A stretch of 61,279 bases of DNA, taken from positions 1-61,279 of IMG/VR virus record IMGVR_UViG_3300006925_000018; one strand, given 5' to 3'. Positions 1 through 61,279 of this stretch are shown piece by piece. Origin of the DNA: a virus. The notes beneath the pieces were generated by a model, which made no database searches, was not told the DNA's origin, and saw only the letters and a list, made by a program, of their open reading frames with translations. Each line of letters starts with the position of its first letter. The first letter of the stretch is position 1. The position numbers and the translations under genes are program-made.

Positions 1-606
1 CAAACTGAAGATTCATATCTAGCAGTATTTGACATGCTCACACTTGAAGAGTTTAACGCAGGTGGAACAGAGCATGGTGCTATGTTTAGACGCCAACGTA
101 TACTAGACATTAGCAGTAACTTTAACAGCAGAATACAGTTAGTTGATGCAACAGTTGTAGACTTAGACACAGACGAAGGGCAGGTACAGTTCAAAGATAT
201 GAACAAACTTGCGTTAGCCGAAGGCTATGAGGGTCTAATGATAAAGCCTATCAATGATCCGTACAAGTGCAAACGTTCACATGCTTGGTTAAAGATCAAG
301 CCGTTCATTGAGGTAACACTTGAAGTAGTAGGCGTTGAAGAAGGCACAGGCAAAAACGAAGGCATGTTAGGTGCTCTTGTTGTTGCTGGTAATGACGATG
401 GCAAAGACTTTCATCTAAATGTTGGTAGTGGCTTAACTGATGACATGCGTAAAGATGTATGGGCAGTTAAAGATGCTGTAATCGGACAGTTAGTTGAGAT
501 TAGAGCTGATGCGGCAACACAAAGTCAAGACGCTGATGACATTTGGAGCCTTAGGTTCCCAAGGTTTAAGACCTTTAGAGGATTTGAACTAGGAGAAAAG
601 TTGTAA
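1..606 (+). CDS. 30: ATP-dependent DNA ligase, C-terminal part (5' end outside window)
   Basis: The frame is open from the left edge, so the adenylation lysine and the start lie upstream; about 201 residues are visible. EGLMIKP matches ligase motif IV, and KRSHAWLKIKP matches motif V with its conserved lysines. An OB-fold-like domain follows and ends in RFPRFKTFR, like motif VI. The family seals nicks in duplex DNA with ATP; in T4 the equivalent is gp30, which joins Okazaki fragments. The stop overlaps the next ATG by one base, which implies translational coupling. Confidence 0.9.
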   Translation, partial: QTEDSYLAVFDMLTLEEFNAGGTEHGAMFRRQRILDISSNFNSRIQLVDATVVDLDTDEGQVQFKDMNKLALAEGYEGLMIKPINDPYKCKRSHAWLKIKPFIEVTLEVVGVEEGTGKNEGMLGALVVAGNDDGKDFHLNVGSGLTDDMRKDVWAVKDAVIGQLVEIRADAATQSQDADDIWSLRFPRFKTFRGFELGEKL

Positions 607-908
607 TGGCTTGGCAGAAAGATTTTTTAGTTGAGGAGAAACCTCATATGGATGGTACTTGGGGAGGAACCCACAGAGTCTATGCTTTCCCTAACGGCTA
701 TGGAGCAAGTGTTATACCAGAGTATAAAGATATAACAACCAGAGACGGTAGGTTTCGTAGAACGCCTATCAAGGGTAGTTGGGAAGTAGCAGTTCTATTT
801 GAAGACGAACTTTGTTATACAACACCTCTTACTAGTGATGTTATTCGCAGACTCAATGACCCACAAGTAGATGATATCCTGATTAAAATACGCAATCTAA
901 ATAGTTAG
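606..908 (+). CDS. hypothetical protein, 100 aa
   Basis: I do not recognise this family. The protein is small, soluble-looking and mixed in charge, rich in Trp, Tyr and Gly at its start (WGGTHRVYAFPNGYGASV), with no signal peptide or membrane segment. Its ATG overlaps the ligase stop by one base and it ends 6 bases before the SHMT gene, so it is translated from the same message. The beta-rich pattern suggests a small barrel or binding domain, but nothing in the sequence assigns a function. Confidence 0.75.
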   Translation: MAWQKDFLVEEKPHMDGTWGGTHRVYAFPNGYGASVIPEYKDITTRDGRFRRTPIKGSWEVAVLFEDELCYTTPLTSDVIRRLNDPQVDDILIKIRNLNS

Positions 909-914
909 GTAAAT

Positions 915-2057
915 ATGGGTATGGACCAAAAAATACTCGATATTCTCGGCAGAGAAAAAAACAGACAAGATAATTCAATAGAACTCATAGCAAGTGAAAA
1001 CTATGCCAGTGAGGCAGTGATGGAACTAAGCGGAAGTATATTTACAAATAAGTATGCTGAAGGTTATCCAGGAAAACGTTACTATAATGGTTGCGACCAC
1101 ATGGACGAAATTGAGTCTATGGCTATAGAAGAAGTTACTAAACTGTTTGGTTGTAACTTTGCTAATGTACAACCACATTGCGGAGCAAATGCCAATACGG
1201 CAGTTTACCAAGCATTCTTAGAACCAGGTGATAAGATACTAGGCATGGACTTAGCAAGTGGTGGACATTTGAGCCACGGGTCACCACCTAACATTTCAGG
1301 TAAAATTTACCAAGCATATCATTATGGCGTAGATGCCGAAGGGTTATTAGATTACGATGCTATAATGGACCAAGCAAAAGAAGTACGACCACAGATGATT
1401 GTTGCTGGTGCTAGTGCATACCCAAGACAAATAGATTGGGCAAAGTTTAGAATTATAGCAGATGAAGTAAATGCTTTACTTCTAGTTGATATGGCACACT
1501 ACAGCGGTCTTATAGCAGGTAAATGCTACGATAGTCCTATTCAGTATGCTGATGTAGTAACAAGTACAACACACAAGACGCTACGCGGTCCTAGGGGCGG
1601 TATTATACTGTGGAACAAAGAAGAATACAGTAGACGTATTAATAGTGCAATCTTCCCAGGCACACAAGGTGGCCCATTAATGAATATGATTGCCGCTAAA
1701 GCACAATGTTTTGTTGAAGCAAATTCTTCTGCATTTGGCATGTATGCAAATGATGTATTAGTAAATGCTAGAGCATTTGCAGAACAACTTACAGCAAATG
1801 GATTTGAATGCTTGACAGGAGGCACAGATTCGCATATAATATTACTTGACTTAACAAACAGAGGAATGAGCGGTAAGTCCGCGGCAAACTTATTAGAGAT
1901 GAATGGTATAACAGTTAACAAAAATGGTATACCAAACGACCCTAGGAGTTTTACAGAAACAAGTGGTATCAGGTTAGGTACTGCGGCTGAAACAACTAAA
2001 GGCCACGACACTCAATGGTTTAGAAATTTAGCAGATGAGATTGCTGATATTATATAA
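915..2057 (+). CDS. glyA: serine hydroxymethyltransferase (SHMT)
   Basis: The family interconverts serine plus tetrahydrofolate with glycine plus 5,10-methylene-tetrahydrofolate, the one-carbon donor for thymidylate and purines. Hallmarks are IELIASENY near residue 25, YAEGYPGKRYYNGCDHMDEIE, DMAHYSGLIA, and TSTTHKTLRGPRGG, which carries the PLP-binding lysine. FPGTQGGPLMN and SGIRLGT are also present. At 380 aa it is shorter than the roughly 420 aa bacterial enzyme, mostly at the C-terminus. ATG 915 follows AGGT. ATG 921 is an alternative, because GGTAAATA (908-915) lies exactly five bases before it, the late-promoter spacing used elsewhere in this genome. Its last base is the first base of the MazG-like gene. 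No thymidylate synthase is in the window. Confidence 0.95.
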   Translation: MGMDQKILDILGREKNRQDNSIELIASENYASEAVMELSGSIFTNKYAEGYPGKRYYNGCDHMDEIESMAIEEVTKLFGCNFANVQPHCGANANTAVYQAFLEPGDKILGMDLASGGHLSHGSPPNISGKIYQAYHYGVDAEGLLDYDAIMDQAKEVRPQMIVAGASAYPRQIDWAKFRIIADEVNALLLVDMAHYSGLIAGKCYDSPIQYADVVTSTTHKTLRGPRGGIILWNKEEYSRRINSAIFPGTQGGPLMNMIAAKAQCFVEANSSAFGMYANDVLVNARAFAEQLTANGFECLTGGTDSHIILLDLTNRGMSGKSAANLLEMNGITVNKNGIPNDPRSFTETSGIRLGTAAETTKGHDTQWFRNLADEIADII

Positions 2058-2308
2058 TGAAAAAGAAAGAAGAAATGTTAGTAATCACAATGGAAGAATG
2101 TGGTGAACTAATACAAGCATGTAGCAAGATGATACGTTTTGATGAGCCATGCGACACAAAGCAGTTACAAGAAGAAATAGGTGACGTTATGTGTATGATA
2201 GAAATACTTAAAGATGGCGGGCTCGTAACAGATGAACAAATACAAAAACGTGTAGCAGTTAAAAAAGAAAAACTAATGAAGTGGAGTTTATTGTTTAGTG
2301 AAGATTGA
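2057..2308 (+). CDS. mazG: MazG-like nucleotide pyrophosphohydrolase
   Basis: At 83 aa this is a minimal MazG-type all-alpha NTP pyrophosphatase. The metal-binding pattern is visible: MEECGELIQACSK (the ExxE helix) followed by EEIGDVMCMIE (the ExxxD-type helix). The family hydrolyses non-canonical or surplus NTPs to NMP and pyrophosphate. In marine phages it is common and has been proposed to act on nucleotide pools or (p)ppGpp. The start overlaps the SHMT stop by one base and the end overlaps the next gene by 11 bases. The fold call is good; the substrate is unknown. Confidence 0.88.
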   Translation: MKKKEEMLVITMEECGELIQACSKMIRFDEPCDTKQLQEEIGDVMCMIEILKDGGLVTDEQIQKRVAVKKEKLMKWSLLFSED

Positions 2309-2867
2309 TTTTGATGTAGATATCGATATGGCTAATAGAGATGATCTATTGCGTCTCATTAATCATACACCTGCAAGTATTTGTAAAGATGGCAATTACA
2401 ATAAGCACAACACAGGTGTATATTTACAAAACATTCCTTTCTTTCCAGTAGAAGGTTTTAGTACAATAGATCACAAACAAGCAGAAGAGGACGGATGGTT
2501 TAAATTAGACGTACTCAATAACAGCATATATAAAGATGTTAAAGATGAAGCACACTTAGATAGACTGTTAGCAACAGAGCCTATGTGGGAATTGTTTGAA
2601 CACGAAGAAGTTGTAGAAAAATTATTCCACATTAATAATCATTATGATATTGTTAAACAGCATTTGCCTACAAGTGTTGAACAACTAGCAATGATTCTTG
2701 CACTGATAAGACCGGGTAAAAGATACTTGGTTGGTAAAAGTTGGGAAGAAATAGAAGCAAGTGTTTGGACTAAAACACAAAATGATACTTATTTCTTTAA
2801 AAAGTCTCACTCATATTCTTATGCTGTGGCAATTATTGTGCAACTTAATTTGTTGTGTGAAGGTTAG
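2298..2867 (+). CDS. DnaE-like mini-protein resembling the DNA polymerase III alpha core, without catalytic palm
   Basis: This 189 aa protein starts at a GTG overlapping the MazG-like gene. Three stretches line up, in order, with bacterial DnaE: GWFKLDVLNNSIYKDV (compare KFDFLGLxTL), LPTSVEQLAMILALIRPGKR (compare the FEDLIALxALxRPGP element), and FFKKSHSYSYAVAIIVQLNLL (compare GFNKSHSxAYAxxxYQTxxLK). The PHP domain, the palm aspartates and the tau- and clamp-binding parts are missing. It cannot be a full polymerase; it could be a derived structural or decoy version. The match was made by eye. Homology is likely and the function is unknown. It lies in a replication and nucleotide gene cluster. 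Confidence 0.6.
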   Translation: MKIDFDVDIDMANRDDLLRLINHTPASICKDGNYNKHNTGVYLQNIPFFPVEGFSTIDHKQAEEDGWFKLDVLNNSIYKDVKDEAHLDRLLATEPMWELFEHEEVVEKLFHINNHYDIVKQHLPTSVEQLAMILALIRPGKRYLVGKSWEEIEASVWTKTQNDTYFFKKSHSYSYAVAIIVQLNLLCEG

Positions 2868-3230
2868 TTAGTCTGTCTTTCTAACTAGTTGAATAGAACG
2901 TCTCTTAACTCTTTTCTTAATTAAATTCTGTAGACTAGTAACAGGTCCGAACAAAATTTCTACGTCTTTCATTGCAAAAGTTTTTAAGAAAGGATAAAAC
3001 GGTTTCATCTCATGATGTAAAAACACATCGATAGGTAGCATACGATTAGATTCCCACCACCAAATATTGCCAAGTTCTAAAAACTCACGTTTTAAATCTT
3101 TACTTCCGATCATATCGGCATCATAAAATGTAAGTATCTGGTTATCAGTGTTTACCACTATTCCAACATACTCGTTGCCAGCATATTTAATGCCTGTTAA
3201 AAATTCGATTTCGGTAGTTATTTCTGTCAT
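2868..3230 (-). CDS. hypothetical protein, 120 aa, minus strand
   Basis: A soluble protein with a beta-rich first half and a basic C-terminus (KKRVKRRS). I do not recognise a family. It abuts the convergent DnaE-like gene and is divergent from the baseplate-like gene at 3272. On the minus strand GGTAAATA (3238-3245) lies seven bases before its ATG, one base different from the late consensus. It may therefore be a late gene paired with the divergent late promoter at 3259. Its conserved look (WWWESNRMLPIDVFL) argues that it is real rather than a shadow. Confidence 0.65.
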   Translation of the reverse strand: MTEITTEIEFLTGIKYAGNEYVGIVVNTDNQILTFYDADMIGSKDLKREFLELGNIWWWESNRMLPIDVFLHHEMKPFYPFLKTFAMKDVEILFGPVTSLQNLIKKRVKRRSIQLVRKTD

Positions 3231-3258
3231 GCAACTGTATTTACCAAATACAAAAACA

Positions 3259-3266
3259 GATAAATA
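3259..3266 (+). promoter_or_regulatory. T4-type late promoter, leaderless arrangement
   Basis: GATAAATA is followed by five bases and then ATG 3272. With T4 late-promoter geometry the transcript would start at about the A of the ATG. Confidence 0.75.
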
Positions 3267-3271
3267 CAGTT

Positions 3272-4090
3272 ATGAGCAACTTTACAGCAAAATTGTATTC
3301 TTTTGACACTATAGTGGATTTAGTGGCAACAGATACACAAATTATTTTGGATAACAGACCTATGAACAATAGAAAATTAAAAGTCCATAAGGGTGTTAAC
3401 AACGAATTACTTTTTAGCATCACAAATAAGGACAGAAAAAAAACAAACGTTTTTGCAGACAACTTGTATGCATATATCGTCGCACCAACAAACAAAGGAA
3501 GGCTAGTCACTAAGCAATTAGTACATACGTCAGATGTTGGTGTTGTAAAACTAGTATTAACAGACGGTGATCTACAGAATGTTAAGAAAGGGTTATATCA
3601 TATGCACATTGTTAAGAATGATCAAAACGACCAAACCTACCTACCTTTGTACAGTGATCAACAAGGCAATGCTAGAATTGAAATAGAAGTAACAGACCAA
3701 GTAGTTCAAGATCCAGTTGCAACGCAAGAAGACCTTACATTCTTACAAACTGCAGATACTGATACTGGTGCTGATGCAAATGTTTATGTTTCTAATGCTA
3801 TGTATGGTAACCTAGAAAAGAATTTTCAAAATTGTCAGCATACTGTAGCAGTATATCCTGCGTCTGCATACACAGGACAAGTAACAGTCCAGGCAAGCCT
3901 AATTGCAGGTGTACCAAATTCGGATGATACAAGCAACGATTGGTTTGATGTAAAACATATTGATATGACTGCAAACACAAAAATTAGAACTGAAACTTTT
4001 ACTGTCAGTGCTAATTGGATTAGAGTAGTTAGTAAGCCAACTGTGAGTGATACAACTGCTAATTTAACTAAAGTTTTATTAAGAAACTAG
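3272..4090 (+). CDS. virion structural protein, probable baseplate or fibre-associated
   Basis: A 272 aa protein with an N-terminal beta domain (LKVHKGVNNELLFSITNKDRK) resembling the upper-baseplate (BppU-like) domains that cap fibres. A second beta-rich domain occupies about residues 170-272, with many Thr, Ser and Asn and almost no Cys. No signal peptide or membrane segment is present. It is transcribed from a perfect late promoter whose box sits five bases from the ATG, fitting a structural role. The exact position in the particle cannot be read from the sequence. Confidence 0.6.
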   Translation: MSNFTAKLYSFDTIVDLVATDTQIILDNRPMNNRKLKVHKGVNNELLFSITNKDRKKTNVFADNLYAYIVAPTNKGRLVTKQLVHTSDVGVVKLVLTDGDLQNVKKGLYHMHIVKNDQNDQTYLPLYSDQQGNARIEIEVTDQVVQDPVATQEDLTFLQTADTDTGADANVYVSNAMYGNLEKNFQNCQHTVAVYPASAYTGQVTVQASLIAGVPNSDDTSNDWFDVKHIDMTANTKIRTETFTVSANWIRVVSKPTVSDTTANLTKVLLRN

Positions 4091-4118
4091 TTGACATTTA
4101 CATTAACTATGCTATAAT
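4091..4118 (+). promoter_or_regulatory. sigma-70-type promoter of the primase gene
   Basis: TTGACA (4091-4096), 16 bp, TATAAT (4113-4118). The primase ATG at 4124 lies only five bases past the -10 box, so the message should be leaderless or nearly so. Confidence 0.8.
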
Positions 4119-4123
4119 AACGC

Positions 4124-5098
4124 ATGGTCGAACACATTGTAGAATCTGTACATAGGTTATTATTAGATAACTTACCCGTTAGAACGAATACTACTCCAAG
4201 TGGTTGGAGGACGTTTGATTGTCCTATGTGTTCTGATACAAGAAAACGTGCAGGTATTATTACTGGCGGTCCTAAAATAAGTTATCATTGTTTCAATTGT
4301 AGTTATACTACAGGCTGGAGCCCTACTCCTCACTTAGGAAGAAAGTACAGAGAACTAGCAGACAGGTTAGGTGCAGATTCTAAGACAATACATGACGTAC
4401 AGATATCGCTTATGCAGAATAGCGAACTTTTACAAGACACTGACACAAACGATTATGTCTATAACTTCAAAGCATTTGAAACAATTGAACTTCCAGAAAA
4501 CACAGAAATGGTCGAATCATTACCTGACGGCAATCCGTTGAAAGAGTATGCCAGAGACAGAGGCATACTAGGTATGTATCCGCTACTGCATATAAATGAC
4601 TTACCAAACAGAAAGAGAATAGTTGTTCCGTTTACATATAACAGCGAACTAATAGGTTGGACAGCAAGACATATTGCACCACCAGATAAAGAGACACCTA
4701 AGTACTTACATAATATGCCAAGTGGATATGTGTTTAACATTGATGCATTTGCAAACAACGATAGAGAGATTGTTATTGTTACTGAAGGAGTGTTTGATGC
4801 TATTATGATTGATGGCATTGCTGTACAAGGCAATCATGTAACACCAGAACAAGCACACTTAATTGACAAGTTAGGAAAACGTGTTATAGTATGTCCTGAT
4901 AAAGATGAAGCAGGTATTGAGTTAGTAGAACAGGCAGTTGTTTTAGGTTGGGAAGTAAGTTTTCCAGACTGGCACACAGACTGTAAAGATGCCGCAGATG
5001 CTGTACTTAGGTATGGTAGACTTGCAACAATAAACAGCATTATAAAAAATGCAACAAGTAACAAGATCAAGATTCAAGTAAAATCTAAGATGTTTTAA
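4124..5098 (+). CDS. 61: DNA primase, T4 gp61 type
   Basis: Makes RNA primers for lagging-strand synthesis with the gp41 helicase encoded just downstream. An N-terminal zinc finger uses C33-x2-C36 and C56-x2-C59. A TOPRIM domain follows at about residues 200-265, with VTEGVFDAI (the conserved Glu) and VICPDKDEAG (the DxD). The length of 324 aa is close to the T4 protein (342 aa). A sigma-70-type promoter ends five bases before the start codon and no Shine-Dalgarno sequence can fit in the transcript, so initiation is probably leaderless. Confidence 0.9.
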   Translation: MVEHIVESVHRLLLDNLPVRTNTTPSGWRTFDCPMCSDTRKRAGIITGGPKISYHCFNCSYTTGWSPTPHLGRKYRELADRLGADSKTIHDVQISLMQNSELLQDTDTNDYVYNFKAFETIELPENTEMVESLPDGNPLKEYARDRGILGMYPLLHINDLPNRKRIVVPFTYNSELIGWTARHIAPPDKETPKYLHNMPSGYVFNIDAFANNDREIVIVTEGVFDAIMIDGIAVQGNHVTPEQAHLIDKLGKRVIVCPDKDEAGIELVEQAVVLGWEVSFPDWHTDCKDAADAVLRYGRLATINSIIKNATSNKIKIQVKSKMF

Positions 5099-5127
5099 CT
5101 AAGTAACTTAAAAGGAAAGTAATAAAT

Positions 5128-5835
5128 ATGGCACAAAATTTATATGTTGATGGTACAGAGATGACACGAGGAGAGTTTTCTTGGGCAAATGTAGTAGCAA
5201 CAAGTTTTGATGGTTTCCACAATATGGCTGAGCCATATAATAGTTCCGAAAGAATATTACAATCCTTTTTTAATTTTATCAATGAAATAGGTGCTTTTGA
5301 TGAAGAAGAATTTGTGAGAGATGTTAGAAACAATGTATTCATTATAGAATTTCCTAATCCTTATAATCAAACACTTTGGATTCCAGAGTACGGCACACAT
5401 GTAAATGTATGCGGTGATACTGGTAATCAATGGATAGCAGATGAGGAACTAAGGGCAAATCCTACAGAACATTTTTTAGAACTAGTAAAACGTCAACATT
5501 TAAAATTAAATGCATGGACAGATTTACGTGGAGATACTGAAGTATATAACGATCAAGCAAAAGCAATTAACACAATAGCATTGTTTACTAGAGCATATCA
5601 TTGTGTTGCTAGAATAATTGTTAGAGAAACATCACACTTGCCAGATGGTGATGTGTTAAGAAGTGTGTATCACCCATATATGACAACAAAGACACATTGG
5701 TATTTGAATATGCCGTCTAGTGTGTTATCTGAACATCATATGAGTGGAACATCGCCTACAGAAGAAGGACAAAAAGTATTTGGTAGGAATGTTGCTAAAC
5801 GTTTAACCAGAGAAAACATTGTGGCTAAAAAATGA
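5128..5835 (+). CDS. hypothetical protein, 235 aa, between primase and helicase
   Basis: I do not recognise this family. The protein is soluble and rich in aromatic and acidic residues, with no obvious nucleotide-binding motif. It has a good Shine-Dalgarno sequence (AAAGGAAAG, 5111-5119) and overlaps the helicase start by four bases, so it is co-translated with replication genes. In T4 the primase and helicase genes are adjacent; here this gene sits between them. Repeated HWYL and FPNPYNQTLWIPEYG patches look like a beta-rich globular protein; a virion role is equally possible. AATAAATA also occurs at 5121-5128 but overlaps the start codon. Confidence 0.7.
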   Translation: MAQNLYVDGTEMTRGEFSWANVVATSFDGFHNMAEPYNSSERILQSFFNFINEIGAFDEEEFVRDVRNNVFIIEFPNPYNQTLWIPEYGTHVNVCGDTGNQWIADEELRANPTEHFLELVKRQHLKLNAWTDLRGDTEVYNDQAKAINTIALFTRAYHCVARIIVRETSHLPDGDVLRSVYHPYMTTKTHWYLNMPSSVLSEHHMSGTSPTEEGQKVFGRNVAKRLTRENIVAKK

Positions 5836-7211
5836 GTGAAATAAAAGAATACAACGAAGATATACAAAGACTGTTTATACAGTTTTTAATCAGTGATCAT
5901 GATCTATTTGCAAGATGTCAAAACATTGTAAATGCAGATGCATTCAGTAGAAAGTTTAGACCTACTGTTGATTTGCTGATATCTCATAGCAAAGATTATA
6001 ATTCTATGCCTAACCTTGAGCAAATAAATGCAGTAGGTGGTATAGGATTTGAAGAAATACAAAACATAACACCAGAGCATCAAACTTGGTTTATGGATGA
6101 GTTTGAAACTTTTTGCAGACACAAAGCAATGGAAACTGCAATCATTGAAAGCACGGACTTATTAGAGAAACAGGACTATGGAACTGTTGAACAAAAAATT
6201 AGAGGTGCAATGGAAGTAAGTCTTGTTAAAGACTTAGGACTAGACTACTTTGAAAATCCAAAAGAAAGATTAGAATGGATCAAGAAACAAAGTGGTGCAG
6301 TTAGCACAGGTTGGAAAGGAATAGATCAAAAGTTATATGGCGGACTAAACAGAGGAGAGATAACAATCTTTGCTGGTGGTTCAGGTGCTGGTAAGAGTTT
6401 GTTCTTACAAAACTTTGGTGTAAACTGGAGTTTAGCAGGACTTAATGTTGTATATGTTAGTTTAGAACTTAGTGAACAGTTAATTAGTATGCGTTTAGAT
6501 GGCATGGTTAGTGAATATGCCGCTAAAGATATTATGAAAAATATTGACGACGTAGATTTAAAAGTGCGTATGAAAGGCAAAAAAGCAGGTAAGTTTAGAG
6601 TTAAGTATATGAGTAGTGGTATTACTACTAACGATCTTAGAGCATTTTTGCGAGAGTATGAGATACAATCGGGTGTTAAAGTAGACTGTTTATTGGTTGA
6701 CTACTTAGACTTAATGATGCCTATAAGCGGAAAGATTAGTGCAGAAAACACATTTATTAAAGATAAATTTGTATCTGAGGAGTTGCGTAACTTAGCACAA
6801 GAACGAGAGTTGCTAATGGTTACAGCATCGCAGTTAAACAGAAGTGCTGTAGAAGAAATAGAATTTGACCATCACCATATTGCAGGTGGTATCAGTAAAA
6901 TACAAACAGCAGATAATGTTGTGGGTATATTTACAAGTAATGCTATGCGAGAACGTGGCAGATATCAAATACAGTTTATGAAAACACGTTCTAGTAGTGG
7001 TGTTGGTAGTAAAGTAGACTTAAAATTTAATCCAGACACATTGCGTATCGAGGATTTAGACGAAGGCGACGAAGATACACTCACAATGACTACTAATACT
7101 TTAGTAGATCAACTCAAACGGACCAGCACAATTAACTCTGATGACTCGTCTGCACAGGATGTTGTAGAAGCAGGCCTACAGTTAAGAGACTTTCTGAAAA
7201 GTAAAAAGTGA
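5832..7211 (+). CDS. 41: replicative DNA helicase, T4 gp41 / DnaB type
   Basis: A hexameric 5'-3' helicase that unwinds the fork and activates the primase. Walker A is GGSGAGKS (residues 182-189), Walker B lies in DCLLVDYLDLMMP (about 285-297), and the RecA-fold glutamate and Q motifs (VSLELSEQ, VTASQLNRSA) are present. The C-terminal KTRSSSGVGSKVDLKFN matches the arginine-finger region of DnaB-family helicases. At 459 aa it is normal for gp41 (475 aa in T4). It starts inside the previous gene (four-base overlap). Confidence 0.95.
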   Translation: MSEIKEYNEDIQRLFIQFLISDHDLFARCQNIVNADAFSRKFRPTVDLLISHSKDYNSMPNLEQINAVGGIGFEEIQNITPEHQTWFMDEFETFCRHKAMETAIIESTDLLEKQDYGTVEQKIRGAMEVSLVKDLGLDYFENPKERLEWIKKQSGAVSTGWKGIDQKLYGGLNRGEITIFAGGSGAGKSLFLQNFGVNWSLAGLNVVYVSLELSEQLISMRLDGMVSEYAAKDIMKNIDDVDLKVRMKGKKAGKFRVKYMSSGITTNDLRAFLREYEIQSGVKVDCLLVDYLDLMMPISGKISAENTFIKDKFVSEELRNLAQERELLMVTASQLNRSAVEEIEFDHHHIAGGISKIQTADNVVGIFTSNAMRERGRYQIQFMKTRSSSGVGSKVDLKFNPDTLRIEDLDEGDEDTLTMTTNTLVDQLKRTSTINSDDSSAQDVVEAGLQLRDFLKSKK

Positions 7212-7217
7212 TAAATA
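7210..7217 (+). promoter_or_regulatory. T4-type late promoter with a normal leader
   Basis: GATAAATA lies just after the helicase stop and 27 bases before ATG 7245. A Shine-Dalgarno sequence (AAAGGAA) is within the leader, so this is a conventional late promoter. It heads the internal-protein gene block. Confidence 0.7.
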
Positions 7218-7244
7218 CTCATAGTAATATCACAAAGGAATGAC

Positions 7245-7532
7245 ATGCGTAAAACAAGAAGCATTTTAGAAGAATTAAATTCTATATCTGTTGACAGGTC
7301 AAAAGACTATGTTGTAGAGAATCGTGGCGAGCATGTTATTAATAGTGCAATTAACCTTATAGAGCAAATTGAAACCAATTATGATGACAAGATTGCTAAG
7401 GATTTAACTAATAGACTTATTAATAGTATTCGTAGTAAGGATACTAAAAAGTTTTCCCGTGGTATTAAAAAAGTTATAAAAGAATCTCAAGGGAAACATA
7501 ATGAAAATTTCGGAAGTAGTTCAACAGAATAA
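7245..7532 (+). CDS. small hypothetical protein, 95 aa, first gene of the internal-protein block
   Basis: An all-helical-looking, charged protein (net basic) with no membrane segment. It begins MRKTRSILEELNSIS, which contains LEE-like hydrophobic-x-E sites resembling the targeting peptides of the following genes. It overlaps the next gene by 32 bases. The late promoter at 7210 and a clear AAAGGAATGAC ribosome site support expression. Function unknown; a small capsid or core component is a reasonable guess. Confidence 0.65.
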   Translation: MRKTRSILEELNSISVDRSKDYVVENRGEHVINSAINLIEQIETNYDDKIAKDLTNRLINSIRSKDTKKFSRGIKKVIKESQGKHNENFGSSSTE

Positions 7533-8334
7533 GATTGTTGCTGAAGCAGAGCCTAGAGAGCCAGGTTGGCTCGAAAGAGCAGGTGATGTATACCGAACCA
7601 TTGCAGGCGGTCAGTTCTTTGACAAAGTAAAAGCCACCCTTGGTGCAAACTTTGGTAATGAAAAAGCCAGATTAGAATACAACAACATAGTAATGAGCGG
7701 CGCATTAGTGCAAAGTTTTCTAGCAATTACTTCTGCAGGTGGTAATAAAAATCCAAATTCAGAAGACCTAGCACAGTTTTTAATTGATGCAGATATCAAT
7801 CCAGATGCTATACAGATGGCATTTCAAAAAGTTACTCCAGGCAAAGCACCAGACCCTGAACCTGAATCTTCTGCTAATTCAATGGACCCTAATATAGACT
7901 ACGATAAACCTGCATATCAAAGAAAAGCAGAAAAAGACAAAGAACAAGGGCAACAACCCGCTCCAGAGAGACCTAAGCAAAATCCTAGTTTTGACGGAGG
8001 AATTTTAGATGCAAACGGCAGGCTAATGCAACCTGAATCTGTAATTTACGAAGAAAACAAAGTTTTAAATAAAAAAGAAATATTAGGAATTGTTAAACAA
8101 GCAGTAACTAATGCTAGTGCTAAAGGAAGATTTAATAGCATAAGTATTCCTGCAAGTGCTAGAAATCCAGAACTTACAGCGAAACAGTTAGTACAGGCAG
8201 TCGCTAATGGCCAAAAACAAGATGCTACAGGTACTACAGGCCCAGGCGATGCTGAAGTTTATCAAGCAGTAAAAAATATAAAATCTATGAGTCCAGAACA
8301 AAGGGCTCAATTAACAAAAGAACTACAGGCTTAA
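7501..8334 (+). CDS. putative internal virion protein with capsid-targeting-like N-terminus
   Basis: A 277 aa protein. Residues 1-16 (MKISEVVQQNKIVAEA) fit the pattern M-K-hydrophobic-x-E followed by VAE|A, similar to the T4 internal-protein targeting peptide and its gp21 cut site. A helical domain (about 20-115), a Pro-, Glu- and Gln-rich linker (about 118-165) and a C-terminal helical domain follow. No enzymatic motif was seen. A second possible cleavage-like stretch is SVIYEENKVL, near residue 180. It lies first in a run of seven overlapping or closely spaced genes with similar N-termini. Confidence 0.6.
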   Translation: MKISEVVQQNKIVAEAEPREPGWLERAGDVYRTIAGGQFFDKVKATLGANFGNEKARLEYNNIVMSGALVQSFLAITSAGGNKNPNSEDLAQFLIDADINPDAIQMAFQKVTPGKAPDPEPESSANSMDPNIDYDKPAYQRKAEKDKEQGQQPAPERPKQNPSFDGGILDANGRLMQPESVIYEENKVLNKKEILGIVKQAVTNASAKGRFNSISIPASARNPELTAKQLVQAVANGQKQDATGTTGPGDAEVYQAVKNIKSMSPEQRAQLTKELQA

Positions 8335-8339
8335 ACACT

Positions 8340-9215
8340 ATGCGTTTAATGGAAGTCACTCAACAAAGGATTGACACTATCAATGAAAGTGGTAGTATGT
8401 CTGGCGTTGGTGCTATACATATCTCTGAAATAGAGCCTACATTAGATTATTTAGAAAAATCTTTGGGCATGGACTTAAAAAATAACGTACTAGGTTCCGT
8501 AGGTAAAAAAGAATTTTCAGGAGATATAGATGTTGCAATTGATGTCGAGCCTGAAGCAATGCCTGAACTATTAGACAAATTAAAAATAAATCCAGATATC
8601 ATAGACATTGCTAAAAGTAGTGTGATTATGACAAAGGTTAAAATTGCCAAGTTTGATGCAAACAAAACATGTGATAGAGCAAGGACAGGATATGTGCAAC
8701 TAGACTTTATGCCAGGGAATCCGGGTTGGATGAAAACATATTATCATTCTCCTGCAGACGGTGAAAGTCAATACAAGGGTGTGTTTAGAAACATTTTGTT
8801 AGCAGTCATATGTGCATTATATGATAGAAAAGATTCTGCAGAACAAACAGAAGATGGCAGAAGTTTACAATCAGAGCAATACTTATTTTCACCCACAAAA
8901 GGTTTAGTCAGAGTTAGAAGAAATCCTGTGCCTAAAAAGAACGGCGAAGGTTACACTAAACAAAATAACAATGTTATTATAGACGGTCCTTGGTTAACAC
9001 CAGATGAAATAGTAAAGGTATTAGGACTTGATAAGAAAGAAGATTTAAACAGTTACGAAAGTTTAAAAAGTGCAATAGAACAAAACTATCCAGCAGAACT
9101 CACAGCAAAGATACTAGACAGTTTTGCTAACAACAAGCAAGTACAAGACATCGGTGTTCCATCAGATTTACAAATACAAGAAGATGTATTAATGTACATG
9201 AGGAAACTGTCGTGA
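8340..9215 (+). CDS. pol-beta-type nucleotidyltransferase, putative virion cargo
   Basis: Carries the minimal nucleotidyltransferase signature: LGSVGKKEFSGDIDVAID (G52-S53, then D62-x-D64) and a third carboxylate in YVQLDFMPG near residue 122. The superfamily adds nucleotides to nucleic acids, proteins or small molecules using two metal ions. The N-terminus MRLMEVTQQRIDTINESG contains INE|S, an (I/L)xE site like those cut by T4 gp21, so the enzyme may be packaged and trimmed. It overlaps the ligase-like gene by four bases, suggesting joint action on a nucleic acid. Substrate unknown. Confidence 0.7.
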   Translation: MRLMEVTQQRIDTINESGSMSGVGAIHISEIEPTLDYLEKSLGMDLKNNVLGSVGKKEFSGDIDVAIDVEPEAMPELLDKLKINPDIIDIAKSSVIMTKVKIAKFDANKTCDRARTGYVQLDFMPGNPGWMKTYYHSPADGESQYKGVFRNILLAVICALYDRKDSAEQTEDGRSLQSEQYLFSPTKGLVRVRRNPVPKKNGEGYTKQNNNVIIDGPWLTPDEIVKVLGLDKKEDLNSYESLKSAIEQNYPAELTAKILDSFANNKQVQDIGVPSDLQIQEDVLMYMRKLS

Positions 9216-10342
9216 GATTTAGAGAAATAAAAACACTCATGGAAGCCGCAAGGATACAACATGCGGAAGATGTGATCTTTTGGGAAGGCTCTAAGGGTGC
9301 TATGCGAGTGGTTAATAGTCTCAAAAGTTTGGAGAAGAACGGTCACAAGGACGTGACAATTAAATGGGACGGCATGCCTGCAGTTATATTTGGAAGAACG
9401 CCAGATGGACAATTTGTGTTCACAGACAAAAGTGGATGGAGTGCAAAAGGCTATAACGGTAAAACAACTTCAGCAGAAGAAGTTAAGAATATGTTTTTAT
9501 CACGTAGCGGCGGTGCAAAAAGAGAAGACCCTGCACAAATAGAATTTGCTAATACTATGGCAGACTTATTTAATCAGTTTGAATTAATTGTTCCTGATGA
9601 TTACTCAGGATTTTTTAAGGGAGACTTGTTGTACAGTCAAACACCACCAGTTGTAAATAACAATTTTGTGTTTGAGCCTAATATTGTTGAATACGCAGTA
9701 GATGTGCAATCAGAATTAGGACAAAAAATTAGACAAAGTAATGCAGGTATAGTTATACATAGAATGATAGATGAACAAGGTAATGAAACACCTTTACAGG
9801 ACTATGATATATTTACAGGTAACAATGTATTAGTTGTTCCGCCTATTAGTGTTGAGAGTCCTGCACAAAAGATTAGTCCCGCACTTAACAAATTAGAAGA
9901 ACTTGTAACAAAAAATGCTACATTAATAGATGAGCTATTGAATCCAACAGAACTTTCGATGCTTAAAATGACAGACTTTCCACAGATACTGTATAGGTAT
10001 ATAAACTCTAAAGTAGATACAGGACTTGATGGGTTAGGCATAGACTTTATAGATTGGCTACAAACATCTAATGTAAGCGGTGTTAAGCAACAACGTATTT
10101 CAGATTATATACAAAAGCATGGCAGAGCGTATGCGGCAATGTGGAAAACAGTTTCATCGATTATGCAAGTAAAAGACAAAATTATATCTCAGTTTGAGAA
10201 CCAAGGTGGCGATATACAACAACGTATTACAGGGCACACCACAAACAGTGGCGAAGGATATGTATTAGCACATCCTGAAGGTGATATTAAGTTAGTGCCG
10301 AGAGCAACATTTAGTGCGGCAAACAGGGCGGTATCCAGATAA
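9212..10342 (+). CDS. nucleic-acid-ligase-like protein (KxDG adenylyltransferase fold), putative virion cargo
   Basis: TIKWDGMPAVIFG carries the KxDG motif I of covalent nucleotidyltransferases (K51-W-D-G54). FFKGDLLY resembles motif III, and EGYVLAHPEGDIKLVP near the C-terminus matches motifs IV and V. The fold is that of DNA and RNA ligases and capping enzymes, in a divergent 376 aa protein. The N-terminus MRFREIKTLMEAAR contains LME|A, a very good gp21-like site. It is directly coupled to the nucleotidyltransferase upstream. I infer a repair or end-processing pair carried in the capsid; the substrate (RNA or DNA) is not evident. Confidence 0.68.
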   Translation: MRFREIKTLMEAARIQHAEDVIFWEGSKGAMRVVNSLKSLEKNGHKDVTIKWDGMPAVIFGRTPDGQFVFTDKSGWSAKGYNGKTTSAEEVKNMFLSRSGGAKREDPAQIEFANTMADLFNQFELIVPDDYSGFFKGDLLYSQTPPVVNNNFVFEPNIVEYAVDVQSELGQKIRQSNAGIVIHRMIDEQGNETPLQDYDIFTGNNVLVVPPISVESPAQKISPALNKLEELVTKNATLIDELLNPTELSMLKMTDFPQILYRYINSKVDTGLDGLGIDFIDWLQTSNVSGVKQQRISDYIQKHGRAYAAMWKTVSSIMQVKDKIISQFENQGGDIQQRITGHTTNSGEGYVLAHPEGDIKLVPRATFSAANRAVSR

Positions 10343-11166
10343 TGGAGTTAACACTAGTAAATCAAGAGTTAGCAGAAGCAAGACTGTTTAGATATTCTAG
10401 AAGTTTTGGTGCTTTTACAGGAAGACAAGTCGCTGACTTAATGTTTCTAAATACATTAGTATTACAATTATTGTTTTTAGACGATAAAACAGTTAAGAAA
10501 GCAATGAGTTATGCAAAACTAACAGCATCTTATGGTTCATTTTCTTTATTTAGAACAGCGGCAACAGACTTATATTTGTTGGCTTATGCTTTAAATTATC
10601 CAGATAATAGAAACATGAAATTTTCAAAGCACGTTGAAAGTTTATCATTTCTAAAAACACTACAGTTTGATCACAAGATGTTTTTAAGGTATATGCGTAT
10701 GGTTGCTCAAGCACATAATGATAAGCAATATGCAACTACATATTTTTACAGATTAGAAACACAACTTAAAATACGTGATTCTCGTTACAAAAGGTGGCGA
10801 AGATTGATAAGTACATATAGTACTTTAAAATTTGCACAAAAGAATGCCTTGATTGCTCAAATATTATTTGAAATCAAAAGGCAAGGTGGCGGAGCAGGTA
10901 GAGGTTCAGAGCTTGTTCCTGCATTAGAACCATTCCTCAAAAAGAGAGGTTATAGTAATTCTGATAGTCAGTTACAAAAGCAAGTTGATAAAGCAAACAG
11001 CACATCTTTTGCTAAAAGAGCCGCAGGTACTGTAGCAGGTGCTATAGCAGGTAAATATGCAGTAGATAAATTTGCAAAAGCAAAACCATCTACACAAAAG
11101 AAGATAGGCACAGGTATAGGAGCAATAGCAGGTTACTGGGCTAGTGGAAGGAAGAAACAAAAATGA
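10342..11166 (+). CDS. putative internal virion protein with C-terminal glycine-zipper segment
   Basis: The N-terminus MELTLVNQELAEARLF contains LAE|A, matching the (L/I)xE|A processing pattern. The body (about 20-190) is helical and strongly basic, rich in Tyr, Arg and Lys. Residues about 225-268 form a glycine-zipper-like stretch (AAGTVAGAIAGKYAV and GIGAIAGYWASG), a pattern found in membrane-inserting or self-associating helices. One possibility is a protein ejected with the DNA that inserts into a host membrane; this is speculation. It shares its ATG with the end of the upstream gene. Confidence 0.6.
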   Translation: MELTLVNQELAEARLFRYSRSFGAFTGRQVADLMFLNTLVLQLLFLDDKTVKKAMSYAKLTASYGSFSLFRTAATDLYLLAYALNYPDNRNMKFSKHVESLSFLKTLQFDHKMFLRYMRMVAQAHNDKQYATTYFYRLETQLKIRDSRYKRWRRLISTYSTLKFAQKNALIAQILFEIKRQGGGAGRGSELVPALEPFLKKRGYSNSDSQLQKQVDKANSTSFAKRAAGTVAGAIAGKYAVDKFAKAKPSTQKKIGTGIGAIAGYWASGRKKQK

Positions 11167-11705
11167 AAATATTTGAAATAATAAACGAGTTAGACGGAAA
11201 GGATGTTGATCTTAAACCAGATACTGGACGTAATTTTTCAAGTGGTGGACAAAGTTCAGAGATAAACCAAAACGACCTAAGAGATATGAAAATTGCATAT
11301 AGAAAAAATCCACAGTTTGTGGCATTAGTTATGCAAGGACTAGCACAACCTCATATTAAAACAGTTGCTCAAGCAGTACAATGGGCACAGAACGAAGTAG
11401 TAGCAGGCAATGACGCTAAACCATCCGATACTAAATTACCAACATCAGGACCTGCTAAACAAAATCCTCGATGGTGGGACGATGCTCAACTTAGTGTTAG
11501 CAAGTCTAAAAATAAAGATTTTGGCAAGAATTATAGTTCAAGCGGCAGTAAACGAGGTAAACTTAGCGATCTTATTCCAGGCATGGATAAGGTAAAAGAC
11601 AAAATTGCTGATTTAAAAAATTATACAAAAAATAAAACAGGTTTTGACATAGACGATGCTGATAGCAGTTCTAGTAGAGCCGCTGATTACTTAAAAGGCA
11701 AATAA
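11163..11705 (+). CDS. putative internal virion protein, 180 aa
   Basis: Begins MKIFEIINELDGKD, with INE as the likely processing site. The rest is low-complexity and charged: a helical segment (about 40-85) with YRKNPQFVALVMQ, then Ser-, Lys- and Asp-rich linkers. No catalytic motif is seen. It overlaps the upstream gene by four bases and is the last gene before an 8-bp hairpin and a late-promoter-like site at 11738. Confidence 0.58.
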   Translation: MKIFEIINELDGKDVDLKPDTGRNFSSGGQSSEINQNDLRDMKIAYRKNPQFVALVMQGLAQPHIKTVAQAVQWAQNEVVAGNDAKPSDTKLPTSGPAKQNPRWWDDAQLSVSKSKNKDFGKNYSSSGSKRGKLSDLIPGMDKVKDKIADLKNYTKNKTGFDIDDADSSSSRAADYLKGK

Positions 11706-11716
11706 GCCACTACATA

Positions 11717-11737
11717 TTACATACTCACCGTATGTAA
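11717..11737. terminator. perfect 8-bp hairpin between late operons
   Basis: TTACATAC (11717-11724), five-base loop, GTATGTAA (11730-11737). It sits after the 180 aa gene and directly touches the late-type box that starts at 11738. No T-run follows, so it is a weak terminator, an RNA-end stabiliser or a regulator-binding palindrome. Confidence 0.45.
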
Positions 11738-11745
11738 GATAAGTA
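11738..11745 (+). promoter_or_regulatory. late-promoter-like box with one mismatch, leaderless spacing
   Basis: GATAAGTA differs by one base from GATAAATA and lies exactly five bases from ATG 11751, the spacing seen at the perfect sites. The conserved spacing supports it despite the mismatch. Confidence 0.5.
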
Positions 11746-11750
11746 TTAGC

Positions 11751-12812
11751 ATGCCTTTATTTGATGACCCACTTATTATAAACGATCACATCTTAGAAAT
11801 GAGTTCCACTCAGTCTATGTTTGGTAACTTTGAAATTCCAATGGAAGTTGCTAACGCAAGACAAGGAAAACTTATAACAACATCCACTCCAGGTTTTGAA
11901 AAATCAAGAGAGTTTTTTAACTACGAATGGTTCTATTCATTTAACACTGAGTTCTTTGAACAAGACGACAATGTGCTTTGGGCAGGTAGTTGCATAGTGC
12001 AAGACTTTGCAAGTTTATTTGAGAAAAAGGGTTGGACAACTAATAGAGTGTTAAGATATGGGCAAGGGGTATTTAATATGAAAACTCTTGCAATGCATTT
12101 GAGGTGGTTGTTCGAAGAAGATTCGTTGTACAACGAAGATATATGGGAAGGCTATAATGCCAAAGAGTTTAAATTAGGCAAAAGAGACAGAGGCTTTTTG
12201 CTTGAAAAAATGCTTAACTTTGATAAGGTTGTATTGTTTAGTGGAACCACAGACATATATTACGATGAAGTAACAGGGCAAGACCTACATGCGGCACCTA
12301 TACTAAAATATCTTGACCCAGCAAGGCATAAAGTTCGTAGAATGTCACATGACGAAGTGTTGCAATCACACAAAGAGGTGTTAGAACTAGTACACAAACA
12401 TATATGTAAAGATGTATTGTTTATACTAAGCCCATTTGGATTTGCTAGCCAGTCGTTTGAAAACGACCATCCACCTTTACCATTATCGTTGGTTGCTAAA
12501 TCAAGTATTCGTATTGCTGTAGAAGAGACTATGCGAGAAAATTACTTTCCTCTGTACGAAATGATACAAGAATACTTTACAGAATACAGAGACAAAGGTT
12601 TACATATACATAACGACATTATTCAAGCAATGATTGAAATATTAGGTACATGGTATGGCGACTTTAGAGATGCAAGAACTAAGTCCGAAGTAATGAAAGA
12701 CTTCCAAGTTACAAGAAAAGCATTTGTTCAACGGGCATTACTTAATAAGTCGCTACCTAAAGAGGAAGTATACATGCCACAAACAACAAGATCCAAAGAC
12801 GTCCCTTTCTAG
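11751..12812 (+). CDS. GSCFA-type SGNH hydrolase
   Basis: VLWAGSCIVQDFASLFEKKG near residue 80 matches the G-S-C-F/I-A nucleophile block that names the GSCFA family. A strand-plus-G/T block (VVLFSGTTDIYYDE) and FILSPFGFAS follow, as expected for the flavodoxin-like SGNH fold. The family removes acyl or other ester groups from glycans. The length of 353 aa is normal. It lacks the targeting-type N-terminus of its neighbours and is expressed from its own late-like box. A role on host-surface or virion glycans is plausible. A second SGNH-type protein lies at 26378. Confidence 0.65.
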   Translation: MPLFDDPLIINDHILEMSSTQSMFGNFEIPMEVANARQGKLITTSTPGFEKSREFFNYEWFYSFNTEFFEQDDNVLWAGSCIVQDFASLFEKKGWTTNRVLRYGQGVFNMKTLAMHLRWLFEEDSLYNEDIWEGYNAKEFKLGKRDRGFLLEKMLNFDKVVLFSGTTDIYYDEVTGQDLHAAPILKYLDPARHKVRRMSHDEVLQSHKEVLELVHKHICKDVLFILSPFGFASQSFENDHPPLPLSLVAKSSIRIAVEETMRENYFPLYEMIQEYFTEYRDKGLHIHNDIIQAMIEILGTWYGDFRDARTKSEVMKDFQVTRKAFVQRALLNKSLPKEEVYMPQTTRSKDVPF

Positions 12813-12837
12813 ACTCCAAAACAATATTGTAAAAACT

Positions 12838-12845
12838 GATAAATA
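12838..12845 (+). promoter_or_regulatory. T4-type late promoter with leader
   Basis: GATAAATA lies 40 bases before ATG 12886. A GGAGA ribosome site (12876-12880) is in the leader. Confidence 0.7.
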
Positions 12846-12885
12846 GTGTAAGCAAGTACATTAATGTCTTGCTATGGAGACACAC

Positions 12886-13290
12886 ATGGCGTTAACAAGA
12901 AGCGGAGCAATGAATAACCAGGAAGTTTTATCTGGTAATATAGAGTTTTATTCATTGTTTACATCATTAGATATTACCAGAACAGGTGATTTTAGTGATA
13001 ACACACAAAAAGACTTTGAGAGTATAGTACAAGTAATAGGATTAAGGGCAATGCCTGTAGTAATGAACAATCCTGTTGCATTAAGTGGAGTAGGTGCATT
13101 AGTATTAGAAGGTTACGGTGCTCCAACACTAACAGGAGCAGGTTGGATTTTTAAATTTGCTTTTGAACGTGAAGGCGTTCATACTATAGATACTCTCAGA
13201 GATGAATTAAATGGGATAGTACTGAACGGTGGTACAATAGATACGAAGGATTCTGTAAATATGGAATTCTCCAAACAAGATTTATTATAA
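12886..13290 (+). CDS. hypothetical structural-type protein, 134 aa
   Basis: I chose ATG 12886 (MALTRSGAMNNQEV) over the in-frame ATG 12874, because GGAGA (12876-12880) is correctly placed for 12886 and would lie inside the coding region of the longer form. The protein is beta-rich and Gly/Asn/Thr-rich, with no Cys or membrane segment, and resembles small tail or head completion proteins in composition only. It is driven by the late promoter at 12838. No family was recognised. Confidence 0.65.
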   Translation: MALTRSGAMNNQEVLSGNIEFYSLFTSLDITRTGDFSDNTQKDFESIVQVIGLRAMPVVMNNPVALSGVGALVLEGYGAPTLTGAGWIFKFAFEREGVHTIDTLRDELNGIVLNGGTIDTKDSVNMEFSKQDLL

Positions 13291-13300
13291 GAGATAAACA

Positions 13301-13549
13301 ATGGCTAGGAAAAAAGTAGAAACTAAAGAAATACCACAACCGGAACAATATATCCAGGAAGGCGGTGTAGAAGCACATATTATTGCAGATATGCTGAGGA
13401 TAGAAAGTATCACTACAGAACTCAGAGAGTTTAAAGAAGATACAAAATCAAGGTTTGATAAATTAGAAGGCTGGATTGTTGCAATAGTAGGTATTACAAT
13501 TACTACATTATTAGCCACTGTAGGAACATTAATAGGAAGTATGTTATGA
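13301..13549 (+). CDS. small coiled-coil protein with one C-terminal membrane helix, XhlA/holin-like
   Basis: An 82 aa protein with an acidic coiled coil at about residues 28-56 (MLRIESITTELREFKEDTK). A single hydrophobic helix follows (about 59-82, GWIVAIVGITITTLLATVGT). This is the architecture of XhlA-type holin partners and of several phage inner-membrane spanins. No charged tail follows the helix. It sits in late structural and internal genes, not beside the endolysin at 58707. The assignment rests on architecture alone. It overlaps the next gene by four bases. Confidence 0.5.
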   Translation: MARKKVETKEIPQPEQYIQEGGVEAHIIADMLRIESITTELREFKEDTKSRFDKLEGWIVAIVGITITTLLATVGTLIGSML

Positions 13550-14025
13550 AAATAGTAGAAGTTGCAGGTCCAGATAAATGCTGGCCCGGACATAAGAAAG
13601 TTGGCACTCAGCCAGGAACAGGAAAGAACAAAGGCAAACGTGTAAACAAGTGTAAAAAAATTGAATCTGTCAAGGAAGAAGAGATTACTTTAGAGGATAC
13701 ACAAGACTTCCACGAGGAATTTGGTGTTCTAGGATATAGCGAGTGCGACGAAGACGTATTTGAAGCAGAGTATCAAGGACGTAAAGTTAAACTAAACAAG
13801 CCTATGCAAGGTGACGTTAAAAAGTTTAAAGTATATGTCAAAGATCCAAAGACAGGTAATGTTAAAAAAGTAAACTTTGGACACGGCGGTACAAGTGCTA
13901 AGGGTAAGTCAATGCGTATTAGGAAATCTAATCCTAAAGCAAGAAAAAGTTTTAGAGCAAGACATAATTGTGCTAATCCAGGACCAAAAACAAAAGCACG
14001 TTACTGGTCATGCAGGAAATGGTAG
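13546..14025 (+). CDS. basic cysteine-containing internal protein, putative virion DNA-binding cargo
   Basis: Begins MKIVEVAGPDKCWPGHKKV. A Lys/Gly-rich segment contains paired cysteines (KNKGKRVNKCKK), then an acidic stretch with FEAEYQGRKVKLNKPMQG. The C-terminal half is very basic and ends in KARKSFRARHNCANPGPK and a terminal YWSCRKW. The C-terminal block recurs in many marine T4-like phage proteins in my memory, but I cannot search it. The Cys/His arrangement could bind zinc. Strong positive charge and the shared N-terminus suggest a packaged DNA-binding protein. Confidence 0.6.
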   Translation: MKIVEVAGPDKCWPGHKKVGTQPGTGKNKGKRVNKCKKIESVKEEEITLEDTQDFHEEFGVLGYSECDEDVFEAEYQGRKVKLNKPMQGDVKKFKVYVKDPKTGNVKKVNFGHGGTSAKGKSMRIRKSNPKARKSFRARHNCANPGPKTKARYWSCRKW

Positions 14026-14370
14026 ATGAGAATCAACGAAGTCGACGATACAGAAATATTTGAAGCCAGACTTGTTTGGCGTAAAATGGGTAAAACAGTA
14101 AAACGTGCTGTTCGATGTACTAGTGGTAGACGTAAAGGTAGAGTTGTATCTAAGCCTAGCCAATGTGGTGCACCAATAGACTTCAAAAAACGATTAACAC
14201 TTAAAAAAACAAAAGCAAAATTTGGTGCCAGGATAGCTCGTAAGGCGAGAAGATCTAAAAAATACAATCCTATAAGTAGGAGGGTAGCATCACTTAATAA
14301 ATCAGTTAGGTTCAAGCCTACAAGAAAAACTAAATCAACATCAAACAGATTCCCAAATAGGAAAAAGTAA
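14026..14370 (+). CDS. histone-like, extremely basic internal protein, 114 aa
   Basis: Begins MRINEVDDTEIFEARLVWRK, with IFE|A as a strong prohead-protease-type site. If cleaved there, the mature protein is about 100 residues and about one third Lys and Arg, with two cysteines (VRCTSGRRKGR and SQCGAPIDF). This is the composition of a DNA-condensing protein, as in T4 internal proteins. It is packed end to end with its neighbours (no gap on either side). The basic core is not a recognised HU or H-NS fold. Confidence 0.62.
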   Translation: MRINEVDDTEIFEARLVWRKMGKTVKRAVRCTSGRRKGRVVSKPSQCGAPIDFKKRLTLKKTKAKFGARIARKARRSKKYNPISRRVASLNKSVRFKPTRKTKSTSNRFPNRKK

Positions 14371-17300
14371 ATGAAATTTAACGATGTACAGACTCTTGAG
14401 TCGTTATTAAAAAAATTGAATGAGTACGGGAATACATCAGGCAGTCCATCATATAGTGCTGGCGGAACTAGTTCTACAAAAAGCTCACCTACTACATCGC
14501 AATCATCTACTAGTGTAACAAAGCAATCAACAAGTCCTACAGCAAATGGTACCAAACCACCTGAGCCTAAATTAGTCAAAGTAACAGCAAAAGATCTTGA
14601 CGATGGGTCAGAGTTTAAAGACAATAAAGGAAACGTACAAGGAAAGGTTGTAAGTAAAGTAGGTATGTTGCCAAAACCTGATAGAGTTGTTGTACAAACT
14701 ACTGACAATGAATATCATTTATATGATCCTAAAATGGAAGTAATGGTAGATGAACATATAGGTCATGACATCCTTGATAAAATGACTATTAAGAAAAGCC
14801 ATAAGAAAAACTCATTAAAAAGACGAATTAAAAAACTTACAAGAAAACGTTTAGGTGAAGCACCTCTTTGTGAGATTAACTTTAACAGAAAAGAAATTGT
14901 TACAGACGCATTAGACTCACCTGTTAGATGTGGCTTTGAAGCGGAAACTTCATGGGACGGTATCTCTGGCAGTAGCGGCGAAGATGTTAACGATATGGGC
15001 TGGGACGAAGTATCTGATTCTGTATATGTATCAAGTAGCGACAATGATTATATTATGGAAGGCTTTTCAGAGTATGTAAGAGAAAACTTAGTACCTGATT
15101 ACTACGACGATGTAATGGCAAGGTACATGGAAAATGAACGTGATGAAGATTCATCGTATACACGTTTTATGGAAGAAGGCTCAGACGCACCTACAATAGA
15201 TGCTGTAGAAGAATACAGAGATAATTTTAAACATGAAGATCCTAACGAATATGAAAACCGTGAAGAAGACGGTTGGGAAAAAATAAACTGGATAAGAGAA
15301 TACATTGACGAAGAATACGAAGATCAATACTTAGACTTTATACGAGAATATTTAGACGACGACGGTGAGGTTTATCAAGAAGCATATGAAGAAGCAGAAA
15401 GAGAAACATCAATAGACGAATGGATAGGTAATGAATTTTACAGTATGTCAAATTTCTTAGACGATTATGGTATTGATTATTCAGAACTAAATGGTGAAGG
15501 TGGATTGCATGAGATTGCAGACCTATTATCTGAATGGCAAAAACAAAACAGTAAATTTTCACAGTATCCAGAAGTAGGCGATTATGATAACACTTCAGGT
15601 GATGCAGAAAATTGGGCAGTTGAAACAGATAGTAGTATTGACTCATCCGGACAAGGTGCAGAAATTATTTCCCCAGTCTATGAGACTCCAAGAGAGATGC
15701 TTGAAGAACTAAAAAGTTTTTGTGAATGGTTAGAGGAAAAAGGAGCAGACACAAACAGTTCAACAGGCTTACATGTTACTATGAGCTGGTACGGAGAAAA
15801 TCCTAAGTTCACTCAAGATGAAGACGACGAATTTTGGGGTAGCAAAGGCGGACCAAATAAATTAAAAATGGCATCACTACTAGGTGACACTTATCTATTA
15901 CAAACATTTGGTAGAGAAAACAATTCTTATACAAAACAACAAAGTAAGAATATAAAAAGAAAAGCCAACGATGCACGGAAATTTTCAGGCAAAGGCACAG
16001 AAGGATTTTCAGATATCGAAAGAGAATTAGCAAAAGGTATAGACGGTGGTAAATTTAATAGTATTAACTTCAAGGGTCAGATTGATAGCAAAACAAAAAC
16101 CAACCTCATAGAGTTTAGAATAGGTGGCGGTGATGATTATCATTTAGACATGCCTAAGATTGTTAAAGCAGTTATACGTTATGCAACGGTAATGAAAGCA
16201 GGTTATACTGATGCGTTTAATAAAGACTATGCAAATGCTATACACAGAATAGTTCACGGCGCCGGAAAAATTAGTCGAGCAGATATGAACATTGGCTCAG
16301 ACGTTAACGAGCCACTATTAGATTTGTTTAAGAGTATGATAAGCAAGGATAACTATTTTAATGGTGTTACTGCAATAACTAATGCTTACTTGTCTTTATA
16401 TCAAGTAGGAATAAACGAAGAAGAACCTGAGCCTGATACAAACGCATCTCAACAAGAAGCACAAAAACAATACGTTAAAGGCATGGGATTACTTGCTCTT
16501 GATGTAGGATTAGATAGGCACCGAACAAATATTAATGCTAAATCAATAGGCGTTATTCGTAGAAGTTTTAAAGAATTTGATATATCAGAAGATCAATTTA
16601 CTGATCTTATATTTTCTCGAATAAACCAATACCCAATTCCTACACAAAATGACAGGATAGACCAAAAAGCATCTGTACTTAAAAAAGGTATTGACTCTTT
16701 ATTTAAGAAAGACATGTTATCAATGCCAAAATTTTTAAACATACCAAAAGCAGAAAGAATTGTTAAAGGTACGTGGAATGCAATACACAGCGATGGTTGG
16801 TCTAAAGAAGATCAAGAAGAGTTAATAGACAAATTAATAAATCTAACTACACCAGATGTAGCAGATGAAACTAAAAGAAACAATATAAAATATAGCATCA
16901 TTAATATGATAGAAGATGAAGAGTTTAACAGTTTCTATTCTAACATGACCAGAGGCGGATATAACAGTTCTAATCCTCCAGCACAGCCTGGTGAGATTTA
17001 CTATGAGAACGAATTTAAAGATCTAATGAAGTTCCTCAATAAGTATAACAATTATTCGCAACCAGTTGCACCTCATTTTAACTCAAACATATCATCCAGC
17101 GATACATACTTAGAAAACTACTTAAACTCGTACACAATGAAATTGCGTAAACGTTTCTTACATTTAGAAGAAATCAAAGACGACAACTTCCAGTTATATG
17201 TTGAGTCTGTTAAGAAAATAGGGGAACTATCGAGGACGTTACTTAATGCATGGGGAGACCATGAACAAATAGAATTTGACGGAGTACATAATAGATTAGT

Positions 17301-20300
17301 ATTTACTGTTTACGTTAAAGAAAAACTGATAGAGATTTTTAAAGATATTAAAAGTAATGAAATGTCAAATCCAAATTCTGGAAGTGTTTTAAATCGTTTG
17401 GGAGATCGTATGACAGATGGTATACGAGATGCACTTGGCAGGTATTATAAAGATATCGAAGGCGGAGATCCTGATAATTTAAAAATTATTGGCCAAACTG
17501 GTGATGTTAAAACAGCAGTAAAGCAAAAATTTAAGGCTTTAAAAGATTGGATGCAAGGATTTGATAAAATTGCACAAGAAGTTGGATTTGAAAGCCAAGC
17601 AGATGAGATTGCAGGCAAAAATAATATTCCTGGCAGAGAAGATGACTTTGCGAGAAGTGTACAGGAAAGACCACCTATAACATTAAATATACCTGCACAT
17701 TCTCAGGCATACATGTGGACAGATCTGTACAGAGATTTAACTAATCCAGACTTTACTAAACAGGTTAGAAAATCAAAACAACTAAGAGCTAGATCACAGT
17801 TTACAACTAAGTTGAACAGCGGAAAAGTTTTTGTAATTCCATCGGCACATTTCAGCCAGGCTCTAGATGCATATGAAATACAAAAGTATGAAGAGAATCA
17901 TCGACCATGGAGAGTTAAAGCCGCTCAAAAGGTAATGAAAGAGTTTTATAAAACATACGGAAAAGCATTTAAAGATCTCGTTGATAACCCTGCTGACTAT
18001 GTTAGTATAAACGGACTGAAGGCTGAATTAAAGAAGGAAGGCATAGCAATATCAACTGAAGGTGATTCTAGAGAACCTAATGTAGAACCATTAGTACCTC
18101 ATTCAGAGACGTCACAACCAGGAGTAGGAACGCCTCTGTCTACAACAGCCGCCGCGGCTTGGCATGTAAACAACCCAGAGTTATCTAAAAAAGCAGACGC
18201 ATTAGATAAAAACGCAGACCAACATCGAAATAATACAATATCAACGCCACCAGAAAAAGAGGTTAATTCAGATTATGATAAAGCCAGAGCAGAACATCCA
18301 GGCTTCGATAGAATGATGCAACGTGGTATGCAGAATTACTTAGCACGTGGCGAAGTAAATTACCTAGTAGGATTTTTAAACGATCCATTGAAAGATAATG
18401 TTTTCAAATCGCATGTTTTAAATACTATAGCAAATCGAGGTGATATGGAAAACGGTCCTTTTGCTACTTTCCAAGATGCATTAGCAGTTACTCGTAGACA
18501 AGGTCATGAAAGTGTATTTACTAAATTTAATAAACTGTCATTGCAGGAACAAATAGCAAAGTTAGAAAACGTAGATGCAAATAGAATTAGTCAATTACAT
18601 GGTAAATTTGTTGAAGGAAATTTAAACAGAACTGAACTATCCAAAGACCAATCCAGATTTGATGCTTTTGTTAACAAAATTAATGCAGGAATACCATTTC
18701 AAATGACTGATAAAGCCGGCGGCGGCGAAATTGTATTACACCCAGATATGATTAAGGGTGTAACAGTTGCAAGTGATTTACCTGATCCTATAGACATAGA
18801 TGGCAATAACGTTGCTTGGAACAAATTAGAAAAAACAGCAGAATTTGGTTCTAGGACAGGCGGAGAAAAAGTCTCTAACAAAGGTGAAGTAGCAGAAGGT
18901 ATATTAGGATGTGCCACATTTGCTAGATTGCTTAAACGACCTATTGCTCCTATCACAGACGGTGATATAAAATCAGTTATGAAAAGATTGCCAACAGACG
19001 CACCAGATAAAGGTGGTTGGCATGAGTTAACACTTACTGCTAGAGAAACAGATAATCCTATAGCAGACTTCTTTACACTCACACTTAATCTTAAATCAGA
19101 TACTTATAAAGATTTTATAAACCCTGAGAAATGGTCTCTGATGAATAATATCAGTAACAATGTTGTAGGATATGTAAATGACAACATGGACAAGTACACA
19201 AAACTTTTTGCTAAAAACGGCAAAGTTGATGCTGTAAAAGTAATTGCTGATGGTGTAAGCGGAGAAACAGATACCAAAGTAGATGTATTTTTAACTCACA
19301 GTTTAGACGGCGGCCCAGAAAGAACACTACAACATTATGATATGAGTGTTAAAGTAGGTAGTACAAAACAAATGGGACAAGTAGGCGGCGGAAAAACAGC
19401 ACAAGGTGTATCAACGGAACGTTTCTTTATATTGAAAGAAATGTTTGAAAAATTTGGTGCAGATTTATCTGTAATTGAAAACCAGTTTATGTCTTCAGCA
19501 ACAATAAATGATGCTTATGTTATTGCATACAGTGAAGCGGCAAAACAAATAAACACTCATCTAACAACTGAAGATAAAGAAGTAGATTGGCTTATGCAAT
19601 TCTTGAATACTATTAAGTTCTTTGCCACTCTCAATGACGATAGAGTTAAGTTAGTGCAGTTTGAAGATACTTTAAAAGGTGGCTACTATGTGCTAGACTT
19701 TAAAAAGTTAGACAGAATGATGGATAAAGACAAAGTTGATCTAGAAGCGGTATTTATAGATGATAAAGCTCAGCCAAAAATTACTATTATTAACACAGTA
19801 AATAACAAACCGTTTTTATCTATAAGAAAAAAACAAGCACAAAATGACGGCTACATTAGAAACTACATTGAAAAAGAAAAAGGCTTAGTAGAGTTAATCA
19901 AAGTAAGAGGCTCGGGTATGCGTAAGAAAGTTGAAAGTGTCCAAGAAAGAGCTAGTTACGGTGTTTCTCTTGCAAACAAGGAAAAAATCCCTGCAATGAT
20001 TAAATTAGTAGGTAAACTATTTCGCAAAAAACTTCCAACAGTAGAAGTGCAAAACAAATTAAGACAAGAGTTTAATATTCAAGCCTTCGAAGCAAGGCAT
20101 GTTATTAGCATGTGGAAAGAATTGAATAGTGTTAAGGAAGGTGCAGTACCTAACAACGATACAATCAGAAAGTTAAAAGAAATTTTTGCAAAACCTTTAA
20201 TGTCTGATGATATTAAATCACAAATGGATGCGTATATATGTATTCCAGATCCTGCAATGATTAGAGACTTTAGAGCCGCTAGAGCTCAATACGGCGACAA

Positions 20301-20379
20301 TTTTGACATGAGAAGTATTGTTAGAGGTTATGCAAAAGTAAAATTACACAAAACATTACAAAAGCAATTAAGTAAATGA
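14371..20379 (+). CDS. 2002-residue putative internal virion protein with amidoligase-like and possible nuclease domains
   Basis: The largest gene here. The N-terminus MKFNDVQTLESLLKKLNEYG fits the shared targeting pattern (LNE|Y), followed by a Ser/Thr linker. From about residue 187, RCGFEAETSWDG, then AVETDSSIDSSGQGAEIISP (about 416-435), TGLHVTMSWYG (about 466) and NLIEFRIGGG (about 580) follow the order of the amidoligase / glutamate-cysteine-ligase-like fold, which makes amide bonds with ATP. Residues 190-380 are very acidic. Near residue 1634, TDTKVDVFL followed by DMSVKVGSTKQMG looks like a PD-(D/E)xK nuclease core (D...xVK). The C-terminus is helical. Four-base ATGA overlap with the next small gene. 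The domain calls were made by eye; the gene itself is certain. Confidence 0.7.
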   Translation: MKFNDVQTLESLLKKLNEYGNTSGSPSYSAGGTSSTKSSPTTSQSSTSVTKQSTSPTANGTKPPEPKLVKVTAKDLDDGSEFKDNKGNVQGKVVSKVGMLPKPDRVVVQTTDNEYHLYDPKMEVMVDEHIGHDILDKMTIKKSHKKNSLKRRIKKLTRKRLGEAPLCEINFNRKEIVTDALDSPVRCGFEAETSWDGISGSSGEDVNDMGWDEVSDSVYVSSSDNDYIMEGFSEYVRENLVPDYYDDVMARYMENERDEDSSYTRFMEEGSDAPTIDAVEEYRDNFKHEDPNEYENREEDGWEKINWIREYIDEEYEDQYLDFIREYLDDDGEVYQEAYEEAERETSIDEWIGNEFYSMSNFLDDYGIDYSELNGEGGLHEIADLLSEWQKQNSKFSQYPEVGDYDNTSGDAENWAVETDSSIDSSGQGAEIISPVYETPREMLEELKSFCEWLEEKGADTNSSTGLHVTMSWYGENPKFTQDEDDEFWGSKGGPNKLKMASLLGDTYLLQTFGRENNSYTKQQSKNIKRKANDARKFSGKGTEGFSDIERELAKGIDGGKFNSINFKGQIDSKTKTNLIEFRIGGGDDYHLDMPKIVKAVIRYATVMKAGYTDAFNKDYANAIHRIVHGAGKISRADMNIGSDVNEPLLDLFKSMISKDNYFNGVTAITNAYLSLYQVGINEEEPEPDTNASQQEAQKQYVKGMGLLALDVGLDRHRTNINAKSIGVIRRSFKEFDISEDQFTDLIFSRINQYPIPTQNDRIDQKASVLKKGIDSLFKKDMLSMPKFLNIPKAERIVKGTWNAIHSDGWSKEDQEELIDKLINLTTPDVADETKRNNIKYSIINMIEDEEFNSFYSNMTRGGYNSSNPPAQPGEIYYENEFKDLMKFLNKYNNYSQPVAPHFNSNISSSDTYLENYLNSYTMKLRKRFLHLEEIKDDNFQLYVESVKKIGELSRTLLNAWGDHEQIEFDGVHNRLVFTVYVKEKLIEIFKDIKSNEMSNPNSGSVLNRLGDRMTDGIRDALGRYYKDIEGGDPDNLKIIGQTGDVKTAVKQKFKALKDWMQGFDKIAQEVGFESQADEIAGKNNIPGREDDFARSVQERPPITLNIPAHSQAYMWTDLYRDLTNPDFTKQVRKSKQLRARSQFTTKLNSGKVFVIPSAHFSQALDAYEIQKYEENHRPWRVKAAQKVMKEFYKTYGKAFKDLVDNPADYVSINGLKAELKKEGIAISTEGDSREPNVEPLVPHSETSQPGVGTPLSTTAAAAWHVNNPELSKKADALDKNADQHRNNTISTPPEKEVNSDYDKARAEHPGFDRMMQRGMQNYLARGEVNYLVGFLNDPLKDNVFKSHVLNTIANRGDMENGPFATFQDALAVTRRQGHESVFTKFNKLSLQEQIAKLENVDANRISQLHGKFVEGNLNRTELSKDQSRFDAFVNKINAGIPFQMTDKAGGGEIVLHPDMIKGVTVASDLPDPIDIDGNNVAWNKLEKTAEFGSRTGGEKVSNKGEVAEGILGCATFARLLKRPIAPITDGDIKSVMKRLPTDAPDKGGWHELTLTARETDNPIADFFTLTLNLKSDTYKDFINPEKWSLMNNISNNVVGYVNDNMDKYTKLFAKNGKVDAVKVIADGVSGETDTKVDVFLTHSLDGGPERTLQHYDMSVKVGSTKQMGQVGGGKTAQGVSTERFFILKEMFEKFGADLSVIENQFMSSATINDAYVIAYSEAAKQINTHLTTEDKEVDWLMQFLNTIKFFATLNDDRVKLVQFEDTLKGGYYVLDFKKLDRMMDKDKVDLEAVFIDDKAQPKITIINTVNNKPFLSIRKKQAQNDGYIRNYIEKEKGLVELIKVRGSGMRKKVESVQERASYGVSLANKEKIPAMIKLVGKLFRKKLPTVEVQNKLRQEFNIQAFEARHVISMWKELNSVKEGAVPNNDTIRKLKEIFAKPLMSDDIKSQMDAYICIPDPAMIRDFRAARAQYGDNFDMRSIVRGYAKVKLHKTLQKQLSK

Positions 20380-20489
20380 ACGAAGAAATAAAAGTAAGAG
20401 AACCGCAACTGCCTGTAGAAGGCGAATACACACTTTGTAATAGAGGTGAAGTTGCTGTATATAGAAATGGGAAATGGGTAAGACCGTGA
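20376..20489 (+). CDS. small protein, 37 aa, translationally coupled
   Basis: ATG 20376 overlaps the stop of the giant gene (ATGA), and its own TGA (20487-20489) overlaps a GTG that is the likely start of the next gene (GTGA). The product, MNEEIKVREPQLPVEGEY and then LCNRGEVAVYRNGKWVRP, reads like a small beta hairpin with Gly, Tyr and Trp. The chained overlaps suggest that it is translated; it may mainly couple translation of its two large neighbours. Function unknown. Confidence 0.6.
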   Translation: MNEEIKVREPQLPVEGEYTLCNRGEVAVYRNGKWVRP

Positions 20490-23338
20490 AGCAATCAATA
20501 TTTGAAGCAATGGTAAGTACATTACCACACAATGTTCAAGGAACACCTGTTCCTAGAGCCGAGATGCCTCAATTAAAAGTGCCAGACTTAGAAAATTATA
20601 ATACTGTACGAATAGATTTTCCAATAGATAGAATTAAACCAGTACAAACAGAAAGAGTGCCAGGACTAGCAAGAAAGGTTGCTCGAGATTTTGATGGTAA
20701 AGACAAACCGTTTATATTAGACAAAGACTACAAACTTGTTAACGGGCATCACAGATATGATGCCGCTAGATTGCTAGGTAAAGAAGTTGTAGATGTAGTT
20801 ATAATCAGAGATAAAACCTTAGATCAACTAATGGGACTGCATAAAGATACAACAAGCAACACACCAACTATTCAAACTGAAGACGACATGTCTGACTTTC
20901 ACCGCAAACTAAAAATCGCACTAGAGAAAAGAAACCTTTTCGCTGACGGCGGAGGCGGCGGTGGCGGTGGAGGCGGTGGCGGCGGAGCCGGTGGCGGTGC
21001 AGGAGCCGGTGGTGGTACTGGAGCAGGAGCAGGAGCAAGTGCCGGAGCAGGAGCAAGTGCCGGAGGAGACTCAGGAGGCGACAGCGGTTCATCAGGTAGC
21101 AGTGATTCAGGACCAAGTACAGACAGTGGTGATAGTTCGCCAGCACCTGCAAGAGGTTATATGTACTTTGGTTCAATGCCAGCATACAGTAAAAGCAAAA
21201 AGAAGAAAAAGAAAAAGAAAAAAACTAGTACTAAATTTGGCAAAGGTGCATCGGTTTATGAAGCACAAGAAAATACTATATATGCAAAATGTGAATTAGA
21301 ACATATTGTAGATGGTGTCGATAAAGGAAACTTTTTATTCAAGCAAGAACCTGGTAAGCCTGTACTAGTTGTAGGAACAGTTACAGGACTAACACCAGGT
21401 AAGCATGGTTTTCATATACATGAATTTGGAGACCTAAGCAATGGCTGTGAAAGTGCAGGCGGACATTATAATCCAGACGGTGTAGATCACGGAGACTTAG
21501 ATAGCGGACATGCAGGTGACTTAGGTAACATAGTTGCTGATGAAAACGGTATTGCAAAAATAGGAATAGTTTTAAAACGTGTAGACTTACACGGAGATAG
21601 AAACATTGTAGGCAGAGCAATAGTTGTTCATGCTGATGAAGATGATTTAGGCAAGGGCGGAGATGAGGAAAGTGCAAAAACAGGTAATGCAGGTGATAGA
21701 TTAGGTTGTGGTGTTATTAGATTAGCAACATTAAATGAAACCATAGAAGCCGCACAAGATATGAAAGCATTAATGAAAGGCATAGATTCAGACTTAGCAC
21801 AACGTAAAAAAGACCTCAAAAAGAAAATTAAGGCAAGTGTATACGAAGCACCAATAATTAGACCACAAGATTCATATGATCCAAACGCCAACGATGCATA
21901 TAATTCTGCAACAAATAGACAACCTCCTAAATATGATTATGATCCTGAGGTAGATTATAGACCAGGTAAAAGTTTAGGTAAAATTCCTAACATACAATCT
22001 GAAACAGAAGTAGTACAGATGCCTAATAGAGATTTGTATTTGTTTTATTCTAATACTATGCCTAAATCTACTACACCTGAACAAAAGACAATGTGGCAAA
22101 AATTTGTAACAGCAATGTTACACAATCCAAAAGCAAATCAAACTGGTCCTACCAAAGAAAAAAATGTAATAGGTTTTTTAAAATTAAAACCTTTTGAAGA
22201 TGGTTATAGAGTTGCTGGTGTTGGAATGGATCCTGAAATACGAGGACAAGGCAAAGCAATTAAATTATACATGGCTTTTAGTGCCTGGAAAAGTGTTCCT
22301 ATATATTCTGACTTTACACAAACGCCTAGTGCTAAAACAATGTGGAATAGTATAATAGGCCGTTATCCTAAAAGAGTTGTTGCATATGATCAACAAAGTA
22401 AACAAGATATACCGTTATCTAAAGCAGGTGAGATGTATCAAGACGCACCACCTGACTATAAAAAATTAACTCAATTCGACGTAGCGAAAGCTCATAGTGG
22501 CACTAAACTGTTTAAATTATTACCAGAAGGTGTAACAAAGGGCAACTTTGGTGGACTTATATATCCTCGACTACCACATGAAGAAGTGGTAGATGCCATT
22601 AGTGAGTGGGAGTACGGTAACACACCTATTGAACTTAGTAATGGATATGTTATAAATGCCAGAGAAGAAGGCTATAACGAAGACGACAATGCTTGGGTAT
22701 TATTAGACCCACAGGGTAAAATAATTGATGATGGTGAAGGTTCTATTGAAGATGTAATGCAGGACTTTACACCAATAGCAATAGAAGAAAACTTTGCTGA
22801 CGGTAAAAAGAAAGGCAAAAGTCGTCCAGGTAGAGTAAAACGTTCAGGAGCAAGTTGCAATGGCTCAGTAACTGATCTGCGTAAACGTGCAAAAAATAGC
22901 AGTGGTGAGAAAGCAAAAATGTATCACTGGTGTGCTAACATGAAGTCTGGTAAAAAGAAAACTAAAGAAAGTTACTATAGTAGAATGGCAGTTGATAAGA
23001 TAGAAATGAGACCAAAAGACTTTAATGACAAGTACGGTACAGCAGACGCCTATACTGGCATAGCTCAGCCTCAACAGAAACTAAAACCATCTAAGTGGGA
23101 AGTTGGTAACCCAACAGGACCTCATAGCGAAAATGTTTTTATAAACATTCGCACTAATCAAGTATCAGGAGCCACTGCAATAAAACAAATAACTGCTCAA
23201 TACACACATGACCAAATGGTTAAACCTCTAGAGCAGGGCGGTTTAGGTGCAAGGCAGACAAAGAATACAAGTGATAACAAATACTATATGCCTTATGTGT
23301 TATTTGATAAACATGTAAAGTCCGGAAAGATAAAATAG
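20486..23338 (+). CDS. multidomain putative virion polyprotein: ParB-like, Cu/Zn superoxide dismutase, GNAT, basic tail
   Basis: I chose GTG 20486 (four-base GTGA overlap) because it gives MKQSIFEAM, with IFE|A; ATG 20474 adds four residues. Domains in order: ParB-like (about 40-115, with KPFILDKDYKLVNGHHRYDA); a run of 13 glycines and a Ser/Gly linker; a run of nine lysines (about 237-245); ASVYE|A (255-260); a complete Cu/Zn SOD with HGFHIH (H310, H312), GCESAGGHYNPDG, VVHADEDD and the second cysteine in LGCGVI; ASVYE|A again (450-455); a GNAT-like domain with GVGMDPEIRGQGKA (about 576-591); and a basic segment near 772 (GKKKGKSRPGRVKR). SOD disproportionates superoxide. The duplicated site suggests that the SOD (about 195 aa) is cut free. 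Confidence 0.78.
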   Translation: MKQSIFEAMVSTLPHNVQGTPVPRAEMPQLKVPDLENYNTVRIDFPIDRIKPVQTERVPGLARKVARDFDGKDKPFILDKDYKLVNGHHRYDAARLLGKEVVDVVIIRDKTLDQLMGLHKDTTSNTPTIQTEDDMSDFHRKLKIALEKRNLFADGGGGGGGGGGGGGAGGGAGAGGGTGAGAGASAGAGASAGGDSGGDSGSSGSSDSGPSTDSGDSSPAPARGYMYFGSMPAYSKSKKKKKKKKKTSTKFGKGASVYEAQENTIYAKCELEHIVDGVDKGNFLFKQEPGKPVLVVGTVTGLTPGKHGFHIHEFGDLSNGCESAGGHYNPDGVDHGDLDSGHAGDLGNIVADENGIAKIGIVLKRVDLHGDRNIVGRAIVVHADEDDLGKGGDEESAKTGNAGDRLGCGVIRLATLNETIEAAQDMKALMKGIDSDLAQRKKDLKKKIKASVYEAPIIRPQDSYDPNANDAYNSATNRQPPKYDYDPEVDYRPGKSLGKIPNIQSETEVVQMPNRDLYLFYSNTMPKSTTPEQKTMWQKFVTAMLHNPKANQTGPTKEKNVIGFLKLKPFEDGYRVAGVGMDPEIRGQGKAIKLYMAFSAWKSVPIYSDFTQTPSAKTMWNSIIGRYPKRVVAYDQQSKQDIPLSKAGEMYQDAPPDYKKLTQFDVAKAHSGTKLFKLLPEGVTKGNFGGLIYPRLPHEEVVDAISEWEYGNTPIELSNGYVINAREEGYNEDDNAWVLLDPQGKIIDDGEGSIEDVMQDFTPIAIEENFADGKKKGKSRPGRVKRSGASCNGSVTDLRKRAKNSSGEKAKMYHWCANMKSGKKKTKESYYSRMAVDKIEMRPKDFNDKYGTADAYTGIAQPQQKLKPSKWEVGNPTGPHSENVFINIRTNQVSGATAIKQITAQYTHDQMVKPLEQGGLGARQTKNTSDNKYYMPYVLFDKHVKSGKIK

Positions 23339-23345
23339 ATAAATA
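23338..23345 (+). promoter_or_regulatory. T4-type late promoter, leaderless arrangement
   Basis: GATAAATA shares its G with the upstream stop codon and is followed by five bases and ATG 23351. Confidence 0.75.
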
Positions 23346-23350
23346 CAATT

Positions 23351-23677
23351 ATGCTTATAAACGACATTATAACAGAAACAACTTCCGGTGGTATTGCCAT
23401 TGTTGCTTCACCAATGGGCAAAATGCAAAAGAGACCTAACCCAAGTGTTTTTGCAAAAAGCAAAAAGAGAGTTTCAGAAGATACAGACCCAAAAGCAGAT
23501 CCAGAAATTGTTGCCAAGTTTGCTAGGGTAAGTGATAAAGACAGATCTTACTATATTATGAAGTGGGCTGAAGAAAAAGGAATTAATAGCGACGATGCTA
23601 TGTGCCTAGCAGGTTATGTAAGAGATGGATATATAGGCGCAGGTGCTTGGAACTGGGCATATCGACCAAAAGGTTAA
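23351..23677 (+). CDS. small putative internal virion protein, 108 aa
   Basis: Begins MLINDIITETTSGGIAIVAS, with ITE|T as a possible processing site. A basic region (GKMQKRPNPSVFAKSKKR) follows, then a helical C-terminal domain (KDRSYYIMKWAEEKGINSD) ending in aromatic-rich AGAWNWAYRPKG. No known enzyme motif. It is preceded by a perfect late box at the five-base spacing, so its message is probably leaderless. Confidence 0.6.
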   Translation: MLINDIITETTSGGIAIVASPMGKMQKRPNPSVFAKSKKRVSEDTDPKADPEIVAKFARVSDKDRSYYIMKWAEEKGINSDDAMCLAGYVRDGYIGAGAWNWAYRPKG

Positions 23678-23679
23678 TT

Positions 23680-23904
23680 ATGAAAGCAGTTAAATGCAAA
23701 GACGGCCACCTCAGTTTCATTAGTTCTAATGATGCGAGACTCTTCAACAAAATAGACTTTGACAGATTTTTAGATATAAATACATTAGACGAAGGAACTT
23801 TACATCAATGCGAAGAGATGTATAAACAAAACGTCATCCGTAAAATAACTACAAAGGAAGGAAAAGTTGGCTACAAAATCTACCCACAAAAAACAGAAGT
23901 ATAA
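23680..23904 (+). CDS. hypothetical protein, 74 aa
   Basis: ATG 23680 was chosen (MKAVKCKDGHLSFISSNDAR). A longer reading from 23602 would run through the upstream gene in another frame with a non-native-looking Cys/Arg-rich start. The protein is small, mixed alpha/beta and slightly basic. It overlaps the next gene by 38 bases. A perfect TATAAATA occurs inside it at 23775-23782 and might serve the next gene. Function unknown. Confidence 0.6.
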   Translation: MKAVKCKDGHLSFISSNDARLFNKIDFDRFLDINTLDEGTLHQCEEMYKQNVIRKITTKEGKVGYKIYPQKTEV

Positions 23905-24325
23905 CAAAAGACAGAAGCAAGATCTAGCAGTTAAGTTAGATAAACTTGCTCAAAATGTGTCTAAACGTGGTGCCTATGTGGTTACTAGGAATGCTACTAA
24001 CGATTTCTTCGTTATAGTAGAGGCTTTAAATAAAAAGGTGGTATTGACACATATACTTCAAAAAAACACAGCACAAGGGCTTTGTGTACGTCTAAACAGC
24101 CGAAATAAGCCCAACTCACCTTATGAACCAGTGACAGATATGCAACTAACTAGAACACAAAAGTTGTTAAATAGATATGCTGATCTATTCACCGAATCAA
24201 TATTTCACAAATACACAATCAAAACAACAAAAAAGAATTTTACAAGAGACGTGGCATTTATAAGATTACACGAAACAGTTCTCAAACTCAAAGGCATTGC
24301 AGAAGAGCTAAGACACCAGTTATAA
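23867..24325 (+). CDS. hypothetical basic protein, 152 aa (TTG start)
   Basis: TTG 23867 is preceded by AAGGAAGG (about 23854-23861), a strong ribosome site that decides the start. The product begins MATKSTHKKQKYNKRQKQDL and has a central beta region (AYVVTRNATNDFFVIVEALNKKVV) and a helical C-terminus. It is highly basic. In marine T4-like phages small proteins of this type are common and uncharacterised. No recognised domain. Confidence 0.62.
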   Translation: MATKSTHKKQKYNKRQKQDLAVKLDKLAQNVSKRGAYVVTRNATNDFFVIVEALNKKVVLTHILQKNTAQGLCVRLNSRNKPNSPYEPVTDMQLTRTQKLLNRYADLFTESIFHKYTIKTTKKNFTRDVAFIRLHETVLKLKGIAEELRHQL

Positions 24326-24350
24326 AACTTTTAATAAATTTTGCAATTAT

Positions 24351-24358
24351 GATAAATA
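24351..24358 (+). promoter_or_regulatory. T4-type late promoter with leader
   Basis: GATAAATA lies 34 bases before ATG 24393, and TAGGAAA in the leader is a moderate ribosome site. Confidence 0.7.
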
Positions 24359-24392
24359 AGTGTAATAACTAACTTATAACTAGGAAATCACT

Positions 24393-25682
24393 ATGTTTTT
24401 GAATGAATTTAATCAAACATCAATTAGTAAGGTAGCATCGCTTAACAAAATGCTGTCTGAAGAATTTGGTATAAAAATCAATCCAGGAACAGTCAATCTC
24501 ACAAAGTTAATGAAGATTAACGAGCAGGCCAAAGCGGCTTTGTATAAAATTAGAGGTAGTAAGAAGAAATTTCAATTAGAGCCAGAGTATGCAAAATACT
24601 TAGGTTTAAAAGATATTTCAGAGACGATGATTGTTGAAGGGTACTACGAATCCAGCCCAGGCTACCAAGCACTAGAGGCTAAAATCTATGAAAGAGTAAT
24701 GGAACTTTGTAATTCAGGGTACACGGCAGAAGAAGCCAGAAGCCAATGTATGAACGAAGTTAGACAAGACCCGTCTCATTGTTATGAAGATGCATGTACA
24801 GAGACTATGGTTATGTCTGCAATTGGCAAATTCGAAGAGTCATGTGGTAGTAAGCATGAATCAATTGAAGAAGAGTTAGGCCTTCCAGAAACTGATATGA
24901 GTCCAAGACTAGTAAGAGAACTTGCTACTGAAATTGGAATAGATCTTGCAACAATGGAAGATTACAATGCTATCGAAGAAAAACTTAAAACTTTTGCTGA
25001 AGTTAGTGGCAAAAGCAGAGACTCAGTTGTTGGTTTCCTAAACGGTCTCGAAGAAGATTCAGTAGTTAGTGGTATCCAAATGTTTGGCAGAAAGATTGAA
25101 GAGCAAAATAAATTTACTGGTGCTAGAAAAGATGCTATTGCACAAGGCAAAGATTCTTTTGAAGTAGATGGTAAAACATATAAAGTAACTGGTGATACTT
25201 CCGATGAAGAGGAAGCAGTAGAGGAAAGTACAATGTTTGATTCAATTATAGATGAAATGCTTAACGAAGAAGTTGGCGAAAAAGAAGCAGAAGTTGTTAT
25301 GGCTGTTAGAGCATTAGCAGATGATATTCAAGACCAAGTAGAAAGAATTGGTAGAATGGTTAATGTAGATATTCCAGCAATAGCAGATTCTATTAGAACT
25401 GAAATGGGAGCCGATACAGCATTATCATTCTCAGATGGTTCATCACAATTACTTACAGCACACTTAGAAGCAGTTAAGGCTGTTAAGTCTGCATTTGATC
25501 AACAAATTAGCGGATTAACAGGCGGCGAAATGGTTGGCGGTCTTGGTGATACGGCAGATTTAGGTGCCGAACTAAACAGCGATCCTTCAATGGATAGTTT
25601 AGGAATGGAAGAGCCAGTAGCAGACAACGTTCCAGCAATGGCAGGCCCAGAAGAAGAGCCACTCGGAAGAGCAGAGGTTTAA
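24393..25682 (+). CDS. acidic putative prohead core or internal protein, 429 aa
   Basis: Begins MFLNEFNQTSISKVASLNKM, then LSE|E near residue 23. The N-terminal 80 residues are mixed and include the well-formed stretch QAKAALYKIRGSKKKFQL. The centre is acidic and helical with several Cys (about 105-150), and the C-terminal 120 residues are Gly-, Asp- and Glu-rich and probably disordered. Acidic helical composition and late expression fit a scaffold or core protein that is degraded or trimmed during maturation. A virion role is probable; the specific function is not assigned. Confidence 0.6.
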   Translation: MFLNEFNQTSISKVASLNKMLSEEFGIKINPGTVNLTKLMKINEQAKAALYKIRGSKKKFQLEPEYAKYLGLKDISETMIVEGYYESSPGYQALEAKIYERVMELCNSGYTAEEARSQCMNEVRQDPSHCYEDACTETMVMSAIGKFEESCGSKHESIEEELGLPETDMSPRLVRELATEIGIDLATMEDYNAIEEKLKTFAEVSGKSRDSVVGFLNGLEEDSVVSGIQMFGRKIEEQNKFTGARKDAIAQGKDSFEVDGKTYKVTGDTSDEEEAVEESTMFDSIIDEMLNEEVGEKEAEVVMAVRALADDIQDQVERIGRMVNVDIPAIADSIRTEMGADTALSFSDGSSQLLTAHLEAVKAVKSAFDQQISGLTGGEMVGGLGDTADLGAELNSDPSMDSLGMEEPVADNVPAMAGPEEEPLGRAEV

Positions 25683-25685
25683 TTA

Positions 25686-26033
25686 ATGCTCATTTCAGAA
25701 GTAGTCAGTTCTGGAATGGCAGGTCCAGAAGATGAATTGGTAGTTGCCATTGAGGACCTACTAAGTAGATATATGGCTGATGGTAATGACGAGGCTGATA
25801 TCCCTACAGATGAATTCAAAAGTAATTTAGAGGCTGATATTAATAGGCCAATCGACATGGGCACTTTAATTAGTGTATTAGGGCAAAGCGGTTTTGCTAG
25901 TAGTGTAGATAAAACAACTATTAGAGCAAAAGGCGACCTAAGTAAGGATATAGACACAGACCCAGAAAAAACAGTTGATGTTGGTAAAATGGCTGGTGAT
26001 CAAGCCATGAAAGATATTAAGGCAGATCTATAA
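25686..26033 (+). CDS. small acidic protein, 115 aa, internal-protein block
   Basis: Begins MLISEVVSSGMAGPEDELVV, matching the shared M-x-I-x-E-V opening but without a clear (I/L)xE cut site. It is acidic with DELVVAIEDLLSRYMADGND, a helical pair that resembles the C-terminal repeats of the upstream protein (MAGPE occurs in both: MAGPEEEPLG at the upstream C-terminus and MAGPEDELVV here). It lies three bases after the upstream stop. Its stop shares a base with the next ATG. Confidence 0.55.
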   Translation: MLISEVVSSGMAGPEDELVVAIEDLLSRYMADGNDEADIPTDEFKSNLEADINRPIDMGTLISVLGQSGFASSVDKTTIRAKGDLSKDIDTDPEKTVDVGKMAGDQAMKDIKADL

Positions 26034-26353
26034 TGGCAAGTATATTTTCTAATGCGGCAACGGCCCGTAAAGATACTAGGAACAATTCAGTTATTCATGC
26101 TGAAGTGCGTAGCATTGAAACTGCTGTACTAGGCAACATTGATGCCGGAGTATTATACGCAAACGTATCTACAGGCACAACAATGACAGATAGTAATGCG
26201 TATTACAAAGCATACTATGGTGTTACTACAGATGTAACTAAAAAAGATCAAGTAGACTATGTCTGTAAGTATTTTAAAGACTTAGGATATGGTGTCAAAA
26301 TAGCACAAAACTTAACAACCACAGATACAATTACCTGGAATATTAGTTGGTAA
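26033..26353 (+). CDS. small virion structural-type protein, 106 aa
   Basis: A beta/alpha protein beginning MASIFSNAATARKDTRNNSV, with many Thr, Asn and Tyr (TGTTMTDSNAYYKAYYGVTT) and no Cys except one late residue. The composition fits a structural protein (tail or neck) rather than an enzyme. The one-base overlap with the upstream stop implies coupling. No family recognised. Confidence 0.58.
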   Translation: MASIFSNAATARKDTRNNSVIHAEVRSIETAVLGNIDAGVLYANVSTGTTMTDSNAYYKAYYGVTTDVTKKDQVDYVCKYFKDLGYGVKIAQNLTTTDTITWNISW

Positions 26354-26364
26354 TATAACATACA

Positions 26365-26372
26365 CATAAATA
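26365..26372 (+). promoter_or_regulatory. T4-type late promoter, leaderless arrangement
   Basis: CATAAATA is followed by five bases and ATG 26378. The in-frame ATG at 26372 overlaps the box itself and could not be inside the transcript, so this promoter decides the start. Confidence 0.7.
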
Positions 26373-26377
26373 TGTGT

Positions 26378-27148
26378 ATGGAACGTATTGATATATGGTT
26401 TGGCGACAGTTGGGCTATAGGTAATGAATTACCAAGCAAACTAAACTCAGCAGAAATTAGAACACTAAAAAAAACTGGTTTTCCTAACCTCAGAGATAAT
26501 ACTCAAAATCCACAAGAATCATACCCAGCACTTGTCTCTAAGCAACGAGGCACAACATATCAAAATTATGCGATTGCAGGTGGAAGTTACGAATTTGCAT
26601 ACTTTCAAATGTGTAATTGGCTAGCAAATGGTAACTTCACTGATGACAATGAATATACTTTTTGGTTACAAACTACTGCGGCAACAAGAGATTTTGGCAT
26701 AGACTATAATTTTAAAAGACATCATTTTCAAGGAATAAAAAAGTTTTCTAGAGGTAAACTTTTAAATTTTCAACAAGCAAAGAGCCTACCAGAGTTTGCT
26801 GATTTTGATGCTAATATGACGTTAAATGCTATATGGACTCTTTGTAAATCAAATTATATCAAACTTAAGATTGTTCCATTGTGGATAGGCATGAATTTAG
26901 TACCGGAAGTAAATATTGTTCCACAAGGAAAATGGATAGCAGATCCTAATACTAATATGTTACAAAATATATTTGGCAAGAATGTTTTTCCCGATGGTGG
27001 TATAGACACATCTGATATAGATAACGAACATATTATAAAACAAATCCAGCAGTACGACTATATCTCACCTAACGATTGCCATCCAAATAAACAAGGACAC
27101 AAACGTATTGCGGACTATATAATTAGTATATTAAACAAAAGAAAATAA
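26378..27148 (+). CDS. SGNH/GDSL-type hydrolase
   Basis: A 256 aa protein starting MERIDIWFGDSWAIGNEL, where block I GDS places the nucleophile Ser at residue 11. NYAIAGGSYE supplies the block II Gly, and CHPNKQGHKRIADYI near the C-terminus is the block V D-x-H dyad. The family hydrolyses esters, including acetyl groups on polysaccharides. ATG 26378 was preferred to 26372 because of the late promoter. No signal peptide is present, so it acts in the cytoplasm or in the particle. Followed four bases later by the exonuclease gene. Confidence 0.78.
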   Translation: MERIDIWFGDSWAIGNELPSKLNSAEIRTLKKTGFPNLRDNTQNPQESYPALVSKQRGTTYQNYAIAGGSYEFAYFQMCNWLANGNFTDDNEYTFWLQTTAATRDFGIDYNFKRHHFQGIKKFSRGKLLNFQQAKSLPEFADFDANMTLNAIWTLCKSNYIKLKIVPLWIGMNLVPEVNIVPQGKWIADPNTNMLQNIFGKNVFPDGGIDTSDIDNEHIIKQIQQYDYISPNDCHPNKQGHKRIADYIISILNKRK

Positions 27149-27151
27149 TTT

Positions 27152-27826
27152 ATGTTAGTAGAAAAGTTTGAATACCCAACACTTAAACGGGTAACAGCAA
27201 AAAACGGACAACGACAATACACTGGAGACGACGACCAACCAGTTCCAAGTGTAACCACAGTACTTTCAGATACTGGTGATAAAACTGCCCTAATAGCCTG
27301 GCGTAAACGTGTAGGTGATGCAGAAGCAAACCGTGTAAGCAAAGAAGCCGCAGGACTTGGTACTAAAGTACATAATGCTTTAGAAAAGTATGTGTTACAA
27401 GAAGATTACGATATCAAAGGTAACAATCATATCAGCATAATGGCTAAAAACATGCTTGACGAGATGATAGACAAGGGTCTAAGTCAAGTAAATGAGATAT
27501 GGGGTGTTGAAGTAGCCTTAATTGCAAAAGGCTTATACGCAGGTACAAGCGATGCTGTGGGCATGTTTAACGGAGTTGAAAGTATTATTGACTTCAAGAC
27601 TGCTAAAAAGATTAAGAAACGTGAGTGGATTGAAGATTATTTTATGCAAGGTTGTGCTTATGCATTGGCACACAATGAAATGTTTGGTACAAACATTAAA
27701 CAAGTTGCTATCCTTATGATAGACAGAGAAGGCAAATATGCTGATTTTGTTATAGAAGGCGACGAGTTTGAAGAGTACTGTCATAAATGGGCACAGAGAC
27801 TAGCCGACTACTATAACAAAGTTTAA
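27152..27826 (+). CDS. RecB/Cas4-like PD-(D/E)xK exonuclease
   Basis: GTKVHNALEKY supplies the conserved His of RecB-like nucleases. AGTSDAVGMFNGVESIIDFK contains the catalytic D...D-x-K triad, and EDYFMQGCAYALAHNE is the Q-x3-Y motif at the C-terminus. At 224 aa it is a stand-alone nuclease. In T4-like marine phages such proteins are usually annotated as exonucleases for recombination or DNA turnover. It is read through from the late promoter at 26365, which suggests a packaging or late DNA-repair role; this is an inference. Confidence 0.82.
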   Translation: MLVEKFEYPTLKRVTAKNGQRQYTGDDDQPVPSVTTVLSDTGDKTALIAWRKRVGDAEANRVSKEAAGLGTKVHNALEKYVLQEDYDIKGNNHISIMAKNMLDEMIDKGLSQVNEIWGVEVALIAKGLYAGTSDAVGMFNGVESIIDFKTAKKIKKREWIEDYFMQGCAYALAHNEMFGTNIKQVAILMIDREGKYADFVIEGDEFEEYCHKWAQRLADYYNKV

Positions 27827-27837
27827 CTGCTAAATGT

Positions 27838-27845
27838 GATAAATA
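27838..27845 (+). promoter_or_regulatory. T4-type late promoter of the tail-fibre gene
   Basis: GATAAATA lies 24 bases before GTG 27870, with a strong AAGGAG ribosome site in between. Confidence 0.75.
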
Positions 27846-27869
27846 CTGTTAAGTAAGGAGACAGTAACA

Positions 27870-30800
27870 GTGGCAGATAATGACAAAACAATAGTATCGA
27901 GAATACAACACCGCAGAGGTCTTAAGCAAGATCTTCCTCAGCCATTACGTCCTGGGGAAATAGGATTGGCTACAGACAGTAGACAACTCTATATTGGCGG
28001 CGATCCAACTAATCCAGCAACAGCAGATTATCATAGTGTAAGTTACTACGAAAATACTTTAAGTGCAAAAGACCATGTGGCTAGTATTGCCAATAATAAT
28101 ATTGTTGCATTTAATGTTCCTAGTGTACGATTTGTTGAAGGCGAATTTAACGGCACTAGCAAAGTTAAAAGTTGGCAACCAACTGATGCAAGAAGCATAT
28201 TATCAGGCTCATCTGCATCAGCATTTTCAGATTCAACATACCCTGTTTTCTCTCCAATATCAACAGCATCAATTTCAAGTACATTAAGTGCAACCAAAGC
28301 CGCTGGTAGTTTTGAGTTAGCAGTATCGATAGTTTCTGGACAAGATACTACAGGTAACATTAGAGTAAATGATGAAATCATTATATCTGGTTATGCAGGT
28401 ACAAGACCAAAAGTTAATACAGTAAGCAGACATGTTTCTGGTGGATACTATGTAGTTACTATTGACCAATCTATAACAGAACTTGCAAGTGGTACAGCAT
28501 TAGAATTTGTACCTAAGCATCAAAAGAATATTTTTACAGATAGAGCATTCCATTCACAAGACGTTACTGTAGTTAAAAATTCTATATCTCAAACAGGCGA
28601 AGCGTCTAGTACAACATTTACACCGTCAGCAAACGTTGACTATGCAATAGATGGTAGTAATATTACAAGTGTTGGTTCACATAGTTTAACAATGAGAACA
28701 GCACCAACAGTTTATGATTCAATTGCATTAACATATTATTCAAATGCTAATGTTATAGCCGCAATAGAAGGTGTAGAATCAGGCTCACACAAAGGCAATA
28801 TATCAGCATCAGTACCAATGCCAAGTTTTTATCAAAATACAACACTTTGGGATTCTGGATTATTACCTTCATACAAGCATTTCAAGAAAGAGAATATACG
28901 AATAAGTAAATCAACAGGGGTTGGTTATGTTGGTATGGATTTAGTTCATATAAGTGCAACAGCCGATGGTGCAAACATAACAGCAACAACAGGCCTAACT
29001 TTAGGTAATTTATACATTGCTAGAGAAGATGAAGCACTAGGCTTAACTTCGTTAGTATCTTCAAACAATGGAGAAAGTTATGTAGTAACATTTGCTTCCT
29101 CTAATGACGCAGGCAAATTCCAAACACAAGCAACAGCAGGTGTTTACAAATACAGTGAAATAATGTTTATAGGTAAAACAGGCTTCACTGACGAATACTT
29201 ACACAGGTCAAAATTTGCTGTAACAGGCACAGGCGGATCTGCAGTAACAATTTCAATGCCAGCATTACCGTATTCAATCTCACGTTCAGCAAGTGCTAAC
29301 GTTGAAGTAGACCCTGTATTCCCAGGTAACGGCTTTACAAATACGTCACCTACAACATGTGTTATTAGAATTTACGACGATACATTAAAAGCAGACGAAG
29401 TTAAACCAAATGATTACGTTAGAATTATTGACAACTTAGGTAATGCTTCCGCTTGTGAGTTAGACGATACATTATTTAAAGTAGTATCAACTAAAACAGG
29501 AAGCCATTTTAATATTCGAGTTAACACTAATGATATTTTAGCAGGTAACAGTAATGTTACATTTACTGCAAATATTGCCGCTGGTGGCATCAAGTATGTT
29601 AATCACGGTAGTTCGGCGGCAGATGTCGATGATACTATCCAGGTTATAGCAGAAGCACATGGTATTAATCCAGGTGGAACGTCAAATGTACAAATTAACG
29701 GTCCTGCTGTATTTACAACAGGAACTGCATATGATATTAAGACTTCAGCAAGTGATATTACAAAAAATACATTCTTTGTAGAAAACTATCCAGTACTAAT
29801 GAAAGAATCAGCATTACTACTTAATGAGTCGGGTGCAGGTGGATTCATTGCCGATTCGGCACAAGGTGTAATGCCACAGTCGTTACTAAGTTTTAGTAGC
29901 ACAGGTTTTGATGCTGTTCCAGTATTAGCAATTGACTTATCTGGCAACACTACAGTTGAAAGTGCTATTACCACAGTTAATAAAAATTTAGTAGAAATAG
30001 CAAGTGCAAATGTGCAGATATATCCGCAAATGAATTTTATACCACAGGATGATAATGCCAAAAATGCTGTGTATATAAGTCAAAGACCAGCATACTCATC
30101 AGTAGCAACAGGTGGCTTAGAGTTTACACTTTTTGAAGATAAAATAACACCAACATTATCTGTACTAGGTTTAGAAGATAAACTATATGACAGAGTAAAC
30201 AATACTGTAAAAGCAAAATTTGAACAATGGTTAAACAGTACAGTAAACAGCAGAGATGTAAATTTATTTAGTAATGTATTCCCAGGAGATAATGACGGTG
30301 CAACACCACCAGTAAGTACAACATACGCAACATTAAATCCTAAGAGCACAAACATGGCTACACCATACAGTTTGGCAATTGATAACACATTCAATGAAAT
30401 CACATTTGGTAGTAGAGAAGAAGCAGGCATATTTAATAATATTGTCAACAGAATATATGGTACAAGTTTATATGACAAACTACTAGATTCTAATAAAGGA
30501 TCAAGAGGTTTAATTAATCTTAAAAATAACATTGAGATTTCTACAAGAGAAGCCGCAACGTTTGGTAACAAAGTAACAAGTTTTAACAGTATGGAACAAA
30601 CTATATTACTACCAGGTGATAACGGTATTTCAGGCACAGGCGCAGTACAACAAGCAACATTAAATGCGGCTAAGTTAGTTGCTTCGTTTGATGCAAGTAG
30701 TACATACAATGTATTTAAAGTAGATTACAGTATAGCAGAAAGTGTAGGTAGTTCTGCTAACAAATACATTAGAACAGGTGTTTGGACTATTGCAGGTAGA

Positions 30801-31049
30801 ACCGACTTTACAGATCAAGCAAATGCTGTTATCTTTAATGATTCATTCTCTAGTCATTCGGAAATCACAACTCATACAAACAGTTTGGTAGAACCTAAGT
30901 TTAGAGCATTAATGAATAGTTCTGGACTTATATCTGTGTATCTAGTTAATGATCAAAAGGAAATAGAGACGGACACAAATATAACGCATAATTTAGGTGT
31001 CCAGTTAAGAGTTAAATATATACAAGACCGTTGGTCCTCATCTAGTTAA
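27870..31049 (+). CDS. tail-fibre or adhesin-like structural protein, 1059 aa
   Basis: Starts at GTG 27870 after AAGGAG. Residues about 11-48 (IQHRRGLKQDLPQPLRPGEI, then GLATDSRQLYIGG) match the N-terminal domain found on phage fibres and tropism-determining proteins. The remainder is long, beta-rich, Ser-, Thr-, Asn- and Gly-rich, almost cysteine-poor and low in Lys, typical of trimeric fibres. It probably binds the host surface. No chaperone or collagen repeat is evident. The next gene, at 31059, could be associated but is not a recognised chaperone. Confidence 0.8.
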   Translation: MADNDKTIVSRIQHRRGLKQDLPQPLRPGEIGLATDSRQLYIGGDPTNPATADYHSVSYYENTLSAKDHVASIANNNIVAFNVPSVRFVEGEFNGTSKVKSWQPTDARSILSGSSASAFSDSTYPVFSPISTASISSTLSATKAAGSFELAVSIVSGQDTTGNIRVNDEIIISGYAGTRPKVNTVSRHVSGGYYVVTIDQSITELASGTALEFVPKHQKNIFTDRAFHSQDVTVVKNSISQTGEASSTTFTPSANVDYAIDGSNITSVGSHSLTMRTAPTVYDSIALTYYSNANVIAAIEGVESGSHKGNISASVPMPSFYQNTTLWDSGLLPSYKHFKKENIRISKSTGVGYVGMDLVHISATADGANITATTGLTLGNLYIAREDEALGLTSLVSSNNGESYVVTFASSNDAGKFQTQATAGVYKYSEIMFIGKTGFTDEYLHRSKFAVTGTGGSAVTISMPALPYSISRSASANVEVDPVFPGNGFTNTSPTTCVIRIYDDTLKADEVKPNDYVRIIDNLGNASACELDDTLFKVVSTKTGSHFNIRVNTNDILAGNSNVTFTANIAAGGIKYVNHGSSAADVDDTIQVIAEAHGINPGGTSNVQINGPAVFTTGTAYDIKTSASDITKNTFFVENYPVLMKESALLLNESGAGGFIADSAQGVMPQSLLSFSSTGFDAVPVLAIDLSGNTTVESAITTVNKNLVEIASANVQIYPQMNFIPQDDNAKNAVYISQRPAYSSVATGGLEFTLFEDKITPTLSVLGLEDKLYDRVNNTVKAKFEQWLNSTVNSRDVNLFSNVFPGDNDGATPPVSTTYATLNPKSTNMATPYSLAIDNTFNEITFGSREEAGIFNNIVNRIYGTSLYDKLLDSNKGSRGLINLKNNIEISTREAATFGNKVTSFNSMEQTILLPGDNGISGTGAVQQATLNAAKLVASFDASSTYNVFKVDYSIAESVGSSANKYIRTGVWTIAGRTDFTDQANAVIFNDSFSSHSEITTHTNSLVEPKFRALMNSSGLISVYLVNDQKEIETDTNITHNLGVQLRVKYIQDRWSSSS

Positions 31050-31058
31050 TAGGTAACT

Positions 31059-31496
31059 ATGTTTACAAACACACAGGACGGAAACGCCCGGCTTCGTGCA
31101 TGGCGATCTTTTAGAAATGACTTCCCGCAAGACGGTACTATGCTTGATGTTGCCCAAGGTTTCAAGGATGTCAAACCCAAGCAACGTTACATAGATTACT
31201 ACAGCCCCCACAATTGGCCTAACGTTTTTGAGATAGTCTCAGAAGGCTATTTGTGTCAGACCGGACTGTCTATTGTCATAGCATCAACCCTTCATAATTT
31301 TGGCTTCATAAACACAGATTCTGTAAAATTTGAGATGATAAGTAATCATGTTACAGGAACAGAAGGAGCAATATTTGAGGTAGATGGGTCCTTTTTTAAC
31401 TTCACTCCGGGCGAGATTGTTGACGAAAAATACGTCAGAGATAACTCGGTTACGTTCCATTCAAGTATAATAACACTAGATAAATTATATGCTTGA
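31059..31496 (+). CDS. hypothetical protein, 145 aa, between fibre and nrdA
   Basis: A globular protein with several Trp and aromatic residues (YYSPHNWPNVFEIVSEGYLC) and no signal peptide. I believe related proteins sit upstream of nrdA in marine T4-like phages, but I cannot verify this. Its stop overlaps the -35 box of the nrdA promoter (TTGACA, 31493-31498). No function can be assigned. Confidence 0.65.
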   Translation: MFTNTQDGNARLRAWRSFRNDFPQDGTMLDVAQGFKDVKPKQRYIDYYSPHNWPNVFEIVSEGYLCQTGLSIVIASTLHNFGFINTDSVKFEMISNHVTGTEGAIFEVDGSFFNFTPGEIVDEKYVRDNSVTFHSSIITLDKLYA

Positions 31497-31521
31497 CAAA
31501 CTAAATAATAGCATGTATAAT
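31493..31521 (+). promoter_or_regulatory. sigma-70-type promoter of nrdA
   Basis: TTGACA (31493-31498), 17 bp, TATAAT (31516-31521). The leader is about 33 bases, with an AGGAA ribosome site before ATG 31561. Confidence 0.85.
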
Positions 31522-31560
31522 AAAGCATAGAGTCATACTATCTAACACACAGGAACACGA

Positions 31561-33870
31561 ATGTCAAAAGAAATTTTAATTACTAAACGGGACGGGAGAC
31601 GAGAGCCGCTAGAGCTTGATAAGTTACATAAGGTTGTTTTCCATGCTTGTGAAAATATTACAGGTGTCAGTGAATCCGAAGTAGAAATAAAATCACACAT
31701 ACAGTTCTTTACTGGCATTACCAGTGCTGAAATACAAGAGACACTTATCAAAAGTGCCGCAGATCTAATCACAGAAGAAACTCCAAACTATCAATTTGTA
31801 GCAGGTAGATTAATTAACTATCATTTGCGTAAGCAAGTGTATGGAACATTTACTCCTCCTTGTTTGTGTGATATTATTCAGGGTAATATTGATAGAGGTT
31901 TCTATGATGCAGAAATTTTGGAACTATACACAAAAGCAGAAATTGACGAACTAAGTGACTACATCGTACACGAGCGTGACGAAAGTTTAACGTATGCCGC
32001 GATGGAACAGTTTAGAGGAAAATATTTGGTGCAAAATCGTACAACAGGGGAGATATTTGAAACTCCTCAGGTTGCTTACATGTTAATTTCAGCAACATTG
32101 TTTAGTGATTATCCAACAGAGACACGTCTACAAACAGTTAAAGAATATTATGATGCTATTAGTACACATTACATTAGTTTACCTACGCCTGTTATGGCTG
32201 GTGTTAGAACACCACAAAGACAGTTTAGTAGTTGTGTGTTAATTGAAACAGGTGATAGTTTAGACAGCATTAACGCAACTACAACAAGTGTAGTTAAGTA
32301 TGTAAGTCAAAAGGCAGGTATTGGCATTGGTGCAGGTAGTATTAGAGCAATTGGCTCGCCTATTAGGAGTGGAGACGCAACTCACACAGGAGTTATCCCC
32401 TTCTATAAACTATTCCAAAGTGCTGTAAAAAGTTGTAGCCAAGGTGGAGTAAGAGGCGGAGCGGCAACACTATACTATCCTATTTGGCATTTAGAAATTG
32501 AGGATATGTTAGTTCTTAAGAACAATAAAGGCACAGAAGAAAACCGTGTAAGGCACATGGACTACGGTGTACAGTTTAATAAACTAATGTATGAGAGACT
32601 ACTTGAAGGCGGTAATATAACATTGTTTAGTCCTCATGATGTTCCTGGTTTGTATGAAACATTCTTTAACGATCAAGATAAGTTTAAAGAATTATACGAA
32701 ACAGCAGAACGTAATACTCGACTAAAGAAGAAGTCTATTAAAGCAATTGATTTATTCAGTGCTTTTGTAACAGAAAGAAAAGACACTGGTAGAATATATT
32801 TAATGAATGTTGACCATGCTAATACACATGGTTCGTTTAAAGAAGACATAGCACCTGTTAGACAAAGTAATTTGTGTTGTGAAATTAACTTACCAACCAA
32901 GCCATTAATGCATAGCAATGACCCAGACGGTGAGATTGCATTGTGTACGTTGTCAGCAATTAACTGGGGAAGAATAAAGACGCCACAAGACTTTGCCAAG
33001 CCTTGCGAACTTGCTGTAAGAGGCTTAGATGCGTTGCTAGACTACCAAAAGTACCCAGTACTGGCGGCAGAACTAGCCACATATAAAAGACGTCCTCTTG
33101 GTGTAGGTATTATTAACTTTGCATTTTGGTTAGCAAAAAATGATACAAACTATCAAGATCCTAATTTAGAATTAGTTGATGAATATGCAGAAGCATGGAG
33201 TTACTACCTAATTAAAGCAAGTGCTGATTTGGCTGTAGAAAAAGGCGCATGTCCAGGTACTAACGAAACAAAGTACGGCGATGGCATTACACCAAATCAA
33301 ACATACAAGAAAGAGATTGACGAATTAGTTAAACATAAAGAAAGAATGGATTGGAAAGGTTTAAGAGAGCAACTAAAATATTCAGGCATTCGTAATTCAA
33401 CATTAATGGCACTAATGCCAGCAGAAACATCTGCACAAATTAGTAATAGTACAAATGGTATTGAGCCACCACGTAGTTATGTTAGTGTTAAGCAAAGCAA
33501 ACATGGTGTGTTAAAACAAGTAGTACCACAGTATGCAAAATTAAAAAACAAGTATGATCTATTGTGGGATCAAAAAAGTCCCGAAGGTTACTTGAAGATT
33601 ATGGCAGTTTTACAAAAATACATTGACCAAGGTATTAGTGTAAATACTAGTTACAACCCAGAGCACTATGAGGATGAAAAAATCCCAATGAGTGTATTAC
33701 TACAACATATCATCATGTTTTATAAATATGGTGGAAAGCAATTATATTACAACAATACTTACGATGGACAAGGTGAGATTGATATCGACAAAGAAGAAAG
33801 TAGAAAGACTGTCGAAGCCAATTTTGTAAGTAGTGTCGAAGATGATGATTGCGACAGTTGTAAAATTTAA
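31561..33870 (+). CDS. nrdA: ribonucleoside-diphosphate reductase, class Ia alpha subunit
   Basis: Reduces NDPs to dNDPs. The N-terminal ATP-cone (about 1-95) is followed by the ten-stranded barrel: SSCVLIETGDSLDSI carries the first redox Cys, NLCCEINLPTKP the thiyl-radical site with the catalytic Asn/Glu, and the C-terminal tail ends CDSCKI, the swinging thiol pair reduced by glutaredoxin. At 769 aa it is full length. It heads a tightly spaced nrdA-nrdB-glutaredoxin operon with its own sigma-70-type promoter. Phages use it to make dNTPs from host ribonucleotides. Confidence 0.97.
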   Translation: MSKEILITKRDGRREPLELDKLHKVVFHACENITGVSESEVEIKSHIQFFTGITSAEIQETLIKSAADLITEETPNYQFVAGRLINYHLRKQVYGTFTPPCLCDIIQGNIDRGFYDAEILELYTKAEIDELSDYIVHERDESLTYAAMEQFRGKYLVQNRTTGEIFETPQVAYMLISATLFSDYPTETRLQTVKEYYDAISTHYISLPTPVMAGVRTPQRQFSSCVLIETGDSLDSINATTTSVVKYVSQKAGIGIGAGSIRAIGSPIRSGDATHTGVIPFYKLFQSAVKSCSQGGVRGGAATLYYPIWHLEIEDMLVLKNNKGTEENRVRHMDYGVQFNKLMYERLLEGGNITLFSPHDVPGLYETFFNDQDKFKELYETAERNTRLKKKSIKAIDLFSAFVTERKDTGRIYLMNVDHANTHGSFKEDIAPVRQSNLCCEINLPTKPLMHSNDPDGEIALCTLSAINWGRIKTPQDFAKPCELAVRGLDALLDYQKYPVLAAELATYKRRPLGVGIINFAFWLAKNDTNYQDPNLELVDEYAEAWSYYLIKASADLAVEKGACPGTNETKYGDGITPNQTYKKEIDELVKHKERMDWKGLREQLKYSGIRNSTLMALMPAETSAQISNSTNGIEPPRSYVSVKQSKHGVLKQVVPQYAKLKNKYDLLWDQKSPEGYLKIMAVLQKYIDQGISVNTSYNPEHYEDEKIPMSVLLQHIIMFYKYGGKQLYYNNTYDGQGEIDIDKEESRKTVEANFVSSVEDDDCDSCKI

Positions 33871-33882
33871 GGAAAATTAAAG

Positions 33883-35010
33883 ATGTCAGTATTCAATTCC
33901 AAAGCCAAGGATCATACCAAGGCTAACATGTTCCTCGACTCGTCAGGTGGAGTAGGCATTCAGAGATATGATACATTAAAGTATAGACAGTTTGACAAGT
34001 TAACGGACAAGCAGTTAGGATTCTTTTGGAGACCAGAAGAAGTAGATATTACTAAAGACACAAAAGACTTTAGAGACTTAACTGAACAAGAACAGCATAT
34101 TTTTACAAGTAACTTAAAGCGACAAATCATTCTAGATAGTGTTCAAGGCCGTTCACCTAACTTAGCATTACTACCTATTGTTAGTATACCAGAGTTAGAA
34201 ACTTGGATTGAAACATGGGCATTCTCTGAAACAATTCACAGCAGAAGTTATACACACATTATTAGAAATGTGTATTCAGATCCTAGTATAGTATTTGATA
34301 ACATGTTAAATGTTAGAGAAATTAATTCATGTTCTGATACAATCAGTAAAGGTTATGATGAGCTCATTGAAAGTATTAGTTACTTTAATTTATTAGGCGT
34401 AGGCACACATACAGTTAACGGCAAAAAAGTTGTAGTCGATTTATACGAGCTCAAAAAGAAACTGTGGTTATGCTTAATGAGTGTAAATATACTTGAAGGT
34501 GTACGTTTTTATGTTTCCTTTGCATGTAGTTGGGCTTTTGCAGAACTTAAGAAAATGGAAGGTAATGCAAAAATTATCAAACTTATTGCTAGAGATGAGA
34601 ACGTTCATTTAGCAAGTACTCAGCAGATGTTGAAACTGTTAAAAACAGACGACAAAGATTTTGCCAAGATTGCAAAAGAAACTGAGGGTGCATGTATAGA
34701 GATGTTTATGGAAGCCGTACAACAAGAAAAAGGTTGGGCTGACTACTTATTTGAGAATGGTAGTATGATAGGATTAAATGCCGAACTGCTTAAGAATTAC
34801 ATTGAGTGGATTGGTGCTAAAAGGATGAGAGCAGTTGGACTAACTTGCCCTTATACAGTTAGTGCAAGTAATCCATTACCGTGGACACAAAAATGGATTA
34901 GTGGTGGCGAGGTACAAGTAGCACCACAAGAGACAGAGATTAGTAGTTATGTTATTGGTGGTACTAAACAAGACGTAACAGAAGACACATTTAAAGGATT
35001 TAGTTTATAA
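33883..35010 (+). CDS. nrdB: ribonucleoside-diphosphate reductase, class Ia beta subunit
   Basis: The diiron-tyrosyl-radical partner of NrdA. Iron ligands are spread over TWAFSETIHSRSYTHIIRN (Glu, His, and the likely radical Tyr) and RDENVHLASTQQM (Glu, His). The C-terminal tail (DTFKGFSL) ends like peptides that dock into NrdA. At 375 aa it is full length. It begins 13 bases after nrdA, following AAGGAAAA, and its stop overlaps the glutaredoxin start. Confidence 0.96.
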   Translation: MSVFNSKAKDHTKANMFLDSSGGVGIQRYDTLKYRQFDKLTDKQLGFFWRPEEVDITKDTKDFRDLTEQEQHIFTSNLKRQIILDSVQGRSPNLALLPIVSIPELETWIETWAFSETIHSRSYTHIIRNVYSDPSIVFDNMLNVREINSCSDTISKGYDELIESISYFNLLGVGTHTVNGKKVVVDLYELKKKLWLCLMSVNILEGVRFYVSFACSWAFAELKKMEGNAKIIKLIARDENVHLASTQQMLKLLKTDDKDFAKIAKETEGACIEMFMEAVQQEKGWADYLFENGSMIGLNAELLKNYIEWIGAKRMRAVGLTCPYTVSASNPLPWTQKWISGGEVQVAPQETEISSYVIGGTKQDVTEDTFKGFSL

Positions 35011-35252
35011 TGAAAGTAGAGATTTACAGCAAACCACAATGTCCATTTTGCACACAGGCAAAAGCATTAGCAGAAAGAGAAGGATATGAACTAACATATA
35101 AAATGTTAGATGAAGACTTTGACAGAGAAACACTAATGGAAACATTTCCAGGTGCAAGAACTTTCCCTCAAATTATTGTTGATGATGAAAAGATTGGCGG
35201 ATTTACAGAGTTTAAATCATTAGTAGATACTAAAAAATTAGGCGACATATAA
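35010..35252 (+). CDS. glutaredoxin
   Basis: An 80 aa thioredoxin-fold protein with the CPFC active site (YSKPQCPFCTQAKAL) and the cis-Pro loop TFPQIIVDDEKIGGF. It likely passes electrons to NrdA (compare T4 NrdC and E. coli GrxA). Start and stop codons overlap its neighbours by one base, consistent with an operon with nrdA and nrdB. Confidence 0.93.
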   Translation: MKVEIYSKPQCPFCTQAKALAEREGYELTYKMLDEDFDRETLMETFPGARTFPQIIVDDEKIGGFTEFKSLVDTKKLGDI

Positions 35253-35563
35253 TGTACACAGAACAGTTACACGATTTACTAGGTAAGACAGTTACAGTTA
35301 GAAGCATTAATAATGACGAATTCATTGGTAAACTAATATCAATGGATGAAGATTTTATTGTTATGCAAAACCCTAGATCAGTATTAATAAATGGACCAGA
35401 TGTAATACTTGGACCATTTTTATTAACCGCAAAGGCAGATATTGTGCCTATGCAACTAAACAACGTATTATGCGTTGTTCCAACCTTGCCTGAGGCAGAA
35501 AAAGATTATAAAGATTCTGTACTTGAAGAGGCAAATGCTGAAGAAAGCATTAAAGAAGATTAA
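35252..35563 (+). CDS. Sm-like small beta-barrel protein, putative
   Basis: A 103 aa protein. LLGKTVTVRSINNDEFIGKL and then ISMDEDFIVMQNPR resemble the Sm1 motif of Sm/Hfq-like barrels (conserved Gly and Asp/Asn), followed by a longer loop and an acidic, probably disordered tail. The similarity was judged by eye and is weak. Sits in the nrd operon. It resembles, in outline, the 95 aa protein at 58386 (GSIVTVKLNSGEELVARFES). Whether it binds RNA cannot be told. Confidence 0.45.
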   Translation: MYTEQLHDLLGKTVTVRSINNDEFIGKLISMDEDFIVMQNPRSVLINGPDVILGPFLLTAKADIVPMQLNNVLCVVPTLPEAEKDYKDSVLEEANAEESIKED

Positions 35564-35633
35564 TGGTACACACTTGGGTATAGCAGTTATAGTGCTATAT
35601 TTTGTGTTTGCTATTTGTATTTTCGATAAATAA
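35535..35633 (+). CDS. hidden 32-residue single-span membrane peptide
   Basis: ATG 35535 is preceded by GAAGAGG (35525-35531), a proper ribosome site. It encodes a lysine-rich start (MLKKALKKINGTH), then one hydrophobic helix (LGIAVIVLYFVFAICIFDK). It overlaps the end of the Sm-like gene, and its stop lies inside the late box at 35625. The amphipathic positive start with a single helix is typical of small membrane effectors and holin-like peptides. Lack of homology evidence keeps confidence moderate. Confidence 0.5.
   Translation: MLKKALKKINGTHLGIAVIVLYFVFAICIFDK
35625..35632 (+). promoter_or_regulatory. T4-type late promoter, leaderless arrangement (PAAR gene)
   Basis: GATAAATA is followed by five bases and ATG 35638. 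Confidence 0.75.
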
Positions 35634-35637
35634 AAGT

Positions 35638-35922
35638 ATGTTCGGAATAGGTAAAGTAGGTATGTCAATGTGCGGGCCGGGTGGTATTGTAATAGGACCA
35701 GGTGCTCCTATGGTACTTGCTGAAGGTCTACCAGTTAGTGTTGCAAACGATAAGGTTACACCACATGGTGAGAACATGCATGCCAAACCAAATGTTCTTT
35801 TACCAACATGTAGTAAAACCGTTTTTGCAATGGGCAAGCCAGTTGCAATGCAGGCACAAACTACAGCCACATGTTTTCATCCTATGACATTAGGTGCTGT
35901 TACTGTTAAAGTTGGTATCTAA
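35638..35922 (+). CDS. PAAR-repeat spike-tip protein
   Basis: A 94 aa protein. I took ATG 35638 (MFGIGKVGMSMCGPGG) because a late promoter sits five bases upstream; a longer reading from 35602 would start before the transcript. Gly/Pro-rich repeats (GAPMVLAEGLPVSVANDKVT, PHGENMHAKPNV, TVFAMGKPVAMQ) with interspersed Cys and His match the PAAR fold, which caps the central spike, often around a metal ion. In T4 the counterpart is gp5.4. It sharpens the tip that pierces the outer membrane. It overlaps the convergent minus-strand gene by four bases. Confidence 0.85.
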   Translation: MFGIGKVGMSMCGPGGIVIGPGAPMVLAEGLPVSVANDKVTPHGENMHAKPNVLLPTCSKTVFAMGKPVAMQAQTTATCFHPMTLGAVTVKVGI

Positions 35923-36959
35923 CTAAAATACGATTGTATTTTTCTTTCATTTAAAAACGTCTTATTAAACTTTTGTGCATAATATAAAGTCTTTAATGCG
36001 TATTCATCTGAATGATTAATCTTTGAAACTGTCTTACTAGTCATGTTCCAATCAGGACATAACATGTTTACAAACATATAAAACTCTTCACCGTTTTCTG
36101 TAACATGTCCAGACGGAGTTACATGTATATCATTCTTATCTGGATTGTCGAAGCCTTGAAGTTGTGAATGATTAATTGCTTGACTTACCATAGGAAATTG
36201 TAATAATCCTCTACCATCTTTTTCAGCAACAAAAGTTCTTAAACTGTTATAGTTTTCTAAATGTCGTTGTAATGGCACTGGTTTAATGTTATTATACTTG
36301 TCTTTGATTTCTCGTAGTTGTACGGCATCATAATCATCATCTAACATTTCTGTTTCTAATTGTACTGGAACTACATCGTATAGCCAATTACCTGTTTGAT
36401 CAATAACACATGAGCCTATAACATCATTTTTTATACCAGGTGTAAACTTAATTTTTACACTTCTTTGAGCACAAAAAGTAGTTATGTAAGGTATCTGATG
36501 TTTGTTATGCTCGTACACAAAGAACTCTACCATTGCGTTAGAGTTTGCTAGGCTAAGTACATTTGCTACTGATTCCCAAGTTTGTCCTAAGAATATTTTA
36601 CCACACTCTTGTTCAAACCCATCGCAAAATACATGTATCATTGCTTGATGGTCTTTTAATGTTTCTACAGTTTTTGATGGTATCATACCATATGTAGAGA
36701 TTGTAAGCATACCGCCTACTAGTTTAGATATTCTAGTTGCATCTTTCCACAGCCCTGCATCACCATAAGTACTTTTTAAATATATAGGCTCATCAAACAC
36801 AAAGAACCCTTCTGAGATGCTGTCTAAACTGTGTAGCACACTTTCTAAGTCTAAGTTAAGTTCTGGGTAATCTCTTTTACCGAATCGGTGTTGTGCCCAT
36901 TGTCCTTGCGAACCCAACGGATTGTAAACTGTACTGTGTGTTGTAGGATCTATAATCAT
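35919..36959 (-). CDS. radical-SAM-shaped protein lacking the cluster cysteines (hypothetical)
   Basis: A 346 aa protein. YLKSTYGDAGLWKDATRISK, GMLTISTYGMIPSKTVETLK, HVFCDGFEQECGKIFLGQTW and MVEFFVYEHNKH follow the alternating strand-helix order seen in radical-SAM barrels, including the segment that usually reads as a G-x-I/T-N-G loop. The CxxxCxxC motif is absent, so no [4Fe-4S]-SAM chemistry can be expected from this chain. The resemblance is by eye and may be wrong. A strong hairpin with a U-run ends immediately at its ATG (see 36960). It overlaps the PAAR gene end by four bases. Confidence 0.4.
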   Translation of the reverse strand: MIIDPTTHSTVYNPLGSQGQWAQHRFGKRDYPELNLDLESVLHSLDSISEGFFVFDEPIYLKSTYGDAGLWKDATRISKLVGGMLTISTYGMIPSKTVETLKDHQAMIHVFCDGFEQECGKIFLGQTWESVANVLSLANSNAMVEFFVYEHNKHQIPYITTFCAQRSVKIKFTPGIKNDVIGSCVIDQTGNWLYDVVPVQLETEMLDDDYDAVQLREIKDKYNNIKPVPLQRHLENYNSLRTFVAEKDGRGLLQFPMVSQAINHSQLQGFDNPDKNDIHVTPSGHVTENGEEFYMFVNMLCPDWNMTSKTVSKINHSDEYALKTLYYAQKFNKTFLNERKIQSYFS

Positions 36960-36999
36960 AAAAAAACCGTGCTATTGTTTATATTTAGCACGGTTTTTT
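36960..36999. terminator. bidirectional intrinsic terminator, 14-bp stem
   Basis: AAAAAACCGTGCTA (36961-36974), 11-base loop, TAGCACGGTTTTTT (36986-36999). T-runs follow on both strands. On the minus strand it ends the subtilisin transcript; its U-run (7 bases) touches the ATG of the 346 aa gene. On the plus strand it would end read-through from the PAAR gene. Confidence 0.85.
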
Positions 37000-37014
37000 A
37001 TTAACTTAAACTTA

Positions 37015-38574
37015 TTACGGTTTGTAGTTGATCGCTGTACTATAGTTTACAACTTCATCGTATGATGCATCATCTGTGTCGTAATAAAATGAACTTGGGT
37101 CATTATCAATATCTAATTCACTTTCAGCAGTTTCATATAAACCAACTGAGAATTCTTCTACCATTGTTGCTGAAGTAGTATCTGTACCTGTTCCTGGCAC
37201 CATACCTCTTACTGCAAACAAGTAAATACCTGGCGTTCTATCTGCTGGGCATGTACTTGCATCAGTTGTATCAATGCTTAAAATACCTGTTGATACATCA
37301 AATGTCATCCATGGTGGTAAAGGAGCAAATGGTAATACTACAACACTAGTTGCATTGTCGGCAAGTCCTAAATCTACTGTACTAGCCGCCGCCCCTCGTT
37401 GTATGTTAGCAATTCTTCCTGAAGGAACACTTGTAAGTACTCTGGAGTCAACATTCTTAGTGGCAAGAGACGCTCTATAAACTGATGAATAATCAACATC
37501 TGGATCTGATTCATCAAACGTTAAAGTAAATGAACCACTTGCGTGACCATATGCTAACATCTGTTCTTTAATCTCACTTGATGTAAGAGCAGTATCTCTT
37601 TCGACAAAGTGTGTTACAACACCTGCTACTAATCCTGATGATAAACTTGTTCCTGTACCGTCTAAATAATTTGATACATTAGCACTATCGGCAACATCTA
37701 TGCCAACACCTATTGCAAACATATCAAGTTGAGCACCAAAGTTAATAAAACTATTACCTGAACTGTGTGGAGCATTAGTAAATGATGTAACCTGTAAATC
37801 ATTATTGAATGATCCAACTGTAATAATTTCGTCAACGCCTGCTGGAGATTTAGTATCAACGTTTACGCCATCATTACCAGCCGCCGCTACAACAACTAAG
37901 TTACTTGCGTTCATTTCTAATATCTTTGCATCAACAAAAGCATTTGTAGGTATAGTCCATGGTAAACATACCGCTTTAACATTTGAATTTGTGTTTGCAT
38001 TATGATGCACTAAAATTGCACTTAGTGAATTAATAATTTCACCAACTGTAACTGAACCACCGTTTGTATTAAACAGTTTAACGTTCTGTAAGATACAGTC
38101 TGGTGCTGTACCAATATTTTTACCTATGATCATTGATGCTACTGCTGTACCGTGTCCTGCAGTATCACCGTAATTGCTTATCGCACTATCGTCTTCGAAG
38201 TTTGTCCATAAGTTTTGAATTTGTCTTCCGTCAAACTCGGTGTGTAGATTGTTAATACCTGTATCTACTAGGTATACAAATTTACCGCCACCTGTTCTTG
38301 CTGGGTTCCAGTTCCTTTCACCTGATGTATGAATACATTTGTCTAGGTGGTCTGTTGTATATGTTGCGCCTGCTTGTACGGTTACAGTTACTGATTCTGA
38401 TGCATCTTGACTGGCTGTAACACCTATGATTGCATCTTTTTGTGCCTCTGTGGCGTCTATTTCGTACGTTAGGTTAAATCCTAATGTACTAATAACCGTA
38501 GCACCTGCTGTAGTAATCGCACTCTGAGCCGCCGCATCATCGGCACTATTCATGCTCACTAAGTATCTTGCCAT
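37015..38574 (-). CDS. subtilisin-like serine protease (S8) with propeptide-like N-terminus
   Basis: A 519 aa protein. Residues 1-70 resemble an I9-type inhibitor propeptide. The catalytic domain carries D104 (VYLVDTGIN), H141 (GHGTAVASMI), the oxyanion N234 (VAAAGNDGV) and S310 (GTSLSSGLVAG), so all four residues are intact. A C-terminal beta domain (about 385-470, with PPWMTFDVSTGILSIDTT) resembles Ig-like putative adhesion domains. No signal peptide, so it is cytoplasmic or virion-borne. A late promoter (38622) drives it, with a GGAGAT ribosome site. Roles could be virion maturation, tail processing or host-surface digestion. Confidence 0.9.
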   Translation of the reverse strand: MARYLVSMNSADDAAAQSAITTAGATVISTLGFNLTYEIDATEAQKDAIIGVTASQDASESVTVTVQAGATYTTDHLDKCIHTSGERNWNPARTGGGKFVYLVDTGINNLHTEFDGRQIQNLWTNFEDDSAISNYGDTAGHGTAVASMIIGKNIGTAPDCILQNVKLFNTNGGSVTVGEIINSLSAILVHHNANTNSNVKAVCLPWTIPTNAFVDAKILEMNASNLVVVAAAGNDGVNVDTKSPAGVDEIITVGSFNNDLQVTSFTNAPHSSGNSFINFGAQLDMFAIGVGIDVADSANVSNYLDGTGTSLSSGLVAGVVTHFVERDTALTSSEIKEQMLAYGHASGSFTLTFDESDPDVDYSSVYRASLATKNVDSRVLTSVPSGRIANIQRGAAASTVDLGLADNATSVVVLPFAPLPPWMTFDVSTGILSIDTTDASTCPADRTPGIYLFAVRGMVPGTGTDTTSATMVEEFSVGLYETAESELDIDNDPSSFYYDTDDASYDEVVNYSTAINYKP

Positions 38575-38621
38575 GTTTATATCTCCAATAAAGTTCTAAG
38601 TTGAAACTAATTTATACTAAG

Positions 38622-38629
38622 TATTTATC
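38622..38629 (-). promoter_or_regulatory. T4-type late promoter of the subtilisin gene
   Basis: Minus-strand GATAAATA, 47 bases before ATG 38574, with a ribosome site in the leader. Confidence 0.7.
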
Positions 38630-38655
38630 ATAAACGGACAGGAAACAAACCTTTA

Positions 38656-39756
38656 ATGGAAAATACAACAATAGAAATTGGTAATACCACAACAGTAGAG
38701 TTAGACTTCATTGCTGGGTCTACAGCAATACATTTATCTAAACCAAGTCAACCTAACCTAATGAATCTTTTTGAAGAGCAGTTAGCATCTTTGGAAAAAG
38801 TTACTGTTTGTTTAAGTGGTGGACTAGATAGTCAGTTCTCAGCAAACCTGGCAAAGAAATTTTGTAAAGATGTTAATGCTGTGTGCTTTAGATTTATGTG
38901 GGACGACAACATAATCAACTCAGACGATGTAGTTACTGCACAACAATTTGCAGACAAAATAGATCTAGAACTACATTACGAAGACATTGATATCAAAGAA
39001 CACTTAACAAACAGTTCAGCAGAATATACTAGAAAGTACACAACTGTAAGTCCTCAGATATCAGTGCAACTAGCGGCAATTAAAAAATCCAAGTTTAATG
39101 ATAGAACACTTATGCTTGGCGGAGACGCACCTACGATAGCAGTAACAAAGCATTTTGATCAAGTATATTTGCAACGTAAAACATACTATAACGAAGACGG
39201 TAAAACAACAGGCACAAATACATCAGCACCTAACTTTTATTATGCCTTTAGTGCGCCTTTCAGTATACTTGAACAAACACATGGATTACATATTATAAAA
39301 GATCCGTTTTTACTTACTCCAGAGATACTATATGCTGGCTACTATCAAAACAAATATGTAATAGAGTCTTTTGGTGAAGTTATGTTAGTAAAGAACAATG
39401 CTAAAACAAATGCAGACAAGTACAAAGAAAACTATTACAAATCATTTGAAGACTTTGAATATGTATTTCCTATTGCAAAACGCACAGGGTTTGAAAACTT
39501 GAAGTTACATCTTGCAAGTGTCACAGGTAACTTTGATGAATTTGACGAAAAGTATAGACAACCATTGTATAGTGTAGCACAAGAATGCACTTGGTTTAAT
39601 CCTTTACTATTCAATAAAGGAAGAATTGTAGCGGCTAGTACAAAAGCAAAAGTATTTTTTCCAGATAAGGAGTCAGTGGAGTTAGAAGATATAATACTTA
39701 ATAGTGTGAGAGAAATAGAACCTTCTGCTTGTAATATATATAACTTCGATTGGTAA
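38656..39756 (+). CDS. PP-loop ATP pyrophosphatase, asparagine-synthase/QueC-like fold
   Basis: KVTVCLSGGLDSQFSANLAK carries the SGGxDS PP-loop (about residues 54-60), which binds ATP and adenylates a carboxyl or carbonyl group. An N-terminal beta region of about 45 residues precedes it. The rest is 366 aa in total and has no glutaminase Cys1, so it is not an intact asparagine synthetase. Candidates are asparagine-synthase-like amidation, tRNA thiolation, or deazapurine (QueC-like) chemistry. Divergent from the subtilisin gene. The metalloprotease follows without gap. Confidence 0.65.
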   Translation: MENTTIEIGNTTTVELDFIAGSTAIHLSKPSQPNLMNLFEEQLASLEKVTVCLSGGLDSQFSANLAKKFCKDVNAVCFRFMWDDNIINSDDVVTAQQFADKIDLELHYEDIDIKEHLTNSSAEYTRKYTTVSPQISVQLAAIKKSKFNDRTLMLGGDAPTIAVTKHFDQVYLQRKTYYNEDGKTTGTNTSAPNFYYAFSAPFSILEQTHGLHIIKDPFLLTPEILYAGYYQNKYVIESFGEVMLVKNNAKTNADKYKENYYKSFEDFEYVFPIAKRTGFENLKLHLASVTGNFDEFDEKYRQPLYSVAQECTWFNPLLFNKGRIVAASTKAKVFFPDKESVELEDIILNSVREIEPSACNIYNFDW

Positions 39757-40134
39757 ATGTTACACGTCTACATCACAGGACAGATTAAAAACAAAAAGAA
39801 AATAGAACAATTTTCTATTGATTGTTTAGAGCATTTTTTTAAACATAGAATAAAACGTGATGTAGATATTGATATTAGAATCACAAAGTCTCACACAGAT
39901 AATTCGCATGGTGGTTGTTACGGCGACCATCAACATGTTGTTTTAGAGATTGCTAAAGGCCTCAATGAGGACAGCACATATCACCCGTTTGATTATAAAG
40001 AAATAATAGTTACAATAGCACATGAGTTAGTACATGCAAAGCAACACATTAGACGAGAACGTATAGACCAATTAGATTCTGAATCAGAGGCTTATAAGTT
40101 AGAATATATGTTGTACGATAAGTACTGGACTTAA
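39757..40134 (+). CDS. SprT-like zinc metalloprotease
   Basis: A 125 aa protein with HELVHAKQH (HExxH motif near residue 91) and a downstream acidic cluster (LDSESEAYKLEY), whose Glu may supply the third ligand. The size and motif fit SprT-like or minigluzincin domains. No signal peptide. It lies immediately after the PP-loop gene. The substrate is unknown; removal of DNA-protein crosslinks is known for SprT/Spartan relatives but is only a suggestion here. Confidence 0.68.
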   Translation: MLHVYITGQIKNKKKIEQFSIDCLEHFFKHRIKRDVDIDIRITKSHTDNSHGGCYGDHQHVVLEIAKGLNEDSTYHPFDYKEIIVTIAHELVHAKQHIRRERIDQLDSESEAYKLEYMLYDKYWT

Positions 40135-40135
40135 A

Positions 40136-40345
40136 CTATGTAGTTTGTTCTGGAGTCTTCCAAACTATTTTTATACCACGTCTAACAAGTTCGTTCATGC
40201 ATTTCTGCTTAATTTTATTTTTTTGACCTTTATTAATATAATCTATTAGTTCTTCTTTAGATTGTTGTTTAATATAAGAATGTACTGTTACTTTACCTTT
40301 GCCTTTTACAAAAGTAGTTTGACTTGGTTTAAATTTTACTGGCAT
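40136..40345 (-). CDS. small basic conserved-type protein, 69 aa
   Basis: A compact, very basic protein (MPVKFKPSQTTFVKGKGKVT) ending in RRGIKIVWKTPEQTT. I recall similar proteins in many T4-like marine phages but cannot confirm. A minus-strand late promoter (40389) and an AAGGA ribosome site support it. The leader holds an inverted repeat (ACTACAAAA at about 40358, TTTTTGTAGT at about 40373). Convergent with the metalloprotease. Confidence 0.6.
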   Translation of the reverse strand: MPVKFKPSQTTFVKGKGKVTVHSYIKQQSKEELIDYINKGQKNKIKQKCMNELVRRGIKIVWKTPEQTT

Positions 40346-40388
40346 GATCCTTCTTGTTCTACTACAAAATAATTTTTGTAGTTGCGAA

Positions 40389-40396
40389 TATTTATC
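40389..40396 (-). promoter_or_regulatory. T4-type late promoter, minus strand
   Basis: GATAAATA on the minus strand, about 43 bases before ATG 40345. Confidence 0.65.
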
Positions 40397-40435
40397 AAAA
40401 ACTTAACACTATGCTTAACCAAAATGGCACTATGC

Positions 40436-40443
40436 GATAAATA
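40436..40443 (+). promoter_or_regulatory. T4-type late promoter of the 55-aa protein
   Basis: GATAAATA lies 48 bases before ATG 40492, divergent from the minus-strand late promoter at 40389. Confidence 0.65.
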
Positions 40444-40491
40444 TTGGTATAGATATAATTAAATGTACATTATACAAAAGGATTTAAAAAC

Positions 40492-40659
40492 ATGTCAAAA
40501 ACACCCTATGAAATTAGGTTAGACTTAGTCAAAGAAGCAAAAGAGATTCTACAAGCAAAAGCAAAGAATCCAGAAGATATGCCTACAACTGAAGAAGTAC
40601 TAAAAGAAGCAGAACGTCTTAACGAGTTTGTATCTAAAAAGCCATTCGGCGAAAGATAA
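40492..40659 (+). CDS. small helical protein, 55 aa
   Basis: Reads MSKTPYEIRLDLVKEAKEIL through ERLNEFVSKKPFGER, an amphipathic two-helix protein with no membrane segment. It is preceded by a late promoter and AAAAGGA. Small proteins of this shape (starting S-x-Y-E-I-R) occur in T4-like marine phages, in my recollection, next to structural genes. Function unknown. Confidence 0.6.
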   Translation: MSKTPYEIRLDLVKEAKEILQAKAKNPEDMPTTEEVLKEAERLNEFVSKKPFGER

Positions 40660-40718
40660 AATACACCAAAATATATCCCACCTCTCCCCCACTATAAGTA
40701 AATACTATTAACAAAAAG

Positions 40719-40794
40719 GCTCGAGTAGCTCAGTTGGTAGAGCAACTGATTTGTAATCAGTAGGTCGTAGGTTCGACTCCTATCTCGAGCTCCA
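40719..40794 (+). tRNA. tRNA-Thr (anticodon TGT)
   Basis: Seven-bp acceptor GCTCGAG/CTCGAGC, anticodon stem ACTGA/TCAGT with loop TTTGTAA (TGT), GTTCGAC T-loop, and encoded CCA. All stems pair. Confidence 0.95.
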
Positions 40795-40810
40795 TTTTGT
40801 TATACCGCGT

Positions 40811-40886
40811 GGGGCGGTAGCTCAGTTGGGAGAGCGATTGGTTTGCAACCAATAGGTCGGAGGTTCGATCCCTCTTCGCTCCACCA
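40811..40886 (+). tRNA. tRNA-Ala (anticodon TGC)
   Basis: Acceptor GGGGCGG/TCGCTCC, with the G3-U70 wobble that is the alanine identity element. Anticodon stem ATTGG/CCAAT with loop TTTGCAA (TGC). CCA is encoded. Confidence 0.96.
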
Positions 40887-40963
40887 TTATTGCCTTAAAA
40901 GTTTCCAAACAAACATTGTAAAGTGTAAATACATTTAACTAATATTCTACAACAAGGTAAACA

Positions 40964-41857
40964 ATGTCAGAGAAAAACGCAAACAACAAATCACACAAAC
41001 AGCCACAAGAAGCCAGTGATGAGGTGATGCATAGATTACTTGATCAAAAAATTGAAATCCCCATTGGCTTACTAAGAAAAAAACATATCTTTATTGCAAC
41101 TCCTTGTTATGGTGGCCAACTAGGTGAGCCATATTTTAGAAGTATGATGAAACTTGCAATTATGTGTAACAAGTATGATATTCCTTATACTATTAGCACG
41201 TTAGCAAATGAAAGTTTAATTACAAGAGGTAGGAATACACTTACAAGTTTCTTTATGGCAAACGAAGAAGCAACACATTTATTCTTTGTTGATGCAGACA
41301 TTGAATTTGAACCAGAAGATCTATTGCGTATGGTTGCATACGACAAGCCTATTACAGTAGGAGCATATCCTAAAAAAGCAGTAAATTGGGATAGTATTAT
41401 ACATGCCGCTAGAGCAAACCAAGAAGAAACAGCACATACAATCGAAGGACATAGTTCAAACTATGTTGTAAACTTTGACTTTCTAAGAGATGAAAGTGGT
41501 AACAAAACACCGCAAGTACAAATTCAAGATAACTTGATTAAACTTAAAGATGCTGGTACAGGATTCATGTGTATCAAAAAAGAAACTATTCAACAGATGT
41601 TTGATAAACACACAGACTTAAAATATGTTAATGATATTAATGTAGATAATAAGTTTGAGCCATTTATGTATGCATTGTTTGATTGTATCATTGACCCAGA
41701 TAGCAGACGTTATTTGTCAGAGGATTATACATTCTGTAGACGTTGGCAAGAGATGGGAGGAGATGTATGGCTAGATCCTAGAACAGCACTTAATCACGTA
41801 GGGCATTATACGTTCCGTGGAAACATTAGAAAATTATTAACCGGAGATCCTGTATAA
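40964..41857 (+). CDS. glycosyltransferase-like protein (GT-A fold)
   Basis: Residues about 40-230 follow the GT-A order: IFIATPCYGGQLGEPYFRSM, ITRGRNTLTSFF, and FFVDADIEFEPEDLLRM with the D-x-D metal site. Later, RRYLSEDYTFCRRWQEMGG is the acceptor-side Glu/Asp. At 297 aa with no signal peptide or membrane segment, it probably glycosylates a virion or nucleic-acid target. Its stop shares a base with the next gene, another glycosyltransferase. Confidence 0.75.
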   Translation: MSEKNANNKSHKQPQEASDEVMHRLLDQKIEIPIGLLRKKHIFIATPCYGGQLGEPYFRSMMKLAIMCNKYDIPYTISTLANESLITRGRNTLTSFFMANEEATHLFFVDADIEFEPEDLLRMVAYDKPITVGAYPKKAVNWDSIIHAARANQEETAHTIEGHSSNYVVNFDFLRDESGNKTPQVQIQDNLIKLKDAGTGFMCIKKETIQQMFDKHTDLKYVNDINVDNKFEPFMYALFDCIIDPDSRRYLSEDYTFCRRWQEMGGDVWLDPRTALNHVGHYTFRGNIRKLLTGDPV

Positions 41858-42747
41858 TGGCAGAAGAAGTAAAAACAGTAGACAGCAAAATAGATAAAAC
41901 AGTAATTTCTGTACTATTACCTACCAGAGGTAGAACAGACCTTTTAAAGAAAAGTTTAGAGAGTTTAATTAATTCAGCAAGTGATCCTAGTAGGTTAGAG
42001 ATACTCCTAGGACTAGATGACGATGACGAAGATATAAGACCGTTCATTGAAAAAGAAATAGCACCCTTTATGCAAGAGAAAGGTGTTGAATGTAGGGCAA
42101 ACATATTCGAACCATTGGGCTATAAGAAATTAAATGTATACGTTAACACACTTGCCTCATCGGCAACAGGACAATGGATTTTCTTTTGGAACGATGATGC
42201 AATTATGGAGACACAAGGTTGGGACGATGTTATCGAGAGCAAAAATGGTCAGTTTAAGTTATTTGCTCCACATGATAATCATAATGGACACCCTTATGCA
42301 ATCCTACCAATTTTACCAATGGATTGGTTTCGCTTAATGGATCATTTAAGTTTAAATGCACAAAACGATGCATGGTTAAGTCACATTGCTTACATGTTAG
42401 ATATATTTGAAAGAATAGACATTACATTTTTACATGATCGTGCTGACTTAACAGGCAACAATGATGATGATACATTTAAAGCAAGAGAATACGCAGAAGG
42501 CAATCCAGATGACCCAGCAGACTTTTCTCACACCGATATGCAAAATCAAAGAGTAAGAACTGCATATAAAATTGCTTGGTTCCTTGATAGAATAGGACAG
42601 CATTCAGATTGGTGGGACAATGTCGTAGCAGGTGAGCAAGATCCATTTGAAAAAATGATATGGCCTGAAAATGTTGCTGGTGCAGGGCAGTTGGATTCTA
42701 TATCTTCTAAACCAGAAATTTCAGACGACGAAATCATAGAGCTGTAA
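41857..42747 (+). CDS. GT2-type glycosyltransferase
   Basis: VISVLLPTRGRTDLLKKSLE is a typical GT2 start, then LEILLGLDDDDED, and WIFFWNDDAIMETQGWDDVI carries the D-D/DxD metal site. The C-terminus is acidic and unusually extended. Expressed with the gene just upstream. The sugar donor and acceptor are unknown. Marine T4-like phages often carry such pairs, so a role in virion-surface or DNA modification is plausible. Confidence 0.75.
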   Translation: MAEEVKTVDSKIDKTVISVLLPTRGRTDLLKKSLESLINSASDPSRLEILLGLDDDDEDIRPFIEKEIAPFMQEKGVECRANIFEPLGYKKLNVYVNTLASSATGQWIFFWNDDAIMETQGWDDVIESKNGQFKLFAPHDNHNGHPYAILPILPMDWFRLMDHLSLNAQNDAWLSHIAYMLDIFERIDITFLHDRADLTGNNDDDTFKAREYAEGNPDDPADFSHTDMQNQRVRTAYKIAWFLDRIGQHSDWWDNVVAGEQDPFEKMIWPENVAGAGQLDSISSKPEISDDEIIEL

Positions 42748-42755
42748 AAAAACAC

Positions 42756-42784
42756 TTGACAAACACCAAGTAATCCAGTATAAT
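42756..42784 (+). promoter_or_regulatory. sigma-70-type promoter of the exonuclease gene
   Basis: TTGACA (42756-42761), 17 bp, TATAAT (42779-42784), then a 22-base gap with TGGAG before ATG 42807. Confidence 0.85.
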
Positions 42785-42806
42785 AGTTATTTACTGGAGT
42801 ATTCGT

Positions 42807-43343
42807 ATGGCCACACATGCAATGATAGACATAGAAACACTAGGCACAGAACCTGATTGTGTTGTATTATCAGTGGGTGCAGTTAAGTTTGATCCGCACA
42901 ATTCTCAAGAACCACATGCTAAAACATTGTGGAAGCCTAACGTAGATCAGCAAACAGTTGCCGAACGCAGTATATTAGACAGCACACTTGAATGGTGGGC
43001 AAAGCAACCACAACACATACAAGACGAAGCATTCAACGAAGAAGGTAGAATGCAACTTGCTGATTTTATGCAGGACTTAAACAAGTACCTTGTGGGTGTT
43101 GATAAGATTTGGTGTCAAGGACCTCAGTTTGATATGGTCATTCTTGAAAACTTGTTCACACAATTTAACCATCACAAAGGCTGGGCTTTTTGGCAAATAA
43201 TGGATTGTAGAACACTTTTTAACATAATGCCTACAGATCCACGTAAAGCAATACAACAAAACCTACATAGTGCTGATGCTGATGCATTCTACCAAGCAGT
43301 ATGTGTACAGCAATCTTACAAGCATTTTAATGTTGTTCAATGA
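42807..43343 (+). CDS. dexA: DexA-type 3'-5' DEDDh exonuclease
   Basis: D8-I-E10 (AMIDIETLG) is ExoI. WCQGPQFDMVI is ExoII with its Asp, and HSADADAFYQA is the ExoIII His/Asp pair of the DEDDh class. T4 DexA (227 aa) degrades host DNA and single strands; this one is 178 aa. It has its own strong sigma-70-type promoter, consistent with early expression. It overlaps the next gene by four bases. Confidence 0.85.
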   Translation: MATHAMIDIETLGTEPDCVVLSVGAVKFDPHNSQEPHAKTLWKPNVDQQTVAERSILDSTLEWWAKQPQHIQDEAFNEEGRMQLADFMQDLNKYLVGVDKIWCQGPQFDMVILENLFTQFNHHKGWAFWQIMDCRTLFNIMPTDPRKAIQQNLHSADADAFYQAVCVQQSYKHFNVVQ

Positions 43344-43636
43344 GTCAATACACCGACAAGATTAATGCAATAGCGGAAGACTTTGCAATGATTGATAAGT
43401 ATGAATCAATAACTGCTCTTGAAGGCAGAGACGGTATGCTAATCTTACATTATAGTCATGGCGGCAAAAAAATAGATTTTAGGACTGACAGCGAATATGA
43501 AGGAACAGTAGGTAAAGCAGGCGAAACAGTAATAGTTCCTGCAACTGATGGTACTTACATAAGGCTTAAACAAAAATATACATCAGAAACATGGGGTTCT
43601 AAAATTGCAAAGTTTTGGAACAAAATTCGTGGTTGA
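43340..43636 (+). CDS. hypothetical protein, 98 aa
   Basis: A small mixed-charge protein (MSQYTDKINAIAEDFAMIDK, then a beta region GRDGMLILHYSHGGKKIDFR) with no signal peptide or membrane segment. It overlaps DexA by four bases, implying coupled translation. The -35 box of the next promoter overlaps its stop. No family recognised. Confidence 0.65.
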   Translation: MSQYTDKINAIAEDFAMIDKYESITALEGRDGMLILHYSHGGKKIDFRTDSEYEGTVGKAGETVIVPATDGTYIRLKQKYTSETWGSKIAKFWNKIRG

Positions 43637-43661
43637 CAAAAAGCATAAATACAATTACAAT
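43633..43661 (+). promoter_or_regulatory. sigma-70-type promoter with an embedded late-type box
   Basis: TTGACA (43633-43638), 17 bp, TACAAT (43656-43661). The late-consensus match CATAAATA (43644-43651) lies in the spacer. The downstream ATG is 43690, with a CGGAGAGG ribosome site. Confidence 0.7.
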
Positions 43662-43689
43662 ATGCTTTTACTTTCGGAGAGGTAATTTT

Positions 43690-43869
43690 ATGGATCCAGT
43701 ACTATTTTTTATACCATATGTAATTGGTACATTACTAGGACTACATTGGGGATTTAAAAGTGGTGTCAGGAACGGTTCTGAAGCCACTGTAGATGCACTA
43801 ATGCAAAAAGGTTTCTTAAAATGGAAAGAAGGGAGGGACGGCAATATTGAATTTACAAAGGTAAACTAA
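43690..43869 (+). CDS. small membrane-anchored protein, 59 aa
   Basis: I take ATG 43690 (MDPVLFFIPYVIGTLLGLHW), preceded by GGAGAGG; upstream frame extension would run through the promoter. One N-terminal hydrophobic helix (about 3-22) is followed by a soluble part (GSEATVDALMQKGFLKWKEG). It shares its stop region with the desaturase start. It may anchor or accompany the desaturase at the membrane; this is inference. Confidence 0.6.
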   Translation: MDPVLFFIPYVIGTLLGLHWGFKSGVRNGSEATVDALMQKGFLKWKEGRDGNIEFTKVN

Positions 43870-44615
43870 TGCTGTTCAAACTGTTTGGTAAAAATAATGG
43901 AAAAATACACACAACAATTTTTATGTTGTGTTCCCTTATATTTGCTTACTTAACATTCTTTCATTTTACACTTGCTGAATGGTTAATACTATTTGTGAGT
44001 GCAACTATATTCACTGGCTTTACTACATCAGGCTTCTTGCATAGATATTGTTCGCATAGAAGTTGGCGTATGCCACGTTGGCTAGAAGTATTTTTATTAG
44101 GTAGTACCACAGCATTACTTAATCAACCTGCAATGGGTTGGGCGGCTATACATTTATCTCATCATAAACACACAGATCAAGAGGGCGATCCACACGGTCA
44201 TATTCATAGTATATGGGATAATTTTTGTGTGTTTAACAAAATACCACCACTAAGACATATACCGCGTTGGATGTTAAGAGATAGGCTGTATGCTAATCAA
44301 ACCAAATACTATTGGGAAACAGCAATAACATTACAACTGATAGTTTCTTACTTTTTGGGCTGGCAAGTAATGGTATCATTTATTGCATTATCTTATCTTT
44401 ACCAAATAGGACTAAACTTAGTTGGGCACTCAAAAGAACTAAAACCTATTAACAATTCACTACTTGCTATACCTTGGATGGGCGAATTATACCATGCAAA
44501 CCACCATTGGCAACCAGGTAATGCTAGGTTTGGTATGCTGGACGGAACGTACTATTTCATGATAAAGTGGGCTCAAATGCTCGTTTCTGAGCCAAAAACT
44601 CCTAAAAATAATTAA
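43869..44615 (+). CDS. membrane fatty acid / acyl desaturase
   Basis: A 248 aa membrane enzyme that inserts a double bond using a di-iron site. The three His boxes are present: HRYCSH (58-63), HLSHHKHTD (HxxHH, 95-99), and LYHANHHW near 215. NLVGHSK gives another His. Hydrophobic helices at about 16-55 and 150-190 are expected. Co-transcribed with the membrane-anchored 59 aa protein from the sigma-70-type promoter at 43633. It could alter host membrane fluidity during infection. Confidence 0.93.
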   Translation: MLFKLFGKNNGKIHTTIFMLCSLIFAYLTFFHFTLAEWLILFVSATIFTGFTTSGFLHRYCSHRSWRMPRWLEVFLLGSTTALLNQPAMGWAAIHLSHHKHTDQEGDPHGHIHSIWDNFCVFNKIPPLRHIPRWMLRDRLYANQTKYYWETAITLQLIVSYFLGWQVMVSFIALSYLYQIGLNLVGHSKELKPINNSLLAIPWMGELYHANHHWQPGNARFGMLDGTYYFMIKWAQMLVSEPKTPKNN

Positions 44616-44655
44616 AAACCTACTAAAAACAAGCAGTTACACCCTATGAAAACGG

Positions 44656-44683
44656 TTGACAAATCGCCAGAATTTGCTATAAT
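44656..44683 (+). promoter_or_regulatory. sigma-70-type promoter of the 44719 operon
   Basis: TTGACA (44656-44661), 16 bp, TATAAT (44678-44683). Leader about 28 bases with AAGGTAGGAG before ATG 44719. Confidence 0.85.
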
Positions 44684-44718
44684 AGTTGTATAAATTAAAT
44701 AAGAAGGTAGGAGTTTTT

Positions 44719-45135
44719 ATGCATTTAGATAACGAAGTAAAGATAGCAGGCGAGACACAACGTAAAGAGCGTTTTGGTTTAGCATCTATAAACGATGATC
44801 ACAAAACATTTACTGGTGATGTACTTTATACGTCACAAAAAGGTAACAACTTTTCAAGTAGTATTGAAGAGAAGTTCCAAGATACTGCTCAGGTAGACGG
44901 ACTTACAGTTTGGAAGTCAAACGGTGAAGTTCCATTTGCTGACATGCTGTTGGATTTTGTGCAAATTGATGCTATCACTTTTGAGCAGGCTGAATTCTCA
45001 ACAATTCAAAAGAACAAAGATGCAGAAGCATCGTTGGAAACTTTATTCAGACACACAGATGGTAACATCTACTTAGGTGAAAATGCTCTTGATTACAGAG
45101 CAGAACGTTTAGCAAAAATTGAGGAGACAGTATAA
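44719..45135 (+). CDS. hypothetical protein, 138 aa
   Basis: ATG 44719 (MHLDNEVKIAGETQRKERFG) is used, because the transcript would start near 44690 and AAGGTAGGAG precedes it; an earlier in-frame TTG at 44686 lies at the -10 edge. The protein is acidic and mixed alpha/beta, with no recognised motif. It leads an operon whose later members include the ppGpp-hydrolase-like protein and the SWIM protein (each overlapping its neighbour by one base). Confidence 0.65.
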   Translation: MHLDNEVKIAGETQRKERFGLASINDDHKTFTGDVLYTSQKGNNFSSSIEEKFQDTAQVDGLTVWKSNGEVPFADMLLDFVQIDAITFEQAEFSTIQKNKDAEASLETLFRHTDGNIYLGENALDYRAERLAKIEETV

Positions 45136-45458
45136 TGTTAACAGTAGAAATTCATAACGAAGCAATACAAGAAGCCGCTCAGGCAACTCAACACTATTTA
45201 GATACAGTTGGTGAGCATCCATTTAATTGTGGTTTTGCTTGGGTAACTGCTAATGTTAAAGGCAACACCAAAGTAGGCAAAAGTTTTATTGCACAAGGTT
45301 TTGAGAAAAGTTATAACGGAGGATTTCAAATTTGGAATCCAAGCGGTAGTTACACTCAAGACGTTGGTGCTAAGATGGCTGGTGCAGATGCTTATGTGTC
45401 TACTGTTAAAAAATATATTCCAGAAGCACCACTTTACACAGGTTCAAGGTTAGATTAA
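45135..45458 (+). CDS. hypothetical protein, 107 aa
   Basis: A soluble protein, with MLTVEIHNEAIQEAAQATQH and then a Gly/Asn-rich beta region (FNCGFAWVTANVKGNTKVGK). No catalytic motif found. It is strictly coupled to both neighbours by one-base overlaps, so it is co-expressed with the HD-domain hydrolase. Confidence 0.65.
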   Translation: MLTVEIHNEAIQEAAQATQHYLDTVGEHPFNCGFAWVTANVKGNTKVGKSFIAQGFEKSYNGGFQIWNPSGSYTQDVGAKMAGADAYVSTVKKYIPEAPLYTGSRLD

Positions 45459-45955
45459 TGTTAGACAAAGCAGTCAAATTTGCCACTTTGGCACACGGTA
45501 GCCAGGTACGAAAGTACCATGGCACTCCGTACATATCGCATCCTTTAGCAGTAGCGGAAATTGTTAAGTCAGTTCCGCACACTGAAGAAATGCTTATGGC
45601 GGCTGTTTTGCATGACGTTGTCGAAGATACCCCTGCAACTATAGAGCAAATAGAAAAACACTTTGGATCTACAGTTGCAGAGTTAGTTTTCTTTTTAACT
45701 GATATATCTAAGCCTGAGGACGGTAACAGAGCCCATAGAAAGCAGTTAGATGCTGAACACAATGCTAACGGTCCTGCTGAAGCACAAACAATTAAAGTTG
45801 CTGATTTGATACATAACAGTTCAGACATAGCCGCACATGATCCTAGGTTTTGGAAAACATACAAGACTGAGAAATTGCAAACTTTAAACTTGTTAGATAA
45901 AGCAGATGCTACACTTAAAGCAAGAGCATTTGCACAAATTATGGAAGGTAAGTAA
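45458..45955 (+). CDS. HD-domain (p)ppGpp-hydrolase-like protein (SpoT/MESH1 type)
   Basis: A 165 aa stand-alone HD hydrolase. HGSQVRKYHGTPYISHPLAV (the first His and substrate-loop region), VLHDVVEDTPAT (HD and ED) and IKVADLIHNSSD follow the RelA/SpoT hydrolase order. The size fits small alarmone hydrolases that lack synthetase and regulatory domains. Manganese-dependent removal of the 3'-pyrophosphate from ppGpp is the family reaction. Early-type promoter and coupling suggest a role in countering host stringent response; the biochemical assignment is by motif. Confidence 0.82.
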   Translation: MLDKAVKFATLAHGSQVRKYHGTPYISHPLAVAEIVKSVPHTEEMLMAAVLHDVVEDTPATIEQIEKHFGSTVAELVFFLTDISKPEDGNRAHRKQLDAEHNANGPAEAQTIKVADLIHNSSDIAAHDPRFWKTYKTEKLQTLNLLDKADATLKARAFAQIMEGK

Positions 45956-46275
45956 TGATTAGCATATTGCAAGAAACAACCGATTGGGGCAAATTCAAAG
46001 TCAATAACGGCATTTATCATATAAATGGTGCTGGTAGTTTAGTTGCATACCAAGTTAACCAAGATGCAGAAGTGCAAGTTCTTAAATCGCCTAGCAAACA
46101 ATTTTCCAAGTCGCGAAGAAAATTTGTGAAGATTGGTGAGCGACCAGAAGAAGTTGCAAGTCATGTTATTGAAGTCAAAGGTTCTAAAGGTAATGTTTAC
46201 TATGTGGACACAGAAAAGAACACTTGTACTTGCCCAGGATTCACATTCCGAGGTAATTGTAAGCATATTAAATAA
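45955..46275 (+). CDS. SWIM zinc-finger protein, 106 aa
   Basis: The C-terminus contains CTCPGFTFRGNCKHIK, the C-x-C-x(n)-C-x-H SWIM signature, which binds zinc and usually DNA or protein. The N-terminal 85 residues form a beta-rich domain (NGIYHINGAGSLVAYQVNQD) with a basic stretch (KQFSKSRRKFVKIG). It is coupled to the hydrolase by one base. Its stop lies inside the late promoter of the next gene. Confidence 0.78.
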   Translation: MISILQETTDWGKFKVNNGIYHINGAGSLVAYQVNQDAEVQVLKSPSKQFSKSRRKFVKIGERPEEVASHVIEVKGSKGNVYYVDTEKNTCTCPGFTFRGNCKHIK

Positions 46276-46278
46276 ATA
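46271..46278 (+). promoter_or_regulatory. T4-type late promoter, leaderless arrangement (deformylase gene)
   Basis: AATAAATA overlaps the SWIM stop and is followed by five bases and ATG 46284. Confidence 0.7.
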
Positions 46279-46283
46279 CTAGT

Positions 46284-46790
46284 ATGTTAGTAGAACCAAA
46301 TCACCAAGCATTACATATGAAGGCAGACGTTGATCCGTTTACTGCTGACGATGTGAATTGGCCTGAACGACAAAAAGAAATGTTCCAACTTATGAGAGAT
46401 AAGTTCGGTATAGGATTGGCCGCTCCACAGTTAGGTGCTAGTTACAATATGTTTGTAATGAATCACACAACATTAGGTGACATAGGTGTTTACAATCCAG
46501 AAATTATTTCGCAGTCGGAAGAAACTGTATGCCAGGAAGAAGGTTGTCTAACATTTCCTTTATTATTTTTTATGGTAACAAGACCTGCAAAATGCACAGT
46601 TAAGTTCTCTGATGCTTTCCAAGAAGAGCATACACTAGAACTAGAAGGTACTGATGCTCAATGCTTTCAACACGAATTTGATCACTTACAGGGTAAGTTA
46701 TTTTTAGAATATGCTAGTGACATGAAATTGCAAAGAGCAATGAAGAAACGTGAAAAGAGAGTAAAACAGTTATTAAAGATGCAGGCATAA
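46284..46790 (+). CDS. def: peptide deformylase
   Basis: Removes formyl groups from new proteins. GIGLAAPQLG is motif 1, EEGCLTFPL is motif 2 with the Cys ligand, and QHEFDHLQGKL is motif 3, HExxH-type with two His ligands and the catalytic Glu. At 168 aa it is full length. A late promoter at the five-base spacing drives it, so late proteins may be deformylated by the phage enzyme. The GH6 gene follows 9 bases later, in the same transcript. Confidence 0.95.
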   Translation: MLVEPNHQALHMKADVDPFTADDVNWPERQKEMFQLMRDKFGIGLAAPQLGASYNMFVMNHTTLGDIGVYNPEIISQSEETVCQEEGCLTFPLLFFMVTRPAKCTVKFSDAFQEEHTLELEGTDAQCFQHEFDHLQGKLFLEYASDMKLQRAMKKREKRVKQLLKMQA

Positions 46791-46798
46791 GGTAACTT

Positions 46799-47641
46799 AT
46801 GGACTATCCGTTTTTTGTTAATAACTTCGACAGAGTTAAAGATCACAAATTAACCCATCCAGCAGTAAGCGAAATATTTAAACACCCTGTATCCTTCTGG
46901 TATGGCCAACGTAACGGTAGGAATTGTAAAGACTTACACAAAGGCATACAACGTTTACTAAACCGTACATTGCCGCAACTACCAGTATTTGTTATATATA
47001 ATTTGCCTTCAAGAGACATGGGACATTACAGTAAAGGCGGCGCAAGTGGAGAACAAGAATACTTAGACTTTTTATTTCAGTTCTGCAATGGAATTGGAGA
47101 TCATAAACCTATAGTAATATTTGAGCCTGATGCTTTACCTCATAGTACATTAATGGATAATAACGATAAAGAGTTTCGTATTAGACTTATGAAAGCAGGT
47201 ATTGATGTTTTAACACAGAACAGTAATGCTATTGTGTACTTAGATATAGGACATAGTAATTGGTTAGAACCAGATGTAGCAGGCAAGTTAATTAACTCTG
47301 TTACTAACAAACATGTACGTGGCTTTAGTGTTAATGTAAGTAACTTTAGAACTACAGAAGAGAGCATTAAATGGGCTCTTAGAGTTACAGAGAACACGTC
47401 TAACAAACGTTTTGTCATTGACACTAGTCGTAATGGCAACGGCCCTTATGGAAACGAGTGGTGTAATCCTCCGGGAAGAGCACTAGGAATTCCACCTACT
47501 ACAGATACAGGTGTAGAAGAATGTGATGCATTTTTATGGATTAAGATACCTGGAGAATCAGATGGTACAGGTAATGGTGGTCCAAGAGCTGGAAAGTTTT
47601 GGCCTGAATATGGAAGTGAGTTAGTTTTAAATAAAGTTTAA
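46799..47641 (+). CDS. glycoside hydrolase family 6-like protein (cellulase type)
   Basis: IYNLPSRDMGHYSKGGASG, IFEPDALPH, VYLDIGHSNWL, GFSVNVSNFRTTEES, DTSRNGNGPYGNEWCNPPGR and FLWIKIPGESDGTG follow the GH6 order closely. Acid residues D73 and D111 fit the two conserved catalytic Asp positions, and the Asp of PGESDG the third. At 280 aa it is a bare catalytic domain without signal peptide or carbohydrate-binding module. GH6 enzymes cut beta-1,4-glucans with inversion. Being late, it may be virion-borne or released at lysis. It meets the minus-strand gene with a four-base overlap. Confidence 0.88.
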   Translation: MDYPFFVNNFDRVKDHKLTHPAVSEIFKHPVSFWYGQRNGRNCKDLHKGIQRLLNRTLPQLPVFVIYNLPSRDMGHYSKGGASGEQEYLDFLFQFCNGIGDHKPIVIFEPDALPHSTLMDNNDKEFRIRLMKAGIDVLTQNSNAIVYLDIGHSNWLEPDVAGKLINSVTNKHVRGFSVNVSNFRTTEESIKWALRVTENTSNKRFVIDTSRNGNGPYGNEWCNPPGRALGIPPTTDTGVEECDAFLWIKIPGESDGTGNGGPRAGKFWPEYGSELVLNKV

Positions 47642-48051
47642 CTTACACCGCTTGGGTCTAATGGATCTGAGTCAACAGTATCTTGAGTACCGTCGCCAGT
47701 CATATCATCACCTGCTGGTACTTCTATGCTATTTTCTAAGTAATGTTTAGCATCACTTATGTATACTCCTGCTTTGGTAATCTTTGACTGCCACCAATGA
47801 GGAAAGTCCGCATCTGGCAAATCATCTAGCATTTTGTATAATTCAACACAGTAAGAACCCATTTGGAATAAGTCTCTTTTAACCATGTCTCTCTCGTTAT
47901 CAACGTGTCCTACTGATAGTTTATCGTTTTCTTCATCACCAGCATCTCTTTCACTTACATCATATGAGTCAAGCAAAGTTGTTGAACGAGGCTGTTCTAC
48001 TATGTTTGGTGTGATACCTGCAAGTTGTTGTAGTTTTTCAATTTCGTTCAT
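47638..48051 (-). CDS. putative internal virion protein, 137 aa
   Basis: The start MNEIEKLQQLAGITPNIVEQ has a KLQQLAG motif followed by IVE, resembling the KKLAGL...LDE segments of the next minus-strand gene. A helical core (VKRDLFQMGSYCVELYKMLD) with HWWQSKITKAGVYISDAKHY follows, then a Gly/Asp-rich acidic tail. Similar helical modules occur in marine T4-like phages, in my recollection. Not an enzyme by motif. Confidence 0.58.
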   Translation of the reverse strand: MNEIEKLQQLAGITPNIVEQPRSTTLLDSYDVSERDAGDEENDKLSVGHVDNERDMVKRDLFQMGSYCVELYKMLDDLPDADFPHWWQSKITKAGVYISDAKHYLENSIEVPAGDDMTGDGTQDTVDSDPLDPSGVS

Positions 48052-48052
48052 T

Positions 48053-50302
48053 TTATAATCCTGCTAATTTTTTAAGTTCTACCATTGTTTCTTCTAAAGC
48101 ATTGTCTATTGCTTGATCAATTGATTCTTCTTGCTGTGCTGGATTCATACCTGGTAACTGTGGTTGATGTGGAGTTCTTTGTTGAACTGCCCCGTCAGAT
48201 CCTTTACCTCTTGGTTGAATTTTTAATCCTACTTGATCCAATATATTTTGTGTTACTCTTTCTTGTTTTCCCTGAGGACCTTTAATAAGAATATATGCTG
48301 GATTGTTTGGTGTTGGAGGAGCAACTGTTACTAGTTTAGTTCCTTGCATTAGTCCTGGAACTTGCCCTAACATCATAACTTCTTTACCGCTTTTATCTAG
48401 TAATACATAGTCAGCATCTGGACCATCTAGTTCATCATTTCGGAAGTCGCCTTGCTGAAACTCATTAACTTCTTCATCTTCTGCGTACATGTCTGAAAGA
48501 TCTAATGCTTCTGCTGGCTCACCGTGGTCTTTCCAATCTGCATCATCAACTAATGCTTCAATATATATTTGAATGCATTCATCTCTGTCATCATCTGCAT
48601 GTAAACCTTTTTCTCTACAAATTTCGTTAATTTCGTCGTCCAGTTCTTCCATTGAACAACCACATGCTATACAAAGTCCTTCTTCACCACCCTTTTGATA
48701 AGCATCAAATAGTTCATCATATGCTTGAGATTCACGGCTTTGTTCTGCTTGTGGATCAAAACTTTCTTCCATTTCTGGTTCTTCGTCATCTTCTAGTTGT
48801 GCTTTAAGTTCGTCGTAGTCCCAAGTATCACCGTATTCATCTTCAAATTCTTCTTTGCTCATTTGATCGACATCTATTAATACGTCTTTTAGTTTGCCTT
48901 CTTTAATATCTAAACCAGCCATTTGTCTCATGTAGTTGAGATCGTCTTCTTCTTCAATTGCTTCTTCTGGGTTACCATATGTCTCACATGGATTCTTACC
49001 ACAGCCACAATTCTTAGGCTCGTCTTTTTTGGCTTCCATTTCTAATTCATCTTCTGGTGCATCAAACTCTGGATCATCCATGCTTACCATTTCTGGCTCG
49101 TCCATGTCCATATCTGGTTCTGGTTGGTCATCTAAATCATCAAAGTTATCTAGTTCTGCATCTTTTCTGTGCAATTCCATATTGTTGATTGCATTGTTTA
49201 CTAGTGATATAGTCCATTTTTTGTCCTCATCACCTAACGCCATTATGCCGCCTTCTGGCATGTTATCAATGATGTTACTTAATCTGTCACTAGCCGCAAA
49301 TCCTTCATCGTCGTTTGCCAGTCTAGCATTAATTTCACCTAGCACATATCCTGGAGATTGTGCTAATAGTTTTAAAAACATTTCTTTTTTAACTGCTGGA
49401 TCGTTTATATCAGCACCATCTGGAAACTGATTAGCCATGCTTCTATTTCTTTGTCTGCTGTTGATAGGCTTACCTGTGTCAACACTGATCATATCTTTAG
49501 GAGCAATTTTAGTAAAGCCTACTGAATTAGGATCACTTGCCGCCGCCTTTGCAGGTCTTTCTGCAGAAGCCTTTTGATCTTTCTTACTAACACCAGGTTC
49601 ATAGTCCATTGCACCCTTGCCTGGAGCAAAGTTAACTGGTGCTTCGTCGAGCAACCCTGCTAATTTTTTTAATGTTTCTAATGATTCTTTCATAATTTTA
49701 CCTGTTATTTTGTCGTAAACCAAATCAAATATTTCTTGGTTAAACTCTCCCATATACCTAGCATACGTTTGTTTAGCACTATCTAAGTCTGGAGCACTAA
49801 GTAATGCAGTTCTAAATGCACTTGCACTCGCTACATCTCCGCTTATGCCTGTAACAGTTGGTGCTTGTATCACATAACCGTGTTTTAGCATAGATTGTGC
49901 GTTATTAGTATTTATCACATCTGTGCCATTTTGTAGGTAACTATCAGAACCATCTTTTAAAGGTTTAAATGCAAACCTTGGACTTTCCTCCATATCCTTT
50001 TGTCCTACTGCAAAAAACAACGAATGTTGTTCTGCTGGAGTAAAGGTACTTGCGTACGAATCCTTATTGTATAAGTTATTTCCTGCTGGTATGATAATTC
50101 TATCTTGAGGTATATCATGTTGCTGAGTCATGATGCTGATTTTTTCTTGTGCATCAAATGGTGATTTACCTGCTTCTACTTTATTTGCTGTAGCAATATA
50201 TACTTCTGCATCAGGATTATTAGATTGTAGTGTGCGAAACACTTCCGCATGATGCGGTAACATAGGTTGGAATCTACCTGGATATATAATAACCTTTTTC
50301 AT
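48053..50302 (-). CDS. nucleotidyltransferase-domain protein with acidic tail, putative virion polyprotein, 749 aa
   Basis: I chose ATG 50302 (MKKVIIYPGRFQPMLPHHAE), five bases after a perfect minus-strand late box; an upstream in-frame ATG at 50341 would begin before the transcript. Residues 1-200 form an HxGH-type nucleotidyltransferase (NMNAT/cytidylyltransferase-like) with GRFQPMLPHH and a C-terminal TGISGDVASASAFR in place of ISST. An internal KKLAGLLDE|A (about 211-221), RQMAGLDIKE|G (about 468) and a terminal VELKKLAGL repeat one module three times. The centre is acidic with Cys-rich patches (NCGCGKNPC, CIACGCS). The repeats look like protease sites between parts. Confidence 0.7.
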   Translation of the reverse strand: MKKVIIYPGRFQPMLPHHAEVFRTLQSNNPDAEVYIATANKVEAGKSPFDAQEKISIMTQQHDIPQDRIIIPAGNNLYNKDSYASTFTPAEQHSLFFAVGQKDMEESPRFAFKPLKDGSDSYLQNGTDVINTNNAQSMLKHGYVIQAPTVTGISGDVASASAFRTALLSAPDLDSAKQTYARYMGEFNQEIFDLVYDKITGKIMKESLETLKKLAGLLDEAPVNFAPGKGAMDYEPGVSKKDQKASAERPAKAAASDPNSVGFTKIAPKDMISVDTGKPINSRQRNRSMANQFPDGADINDPAVKKEMFLKLLAQSPGYVLGEINARLANDDEGFAASDRLSNIIDNMPEGGIMALGDEDKKWTISLVNNAINNMELHRKDAELDNFDDLDDQPEPDMDMDEPEMVSMDDPEFDAPEDELEMEAKKDEPKNCGCGKNPCETYGNPEEAIEEEDDLNYMRQMAGLDIKEGKLKDVLIDVDQMSKEEFEDEYGDTWDYDELKAQLEDDEEPEMEESFDPQAEQSRESQAYDELFDAYQKGGEEGLCIACGCSMEELDDEINEICREKGLHADDDRDECIQIYIEALVDDADWKDHGEPAEALDLSDMYAEDEEVNEFQQGDFRNDELDGPDADYVLLDKSGKEVMMLGQVPGLMQGTKLVTVAPPTPNNPAYILIKGPQGKQERVTQNILDQVGLKIQPRGKGSDGAVQQRTPHQPQLPGMNPAQQEESIDQAIDNALEETMVELKKLAGL

Positions 50303-50307
50303 ATTAG

Positions 50308-50315
50308 TATTTATC
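50308..50315 (-). promoter_or_regulatory. T4-type late promoter, leaderless arrangement, minus strand
   Basis: Minus-strand GATAAATA, five bases before ATG 50302. It lies within 20 bases of the neighbouring gene's end. Confidence 0.75.
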
Positions 50316-50327
50316 AGAAGTCGGTTA

Positions 50328-50855
50328 TTACCCTTTCTCATACTTTACACCTACTATATGGTATCTGGTTTCCCAACCAAAGTTAATTGCACTATGCAAT
50401 CCTGTGGTGTCTACTTGGTATGTACTACCTACTTCTAAATGATACATTTTAGGTTGTGTAAGTTCATCAAAGAACATCATGTATGCATCGGGATTTGTTA
50501 CCAGTGGTATGTGTAATCTTGTATTTCTTTTACCATTATCGCTGTCTGAGTGTATGCTGTAGTTGGTATGAGAGTCTAGTTTTAATAATCTCCAACGTAC
50601 ATATTCAGGAAACTGATTTATTAATTCTTCAAAGTATGTGCCTTCTAGGCGTTTGTTTAGTGTGCAATATGCTTTTTCAGGAAATTGTAAATGTTTAATT
50701 TTACCTGTGCTTTCGTTCCATGCGTCATTGCCCAGCACACTAGTTAGTGTTATTTGATTTGGATTTGCAAAACCTACATCTTCAAGTAAGTCATCAAGTG
50801 ATTGTTTTAATTTTTGAGGATCTGTTTGATAATCAAGTTTAATAACATGTGACAT
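50328..50855 (-). CDS. Fe(II)/2-oxoglutarate oxygenase, Asp/Asn beta-hydroxylase-like
   Basis: A 175 aa cupin-fold protein. SIHSDSDNGKRNTRLHIPLV holds the H-x-D iron ligands and the RLHIPL strand. MYHLEVGSTYQVDTTGLHSA holds the distal His, and NFGWETRYHIVG a conserved Arg that binds 2-oxoglutarate. The family hydroxylates Asp or Asn in proteins or acts on related substrates. The target is unknown. Late promoter TATAAATA at 50861-50868 (minus) with five-base spacing to ATG 50855. Confidence 0.78.
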   Translation of the reverse strand: MSHVIKLDYQTDPQKLKQSLDDLLEDVGFANPNQITLTSVLGNDAWNESTGKIKHLQFPEKAYCTLNKRLEGTYFEELINQFPEYVRWRLLKLDSHTNYSIHSDSDNGKRNTRLHIPLVTNPDAYMMFFDELTQPKMYHLEVGSTYQVDTTGLHSAINFGWETRYHIVGVKYEKG

Positions 50856-50860
50856 GCTAC

Positions 50861-50868
50861 TATTTATA
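50861..50868 (-). promoter_or_regulatory. T4-type late promoter (perfect TATAAATA), leaderless arrangement, minus strand
   Basis: Perfect TATAAATA on the minus strand, five bases before ATG 50855. Confidence 0.8.
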
Positions 50869-50873
50869 GGATA

Positions 50874-53063
50874 TTATTCCCACCAATACTTTTTGCCGGC
50901 CGGGGTAGGTGTCCAACTTTCGCCAAAACGTCTTGCTTGAGCACTTGGTGTTGAACGTGCCATCTGTTTTTTTCTTTGTATGTTTAGTATTTTATCATGA
51001 GTAGGTGTACCTACTTTAAACTTCATTGGATAGTTTACCTGGTCTGTTGATTCCCACTCGTCGCCTTTTCTAATAAACTGGCGATCTACACCACCCATTT
51101 TAACAGTAACAATATCGTCACCGCCAACATCTTTTAATTTTCTTTCGTTTGTTGGTTCTGGTAATTTTGCTTGTTTTCTTAAAAAGTTCTCAACGTCTGT
51201 TCTATTAGGATCGTATTTTACTCTGTTAGTTTGGAAGTCTGGGTTAAACTTGATATTTAAGTTTATTAATGTTCTTTGGTCACCAGCATCTGCATATACA
51301 TCTAAAGCATTATAATAATGTTTTGCTAAGTCTGAATCTTCGCCACCTTGTTGAACGTGAGCCTGTAAAGCCTTACCTAGATCGCCGTCTTTGGCTGTAG
51401 GAGCCAATGAGTTAATACCCAACAATCCCATAATTAATGCACTAATACCAAGACCTTTTTTGATTGTATCTTTGATGCCTTCTTCAAGTTGTACTTCGTA
51501 TTGATTAAGTGCAACATCTTTGTATAGTTCTGCTAGTTCTGGATTCTCACTTTGCAGTTCTGCATACAGTTCAAATGCATCTTGACCTTTAGGATCTTTA
51601 ATAGACTTTTTAAGTAATTCCGCAACCTTCATTTCATTTGCACTATTGTCTCTTGCTGGACTTAATTCTGTTATTCTTGTATTAGTCTTAGTAGGTCCTG
51701 CTGTAATACTTTCACCGGCATGCATAGCCGCCATATGTTTTTTATATTTCTTAGTACCTTTTTTGTGTGGCGACTTACCTTCGGAGAAGTTTTTCAAAAA
51801 GTCACTAACAACTTCTACTGCTTGATGCTTGCCTATTTCTGGATACATTTGTCTAAGTATTTTAGGTAACTCAAATGCGTTATACCTTCCTGATTGCACA
51901 TAGTCTTTATGTAACATTGGGATTAATTTGCTTAATTCTTCATTGCTTGGTGCTGATTTCTTATTCATTTGTTTCTCATCATGTTTGGCAATTTCTGCCC
52001 AATTTGGTAATCCGTCATCATTTTGAGTCATTTCACCTTCGTCACAACCGTAGTTGCCAAAGCCATAACACTCTGAACTTTCTTCTTCCTCACCGTCATC
52101 ATTGATAAATGTTTCTTCACCGTCCATATAACCCGAACCAGCACATTCTGGACATACACCATCTTTAATGTAGTCGTCCATAAAATTACCTTGTAATACA
52201 TCTTGTAAATCGTTGTATGCTTCTATTCTTTCTTCAGCATCATAGTAAGCATCAGGTGTACCAATCATTCCTTCTTCTGCTTCTGGTATAATTCCTTTAG
52301 GGTCATTACGTTTGGGAGAAGTAGTTTGTCCAGTGCCACCGCACTTAGGACAATTAGGAACAGCACCAGATGATGTTACACAATCACATACTTGAGGATT
52401 GCCGCCTTCTGGTTTTGTGTGAGCATCTGCTCCAAACGGTTTCTTTATTTTGTTTTTACTGTGGTTACTATTAGTGTATGGACTTTCTGCCTCTATTGCG
52501 TTTCTTCTTTCACTGCCAGGAGCACCATGTTTAAGAGTACCACCGTCGCCTGCTAGTTGTCCTGTTTCTTGATGATATAGTTGTTTCATTTTTTCTAGAG
52601 TCTCAGGATTATCCATATCACCTAAAGTATAAGGAAACATAGCACCTTTGCCTTTGTCTTTTAACCAATTAATAAATTCTGCATCAATGGCAGGATTTAA
52701 TAAACTTGCTTCGTTGTTTACACTTTCTTGACCGTACTCTCTATCTAATTCTTCGTCATCAATCTTGTTTTTTAATGTACGAATTAAATCTTCAAATGGT
52801 TCTTCTAATCCGTATACCGCAGATTCTAAATTATTTTTTGCTTGAAAAACAGCATTTTCTAAATACTCTACTTCTGCTTTAAGTTCTTCGCTGTTTAAAT
52901 CATCCACAATTGAACCTACTGCTGTTATAATATCAATAGCAGTATCGTCGTATTTGATGTTTTTGGTAGTTGCTCTGACTTGATCAAAGGCTAATTCAAC
53001 CTTGTCTAATAAGGCCTCATCTTCTGGACTCTCTGATAAAACTACTATGTCTTTAAACTTCAT
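50874..53063 (-). CDS. putative internal virion protein with DnaJ-like zinc motifs, 729 aa
   Basis: ATG 53063 (MKFKDIVVLSESPEDE) was chosen because the late box 53069 sits five bases upstream; an earlier ATG at 53078 lies inside or before the promoter. LSE|S fits the processing pattern. An acidic helical N-terminal half (about 15-135) is followed by CDCVTSSGAVPNCPKCGGTG and CPECAGSGYM, which carry the CxxCxGxG-type zinc pairs of DnaJ. A basic stretch (SPHKKGTKKYKKHMAAMHAG), a hydrophobic helix (LGISALIMGLLGINSLA) and a basic tail ending KKYWWE follow. No J domain is present. Function unknown; cargo is plausible. Confidence 0.65.
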   Translation of the reverse strand: MKFKDIVVLSESPEDEALLDKVELAFDQVRATTKNIKYDDTAIDIITAVGSIVDDLNSEELKAEVEYLENAVFQAKNNLESAVYGLEEPFEDLIRTLKNKIDDEELDREYGQESVNNEASLLNPAIDAEFINWLKDKGKGAMFPYTLGDMDNPETLEKMKQLYHQETGQLAGDGGTLKHGAPGSERRNAIEAESPYTNSNHSKNKIKKPFGADAHTKPEGGNPQVCDCVTSSGAVPNCPKCGGTGQTTSPKRNDPKGIIPEAEEGMIGTPDAYYDAEERIEAYNDLQDVLQGNFMDDYIKDGVCPECAGSGYMDGEETFINDDGEEEESSECYGFGNYGCDEGEMTQNDDGLPNWAEIAKHDEKQMNKKSAPSNEELSKLIPMLHKDYVQSGRYNAFELPKILRQMYPEIGKHQAVEVVSDFLKNFSEGKSPHKKGTKKYKKHMAAMHAGESITAGPTKTNTRITELSPARDNSANEMKVAELLKKSIKDPKGQDAFELYAELQSENPELAELYKDVALNQYEVQLEEGIKDTIKKGLGISALIMGLLGINSLAPTAKDGDLGKALQAHVQQGGEDSDLAKHYYNALDVYADAGDQRTLINLNIKFNPDFQTNRVKYDPNRTDVENFLRKQAKLPEPTNERKLKDVGGDDIVTVKMGGVDRQFIRKGDEWESTDQVNYPMKFKVGTPTHDKILNIQRKKQMARSTPSAQARRFGESWTPTPAGKKYWWE

Positions 53064-53068
53064 AGTAG

Positions 53069-53076
53069 TATTTATC
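53069..53076 (-). promoter_or_regulatory. T4-type late promoter, leaderless arrangement, minus strand
   Basis: Minus-strand GATAAATA, five bases before ATG 53063. It fixes the start of the 729 aa protein. Confidence 0.75.
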
Positions 53077-53096
53077 AAAGAAAGGGAAAAATTATT

Positions 53097-53282
53097 TTAT
53101 TTAGATTCTTCCTTGTATAATGTCCATGCACCGTAGAGTAATCCACCCCATGCGGCCCATTTGATTAATGGTGATGCCATAAGTGCTAGTAAACTAACTC
53201 CTATAATAACTCCACCATCCCATGATGTCCTTTCACCAATTCTGGCCATGACCCATGATTTTGCTAATGTTAAATAATTCAT
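53097..53282 (-). CDS. small membrane protein, 61 aa
   Basis: Begins MNYLTLAKSWVMARIGERTS and has one or two hydrophobic helices (GVIIGVSLLALMASPLIKWA, then AWGGLLYGAWTLY) with charged ends. The sequence is preceded by AAAGGAG. A holin-like or inner-membrane structural role is possible, but no known holin motif is seen. It lies between two large virion-type genes. Confidence 0.6.
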   Translation of the reverse strand: MNYLTLAKSWVMARIGERTSWDGGVIIGVSLLALMASPLIKWAAWGGLLYGAWTLYKEESK

Positions 53283-53300
53283 GATTGCACTCCTTTATTA

Positions 53301-54134
53301 TTAACGTTTGTTATCTTCTGTCTGTGTGAAAAATTTATTGAATATTATATTATTTTCGCTTCTCTTGTCAACTGTAAAGCCTGCTAACACACCTAGTTCT
53401 TTTATTCCTTCTAGTTGTGCGTCGCCGCTTTTAGTCCAAAGCGAATGAAGCCAGTCTTTAGTTCTTTCTACGGCAGTTTTAACTGCATCAGTTTTAGATA
53501 CCACATAAGGTGCTTCATCTAATTGTTTTTTGAGATCTTGCTTTTGTTTTTTTCTGTCATAGTCCTTGGAAGACTTGTGAGCGCCAGCACCTGGCATATT
53601 TCTACTATGCTTTGCTACTGGATTGTTTTGTTTTGGTAGTTCTGGTTTTTTGTTATTTGCTTCTATTAGTTCTGCCCAAACTTTAGCATCTGGGTATTTG
53701 TCTTGTAACAACTGAGTGTATGAATTTATTTGATGTTTTTGCAAAACCACAACGTCATGAGCATCTGAATCTGCATCTTTTTGTAGTTTTAATTGATACT
53801 TGCCTTTATGAGGGTGAGTACCAGTGTTAATACTTGTCTCGCCTACTAGTTTACCTCTCATTGGGTGAGGACTTTCATTGCCTTTATTAGGTTTGATCTT
53901 TTTAGGCTTTTTGTCACTTGCTTTTACTTGTTCTGCTTCTGATACCGGAGCACCAGTCATATGTACTGCGGCATTTTTACCTTTTGCCTTAAGTGTGTTA
54001 GCCATCTTTTCTGCTCTTGAGCGACTTGATACAACCTTCCACGGCTTGTCATTTATACAAACTGCATAGTTGTTAGGAGACTCACCTCTGAGCTCATATT
54101 CAATTTCTTTCTTTTTTAAGTCACCCAACCGCAT
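53301..54134 (-). CDS. putative internal virion protein, 277 aa, basic
   Basis: Begins MRLGDLKKKEIEYELRGESP. A domain with CINDKPWKVVSSRSRAEKMA resembles small basic repeats. VSE|A near residue 65, and LDE|A (DLKKQLDEAPYV) near residue 209, match the prohead-protease-type pattern and could release fragments. The middle is very basic (KKPKKIKPNKGN, HKSSKDYDRKKQKQ). No enzyme motif found. It ends 18 bases before the small membrane gene. Confidence 0.6.
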   Translation of the reverse strand: MRLGDLKKKEIEYELRGESPNNYAVCINDKPWKVVSSRSRAEKMANTLKAKGKNAAVHMTGAPVSEAEQVKASDKKPKKIKPNKGNESPHPMRGKLVGETSINTGTHPHKGKYQLKLQKDADSDAHDVVVLQKHQINSYTQLLQDKYPDAKVWAELIEANNKKPELPKQNNPVAKHSRNMPGAGAHKSSKDYDRKKQKQDLKKQLDEAPYVVSKTDAVKTAVERTKDWLHSLWTKSGDAQLEGIKELGVLAGFTVDKRSENNIIFNKFFTQTEDNKR

Positions 54135-54140
54135 AATAGT

Positions 54141-54683
54141 TTATACTAACGAGCCGGCGTATCTAACTAATATTGTTGCCGTACCTGCTGAAGCACCACC
54201 TTGTGTTACTGTTGCTTTTAAAACAGTTTGTGCTGAATAAGTATGATCAGTTTGATCGATAACTTGTGAACCTGCTGGATCAAAGAACTTAAACAGTCTG
54301 TCTGCTACAACGCCATCACCTACTGTAATGTTTGTTGTATCATTATACCCTGTCCAGTTACCTGAACCTTTCTCTACAGTTACACTTAATATTCTAGTGC
54401 CTGCCGTCACAGTACACAAATCTTGTGCACCACTATCATCATAGTTAACAGTATGCTCACTAACACCAACTTTGTTTGCACTTGCGGCATCTAGTTGGCT
54501 TTGTGTTACTGCATGACTAGACGCAGTACCATCTGCTATCTCGGCTCTTACGAGGGCATCGGAATTATTTCTAAGACTAATTTTTGAGGAACTAGTTGTT
54601 CCATCAATCTTATTGCCCTCTTTGCCAAGTTCAACAGTTTTTGCTACACCTGTTAAGCCATAATTTTTAACTGCATCGACCAT
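54141..54683 (-). CDS. virion structural-type protein, 180 aa (tandem paralogue)
   Basis: Begins MVDAVKNYGLTGVAKTVELG, then Asn/Ser/Thr-rich beta strands. It is clearly paralogous to the next gene upstream (54696-55301): both have NxGLxGxxxxVELGKxG, an LRxEIADxTxSxxAVTxSQLDA-type stretch and a C-terminal beta-sandwich. Tandem duplicates of this kind often form fibres or head decoration. Preceded by GGAGTAACAA. Confidence 0.7.
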   Translation of the reverse strand: MVDAVKNYGLTGVAKTVELGKEGNKIDGTTSSSKISLRNNSDALVRAEIADGTASSHAVTQSQLDAASANKVGVSEHTVNYDDSGAQDLCTVTAGTRILSVTVEKGSGNWTGYNDTTNITVGDGVVADRLFKFFDPAGSQVIDQTDHTYSAQTVLKATVTQGGASAGTATILVRYAGSLV

Positions 54684-54695
54684 TTGTTACTCCTA

Positions 54696-55301
54696 TTAAG
54701 ATATGTTACCTAAGTCGCTGTTACTGTTTTGTGCTCCAGTGATTGAACCGTAGTCTGTAACAGTTACACTATCACTTGCTAATACAACACTTACTGTACC
54801 TTGTCCTGCTGAGGCATCACCCTCTACGATGTTAATTTGTAAATTGTCTGCTGATGCATATTCATATTGGTATTGAGAATGATATTGACCTGCTTTCTTA
54901 ACGTCAACGTCTCCTGCTCTAATAAATCTACTGTTATTTGAAGCATCACCTATTTCGATGTATGTTCCAGTGTTGTTTGAACAAGTCCATGCTGTAGGAA
55001 TGTCAACAGTTACACTGATAATCCTTGAACCTGCTGAGATACTAGCAATATTAGAATCTGCTGAATCGAAGTCAAAGTCTAAAGTTATATGTTGTATTAA
55101 GTCTGCCGCTACTGCATCTAACTGACTTTTAGTAACTGCTTCTGTCGACGTTGTCGCATCTGCAATTTCTAACTTAGTTAATGCACCGCCGTTAGCATAA
55201 AAGCCAACTTTCCCAGATGCTCCAGTTATATATGAGCCCTGTTTACCTAATTCAACATTAGCATTTAAACCTGCTAAATTGTATTTTTTTACCGTTGCCA
55301 T
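54696..55301 (-). CDS. virion structural-type protein, 201 aa (tandem paralogue)
   Basis: Begins MATVKKYNLAGLNANVELGK, with the same repeats as the following gene, so a recent or retained duplication is likely. The beta-rich C-terminal half (SRFIRAGDVDVKKAGQYHSQ) and near-absence of Cys fit a tail or head decoration protein. A minus-strand late promoter (55339) with a normal leader lies upstream. Confidence 0.7.
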   Translation of the reverse strand: MATVKKYNLAGLNANVELGKQGSYITGASGKVGFYANGGALTKLEIADATTSTEAVTKSQLDAVAADLIQHITLDFDFDSADSNIASISAGSRIISVTVDIPTAWTCSNNTGTYIEIGDASNNSRFIRAGDVDVKKAGQYHSQYQYEYASADNLQINIVEGDASAGQGTVSVVLASDSVTVTDYGSITGAQNSNSDLGNIS

Positions 55302-55338
55302 AGTTATAATTCCTAATGTTTGAAAGTTTTACATAACA

Positions 55339-55346
55339 TATTTATC
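55339..55346 (-). promoter_or_regulatory. T4-type late promoter of the tandem paralogues, minus strand
   Basis: GATAAATA on the minus strand, 37 bases before ATG 55301; AGGAA lies in the leader. Confidence 0.7.
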
Positions 55347-55358
55347 TAAATTTAAAGA

Positions 55359-55386
55359 TTGACACTAAGATAATATCATGTATAAT
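55359..55386 (+). promoter_or_regulatory. sigma-70-type promoter of the 55411 operon
   Basis: TTGACA (55359-55364), 16 bp, TATAAT (55381-55386). Leader about 18 bases with TAGGAG. The two promoters (55339 minus, 55359 plus) are divergent. Confidence 0.85.
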
Positions 55387-55410
55387 ACATATTAAAATAG
55401 GAGAACATGC

Positions 55411-55689
55411 ATGGCGTGGAATTATCGTGTCATTAGGCACATACATACACATAACGGTATAGACGAAGAGTATTATCAAATACATGAAGTATTTTATGAT
55501 GACGATGGCAATCCTGAAACGATGACAGTGGAAGGTATTATACCGTTTGGTGACACCGAAGAAGACTTAAAAGAAGTTATGGAAATGATGGCAAATGCAT
55601 TGACAAAGAATGTATTAGATGCTATAATGTTTGAACACGATGACACTAATAAACTTGATAAAACACTGGGTATGCTAAGAAATGTTTAA
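55411..55689 (+). CDS. hypothetical protein, 92 aa
   Basis: A small acidic protein (MAWNYRVIRHIHTHNGIDEE, then a beta region YYQIHEVFYDDDGNPETMTV) with a helical C-terminus. No family recognised. It overlaps UvsE by eight bases and is expressed from the early promoter at 55359. Confidence 0.68.
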   Translation: MAWNYRVIRHIHTHNGIDEEYYQIHEVFYDDDGNPETMTVEGIIPFGDTEEDLKEVMEMMANALTKNVLDAIMFEHDDTNKLDKTLGMLRNV

Positions 55690-56740
55690 CAATAACGTTA
55701 AAAGAATCGGTTTCTGTTGTAAATATTTAGATGAGGACCAAACGCAAAAGCCTAAGGTACTTAAAGAAATACAGCAGAACTACACAGAAAGACAGACCAC
55801 AGTAGCATGGTGTAACAGACAAGAACGTTCTGTTGCAGAAGATCGCTTACTAGAAATTGTACGTCACAACATGCAGAGTGCATACAACCTAGTAGAATAT
55901 GTAGGCACATTGCCTGCTGAAAGGAGAATGGTCAGGTTAGGTAGCAATCAAATACCGATGGCAACACAACCCGACTGGCGTTATGTATTCGAAGATAAAA
56001 CAGTACTTGCAGAACTTGAACGTGGATTCAGAAGAATTGGTGATCATGCTCGTGAGCGTGACGTTAAGCTCAGTTTTCATCCTGGTCAGTTTTGTGTCTT
56101 GGCTTCAGACAATCCTGACATAGTAGAGCGTAGCATTGACGAGTTCGAGTATCATGTGAACATGGCACGTTGGATGGGCTATGGCAAAGAGTTTCAAGAC
56201 TTCAAGTGCAACATACATATATCAGGTAGAAAAGGTTACCAAGGCATTATTGATGTGCTACCTAGATTATCCCCCGAGGCTAGAAACATTATTACTATCG
56301 AGAATGACGAGATGTGTCATGGCTTAGACGCAAGTCTTATGCTGAAAGATCATGTTGCACTTGTTTTAGATATACACCACCACTGGATTAGAGATGAAGA
56401 ATACATACAAGCGAATGATGACCGTGTTAAAATGGTTATTGATAGTTGGCGTGGCGTCAGGCCTACTTTACATTACAGTTACAGCAGAGACGAATGGCTT
56501 GATCAATCAACACGAATTGATGAGACAACACGGCATAATGCCTTACACTCCATACCCGATCTACTAGAGTCAGGTGCTAAGAAGCAAAAACTAAGAGCAC
56601 ATTCTGACTACTATCCTAATGACGATGCTAACGATTGGGCATTGACCTTCTTAGATTCTTTTGATATACAATGCGAGGCAAAGGCTAAGAATTTGGCTAG
56701 CCAGCAATTATATGATAGAGCATTACTCACCAATAAATAG
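55682..56740 (+). CDS. uvsE: UV-damage endonuclease UvsE-type
   Basis: Nicks DNA 5' to UV photoproducts and starts repair without a glycosylase. SFHPGQFCVLAS, NIHISGRKG, TIENDEMCHGLD, VALVLDIHHHW and LRAHSDYYPNDDA carry the His, Asp and Glu ligands of the TIM-barrel metal site. At 352 aa it is slightly longer than bacterial UvsE, with a conserved N-terminus (RIGFCCKYL). Such a gene is expected in sunlit surface waters. It overlaps the 92 aa gene by eight bases. Confidence 0.93.
   Translation: MFNNNVKRIGFCCKYLDEDQTQKPKVLKEIQQNYTERQTTVAWCNRQERSVAEDRLLEIVRHNMQSAYNLVEYVGTLPAERRMVRLGSNQIPMATQPDWRYVFEDKTVLAELERGFRRIGDHARERDVKLSFHPGQFCVLASDNPDIVERSIDEFEYHVNMARWMGYGKEFQDFKCNIHISGRKGYQGIIDVLPRLSPEARNIITIENDEMCHGLDASLMLKDHVALVLDIHHHWIRDEEYIQANDDRVKMVIDSWRGVRPTLHYSYSRDEWLDQSTRIDETTRHNALHSIPDLLESGAKKQKLRAHSDYYPNDDANDWALTFLDSFDIQCEAKAKNLASQQLYDRALLTNK
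56732..56739 (+). promoter_or_regulatory. possible late promoter before the methyltransferase gene
   Basis: AATAAATA overlaps the UvsE stop, 20 bases before ATG 56760. It matches the late consensus, but chance in a stop-codon context cannot be excluded. Confidence 0.4.
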
Positions 56741-56759
56741 AGTTTATTAGGATTGAGAT

Positions 56760-57404
56760 ATGAAAAAAATTAAAAACACAAACTTTTATATACCAACAGG
56801 CGACACGTTCTTACCAAAGAAGCCAAACTATAAGAAAGAAGAGTTTGAAATGGCTAAGCCTTTCTTTAAGCATAATAGTGTAGCAATAGATGTAGGTGCT
56901 CACGTTGGCTTTTGGACTACAAGACTATTACAAGAATTTGACAAAGTAATTGCAGTTGAACCAGTTGAAGACTTTATTAGGTGCTTAGAAGTAAACACAG
57001 AAGAGTTAGAGCATAAACTTGAAATACATGGTCTTGGCTTAGGCAGTGAAGACGAACTTTGTTTAGAAATTGACCGTGTAAAAACAAACTCTACCCTTAC
57101 AGCCACAGCAGATTACTCATGCGAAGAACAATCTACCGAATACACAATGGACACATTTGTAGAAAAAATGCTTGACGAAGATATTGATGGACCAGCAAGT
57201 TTAGACTTTATAAAAATATCAGTTGAAGGATATGAATTAGAAGTGTTAGAAGGTGCAGTTGAAACTATTAAGAAATGGCAACCTACTATTTTTGTTGAAG
57301 TTAAAACAATGGAAGACGATGACGTATCAGACTTTATGGAAGATATGAATTACAAAATTGCAGACGACGATCTAAGTTCGTATGTTTGGGTACCGAATGA
57401 GTAA
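56760..57404 (+). CDS. FkbM-type methyltransferase
   Basis: VAIDVGAHVGFWTTRLLQEF is the SAM-binding Rossmann GxG loop of FkbM-type methyltransferases. VIAVEPVEDFIRCLEVN is motif II, and DFIKISVEGYELEVLEGA is the acidic catalytic stretch. At 214 aa it is a single domain. Family members methylate sugars, lipids or secondary metabolites. Its stop overlaps the next gene (57397 ATG), a glycosyltransferase-type protein. Together they may decorate a glycan. Confidence 0.85.
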   Translation: MKKIKNTNFYIPTGDTFLPKKPNYKKEEFEMAKPFFKHNSVAIDVGAHVGFWTTRLLQEFDKVIAVEPVEDFIRCLEVNTEELEHKLEIHGLGLGSEDELCLEIDRVKTNSTLTATADYSCEEQSTEYTMDTFVEKMLDEDIDGPASLDFIKISVEGYELEVLEGAVETIKKWQPTIFVEVKTMEDDDVSDFMEDMNYKIADDDLSSYVWVPNE

Positions 57405-58152
57405 AAACTTTTTAGTATTTAAAAATTATAATATCACAGACCATACAAAGTGGTATAACGATAGAACAAGTGAAGAAGGTCTGGTAGACAATTATAACGC
57501 AATGGAAAAGATTGCTACATCATCAGCACTTAAGAATGTTGAAGGCCTAAACGAAATTAAAGTGTTTAGGGGAGAAGCAACAGATATAAGAGAAGTCTTT
57601 AAAAAGAACTTTTATGAAATCTACGAGTTATGGCAACAAGGCAATAATATTTTATATGCTGATTTAGATGTTGTATTTACACAACCCACAAACTTCTTTT
57701 TAAGTGATAACATTTTTAGAATGTATAATCTCACTGATCCTGTAAAAACATCATGTGATCATTATAACGTACAGTTTGACGCATACTTCAATTGTGGTAT
57801 TAGATATTATCCCAAAGGCATGAGTCAGGATGTATGGGACTTGGGTATTGAAATGGTTGAAAATTGGAATCCAGAAAGATGGGATAGTGAACAAATTATA
57901 TATAATGCTATGCTGTGGAGTCAAGATATACAACCTAACGAAATATATCAACCACATCTTGCATACCAATGTTTACACAATCCGGCACTACTCGAAGGCA
58001 ATAGAATAAACAAACAGTTTAATCAGATAGATCTCAATGAAGCACAGGCTGTTCATGTACATGGAAGTAGAGGAAGTTCGGATAGATTAACCCTAATGGA
58101 AAACTTCGCGGAAGGTAAAATTCCGCAGTTAGAAGAAACCTTATTCTTATAA
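57397..58152 (+). CDS. nucleotide-sugar transferase-like protein, 251 aa
   Basis: I prefer ATG 57397 (MSKNFLVFKNYNITDHTKWY), overlapping the upstream stop. ATG 57382 would add residues MFGYR inside the methyltransferase. WQQGNNILYADLDVVFTQPT contains D-x-D, the divalent-metal and nucleotide-sugar site of GT-A folds. DAYFNCGIRYYPKG and AYQCLHNPALLEG carry typical acceptor-side His and Asn. The sugar is unknown. Coupled to the FkbM gene. Confidence 0.72.
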   Translation: MSKNFLVFKNYNITDHTKWYNDRTSEEGLVDNYNAMEKIATSSALKNVEGLNEIKVFRGEATDIREVFKKNFYEIYELWQQGNNILYADLDVVFTQPTNFFLSDNIFRMYNLTDPVKTSCDHYNVQFDAYFNCGIRYYPKGMSQDVWDLGIEMVENWNPERWDSEQIIYNAMLWSQDIQPNEIYQPHLAYQCLHNPALLEGNRINKQFNQIDLNEAQAVHVHGSRGSSDRLTLMENFAEGKIPQLEETLFL

Positions 58153-58156
58153 AATT

Positions 58157-58168
58157 TGTGGCGCCACA
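58157..58168. repeat. perfect 12-bp palindrome after the glycosyltransferase gene
   Basis: TGTGGCGCCACA, 5 bases after the upstream stop. No loop is left for a hairpin, so it is more a protein-binding site or cruciform-type element than a terminator. Confidence 0.6.
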
Positions 58169-58182
58169 TAACTTTATTAAGT

Positions 58183-58280
58183 CTGGACAGATATTGCAGT
58201 ACTCTTGTACTATGTAGCCTATTCTAAGAGGGAGGCAATATTTTATTTTGTTAGACTGAATTAAGTCTGTCCATACTAAT
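58183..58280. other. nested inverted repeats, candidate structured RNA or attenuator
   Basis: In this gap (58153-58385) I see no gene. TGGACAGA (58183-58190) pairs with TCTGTCCA (58267-58274). Inside it, ATATTGC (58190-58196) pairs with GCAATAT (58235-58241). Innermost is AGTAC (58198-58202), then a short loop, then GTACT (58207-58211). The nesting predicts one long imperfect stem. Coordinates of the stems are good to about a base. Confidence 0.45.
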
Positions 58281-58338
58281 ATTTACAAGAAACGTCAAAA
58301 TTGACCGGAATATGGTATTTTTTAAGCCAAATTTACGG

Positions 58339-58366
58339 TTGACAAACAATTAAAACAGTATATAAT
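58339..58366 (+). promoter_or_regulatory. sigma-70-type promoter of the 58386 gene
   Basis: TTGACA (58339-58344), 16 bp, TATAAT (58361-58366). ATG 58386 is 19 bases past the -10 box, with AGGAA in the leader. Confidence 0.85.
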
Positions 58367-58385
58367 AGTACAAATAGGAAAAATT

Positions 58386-58673
58386 ATGTTATTAGAAAAA
58401 CCAATCAAAGACGGATCAATCGTTACAGTTAAGTTAAACAGTGGCGAGGAGTTAGTTGCTAGATTTGAAAGCGAAACAGATACTGAATTGAATATTTCAA
58501 AAGTTAGAACAGTTGCACACGGTCAAGAAGGCTTAGGTATTATCCCTTGGATGATGACAGCACAAAGTAACACAATTTCAATAAATAAATCAACAGTGGT
58601 TGCATATACACAAACTGATGCGGAAATATCCAAATCTTATCAACAAGCAAGTACTGATATAAAACTAGTTTAA
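58386..58673 (+). CDS. Sm-like small beta-barrel protein, 95 aa, putative
   Basis: KDGSIVTVKLNSGEELVARF is the strand-turn-strand of an Sm/Hfq-like barrel, then a second region (TISINKSTVVAYTQTDAE). No RNA-binding pocket residues can be verified. It shows a similar pattern to the 103 aa protein at 35252 but not clear identity. Strong early promoter. The endolysin follows 33 bases later and may be in the same transcript. Confidence 0.5.
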   Translation: MLLEKPIKDGSIVTVKLNSGEELVARFESETDTELNISKVRTVAHGQEGLGIIPWMMTAQSNTISINKSTVVAYTQTDAEISKSYQQASTDIKLV

Positions 58674-58706
58674 AAATAAGACTAGCCTCAAATTAGGGAG
58701 ACCAAA

Positions 58707-59306
58707 ATGAGACGAAACATATTTTTTAGTCTAATAGTATTGTTTGGTGTTACAGCATATTTCAATACTGAGTCAGAAGCAACGGTTGAAAGTCAGCGAC
58801 ACATCACAATAGACATACCTTTAATTCCAGAAAAAGCAATCGATGTAGACCAAATGCATTGCCTTGCAAGGAACATATATCATGAAGCACGTGGTGAATC
58901 TGTAAGAGGAAAATTTGCAGTTGCTCATGTAACATTGAATAGAGTATACAGCGAAAGATTCCCAAATACGGTTTGTGATGTGGTTTATCAATCGCACATG
59001 AGAGTAAATTGGAAAGGCGTATCAGTACCTAAAAGGCATAAGTGTCAATTTAGTTGGTACTGCGACGGTAAGAGCGATGCTATTGTTTTAAGAACTGCTG
59101 AAGGCAAAGTTATAAAGTACAATATGAATGCATGGGAAGAAAGCCTCAAGGTTGCAACTATGGTTCTTAAGCATGAGATACACGATACTACTAACGGTGC
59201 AACACATTATTTTAATGATAAGTTAGCAGATCCGTATTGGGCTGACCATTATGTAAGAGTTGCACAAATAGATAATCACGTTTTCCATAGAATGGATACA
59301 TACTAA
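58707..59306 (+). CDS. endolysin, SleB/CwlJ-type cell-wall hydrolase with N-terminal signal anchor
   Basis: Begins MRRNIFFSLIVLFGVTAYFN, a positively charged start plus one hydrophobic helix, typical of a signal or SAR-type anchor. The catalytic domain (about 48-190) has CLARNIYHEARGESVRG with the conserved catalytic Glu, VAHVTLNRVYSERFPNTVCD, and CQFSWYCDGKSD. The family cleaves muramic-acid-containing bonds in peptidoglycan. Export to the periplasm by the leader allows timed lysis. A ribosome site AGGGAG precedes the ATG. Confidence 0.9.
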   Translation: MRRNIFFSLIVLFGVTAYFNTESEATVESQRHITIDIPLIPEKAIDVDQMHCLARNIYHEARGESVRGKFAVAHVTLNRVYSERFPNTVCDVVYQSHMRVNWKGVSVPKRHKCQFSWYCDGKSDAIVLRTAEGKVIKYNMNAWEESLKVATMVLKHEIHDTTNGATHYFNDKLADPYWADHYVRVAQIDNHVFHRMDTY

Positions 59307-59329
59307 GGCGTTACTTTTTAGCAACATAC

Positions 59330-59337
59330 GATAAATA
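59330..59337 (+). promoter_or_regulatory. T4-type late promoter of the nuclease gene
   Basis: GATAAATA, 37 bases before ATG 59375; the leader has AGGAG. A conventional arrangement. Confidence 0.7.
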
Positions 59338-59374
59338 CTACTTTAACACACACTAATATGTAGGAGTAGTAGGT

Positions 59375-59863
59375 ATGTATGAATATAGATGTAGTGTCTT
59401 GAAAGTTGTTGATGGTGATACAGCGGACGTAGACATAGATTTAGGATTTGGAATAGTCCTTACAGATGAAAGAGTTAGGCTAATGGGTATTGATACACCA
59501 GAAAGCAGAACATCAGATAAAGTTGAAGATTTGTTTGGAGAGTTGGCAAAAGCAAGACTCAAAGAACTTATAGCAGGTAAGTCCGGACCTATTCTTAAAA
59601 CACAGATTAACAAAGACGGAGAAGATATGAAAGGTAAGTTTGGTCGTATCTTAGGTGACTTCGAAGTTGAAAAGAACGGTGAGAGAAGAATGGCAACAGA
59701 CGTGCTAATTGAAGAAGGACATGCAGTAGCATACTTCGGAGGTAGCAAAGACGAGATCGCGGCAAAACATTTAGTTAACAGAGATAAGTTATTGCGTGAA
59801 GGTTTAGTAAGTCAGGAAGACTTTGATAAAGCAGTAGCAATAATGGAAAAAAAGAATAGTTAA
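59375..59863 (+). CDS. staphylococcal-nuclease-like protein
   Basis: A 162 aa thermonuclease-type fold. VLKVVDGDTADVDIDLG gives the first Asp pair. RVRLMGIDTPESR has the catalytic Arg, KFGRILGDFEVEKN the second Arg, and DVLIEEGHAVAYFG the terminal Gly-His-Ala motif. The enzyme degrades DNA and RNA with calcium. No signal peptide is present, so it acts in the host cell or in the particle. It is followed by a strong hairpin terminator. Confidence 0.92.
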   Translation: MYEYRCSVLKVVDGDTADVDIDLGFGIVLTDERVRLMGIDTPESRTSDKVEDLFGELAKARLKELIAGKSGPILKTQINKDGEDMKGKFGRILGDFEVEKNGERRMATDVLIEEGHAVAYFGGSKDEIAAKHLVNRDKLLREGLVSQEDFDKAVAIMEKKNS

Positions 59864-59875
59864 TTTTAATCGTAC

Positions 59876-59897
59876 ATGCCCAATTAACTTTGGGCAT
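59876..59897 (+). terminator. intrinsic hairpin after the nuclease gene
   Basis: ATGCCCAA (59876-59883), 6-base loop, TTGGGCAT (59890-59897), followed by TTA. The stem is 8 bp with three GC pairs and the T-run is short, so it may be partial. Confidence 0.6.
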
Positions 59898-59917
59898 TTA
59901 CACTAACAAACAGAGAC

Positions 59918-60127
59918 ATGGCAAAAAGTAGTAGTAAAAAGAAAAACGTAACAGTATATCTTATCCCAGAATGTGAAACTAGAGATAGTCACACTTATCA
60001 TTATACAGCAGTTAAAACTAAAACATTAACACAGGAAAATAGGAAACTTAAAATGAAAAAGTATAATCCTGTTAAAAGAATCCACGAAATGTTTGTAGAA
60101 GCAAAACTGCCTAAACATCAGAAATAA
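59918..60127 (+). CDS. ribosomal protein bL33-like protein, 69 aa
   Basis: The C-terminal 40 residues (HYTAVKTKTLTQENRKLKMK, then KYNPVKRIHEMFVEAKLPK) align with bL33, where E. coli ends [21 protein letters not shown] and VVRQHVIYKEAKIK. The order K-L-x-x-K-K-[YF]-[ND]-P-V-x-R-x-H-x-x-x-x-E-A-K is kept. The N-terminus is Lys-rich. L33 lies at the 50S exit (E) site. No Cys pairs are present, so it is a zinc-free type. The match was made by eye. A ribosome-modifying role during infection is an inference. Confidence 0.68.
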   Translation: MAKSSSKKKNVTVYLIPECETRDSHTYHYTAVKTKTLTQENRKLKMKKYNPVKRIHEMFVEAKLPKHQK

Positions 60128-60149
60128 TCCAAAAAACCTAAAATAACAC

Positions 60150-60177
60150 TTGACAAAAGTCTAAATACCAGTATAAT
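60150..60177 (+). promoter_or_regulatory. sigma-70-type promoter of the QueD-like gene
   Basis: TTGACA (60150-60155), 16 bp, TATAAT (60172-60177). Leader about 22 bases with TTTAGGAG before ATG 60205. Confidence 0.85.
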
Positions 60178-60204
60178 ATACTGACTAATTGTTTAGGAGA
60201 TAAA

Positions 60205-60693
60205 ATGAATTACAAATATGTAAGCACAAAAGAATACGTGGATCAGTTTCCAGTTGCATATCGCCAATGGAGAGCTGATAGTCACTGTAACATTATTCAT
60301 GGTTATAGTTTTAGCATGAAGTTTTACTTTGGTGCTAACGATCTAGATGTTCGTAACTGGGTAGCAGATTATGGCGGACTTAGAGATCTAAAAGGTTTTT
60401 TACAAGATCAATTTGATCATACGTTAATAGTAGCACAAGATGATCCTCATTTGGATTGGTATCAAGAAGCACACAAACGTGGTATTGCAAAAGTTGTAGA
60501 ACTTCCAAGTCTTGGTTGCGAATCATTAGCAGATCAAGTATACAAATATGTCAATGGAGTTTATATTCCAGACATGTGGGGGCCTTCAGAAGCAGAACGT
60601 CTATGGTGTTTTAGAGTGGAAGTTCGTGAAACACAAACTAACATGGCGTACAGAGAAGGTCACAGAGAAGATAACGAAGACTTATTTTCTTAA
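60205..60693 (+). CDS. QueD/6-pyruvoyl-tetrahydropterin-synthase-like protein with altered zinc site
   Basis: A 162 aa T-fold protein. The catalytic Cys28 and His32 are kept in SHCNIIHGYSF, along with WVADYGGLRDLKGFL, DHTLIVA (D71-H72) and GCESLADQVY (E106). E. coli QueD uses three His for zinc. The first (AAH) is Tyr19 here (PVAYRQW) and the third (HGH) is Tyr34 (IHGY), so only one is left. Either metal binding is different or the enzyme has changed its role. QueD makes carboxy-tetrahydropterin for preQ0 and deazaguanine. No QueC, QueE or FolE is certain in the window. Confidence 0.72.
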   Translation: MNYKYVSTKEYVDQFPVAYRQWRADSHCNIIHGYSFSMKFYFGANDLDVRNWVADYGGLRDLKGFLQDQFDHTLIVAQDDPHLDWYQEAHKRGIAKVVELPSLGCESLADQVYKYVNGVYIPDMWGPSEAERLWCFRVEVRETQTNMAYREGHREDNEDLFS

Positions 60694-60721
60694 AAAAAGT
60701 GTGTAGCAGAGTGTAACTTTT

Positions 60722-60735
60722 CCCGGGTGCCCGGG
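60722..60735 (+). terminator. GC-rich hairpin after the QueD-like gene
   Basis: CCCGG, GTGC loop, CCGGG, followed by TGTTT. In this AT-rich genome the all-GC stem stands out. A weak intrinsic terminator or RNA 5' boundary. Confidence 0.5.
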
Positions 60736-60777
60736 TGTTTACTGCACTATAAAACTTAGAACATAATTTGCAAGGCT

Positions 60778-60942
60778 ACTGATCAACGCCTATAAACCGA
60801 TCAGTGAAGAATGAGAGATGCACGAATGGTATTTCGTAAATTGGGTTTGGAAAAGGCTAATTAGAGTAGACTCCGGCTTATCCCGGATAAAACAGATTGA
60901 GCGGCCCCTGTAAAAATTCCCTAAGTGTACCGTATCTCTTTG
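60778..60942 (+). ncRNA. candidate structured RNA upstream of the tRNA array
   Basis: No gene is visible in 60694-60945. A 7-bp hairpin is ACTGATC (60778-60784) with GATCAGT (60799-60805). AGAGATGC (about 60815-60822) pairs over about 110 bases with GTATCTCT (about 60932-60939), allowing one G-U. Inside are ACGAA/TTCGT (60822-60837) and TCCGG/CCGGA (about 60872-60888). This nesting suggests a compact folded RNA just before tRNA-Glu. The family is unrecognised; it does not match tmRNA. Confidence 0.45.
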
Positions 60943-60945
60943 TGT

Positions 60946-61020
60946 GCCCCGTTCGTCTAGTGGTTAGGACACATGGTTTTCATCCATGCAACAGGAGTTC
61001 GATTCTCCTACGGGGTACCA
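60946..61020 (+). tRNA. tRNA-Glu (anticodon TTC)
   Basis: Acceptor GCCCCGT/ACGGGGT (one G-U), anticodon stem CATGG/CCATG with loop TTTTCAT (TTC), T-loop GTTCGAT, CCA encoded. Confidence 0.95.
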
Positions 61021-61027
61021 TGTTTAG

Positions 61028-61102
61028 GCGGATGTAGTATAACGGCTATTATGAGACCTTGCCAAGGTTTAGATCCGAGTTCGATTCTCGGCATCCGCTC
61101 CA
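61028..61102 (+). tRNA. tRNA-Gly (anticodon GCC)
   Basis: Acceptor GCGGATG/CATCCGC, anticodon loop TTGCCAA (GCC), T-loop GTTCGAT, CCA encoded. Confidence 0.94.
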
Positions 61103-61110
61103 GTAGTAAT

Positions 61111-61185
61111 GGTCTGGTAGTTAAACGGTTATAATTCCGCCCTGTCACGGCGGCGTTCGGGGTTCGATTCCCCGTCAGACCGCCA
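61111..61185 (+). tRNA. tRNA-Asp (anticodon GTC)
   Basis: Acceptor GGTCTGG/TCAGACC, anticodon stem CCGCC/GGCGG with loop CTGTCAC (GTC), CCA encoded. Confidence 0.95.
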
Positions 61186-61189
61186 TTAC

Positions 61190-61279
61190 GGAGAGTTGGC
61201 TGAGCGGCTTAAAGCACTTCCCTGCTAAGGAAGAGTACGGGTAACTGTACCGAGAGTTCGAATCTCTCACTCTCCGCCA
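61190..61279 (+). tRNA. tRNA-Ser (anticodon GCT), at the window edge
   Basis: Acceptor GGAGAGT/ACTCTCC, anticodon stem CTTCC/GGAAG with loop CTGCTAA (GCT), and the long variable arm of class II serine tRNAs. The CCA ends on the last base of the window, so the array may continue. Confidence 0.95.

Follow-up and report, generated by a model that had tools for sequence, protein, structure and literature searches.

A short N-terminal tag on about fourteen proteins of a marine T4-like phage probably addresses them to the virus head

About fourteen mostly unrelated proteins of a marine, T4-like phage, several of them enzyme-like, begin with a short, apparently removable tag. It matches the N-termini of head-assembly proteins in relatives and for that reason is probably an address label by which the whole set is loaded into the virus head and delivered to the host. 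The window analysed is a 61,279-base IMG/VR fragment and constitutes the entire record (IMGVR_UViG_3300006925_000018). Its genes for helicase, primase and ribonucleotide reductase and for structural proteins find their matches in T4-related jumbo phages, the closest named relative by helicase being Pseudomonas phage PA5oct (50% identity), and both Sinorhizobium phage Phosso and Agrobacterium phage Atu_ph07 are related and carry part of the tag block. An 89-kb relative contig, G025, is syntenic over the tag block and has orthologs of most of the window's block genes. It is likely that the N-termini are prohead-targeting propeptides working like the T4 capsid-targeting sequence, which are cleaved, leaving the bodies in the head to be injected. 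By analogy with T4, and from the N-termini shared with core proteins, the tag would bind the assembling prohead core and bring its protein inside, where a gp21-type S77 protease would cut after hydrophobic-x-E; the site is seen in the window and the protease in G025, and the cleavage is predicted from them. The body would then stay in the head, in keeping with the detection of homologs in virions, and would be injected with the DNA as in T4. The payload would comprise about fourteen proteins, several of them putatively enzymatic or DNA-binding. A search of open-access literature yielded no earlier description of tags of this kind from marine or jumbo phages.

Extent and arrangement of the tag

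The strict pattern used here is M-[KRLFENQ]-[ILFVM]-x-[ED]-[IVFLM], the window cases fitting M-[KRLF]-[ILF]-x-[ED]-[IVFL], and it was defined post hoc, after the window had been viewed. Strict tags were found on 12 window genes and a looser form on two more (10342 and 20486), giving about fourteen tagged proteins with tags of about 7-23 residues, arranged in two blocks at 7.5-26.0 kb (plus strand) and 50.9-54.1 kb (minus strand). All nine N-termini and sites listed in the sequence-only reading are present, and the set is larger than it had proposed, with 13546, 24393, 25686, 50874-53063 and 53301-54134 added.

The plus-strand block opens with MKISEVVQQNKIVAE (7501..7545), which heads a 277-aa protein (7501-8334) and ends at a VAE↓A site, the arrow marking the predicted cut; it is followed by MRLMEVTQQRIDTINE (8340..8387; INE↓S) on a nucleotidyltransferase-like protein (8340-9215) and by MRFREIKTLME↓ (9212..9244; LME↓A) on a DUF6267 protein with a GTG start (9212-10342; PF19782). 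The looser tag MELTLVNQELAE (10342..10377; LAE↓A) stands on a 274-aa protein (10342-11166), most orthologs of which have hxE↓[AS]R before the body, and MKIFEIINE↓ (11163..11189; INE↓L) on a 180-aa protein (11163-11705) whose orthologs read MKIYEIVE↓APE. A basic protein (13546-14025) has the tag start MKIVEV (13546..13563) without a clear nearby cut site, while MRINEVDDTEIFE (14026..14064; IFE↓A) precedes a small basic, histone-like protein (14026-14370) and MKFNDVQTLESLLKKLNE (14371..14424; LNE↓Y) a 2002-aa protein (14371-20379) with a weak Amidoligase_2 match. The loose tag MKQSIFE↓ (20486..20506; IFE↓A) of a multi-domain superoxide dismutase (SOD) precursor (20486-23338) requires a GTG start at 20486, not the ATG at 20474, and the L086 ortholog starts MRISIFE↓A. 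Further along, MLINDIITE↓ (23351..23377; ITE↓T) belongs to a 108-aa protein (23351-23677), and MFLNEFNQTSISKVASLNKMLSE (24393..24461), in which the cut position is uncertain, to a 429-aa protein (24393-25682) whose PA5oct ortholog, detected by mass spectrometry (MS), begins MFLKDVKITE. The last is MLISEV (25686..25703), a tag start without a clear cut site on a 115-aa protein (25686-26033), the likely counterparts of which are MKIKDILVE↓ in PA5oct (MS) and MRLSEIINE↓ in Phosso. The minus-strand block holds MKFKDIVVLSE↓ (53031..53063) on a 729-aa protein (50874-53063) and MRLGDLKKKEIEYELRGE (54081..54134) on a 277-aa protein (53301-54134). Virion-type genes that have no tag (7245, 12874 and 26033) are interspersed with the tagged genes or adjoin them.

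Strict tags occur in 12 of the 25 genes of the two blocks compared with 0 of 47 elsewhere in the window (Fisher p=3.4e-7), and shuffling residues 2-20 would lead one to expect 0.39 strict hits. A further strict hit at 14001-14315 (minus strand) was dropped as a spurious antisense frame. It might be argued that the tags have nothing to do with targeting and reflect either an ordinary bias of start regions or an N-terminal module inherited from one ancestor, and the post hoc choice of pattern and the frequency of M-K/R-I/L starts in AT-rich phages lend this some colour. However, we consider it very improbable, given the complete lack of hits outside the blocks and base rates of only 2-3% in other phage sequence (14/597, 6/209 and 11/321 genes). 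Since the pattern was picked from the window itself, out-of-sample checks matter: among relatives' gene families without a window counterpart 11 of 390 were tagged against 1.5 expected (maximum of 7 in 2000 shuffles), and in G025 tags were found on 9 of 22 block genes and 0 of 79 other called genes, alternative starts being allowed (p=2e-7). Common descent is further opposed by the bodies, which fall by clustering into mostly separate families, by the recurrence of the same bodies with differently spelled tags in other lineages, and by the different codons used in the tags of different window genes, which indicate that the tags are not recent DNA copies of each other. The first-pass clustering joined the 8340 family to that of DUF6267, fused proteins being the probable cause, and a stricter clustering split them.

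Predicted cut sites and modular precursors

The tag has the form of a T4-type capsid-targeting sequence, a short N-terminal extension common to otherwise unrelated proteins and ending at an (L or I)-x-E type motif, with 13546 and 25686 the exceptions that have no clear site. A cut-like [ILVMF]xE at residues 6-20 was present in 78% of 87 tags, which are not mutually independent examples, against 24% of control genes, and [ILVMF]xE followed by A, S, G or N in 46% against 7%. Alignments of several families place the tag's E directly before the conserved body. This is clearest in 13 DUF6267 proteins, whose body starts at an invariant ARIxHAEDxIFWEG with the E nearly always 1-3 residues ahead (L033 has D instead), while the stretch between tag and E varies in both sequence and length. 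In the AlphaFold2 model of the DUF6267 protein only residues 1-12 have a pLDDT below 50 and the remainder is well ordered. A Foldseek search with that model placed RNA, tRNA and DNA ligases high in the list at E values of 0.1 or worse, so the label "ligase-like", suggested by a KWDG motif, is still a suggestion. In the 8340 family the full tag is found in the window, L003 and G025, several relatives retain a few residues (MILNE↓GGN), and the proteins of L029 and PA5oct have no leader and start just behind the window's predicted cut.

The DUF6267 gene of L024, L026 and L028 forms a fusion with the gene that follows it, the tag of which is kept internally (MKATEFIPE↓D, MRAKEFVKE↓T and MKAKEFVKE↓A respectively), and the same tag heads a separate gene in L016 and L018 (MKANDFIKE↓ and MKATDFIKE↓). 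In L013, L029 and L030 a small HPxxGKLVG module follows the tag region and is itself followed by another cut-like E ahead of the body, and this module also occurs in window protein 53301. Within the 2002-aa protein, E168 of LCE↓INFN (14872..14874, plus strand) is a possible second cut, conserved at the border of the amidoligase-like domain, where L083, L003 and L088 have LFE↓INFN.

The sequence of the protein at 20486-23338 suggests a precursor of several domains, with additional E sites where modules meet. Read from 20474 it has 954 aa and consists, from N to C terminus, of a ParB-like domain, poly-Gly and poly-Lys linkers, VYE↓A, a Cu/Zn SOD domain, VYE↓A, a stretch labelled acetyltransferase-like by eye and a basic NFADGKKKGKSRPGR domain with an E ahead of it. 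The possible internal cuts, all on the plus strand, are E259 of FGKGASVYE↓A (21260..21262), after the poly-Lys linker and before the SOD domain, E454 of KASVYE↓A (21845..21847), after that domain, and E768 (22787..22789), which precedes the NFADGKKKGKSRPGR domain just as an E precedes NFADG in orthologs that have it. The SOD assignment (21323..21718) is firm (PF00080, 4.7e-44), the domain aligning over nearly its full length with solved Cu/Zn enzymes; the labels "ligase-like" and "amidoligase-like" of the sequence-only reading are weak. The SOD module is present in L086 and L082 and missing from L083, L088 and L089; L083 has a poly-Lys linker and VYE of the same kind followed by a different domain, and such module swaps occur next to the cut-like E sites. 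An AlphaFold2 model of the precursor had a pLDDT of 42 and was left out of the evidence.

The main rival to targeting and cleavage is that the N-termini are uncleaved docking peptides which anchor virion proteins to head, neck or tail, the E being part of the docking motif. We regard this as improbable. It can draw on 13546 and 25686, which lack a good site, and on T4 gp2, which also starts MAIFQIINE↓S and for which we know of no report of cleavage. However, a docking motif would not readily account for an E that stays just before the body though the peptide from tag to E varies in length, nor for E sites that flank inserts and domains where genes are fused or encode several domains, and an S77 protease is encoded in the syntenic G025.

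Head-assembly genes, virion proteins and tag spelling

The 61-kb window fragment contains no head-assembly genes, and no match to PF03420 or to T4 or PA5oct gp21 was found in it or in the first ten relatives, which is attributed to the records being fragments. A gp21-type protease, which the sequence-only reading had proposed to look for outside the window, is present in the relative G025, where portal (Portal_T4, 7e-111), protease (Peptidase_S77, PF03420, 2.1e-24) and capsid (Gp23, 4e-99) genes share the contig with the tag block. Prohead core proteins with similar N-termini are likewise found in relatives, though not in the window itself. The G025 gene after the portal, for a prohead core protein, starts MKIMEFYEPAED (MKIMEFYEP), and no other gene outside the block shows the pattern. 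In viral contigs with a gp21 locus, the product of the post-portal gene opens with MKSKELLVE↓FYDP, MRLNEFYSPE or MKIVEFYEP, and that of the gene in the gp22 position with MAKKIDEILSE↓ or MAVNFKDLLE↓. A profile trained solely on the post-portal proteins gave its first eight ranks among the 72 window genes to block genes (p=4e-5), but over PA5oct as a whole it failed to distinguish the proteins detected by MS from the others (AUC 0.50). Together with the base rates and the excess in relatives' families, the ranking speaks against the possibility, raised in advance as one that would undo the idea, that random start regions match equally well.

The gp21 of T4 cleaves after (L or I)-x-E, and only the first ten residues of IPIII are required (PMC9026906). 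The T4 N-termini are MKTYQEFIAE↓A in IPIII, MKTFKEFTSTTTPVSTITE↓A in IPI, MLKEQLIAE↓A in gp22 and MAKINELLRE↓S in gp24. Replacing the E at the cut of IPIII by D reportedly lets the protein enter the head but prevents tag removal. The window tags share the hydrophobic-x-E site noticed at the outset, but their letters are closer to gp24, gp2 and the lineage's own core protein than to the MKTYQEFI with which they had been compared. The T4 IP letters MKT[YF]xxF..E, which occur nowhere in the window, do appear on the same bodies in L015 and, less closely, in L027. The 8340-type, DUF6267 and nucleotidyltransferase-like third-gene bodies there carry T4-IP-like tags (MKTFRQYFTLLKE↓GG, MISFKEYFILTE↓GAR and MKTFKHFLIE↓QAT in L015; MLNFRRYFILLE↓GG, MINFKNYFLRE↓GAR and MKPFKIFYE↓QAN in L027). 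These tags, the G025 head genes and the core N-termini support the original reading of a T4-like capsid-targeting sequence. Neighbouring unrelated genes within one genome use a common spelling, which is what tags adapted to one shared receptor should show; little weight is placed on the within-genome similarity (p=0.007) because phylogeny was uncontrolled.

Virion data are available for two relatives. In PA5oct, where the annotation of virion proteins is based on ESI-MS/MS, homologs of 8340, 12874, 24393, 26033, 27870 and 3272 were detected, that of 8340 being untagged. The product of tagged gene 157529, which probably corresponds to 25686 (hhalign probability 68%), was detected too. Eight of the 11 strictly tagged PA5oct genes were detected by MS compared with 91 of 321 overall (p=0.002). 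Detection in virions does not tell head from tail, and to that extent it suits the docking alternative as well. The syntenic block of Atu_ph07 has ten tandem genes with a different tag of the M[RK]x-x-QLxE type (MRWHQLIE↓, MKWHQLTE↓, MRLFQLLE↓ etc.), which is more conserved than the bodies (21-38% identity, nine aligned). By count of annotated genes they correspond to about CDS 53-63 and so fall within CDS 31-76, one of three clusters reported to encode most virion proteins, in which 29 proteins were detected (PMC6102473). A zeta-toxin/AAA kinase domain is also present in Atu_ph07. A reading of the tandem proteins by eye as ADP-ribosyltransferases (R..S..E) was unconfirmed by Pfam, PDB and PHROG searches.

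Known systems and the purpose of the cargo

The principle is that of T4 and the window phage would have a greatly expanded variant of it. The T4 internal proteins IPI-IPIII and Alt (PMC9026906) likewise have short extensions at the N-terminus (10-19 residues in the IPs) on unrelated bodies with the same type of end, and the likeness extends to G025, with its S77 protease and its portal and capsid of T4 type, and to the relatives' core proteins, which begin alike; however, T4 tags a handful of proteins, the spelling differs, and the window phage has apparent multi-domain precursors and enzyme-like bodies, SOD among them. The propeptides of T4 gp24 and gp22 include the one nearest in letters, gp24, to MLINDIITE↓ of the window and MKINDLLNE↓ of a relative, but these are shell and scaffold proteins and not payload. 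Many head proteins of the giant phages PhiKZ and SPN3US are cut after E by a gp21-related protease (PMC10052503, PMC5694885), but their propeptides are mostly 111-254 residues long with no common short tag, and the window tags are not of that long, multiply cut kind. In phage P1 an N-terminal signal sends the very large protein DarB into the head and suffices for a reporter (PMC9024508), but it comprises the first 30 residues of a single protein and P1 apparently has no separate scaffold system. What is new beyond T4, as read from the genes, is the number of tagged families, the lineage-specific spelling, the predicted enzyme content and the modular precursors with putative cut sites at their borders.

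An account that overlaps with targeting and injection and differs on purpose is that the same targeting and cutting operate, but the proteins mainly build an inner-body-like structure in the head and are not injected effectors. Such a role would suit several tagged proteins of basic or acidic character in which no enzyme domain was recognised (13546, 14026 and 24393), but the Cu/Zn SOD domain and the zeta-toxin/AAA kinase domain of Atu_ph07 are not structural by nature, and we think this account rather unlikely. An extension of the preferred reading, in which cleaved bodies are injected, is that the tags form a lineage-specific address code co-evolving with the core and that the protease cuts payload precursors in the head, so that one gene yields several injected proteins, including an active Cu/Zn SOD with a protective or reprogramming effect on the host at entry; this is conceivable, but we would lean against it at present.

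If the targeting reading is true, the few-protein internal-head system of T4 becomes a general, readable payload code and the head-packaged proteins of uncultured T4-like phages could be listed from their genomes. The question of what cargo accompanies phage DNA at injection would become directly testable, and natural tags and cut sites would be available for packaging foreign proteins. The tagged phage group looks common, since at least 599 stretches in a sequence scan match one gp21 of this type.

A T4 N-terminus and tags in Atu_ph07

The N-terminus of T4 gp2, the DNA-end protein (10062-10886, minus strand, of T4 stretch L036), likewise reads MAIFQIINE|S, the bar standing behind the hydrophobic-x-E site, and is similar to the tag MKIFEIINE| of a 180-aa window protein (11163-11705). 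In Agrobacterium phage Atu_ph07 a tag of the type M[RK]-x-x-QLxE is common to about ten successive genes (39,484-50,592 of the phage; 13570-24546 of stretch L136), and most of their bodies contain the pattern YRGM..R..S..E and, judged by eye, look like ADP-ribosyltransferases. A zeta-toxin/AAA kinase domain is additionally present in AUZ94865, the final gene of the run.

Modules and linkers in tagged proteins

The tagged 277-aa window protein at 53301-54134 (minus strand) contains a small HPxxGKLVG module, which is also the insert separating tag region from body in the DUF6267 orthologs of three relatives (L013, L029 and L030). The modules of the superoxide dismutase protein (20474-23338) are connected by unusual poly-Gly and poly-Lys linkers that are retained in several relatives.

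Motifs in other window proteins

Two adjacent proteins at 47638-50341 (minus strand) carry a repeated LxxLAG[LI]-like motif (LQQLAGI, LKKLAGL, MRQMAGL and LKKLAGL); one copy is directly continued by LLDE|APVNF, and one of the two proteins has a cytidylyltransferase-like domain. Reading by eye revealed subtilisin-like motifs (VDTG, GHGT and GTSLSSG) in a 519-aa protein at 37015-38574 (minus strand), and HxxxxH and HxxHH-like motifs in a 248-aa protein at 43869-44615 (plus strand), which resembles a membrane fatty-acid desaturase.
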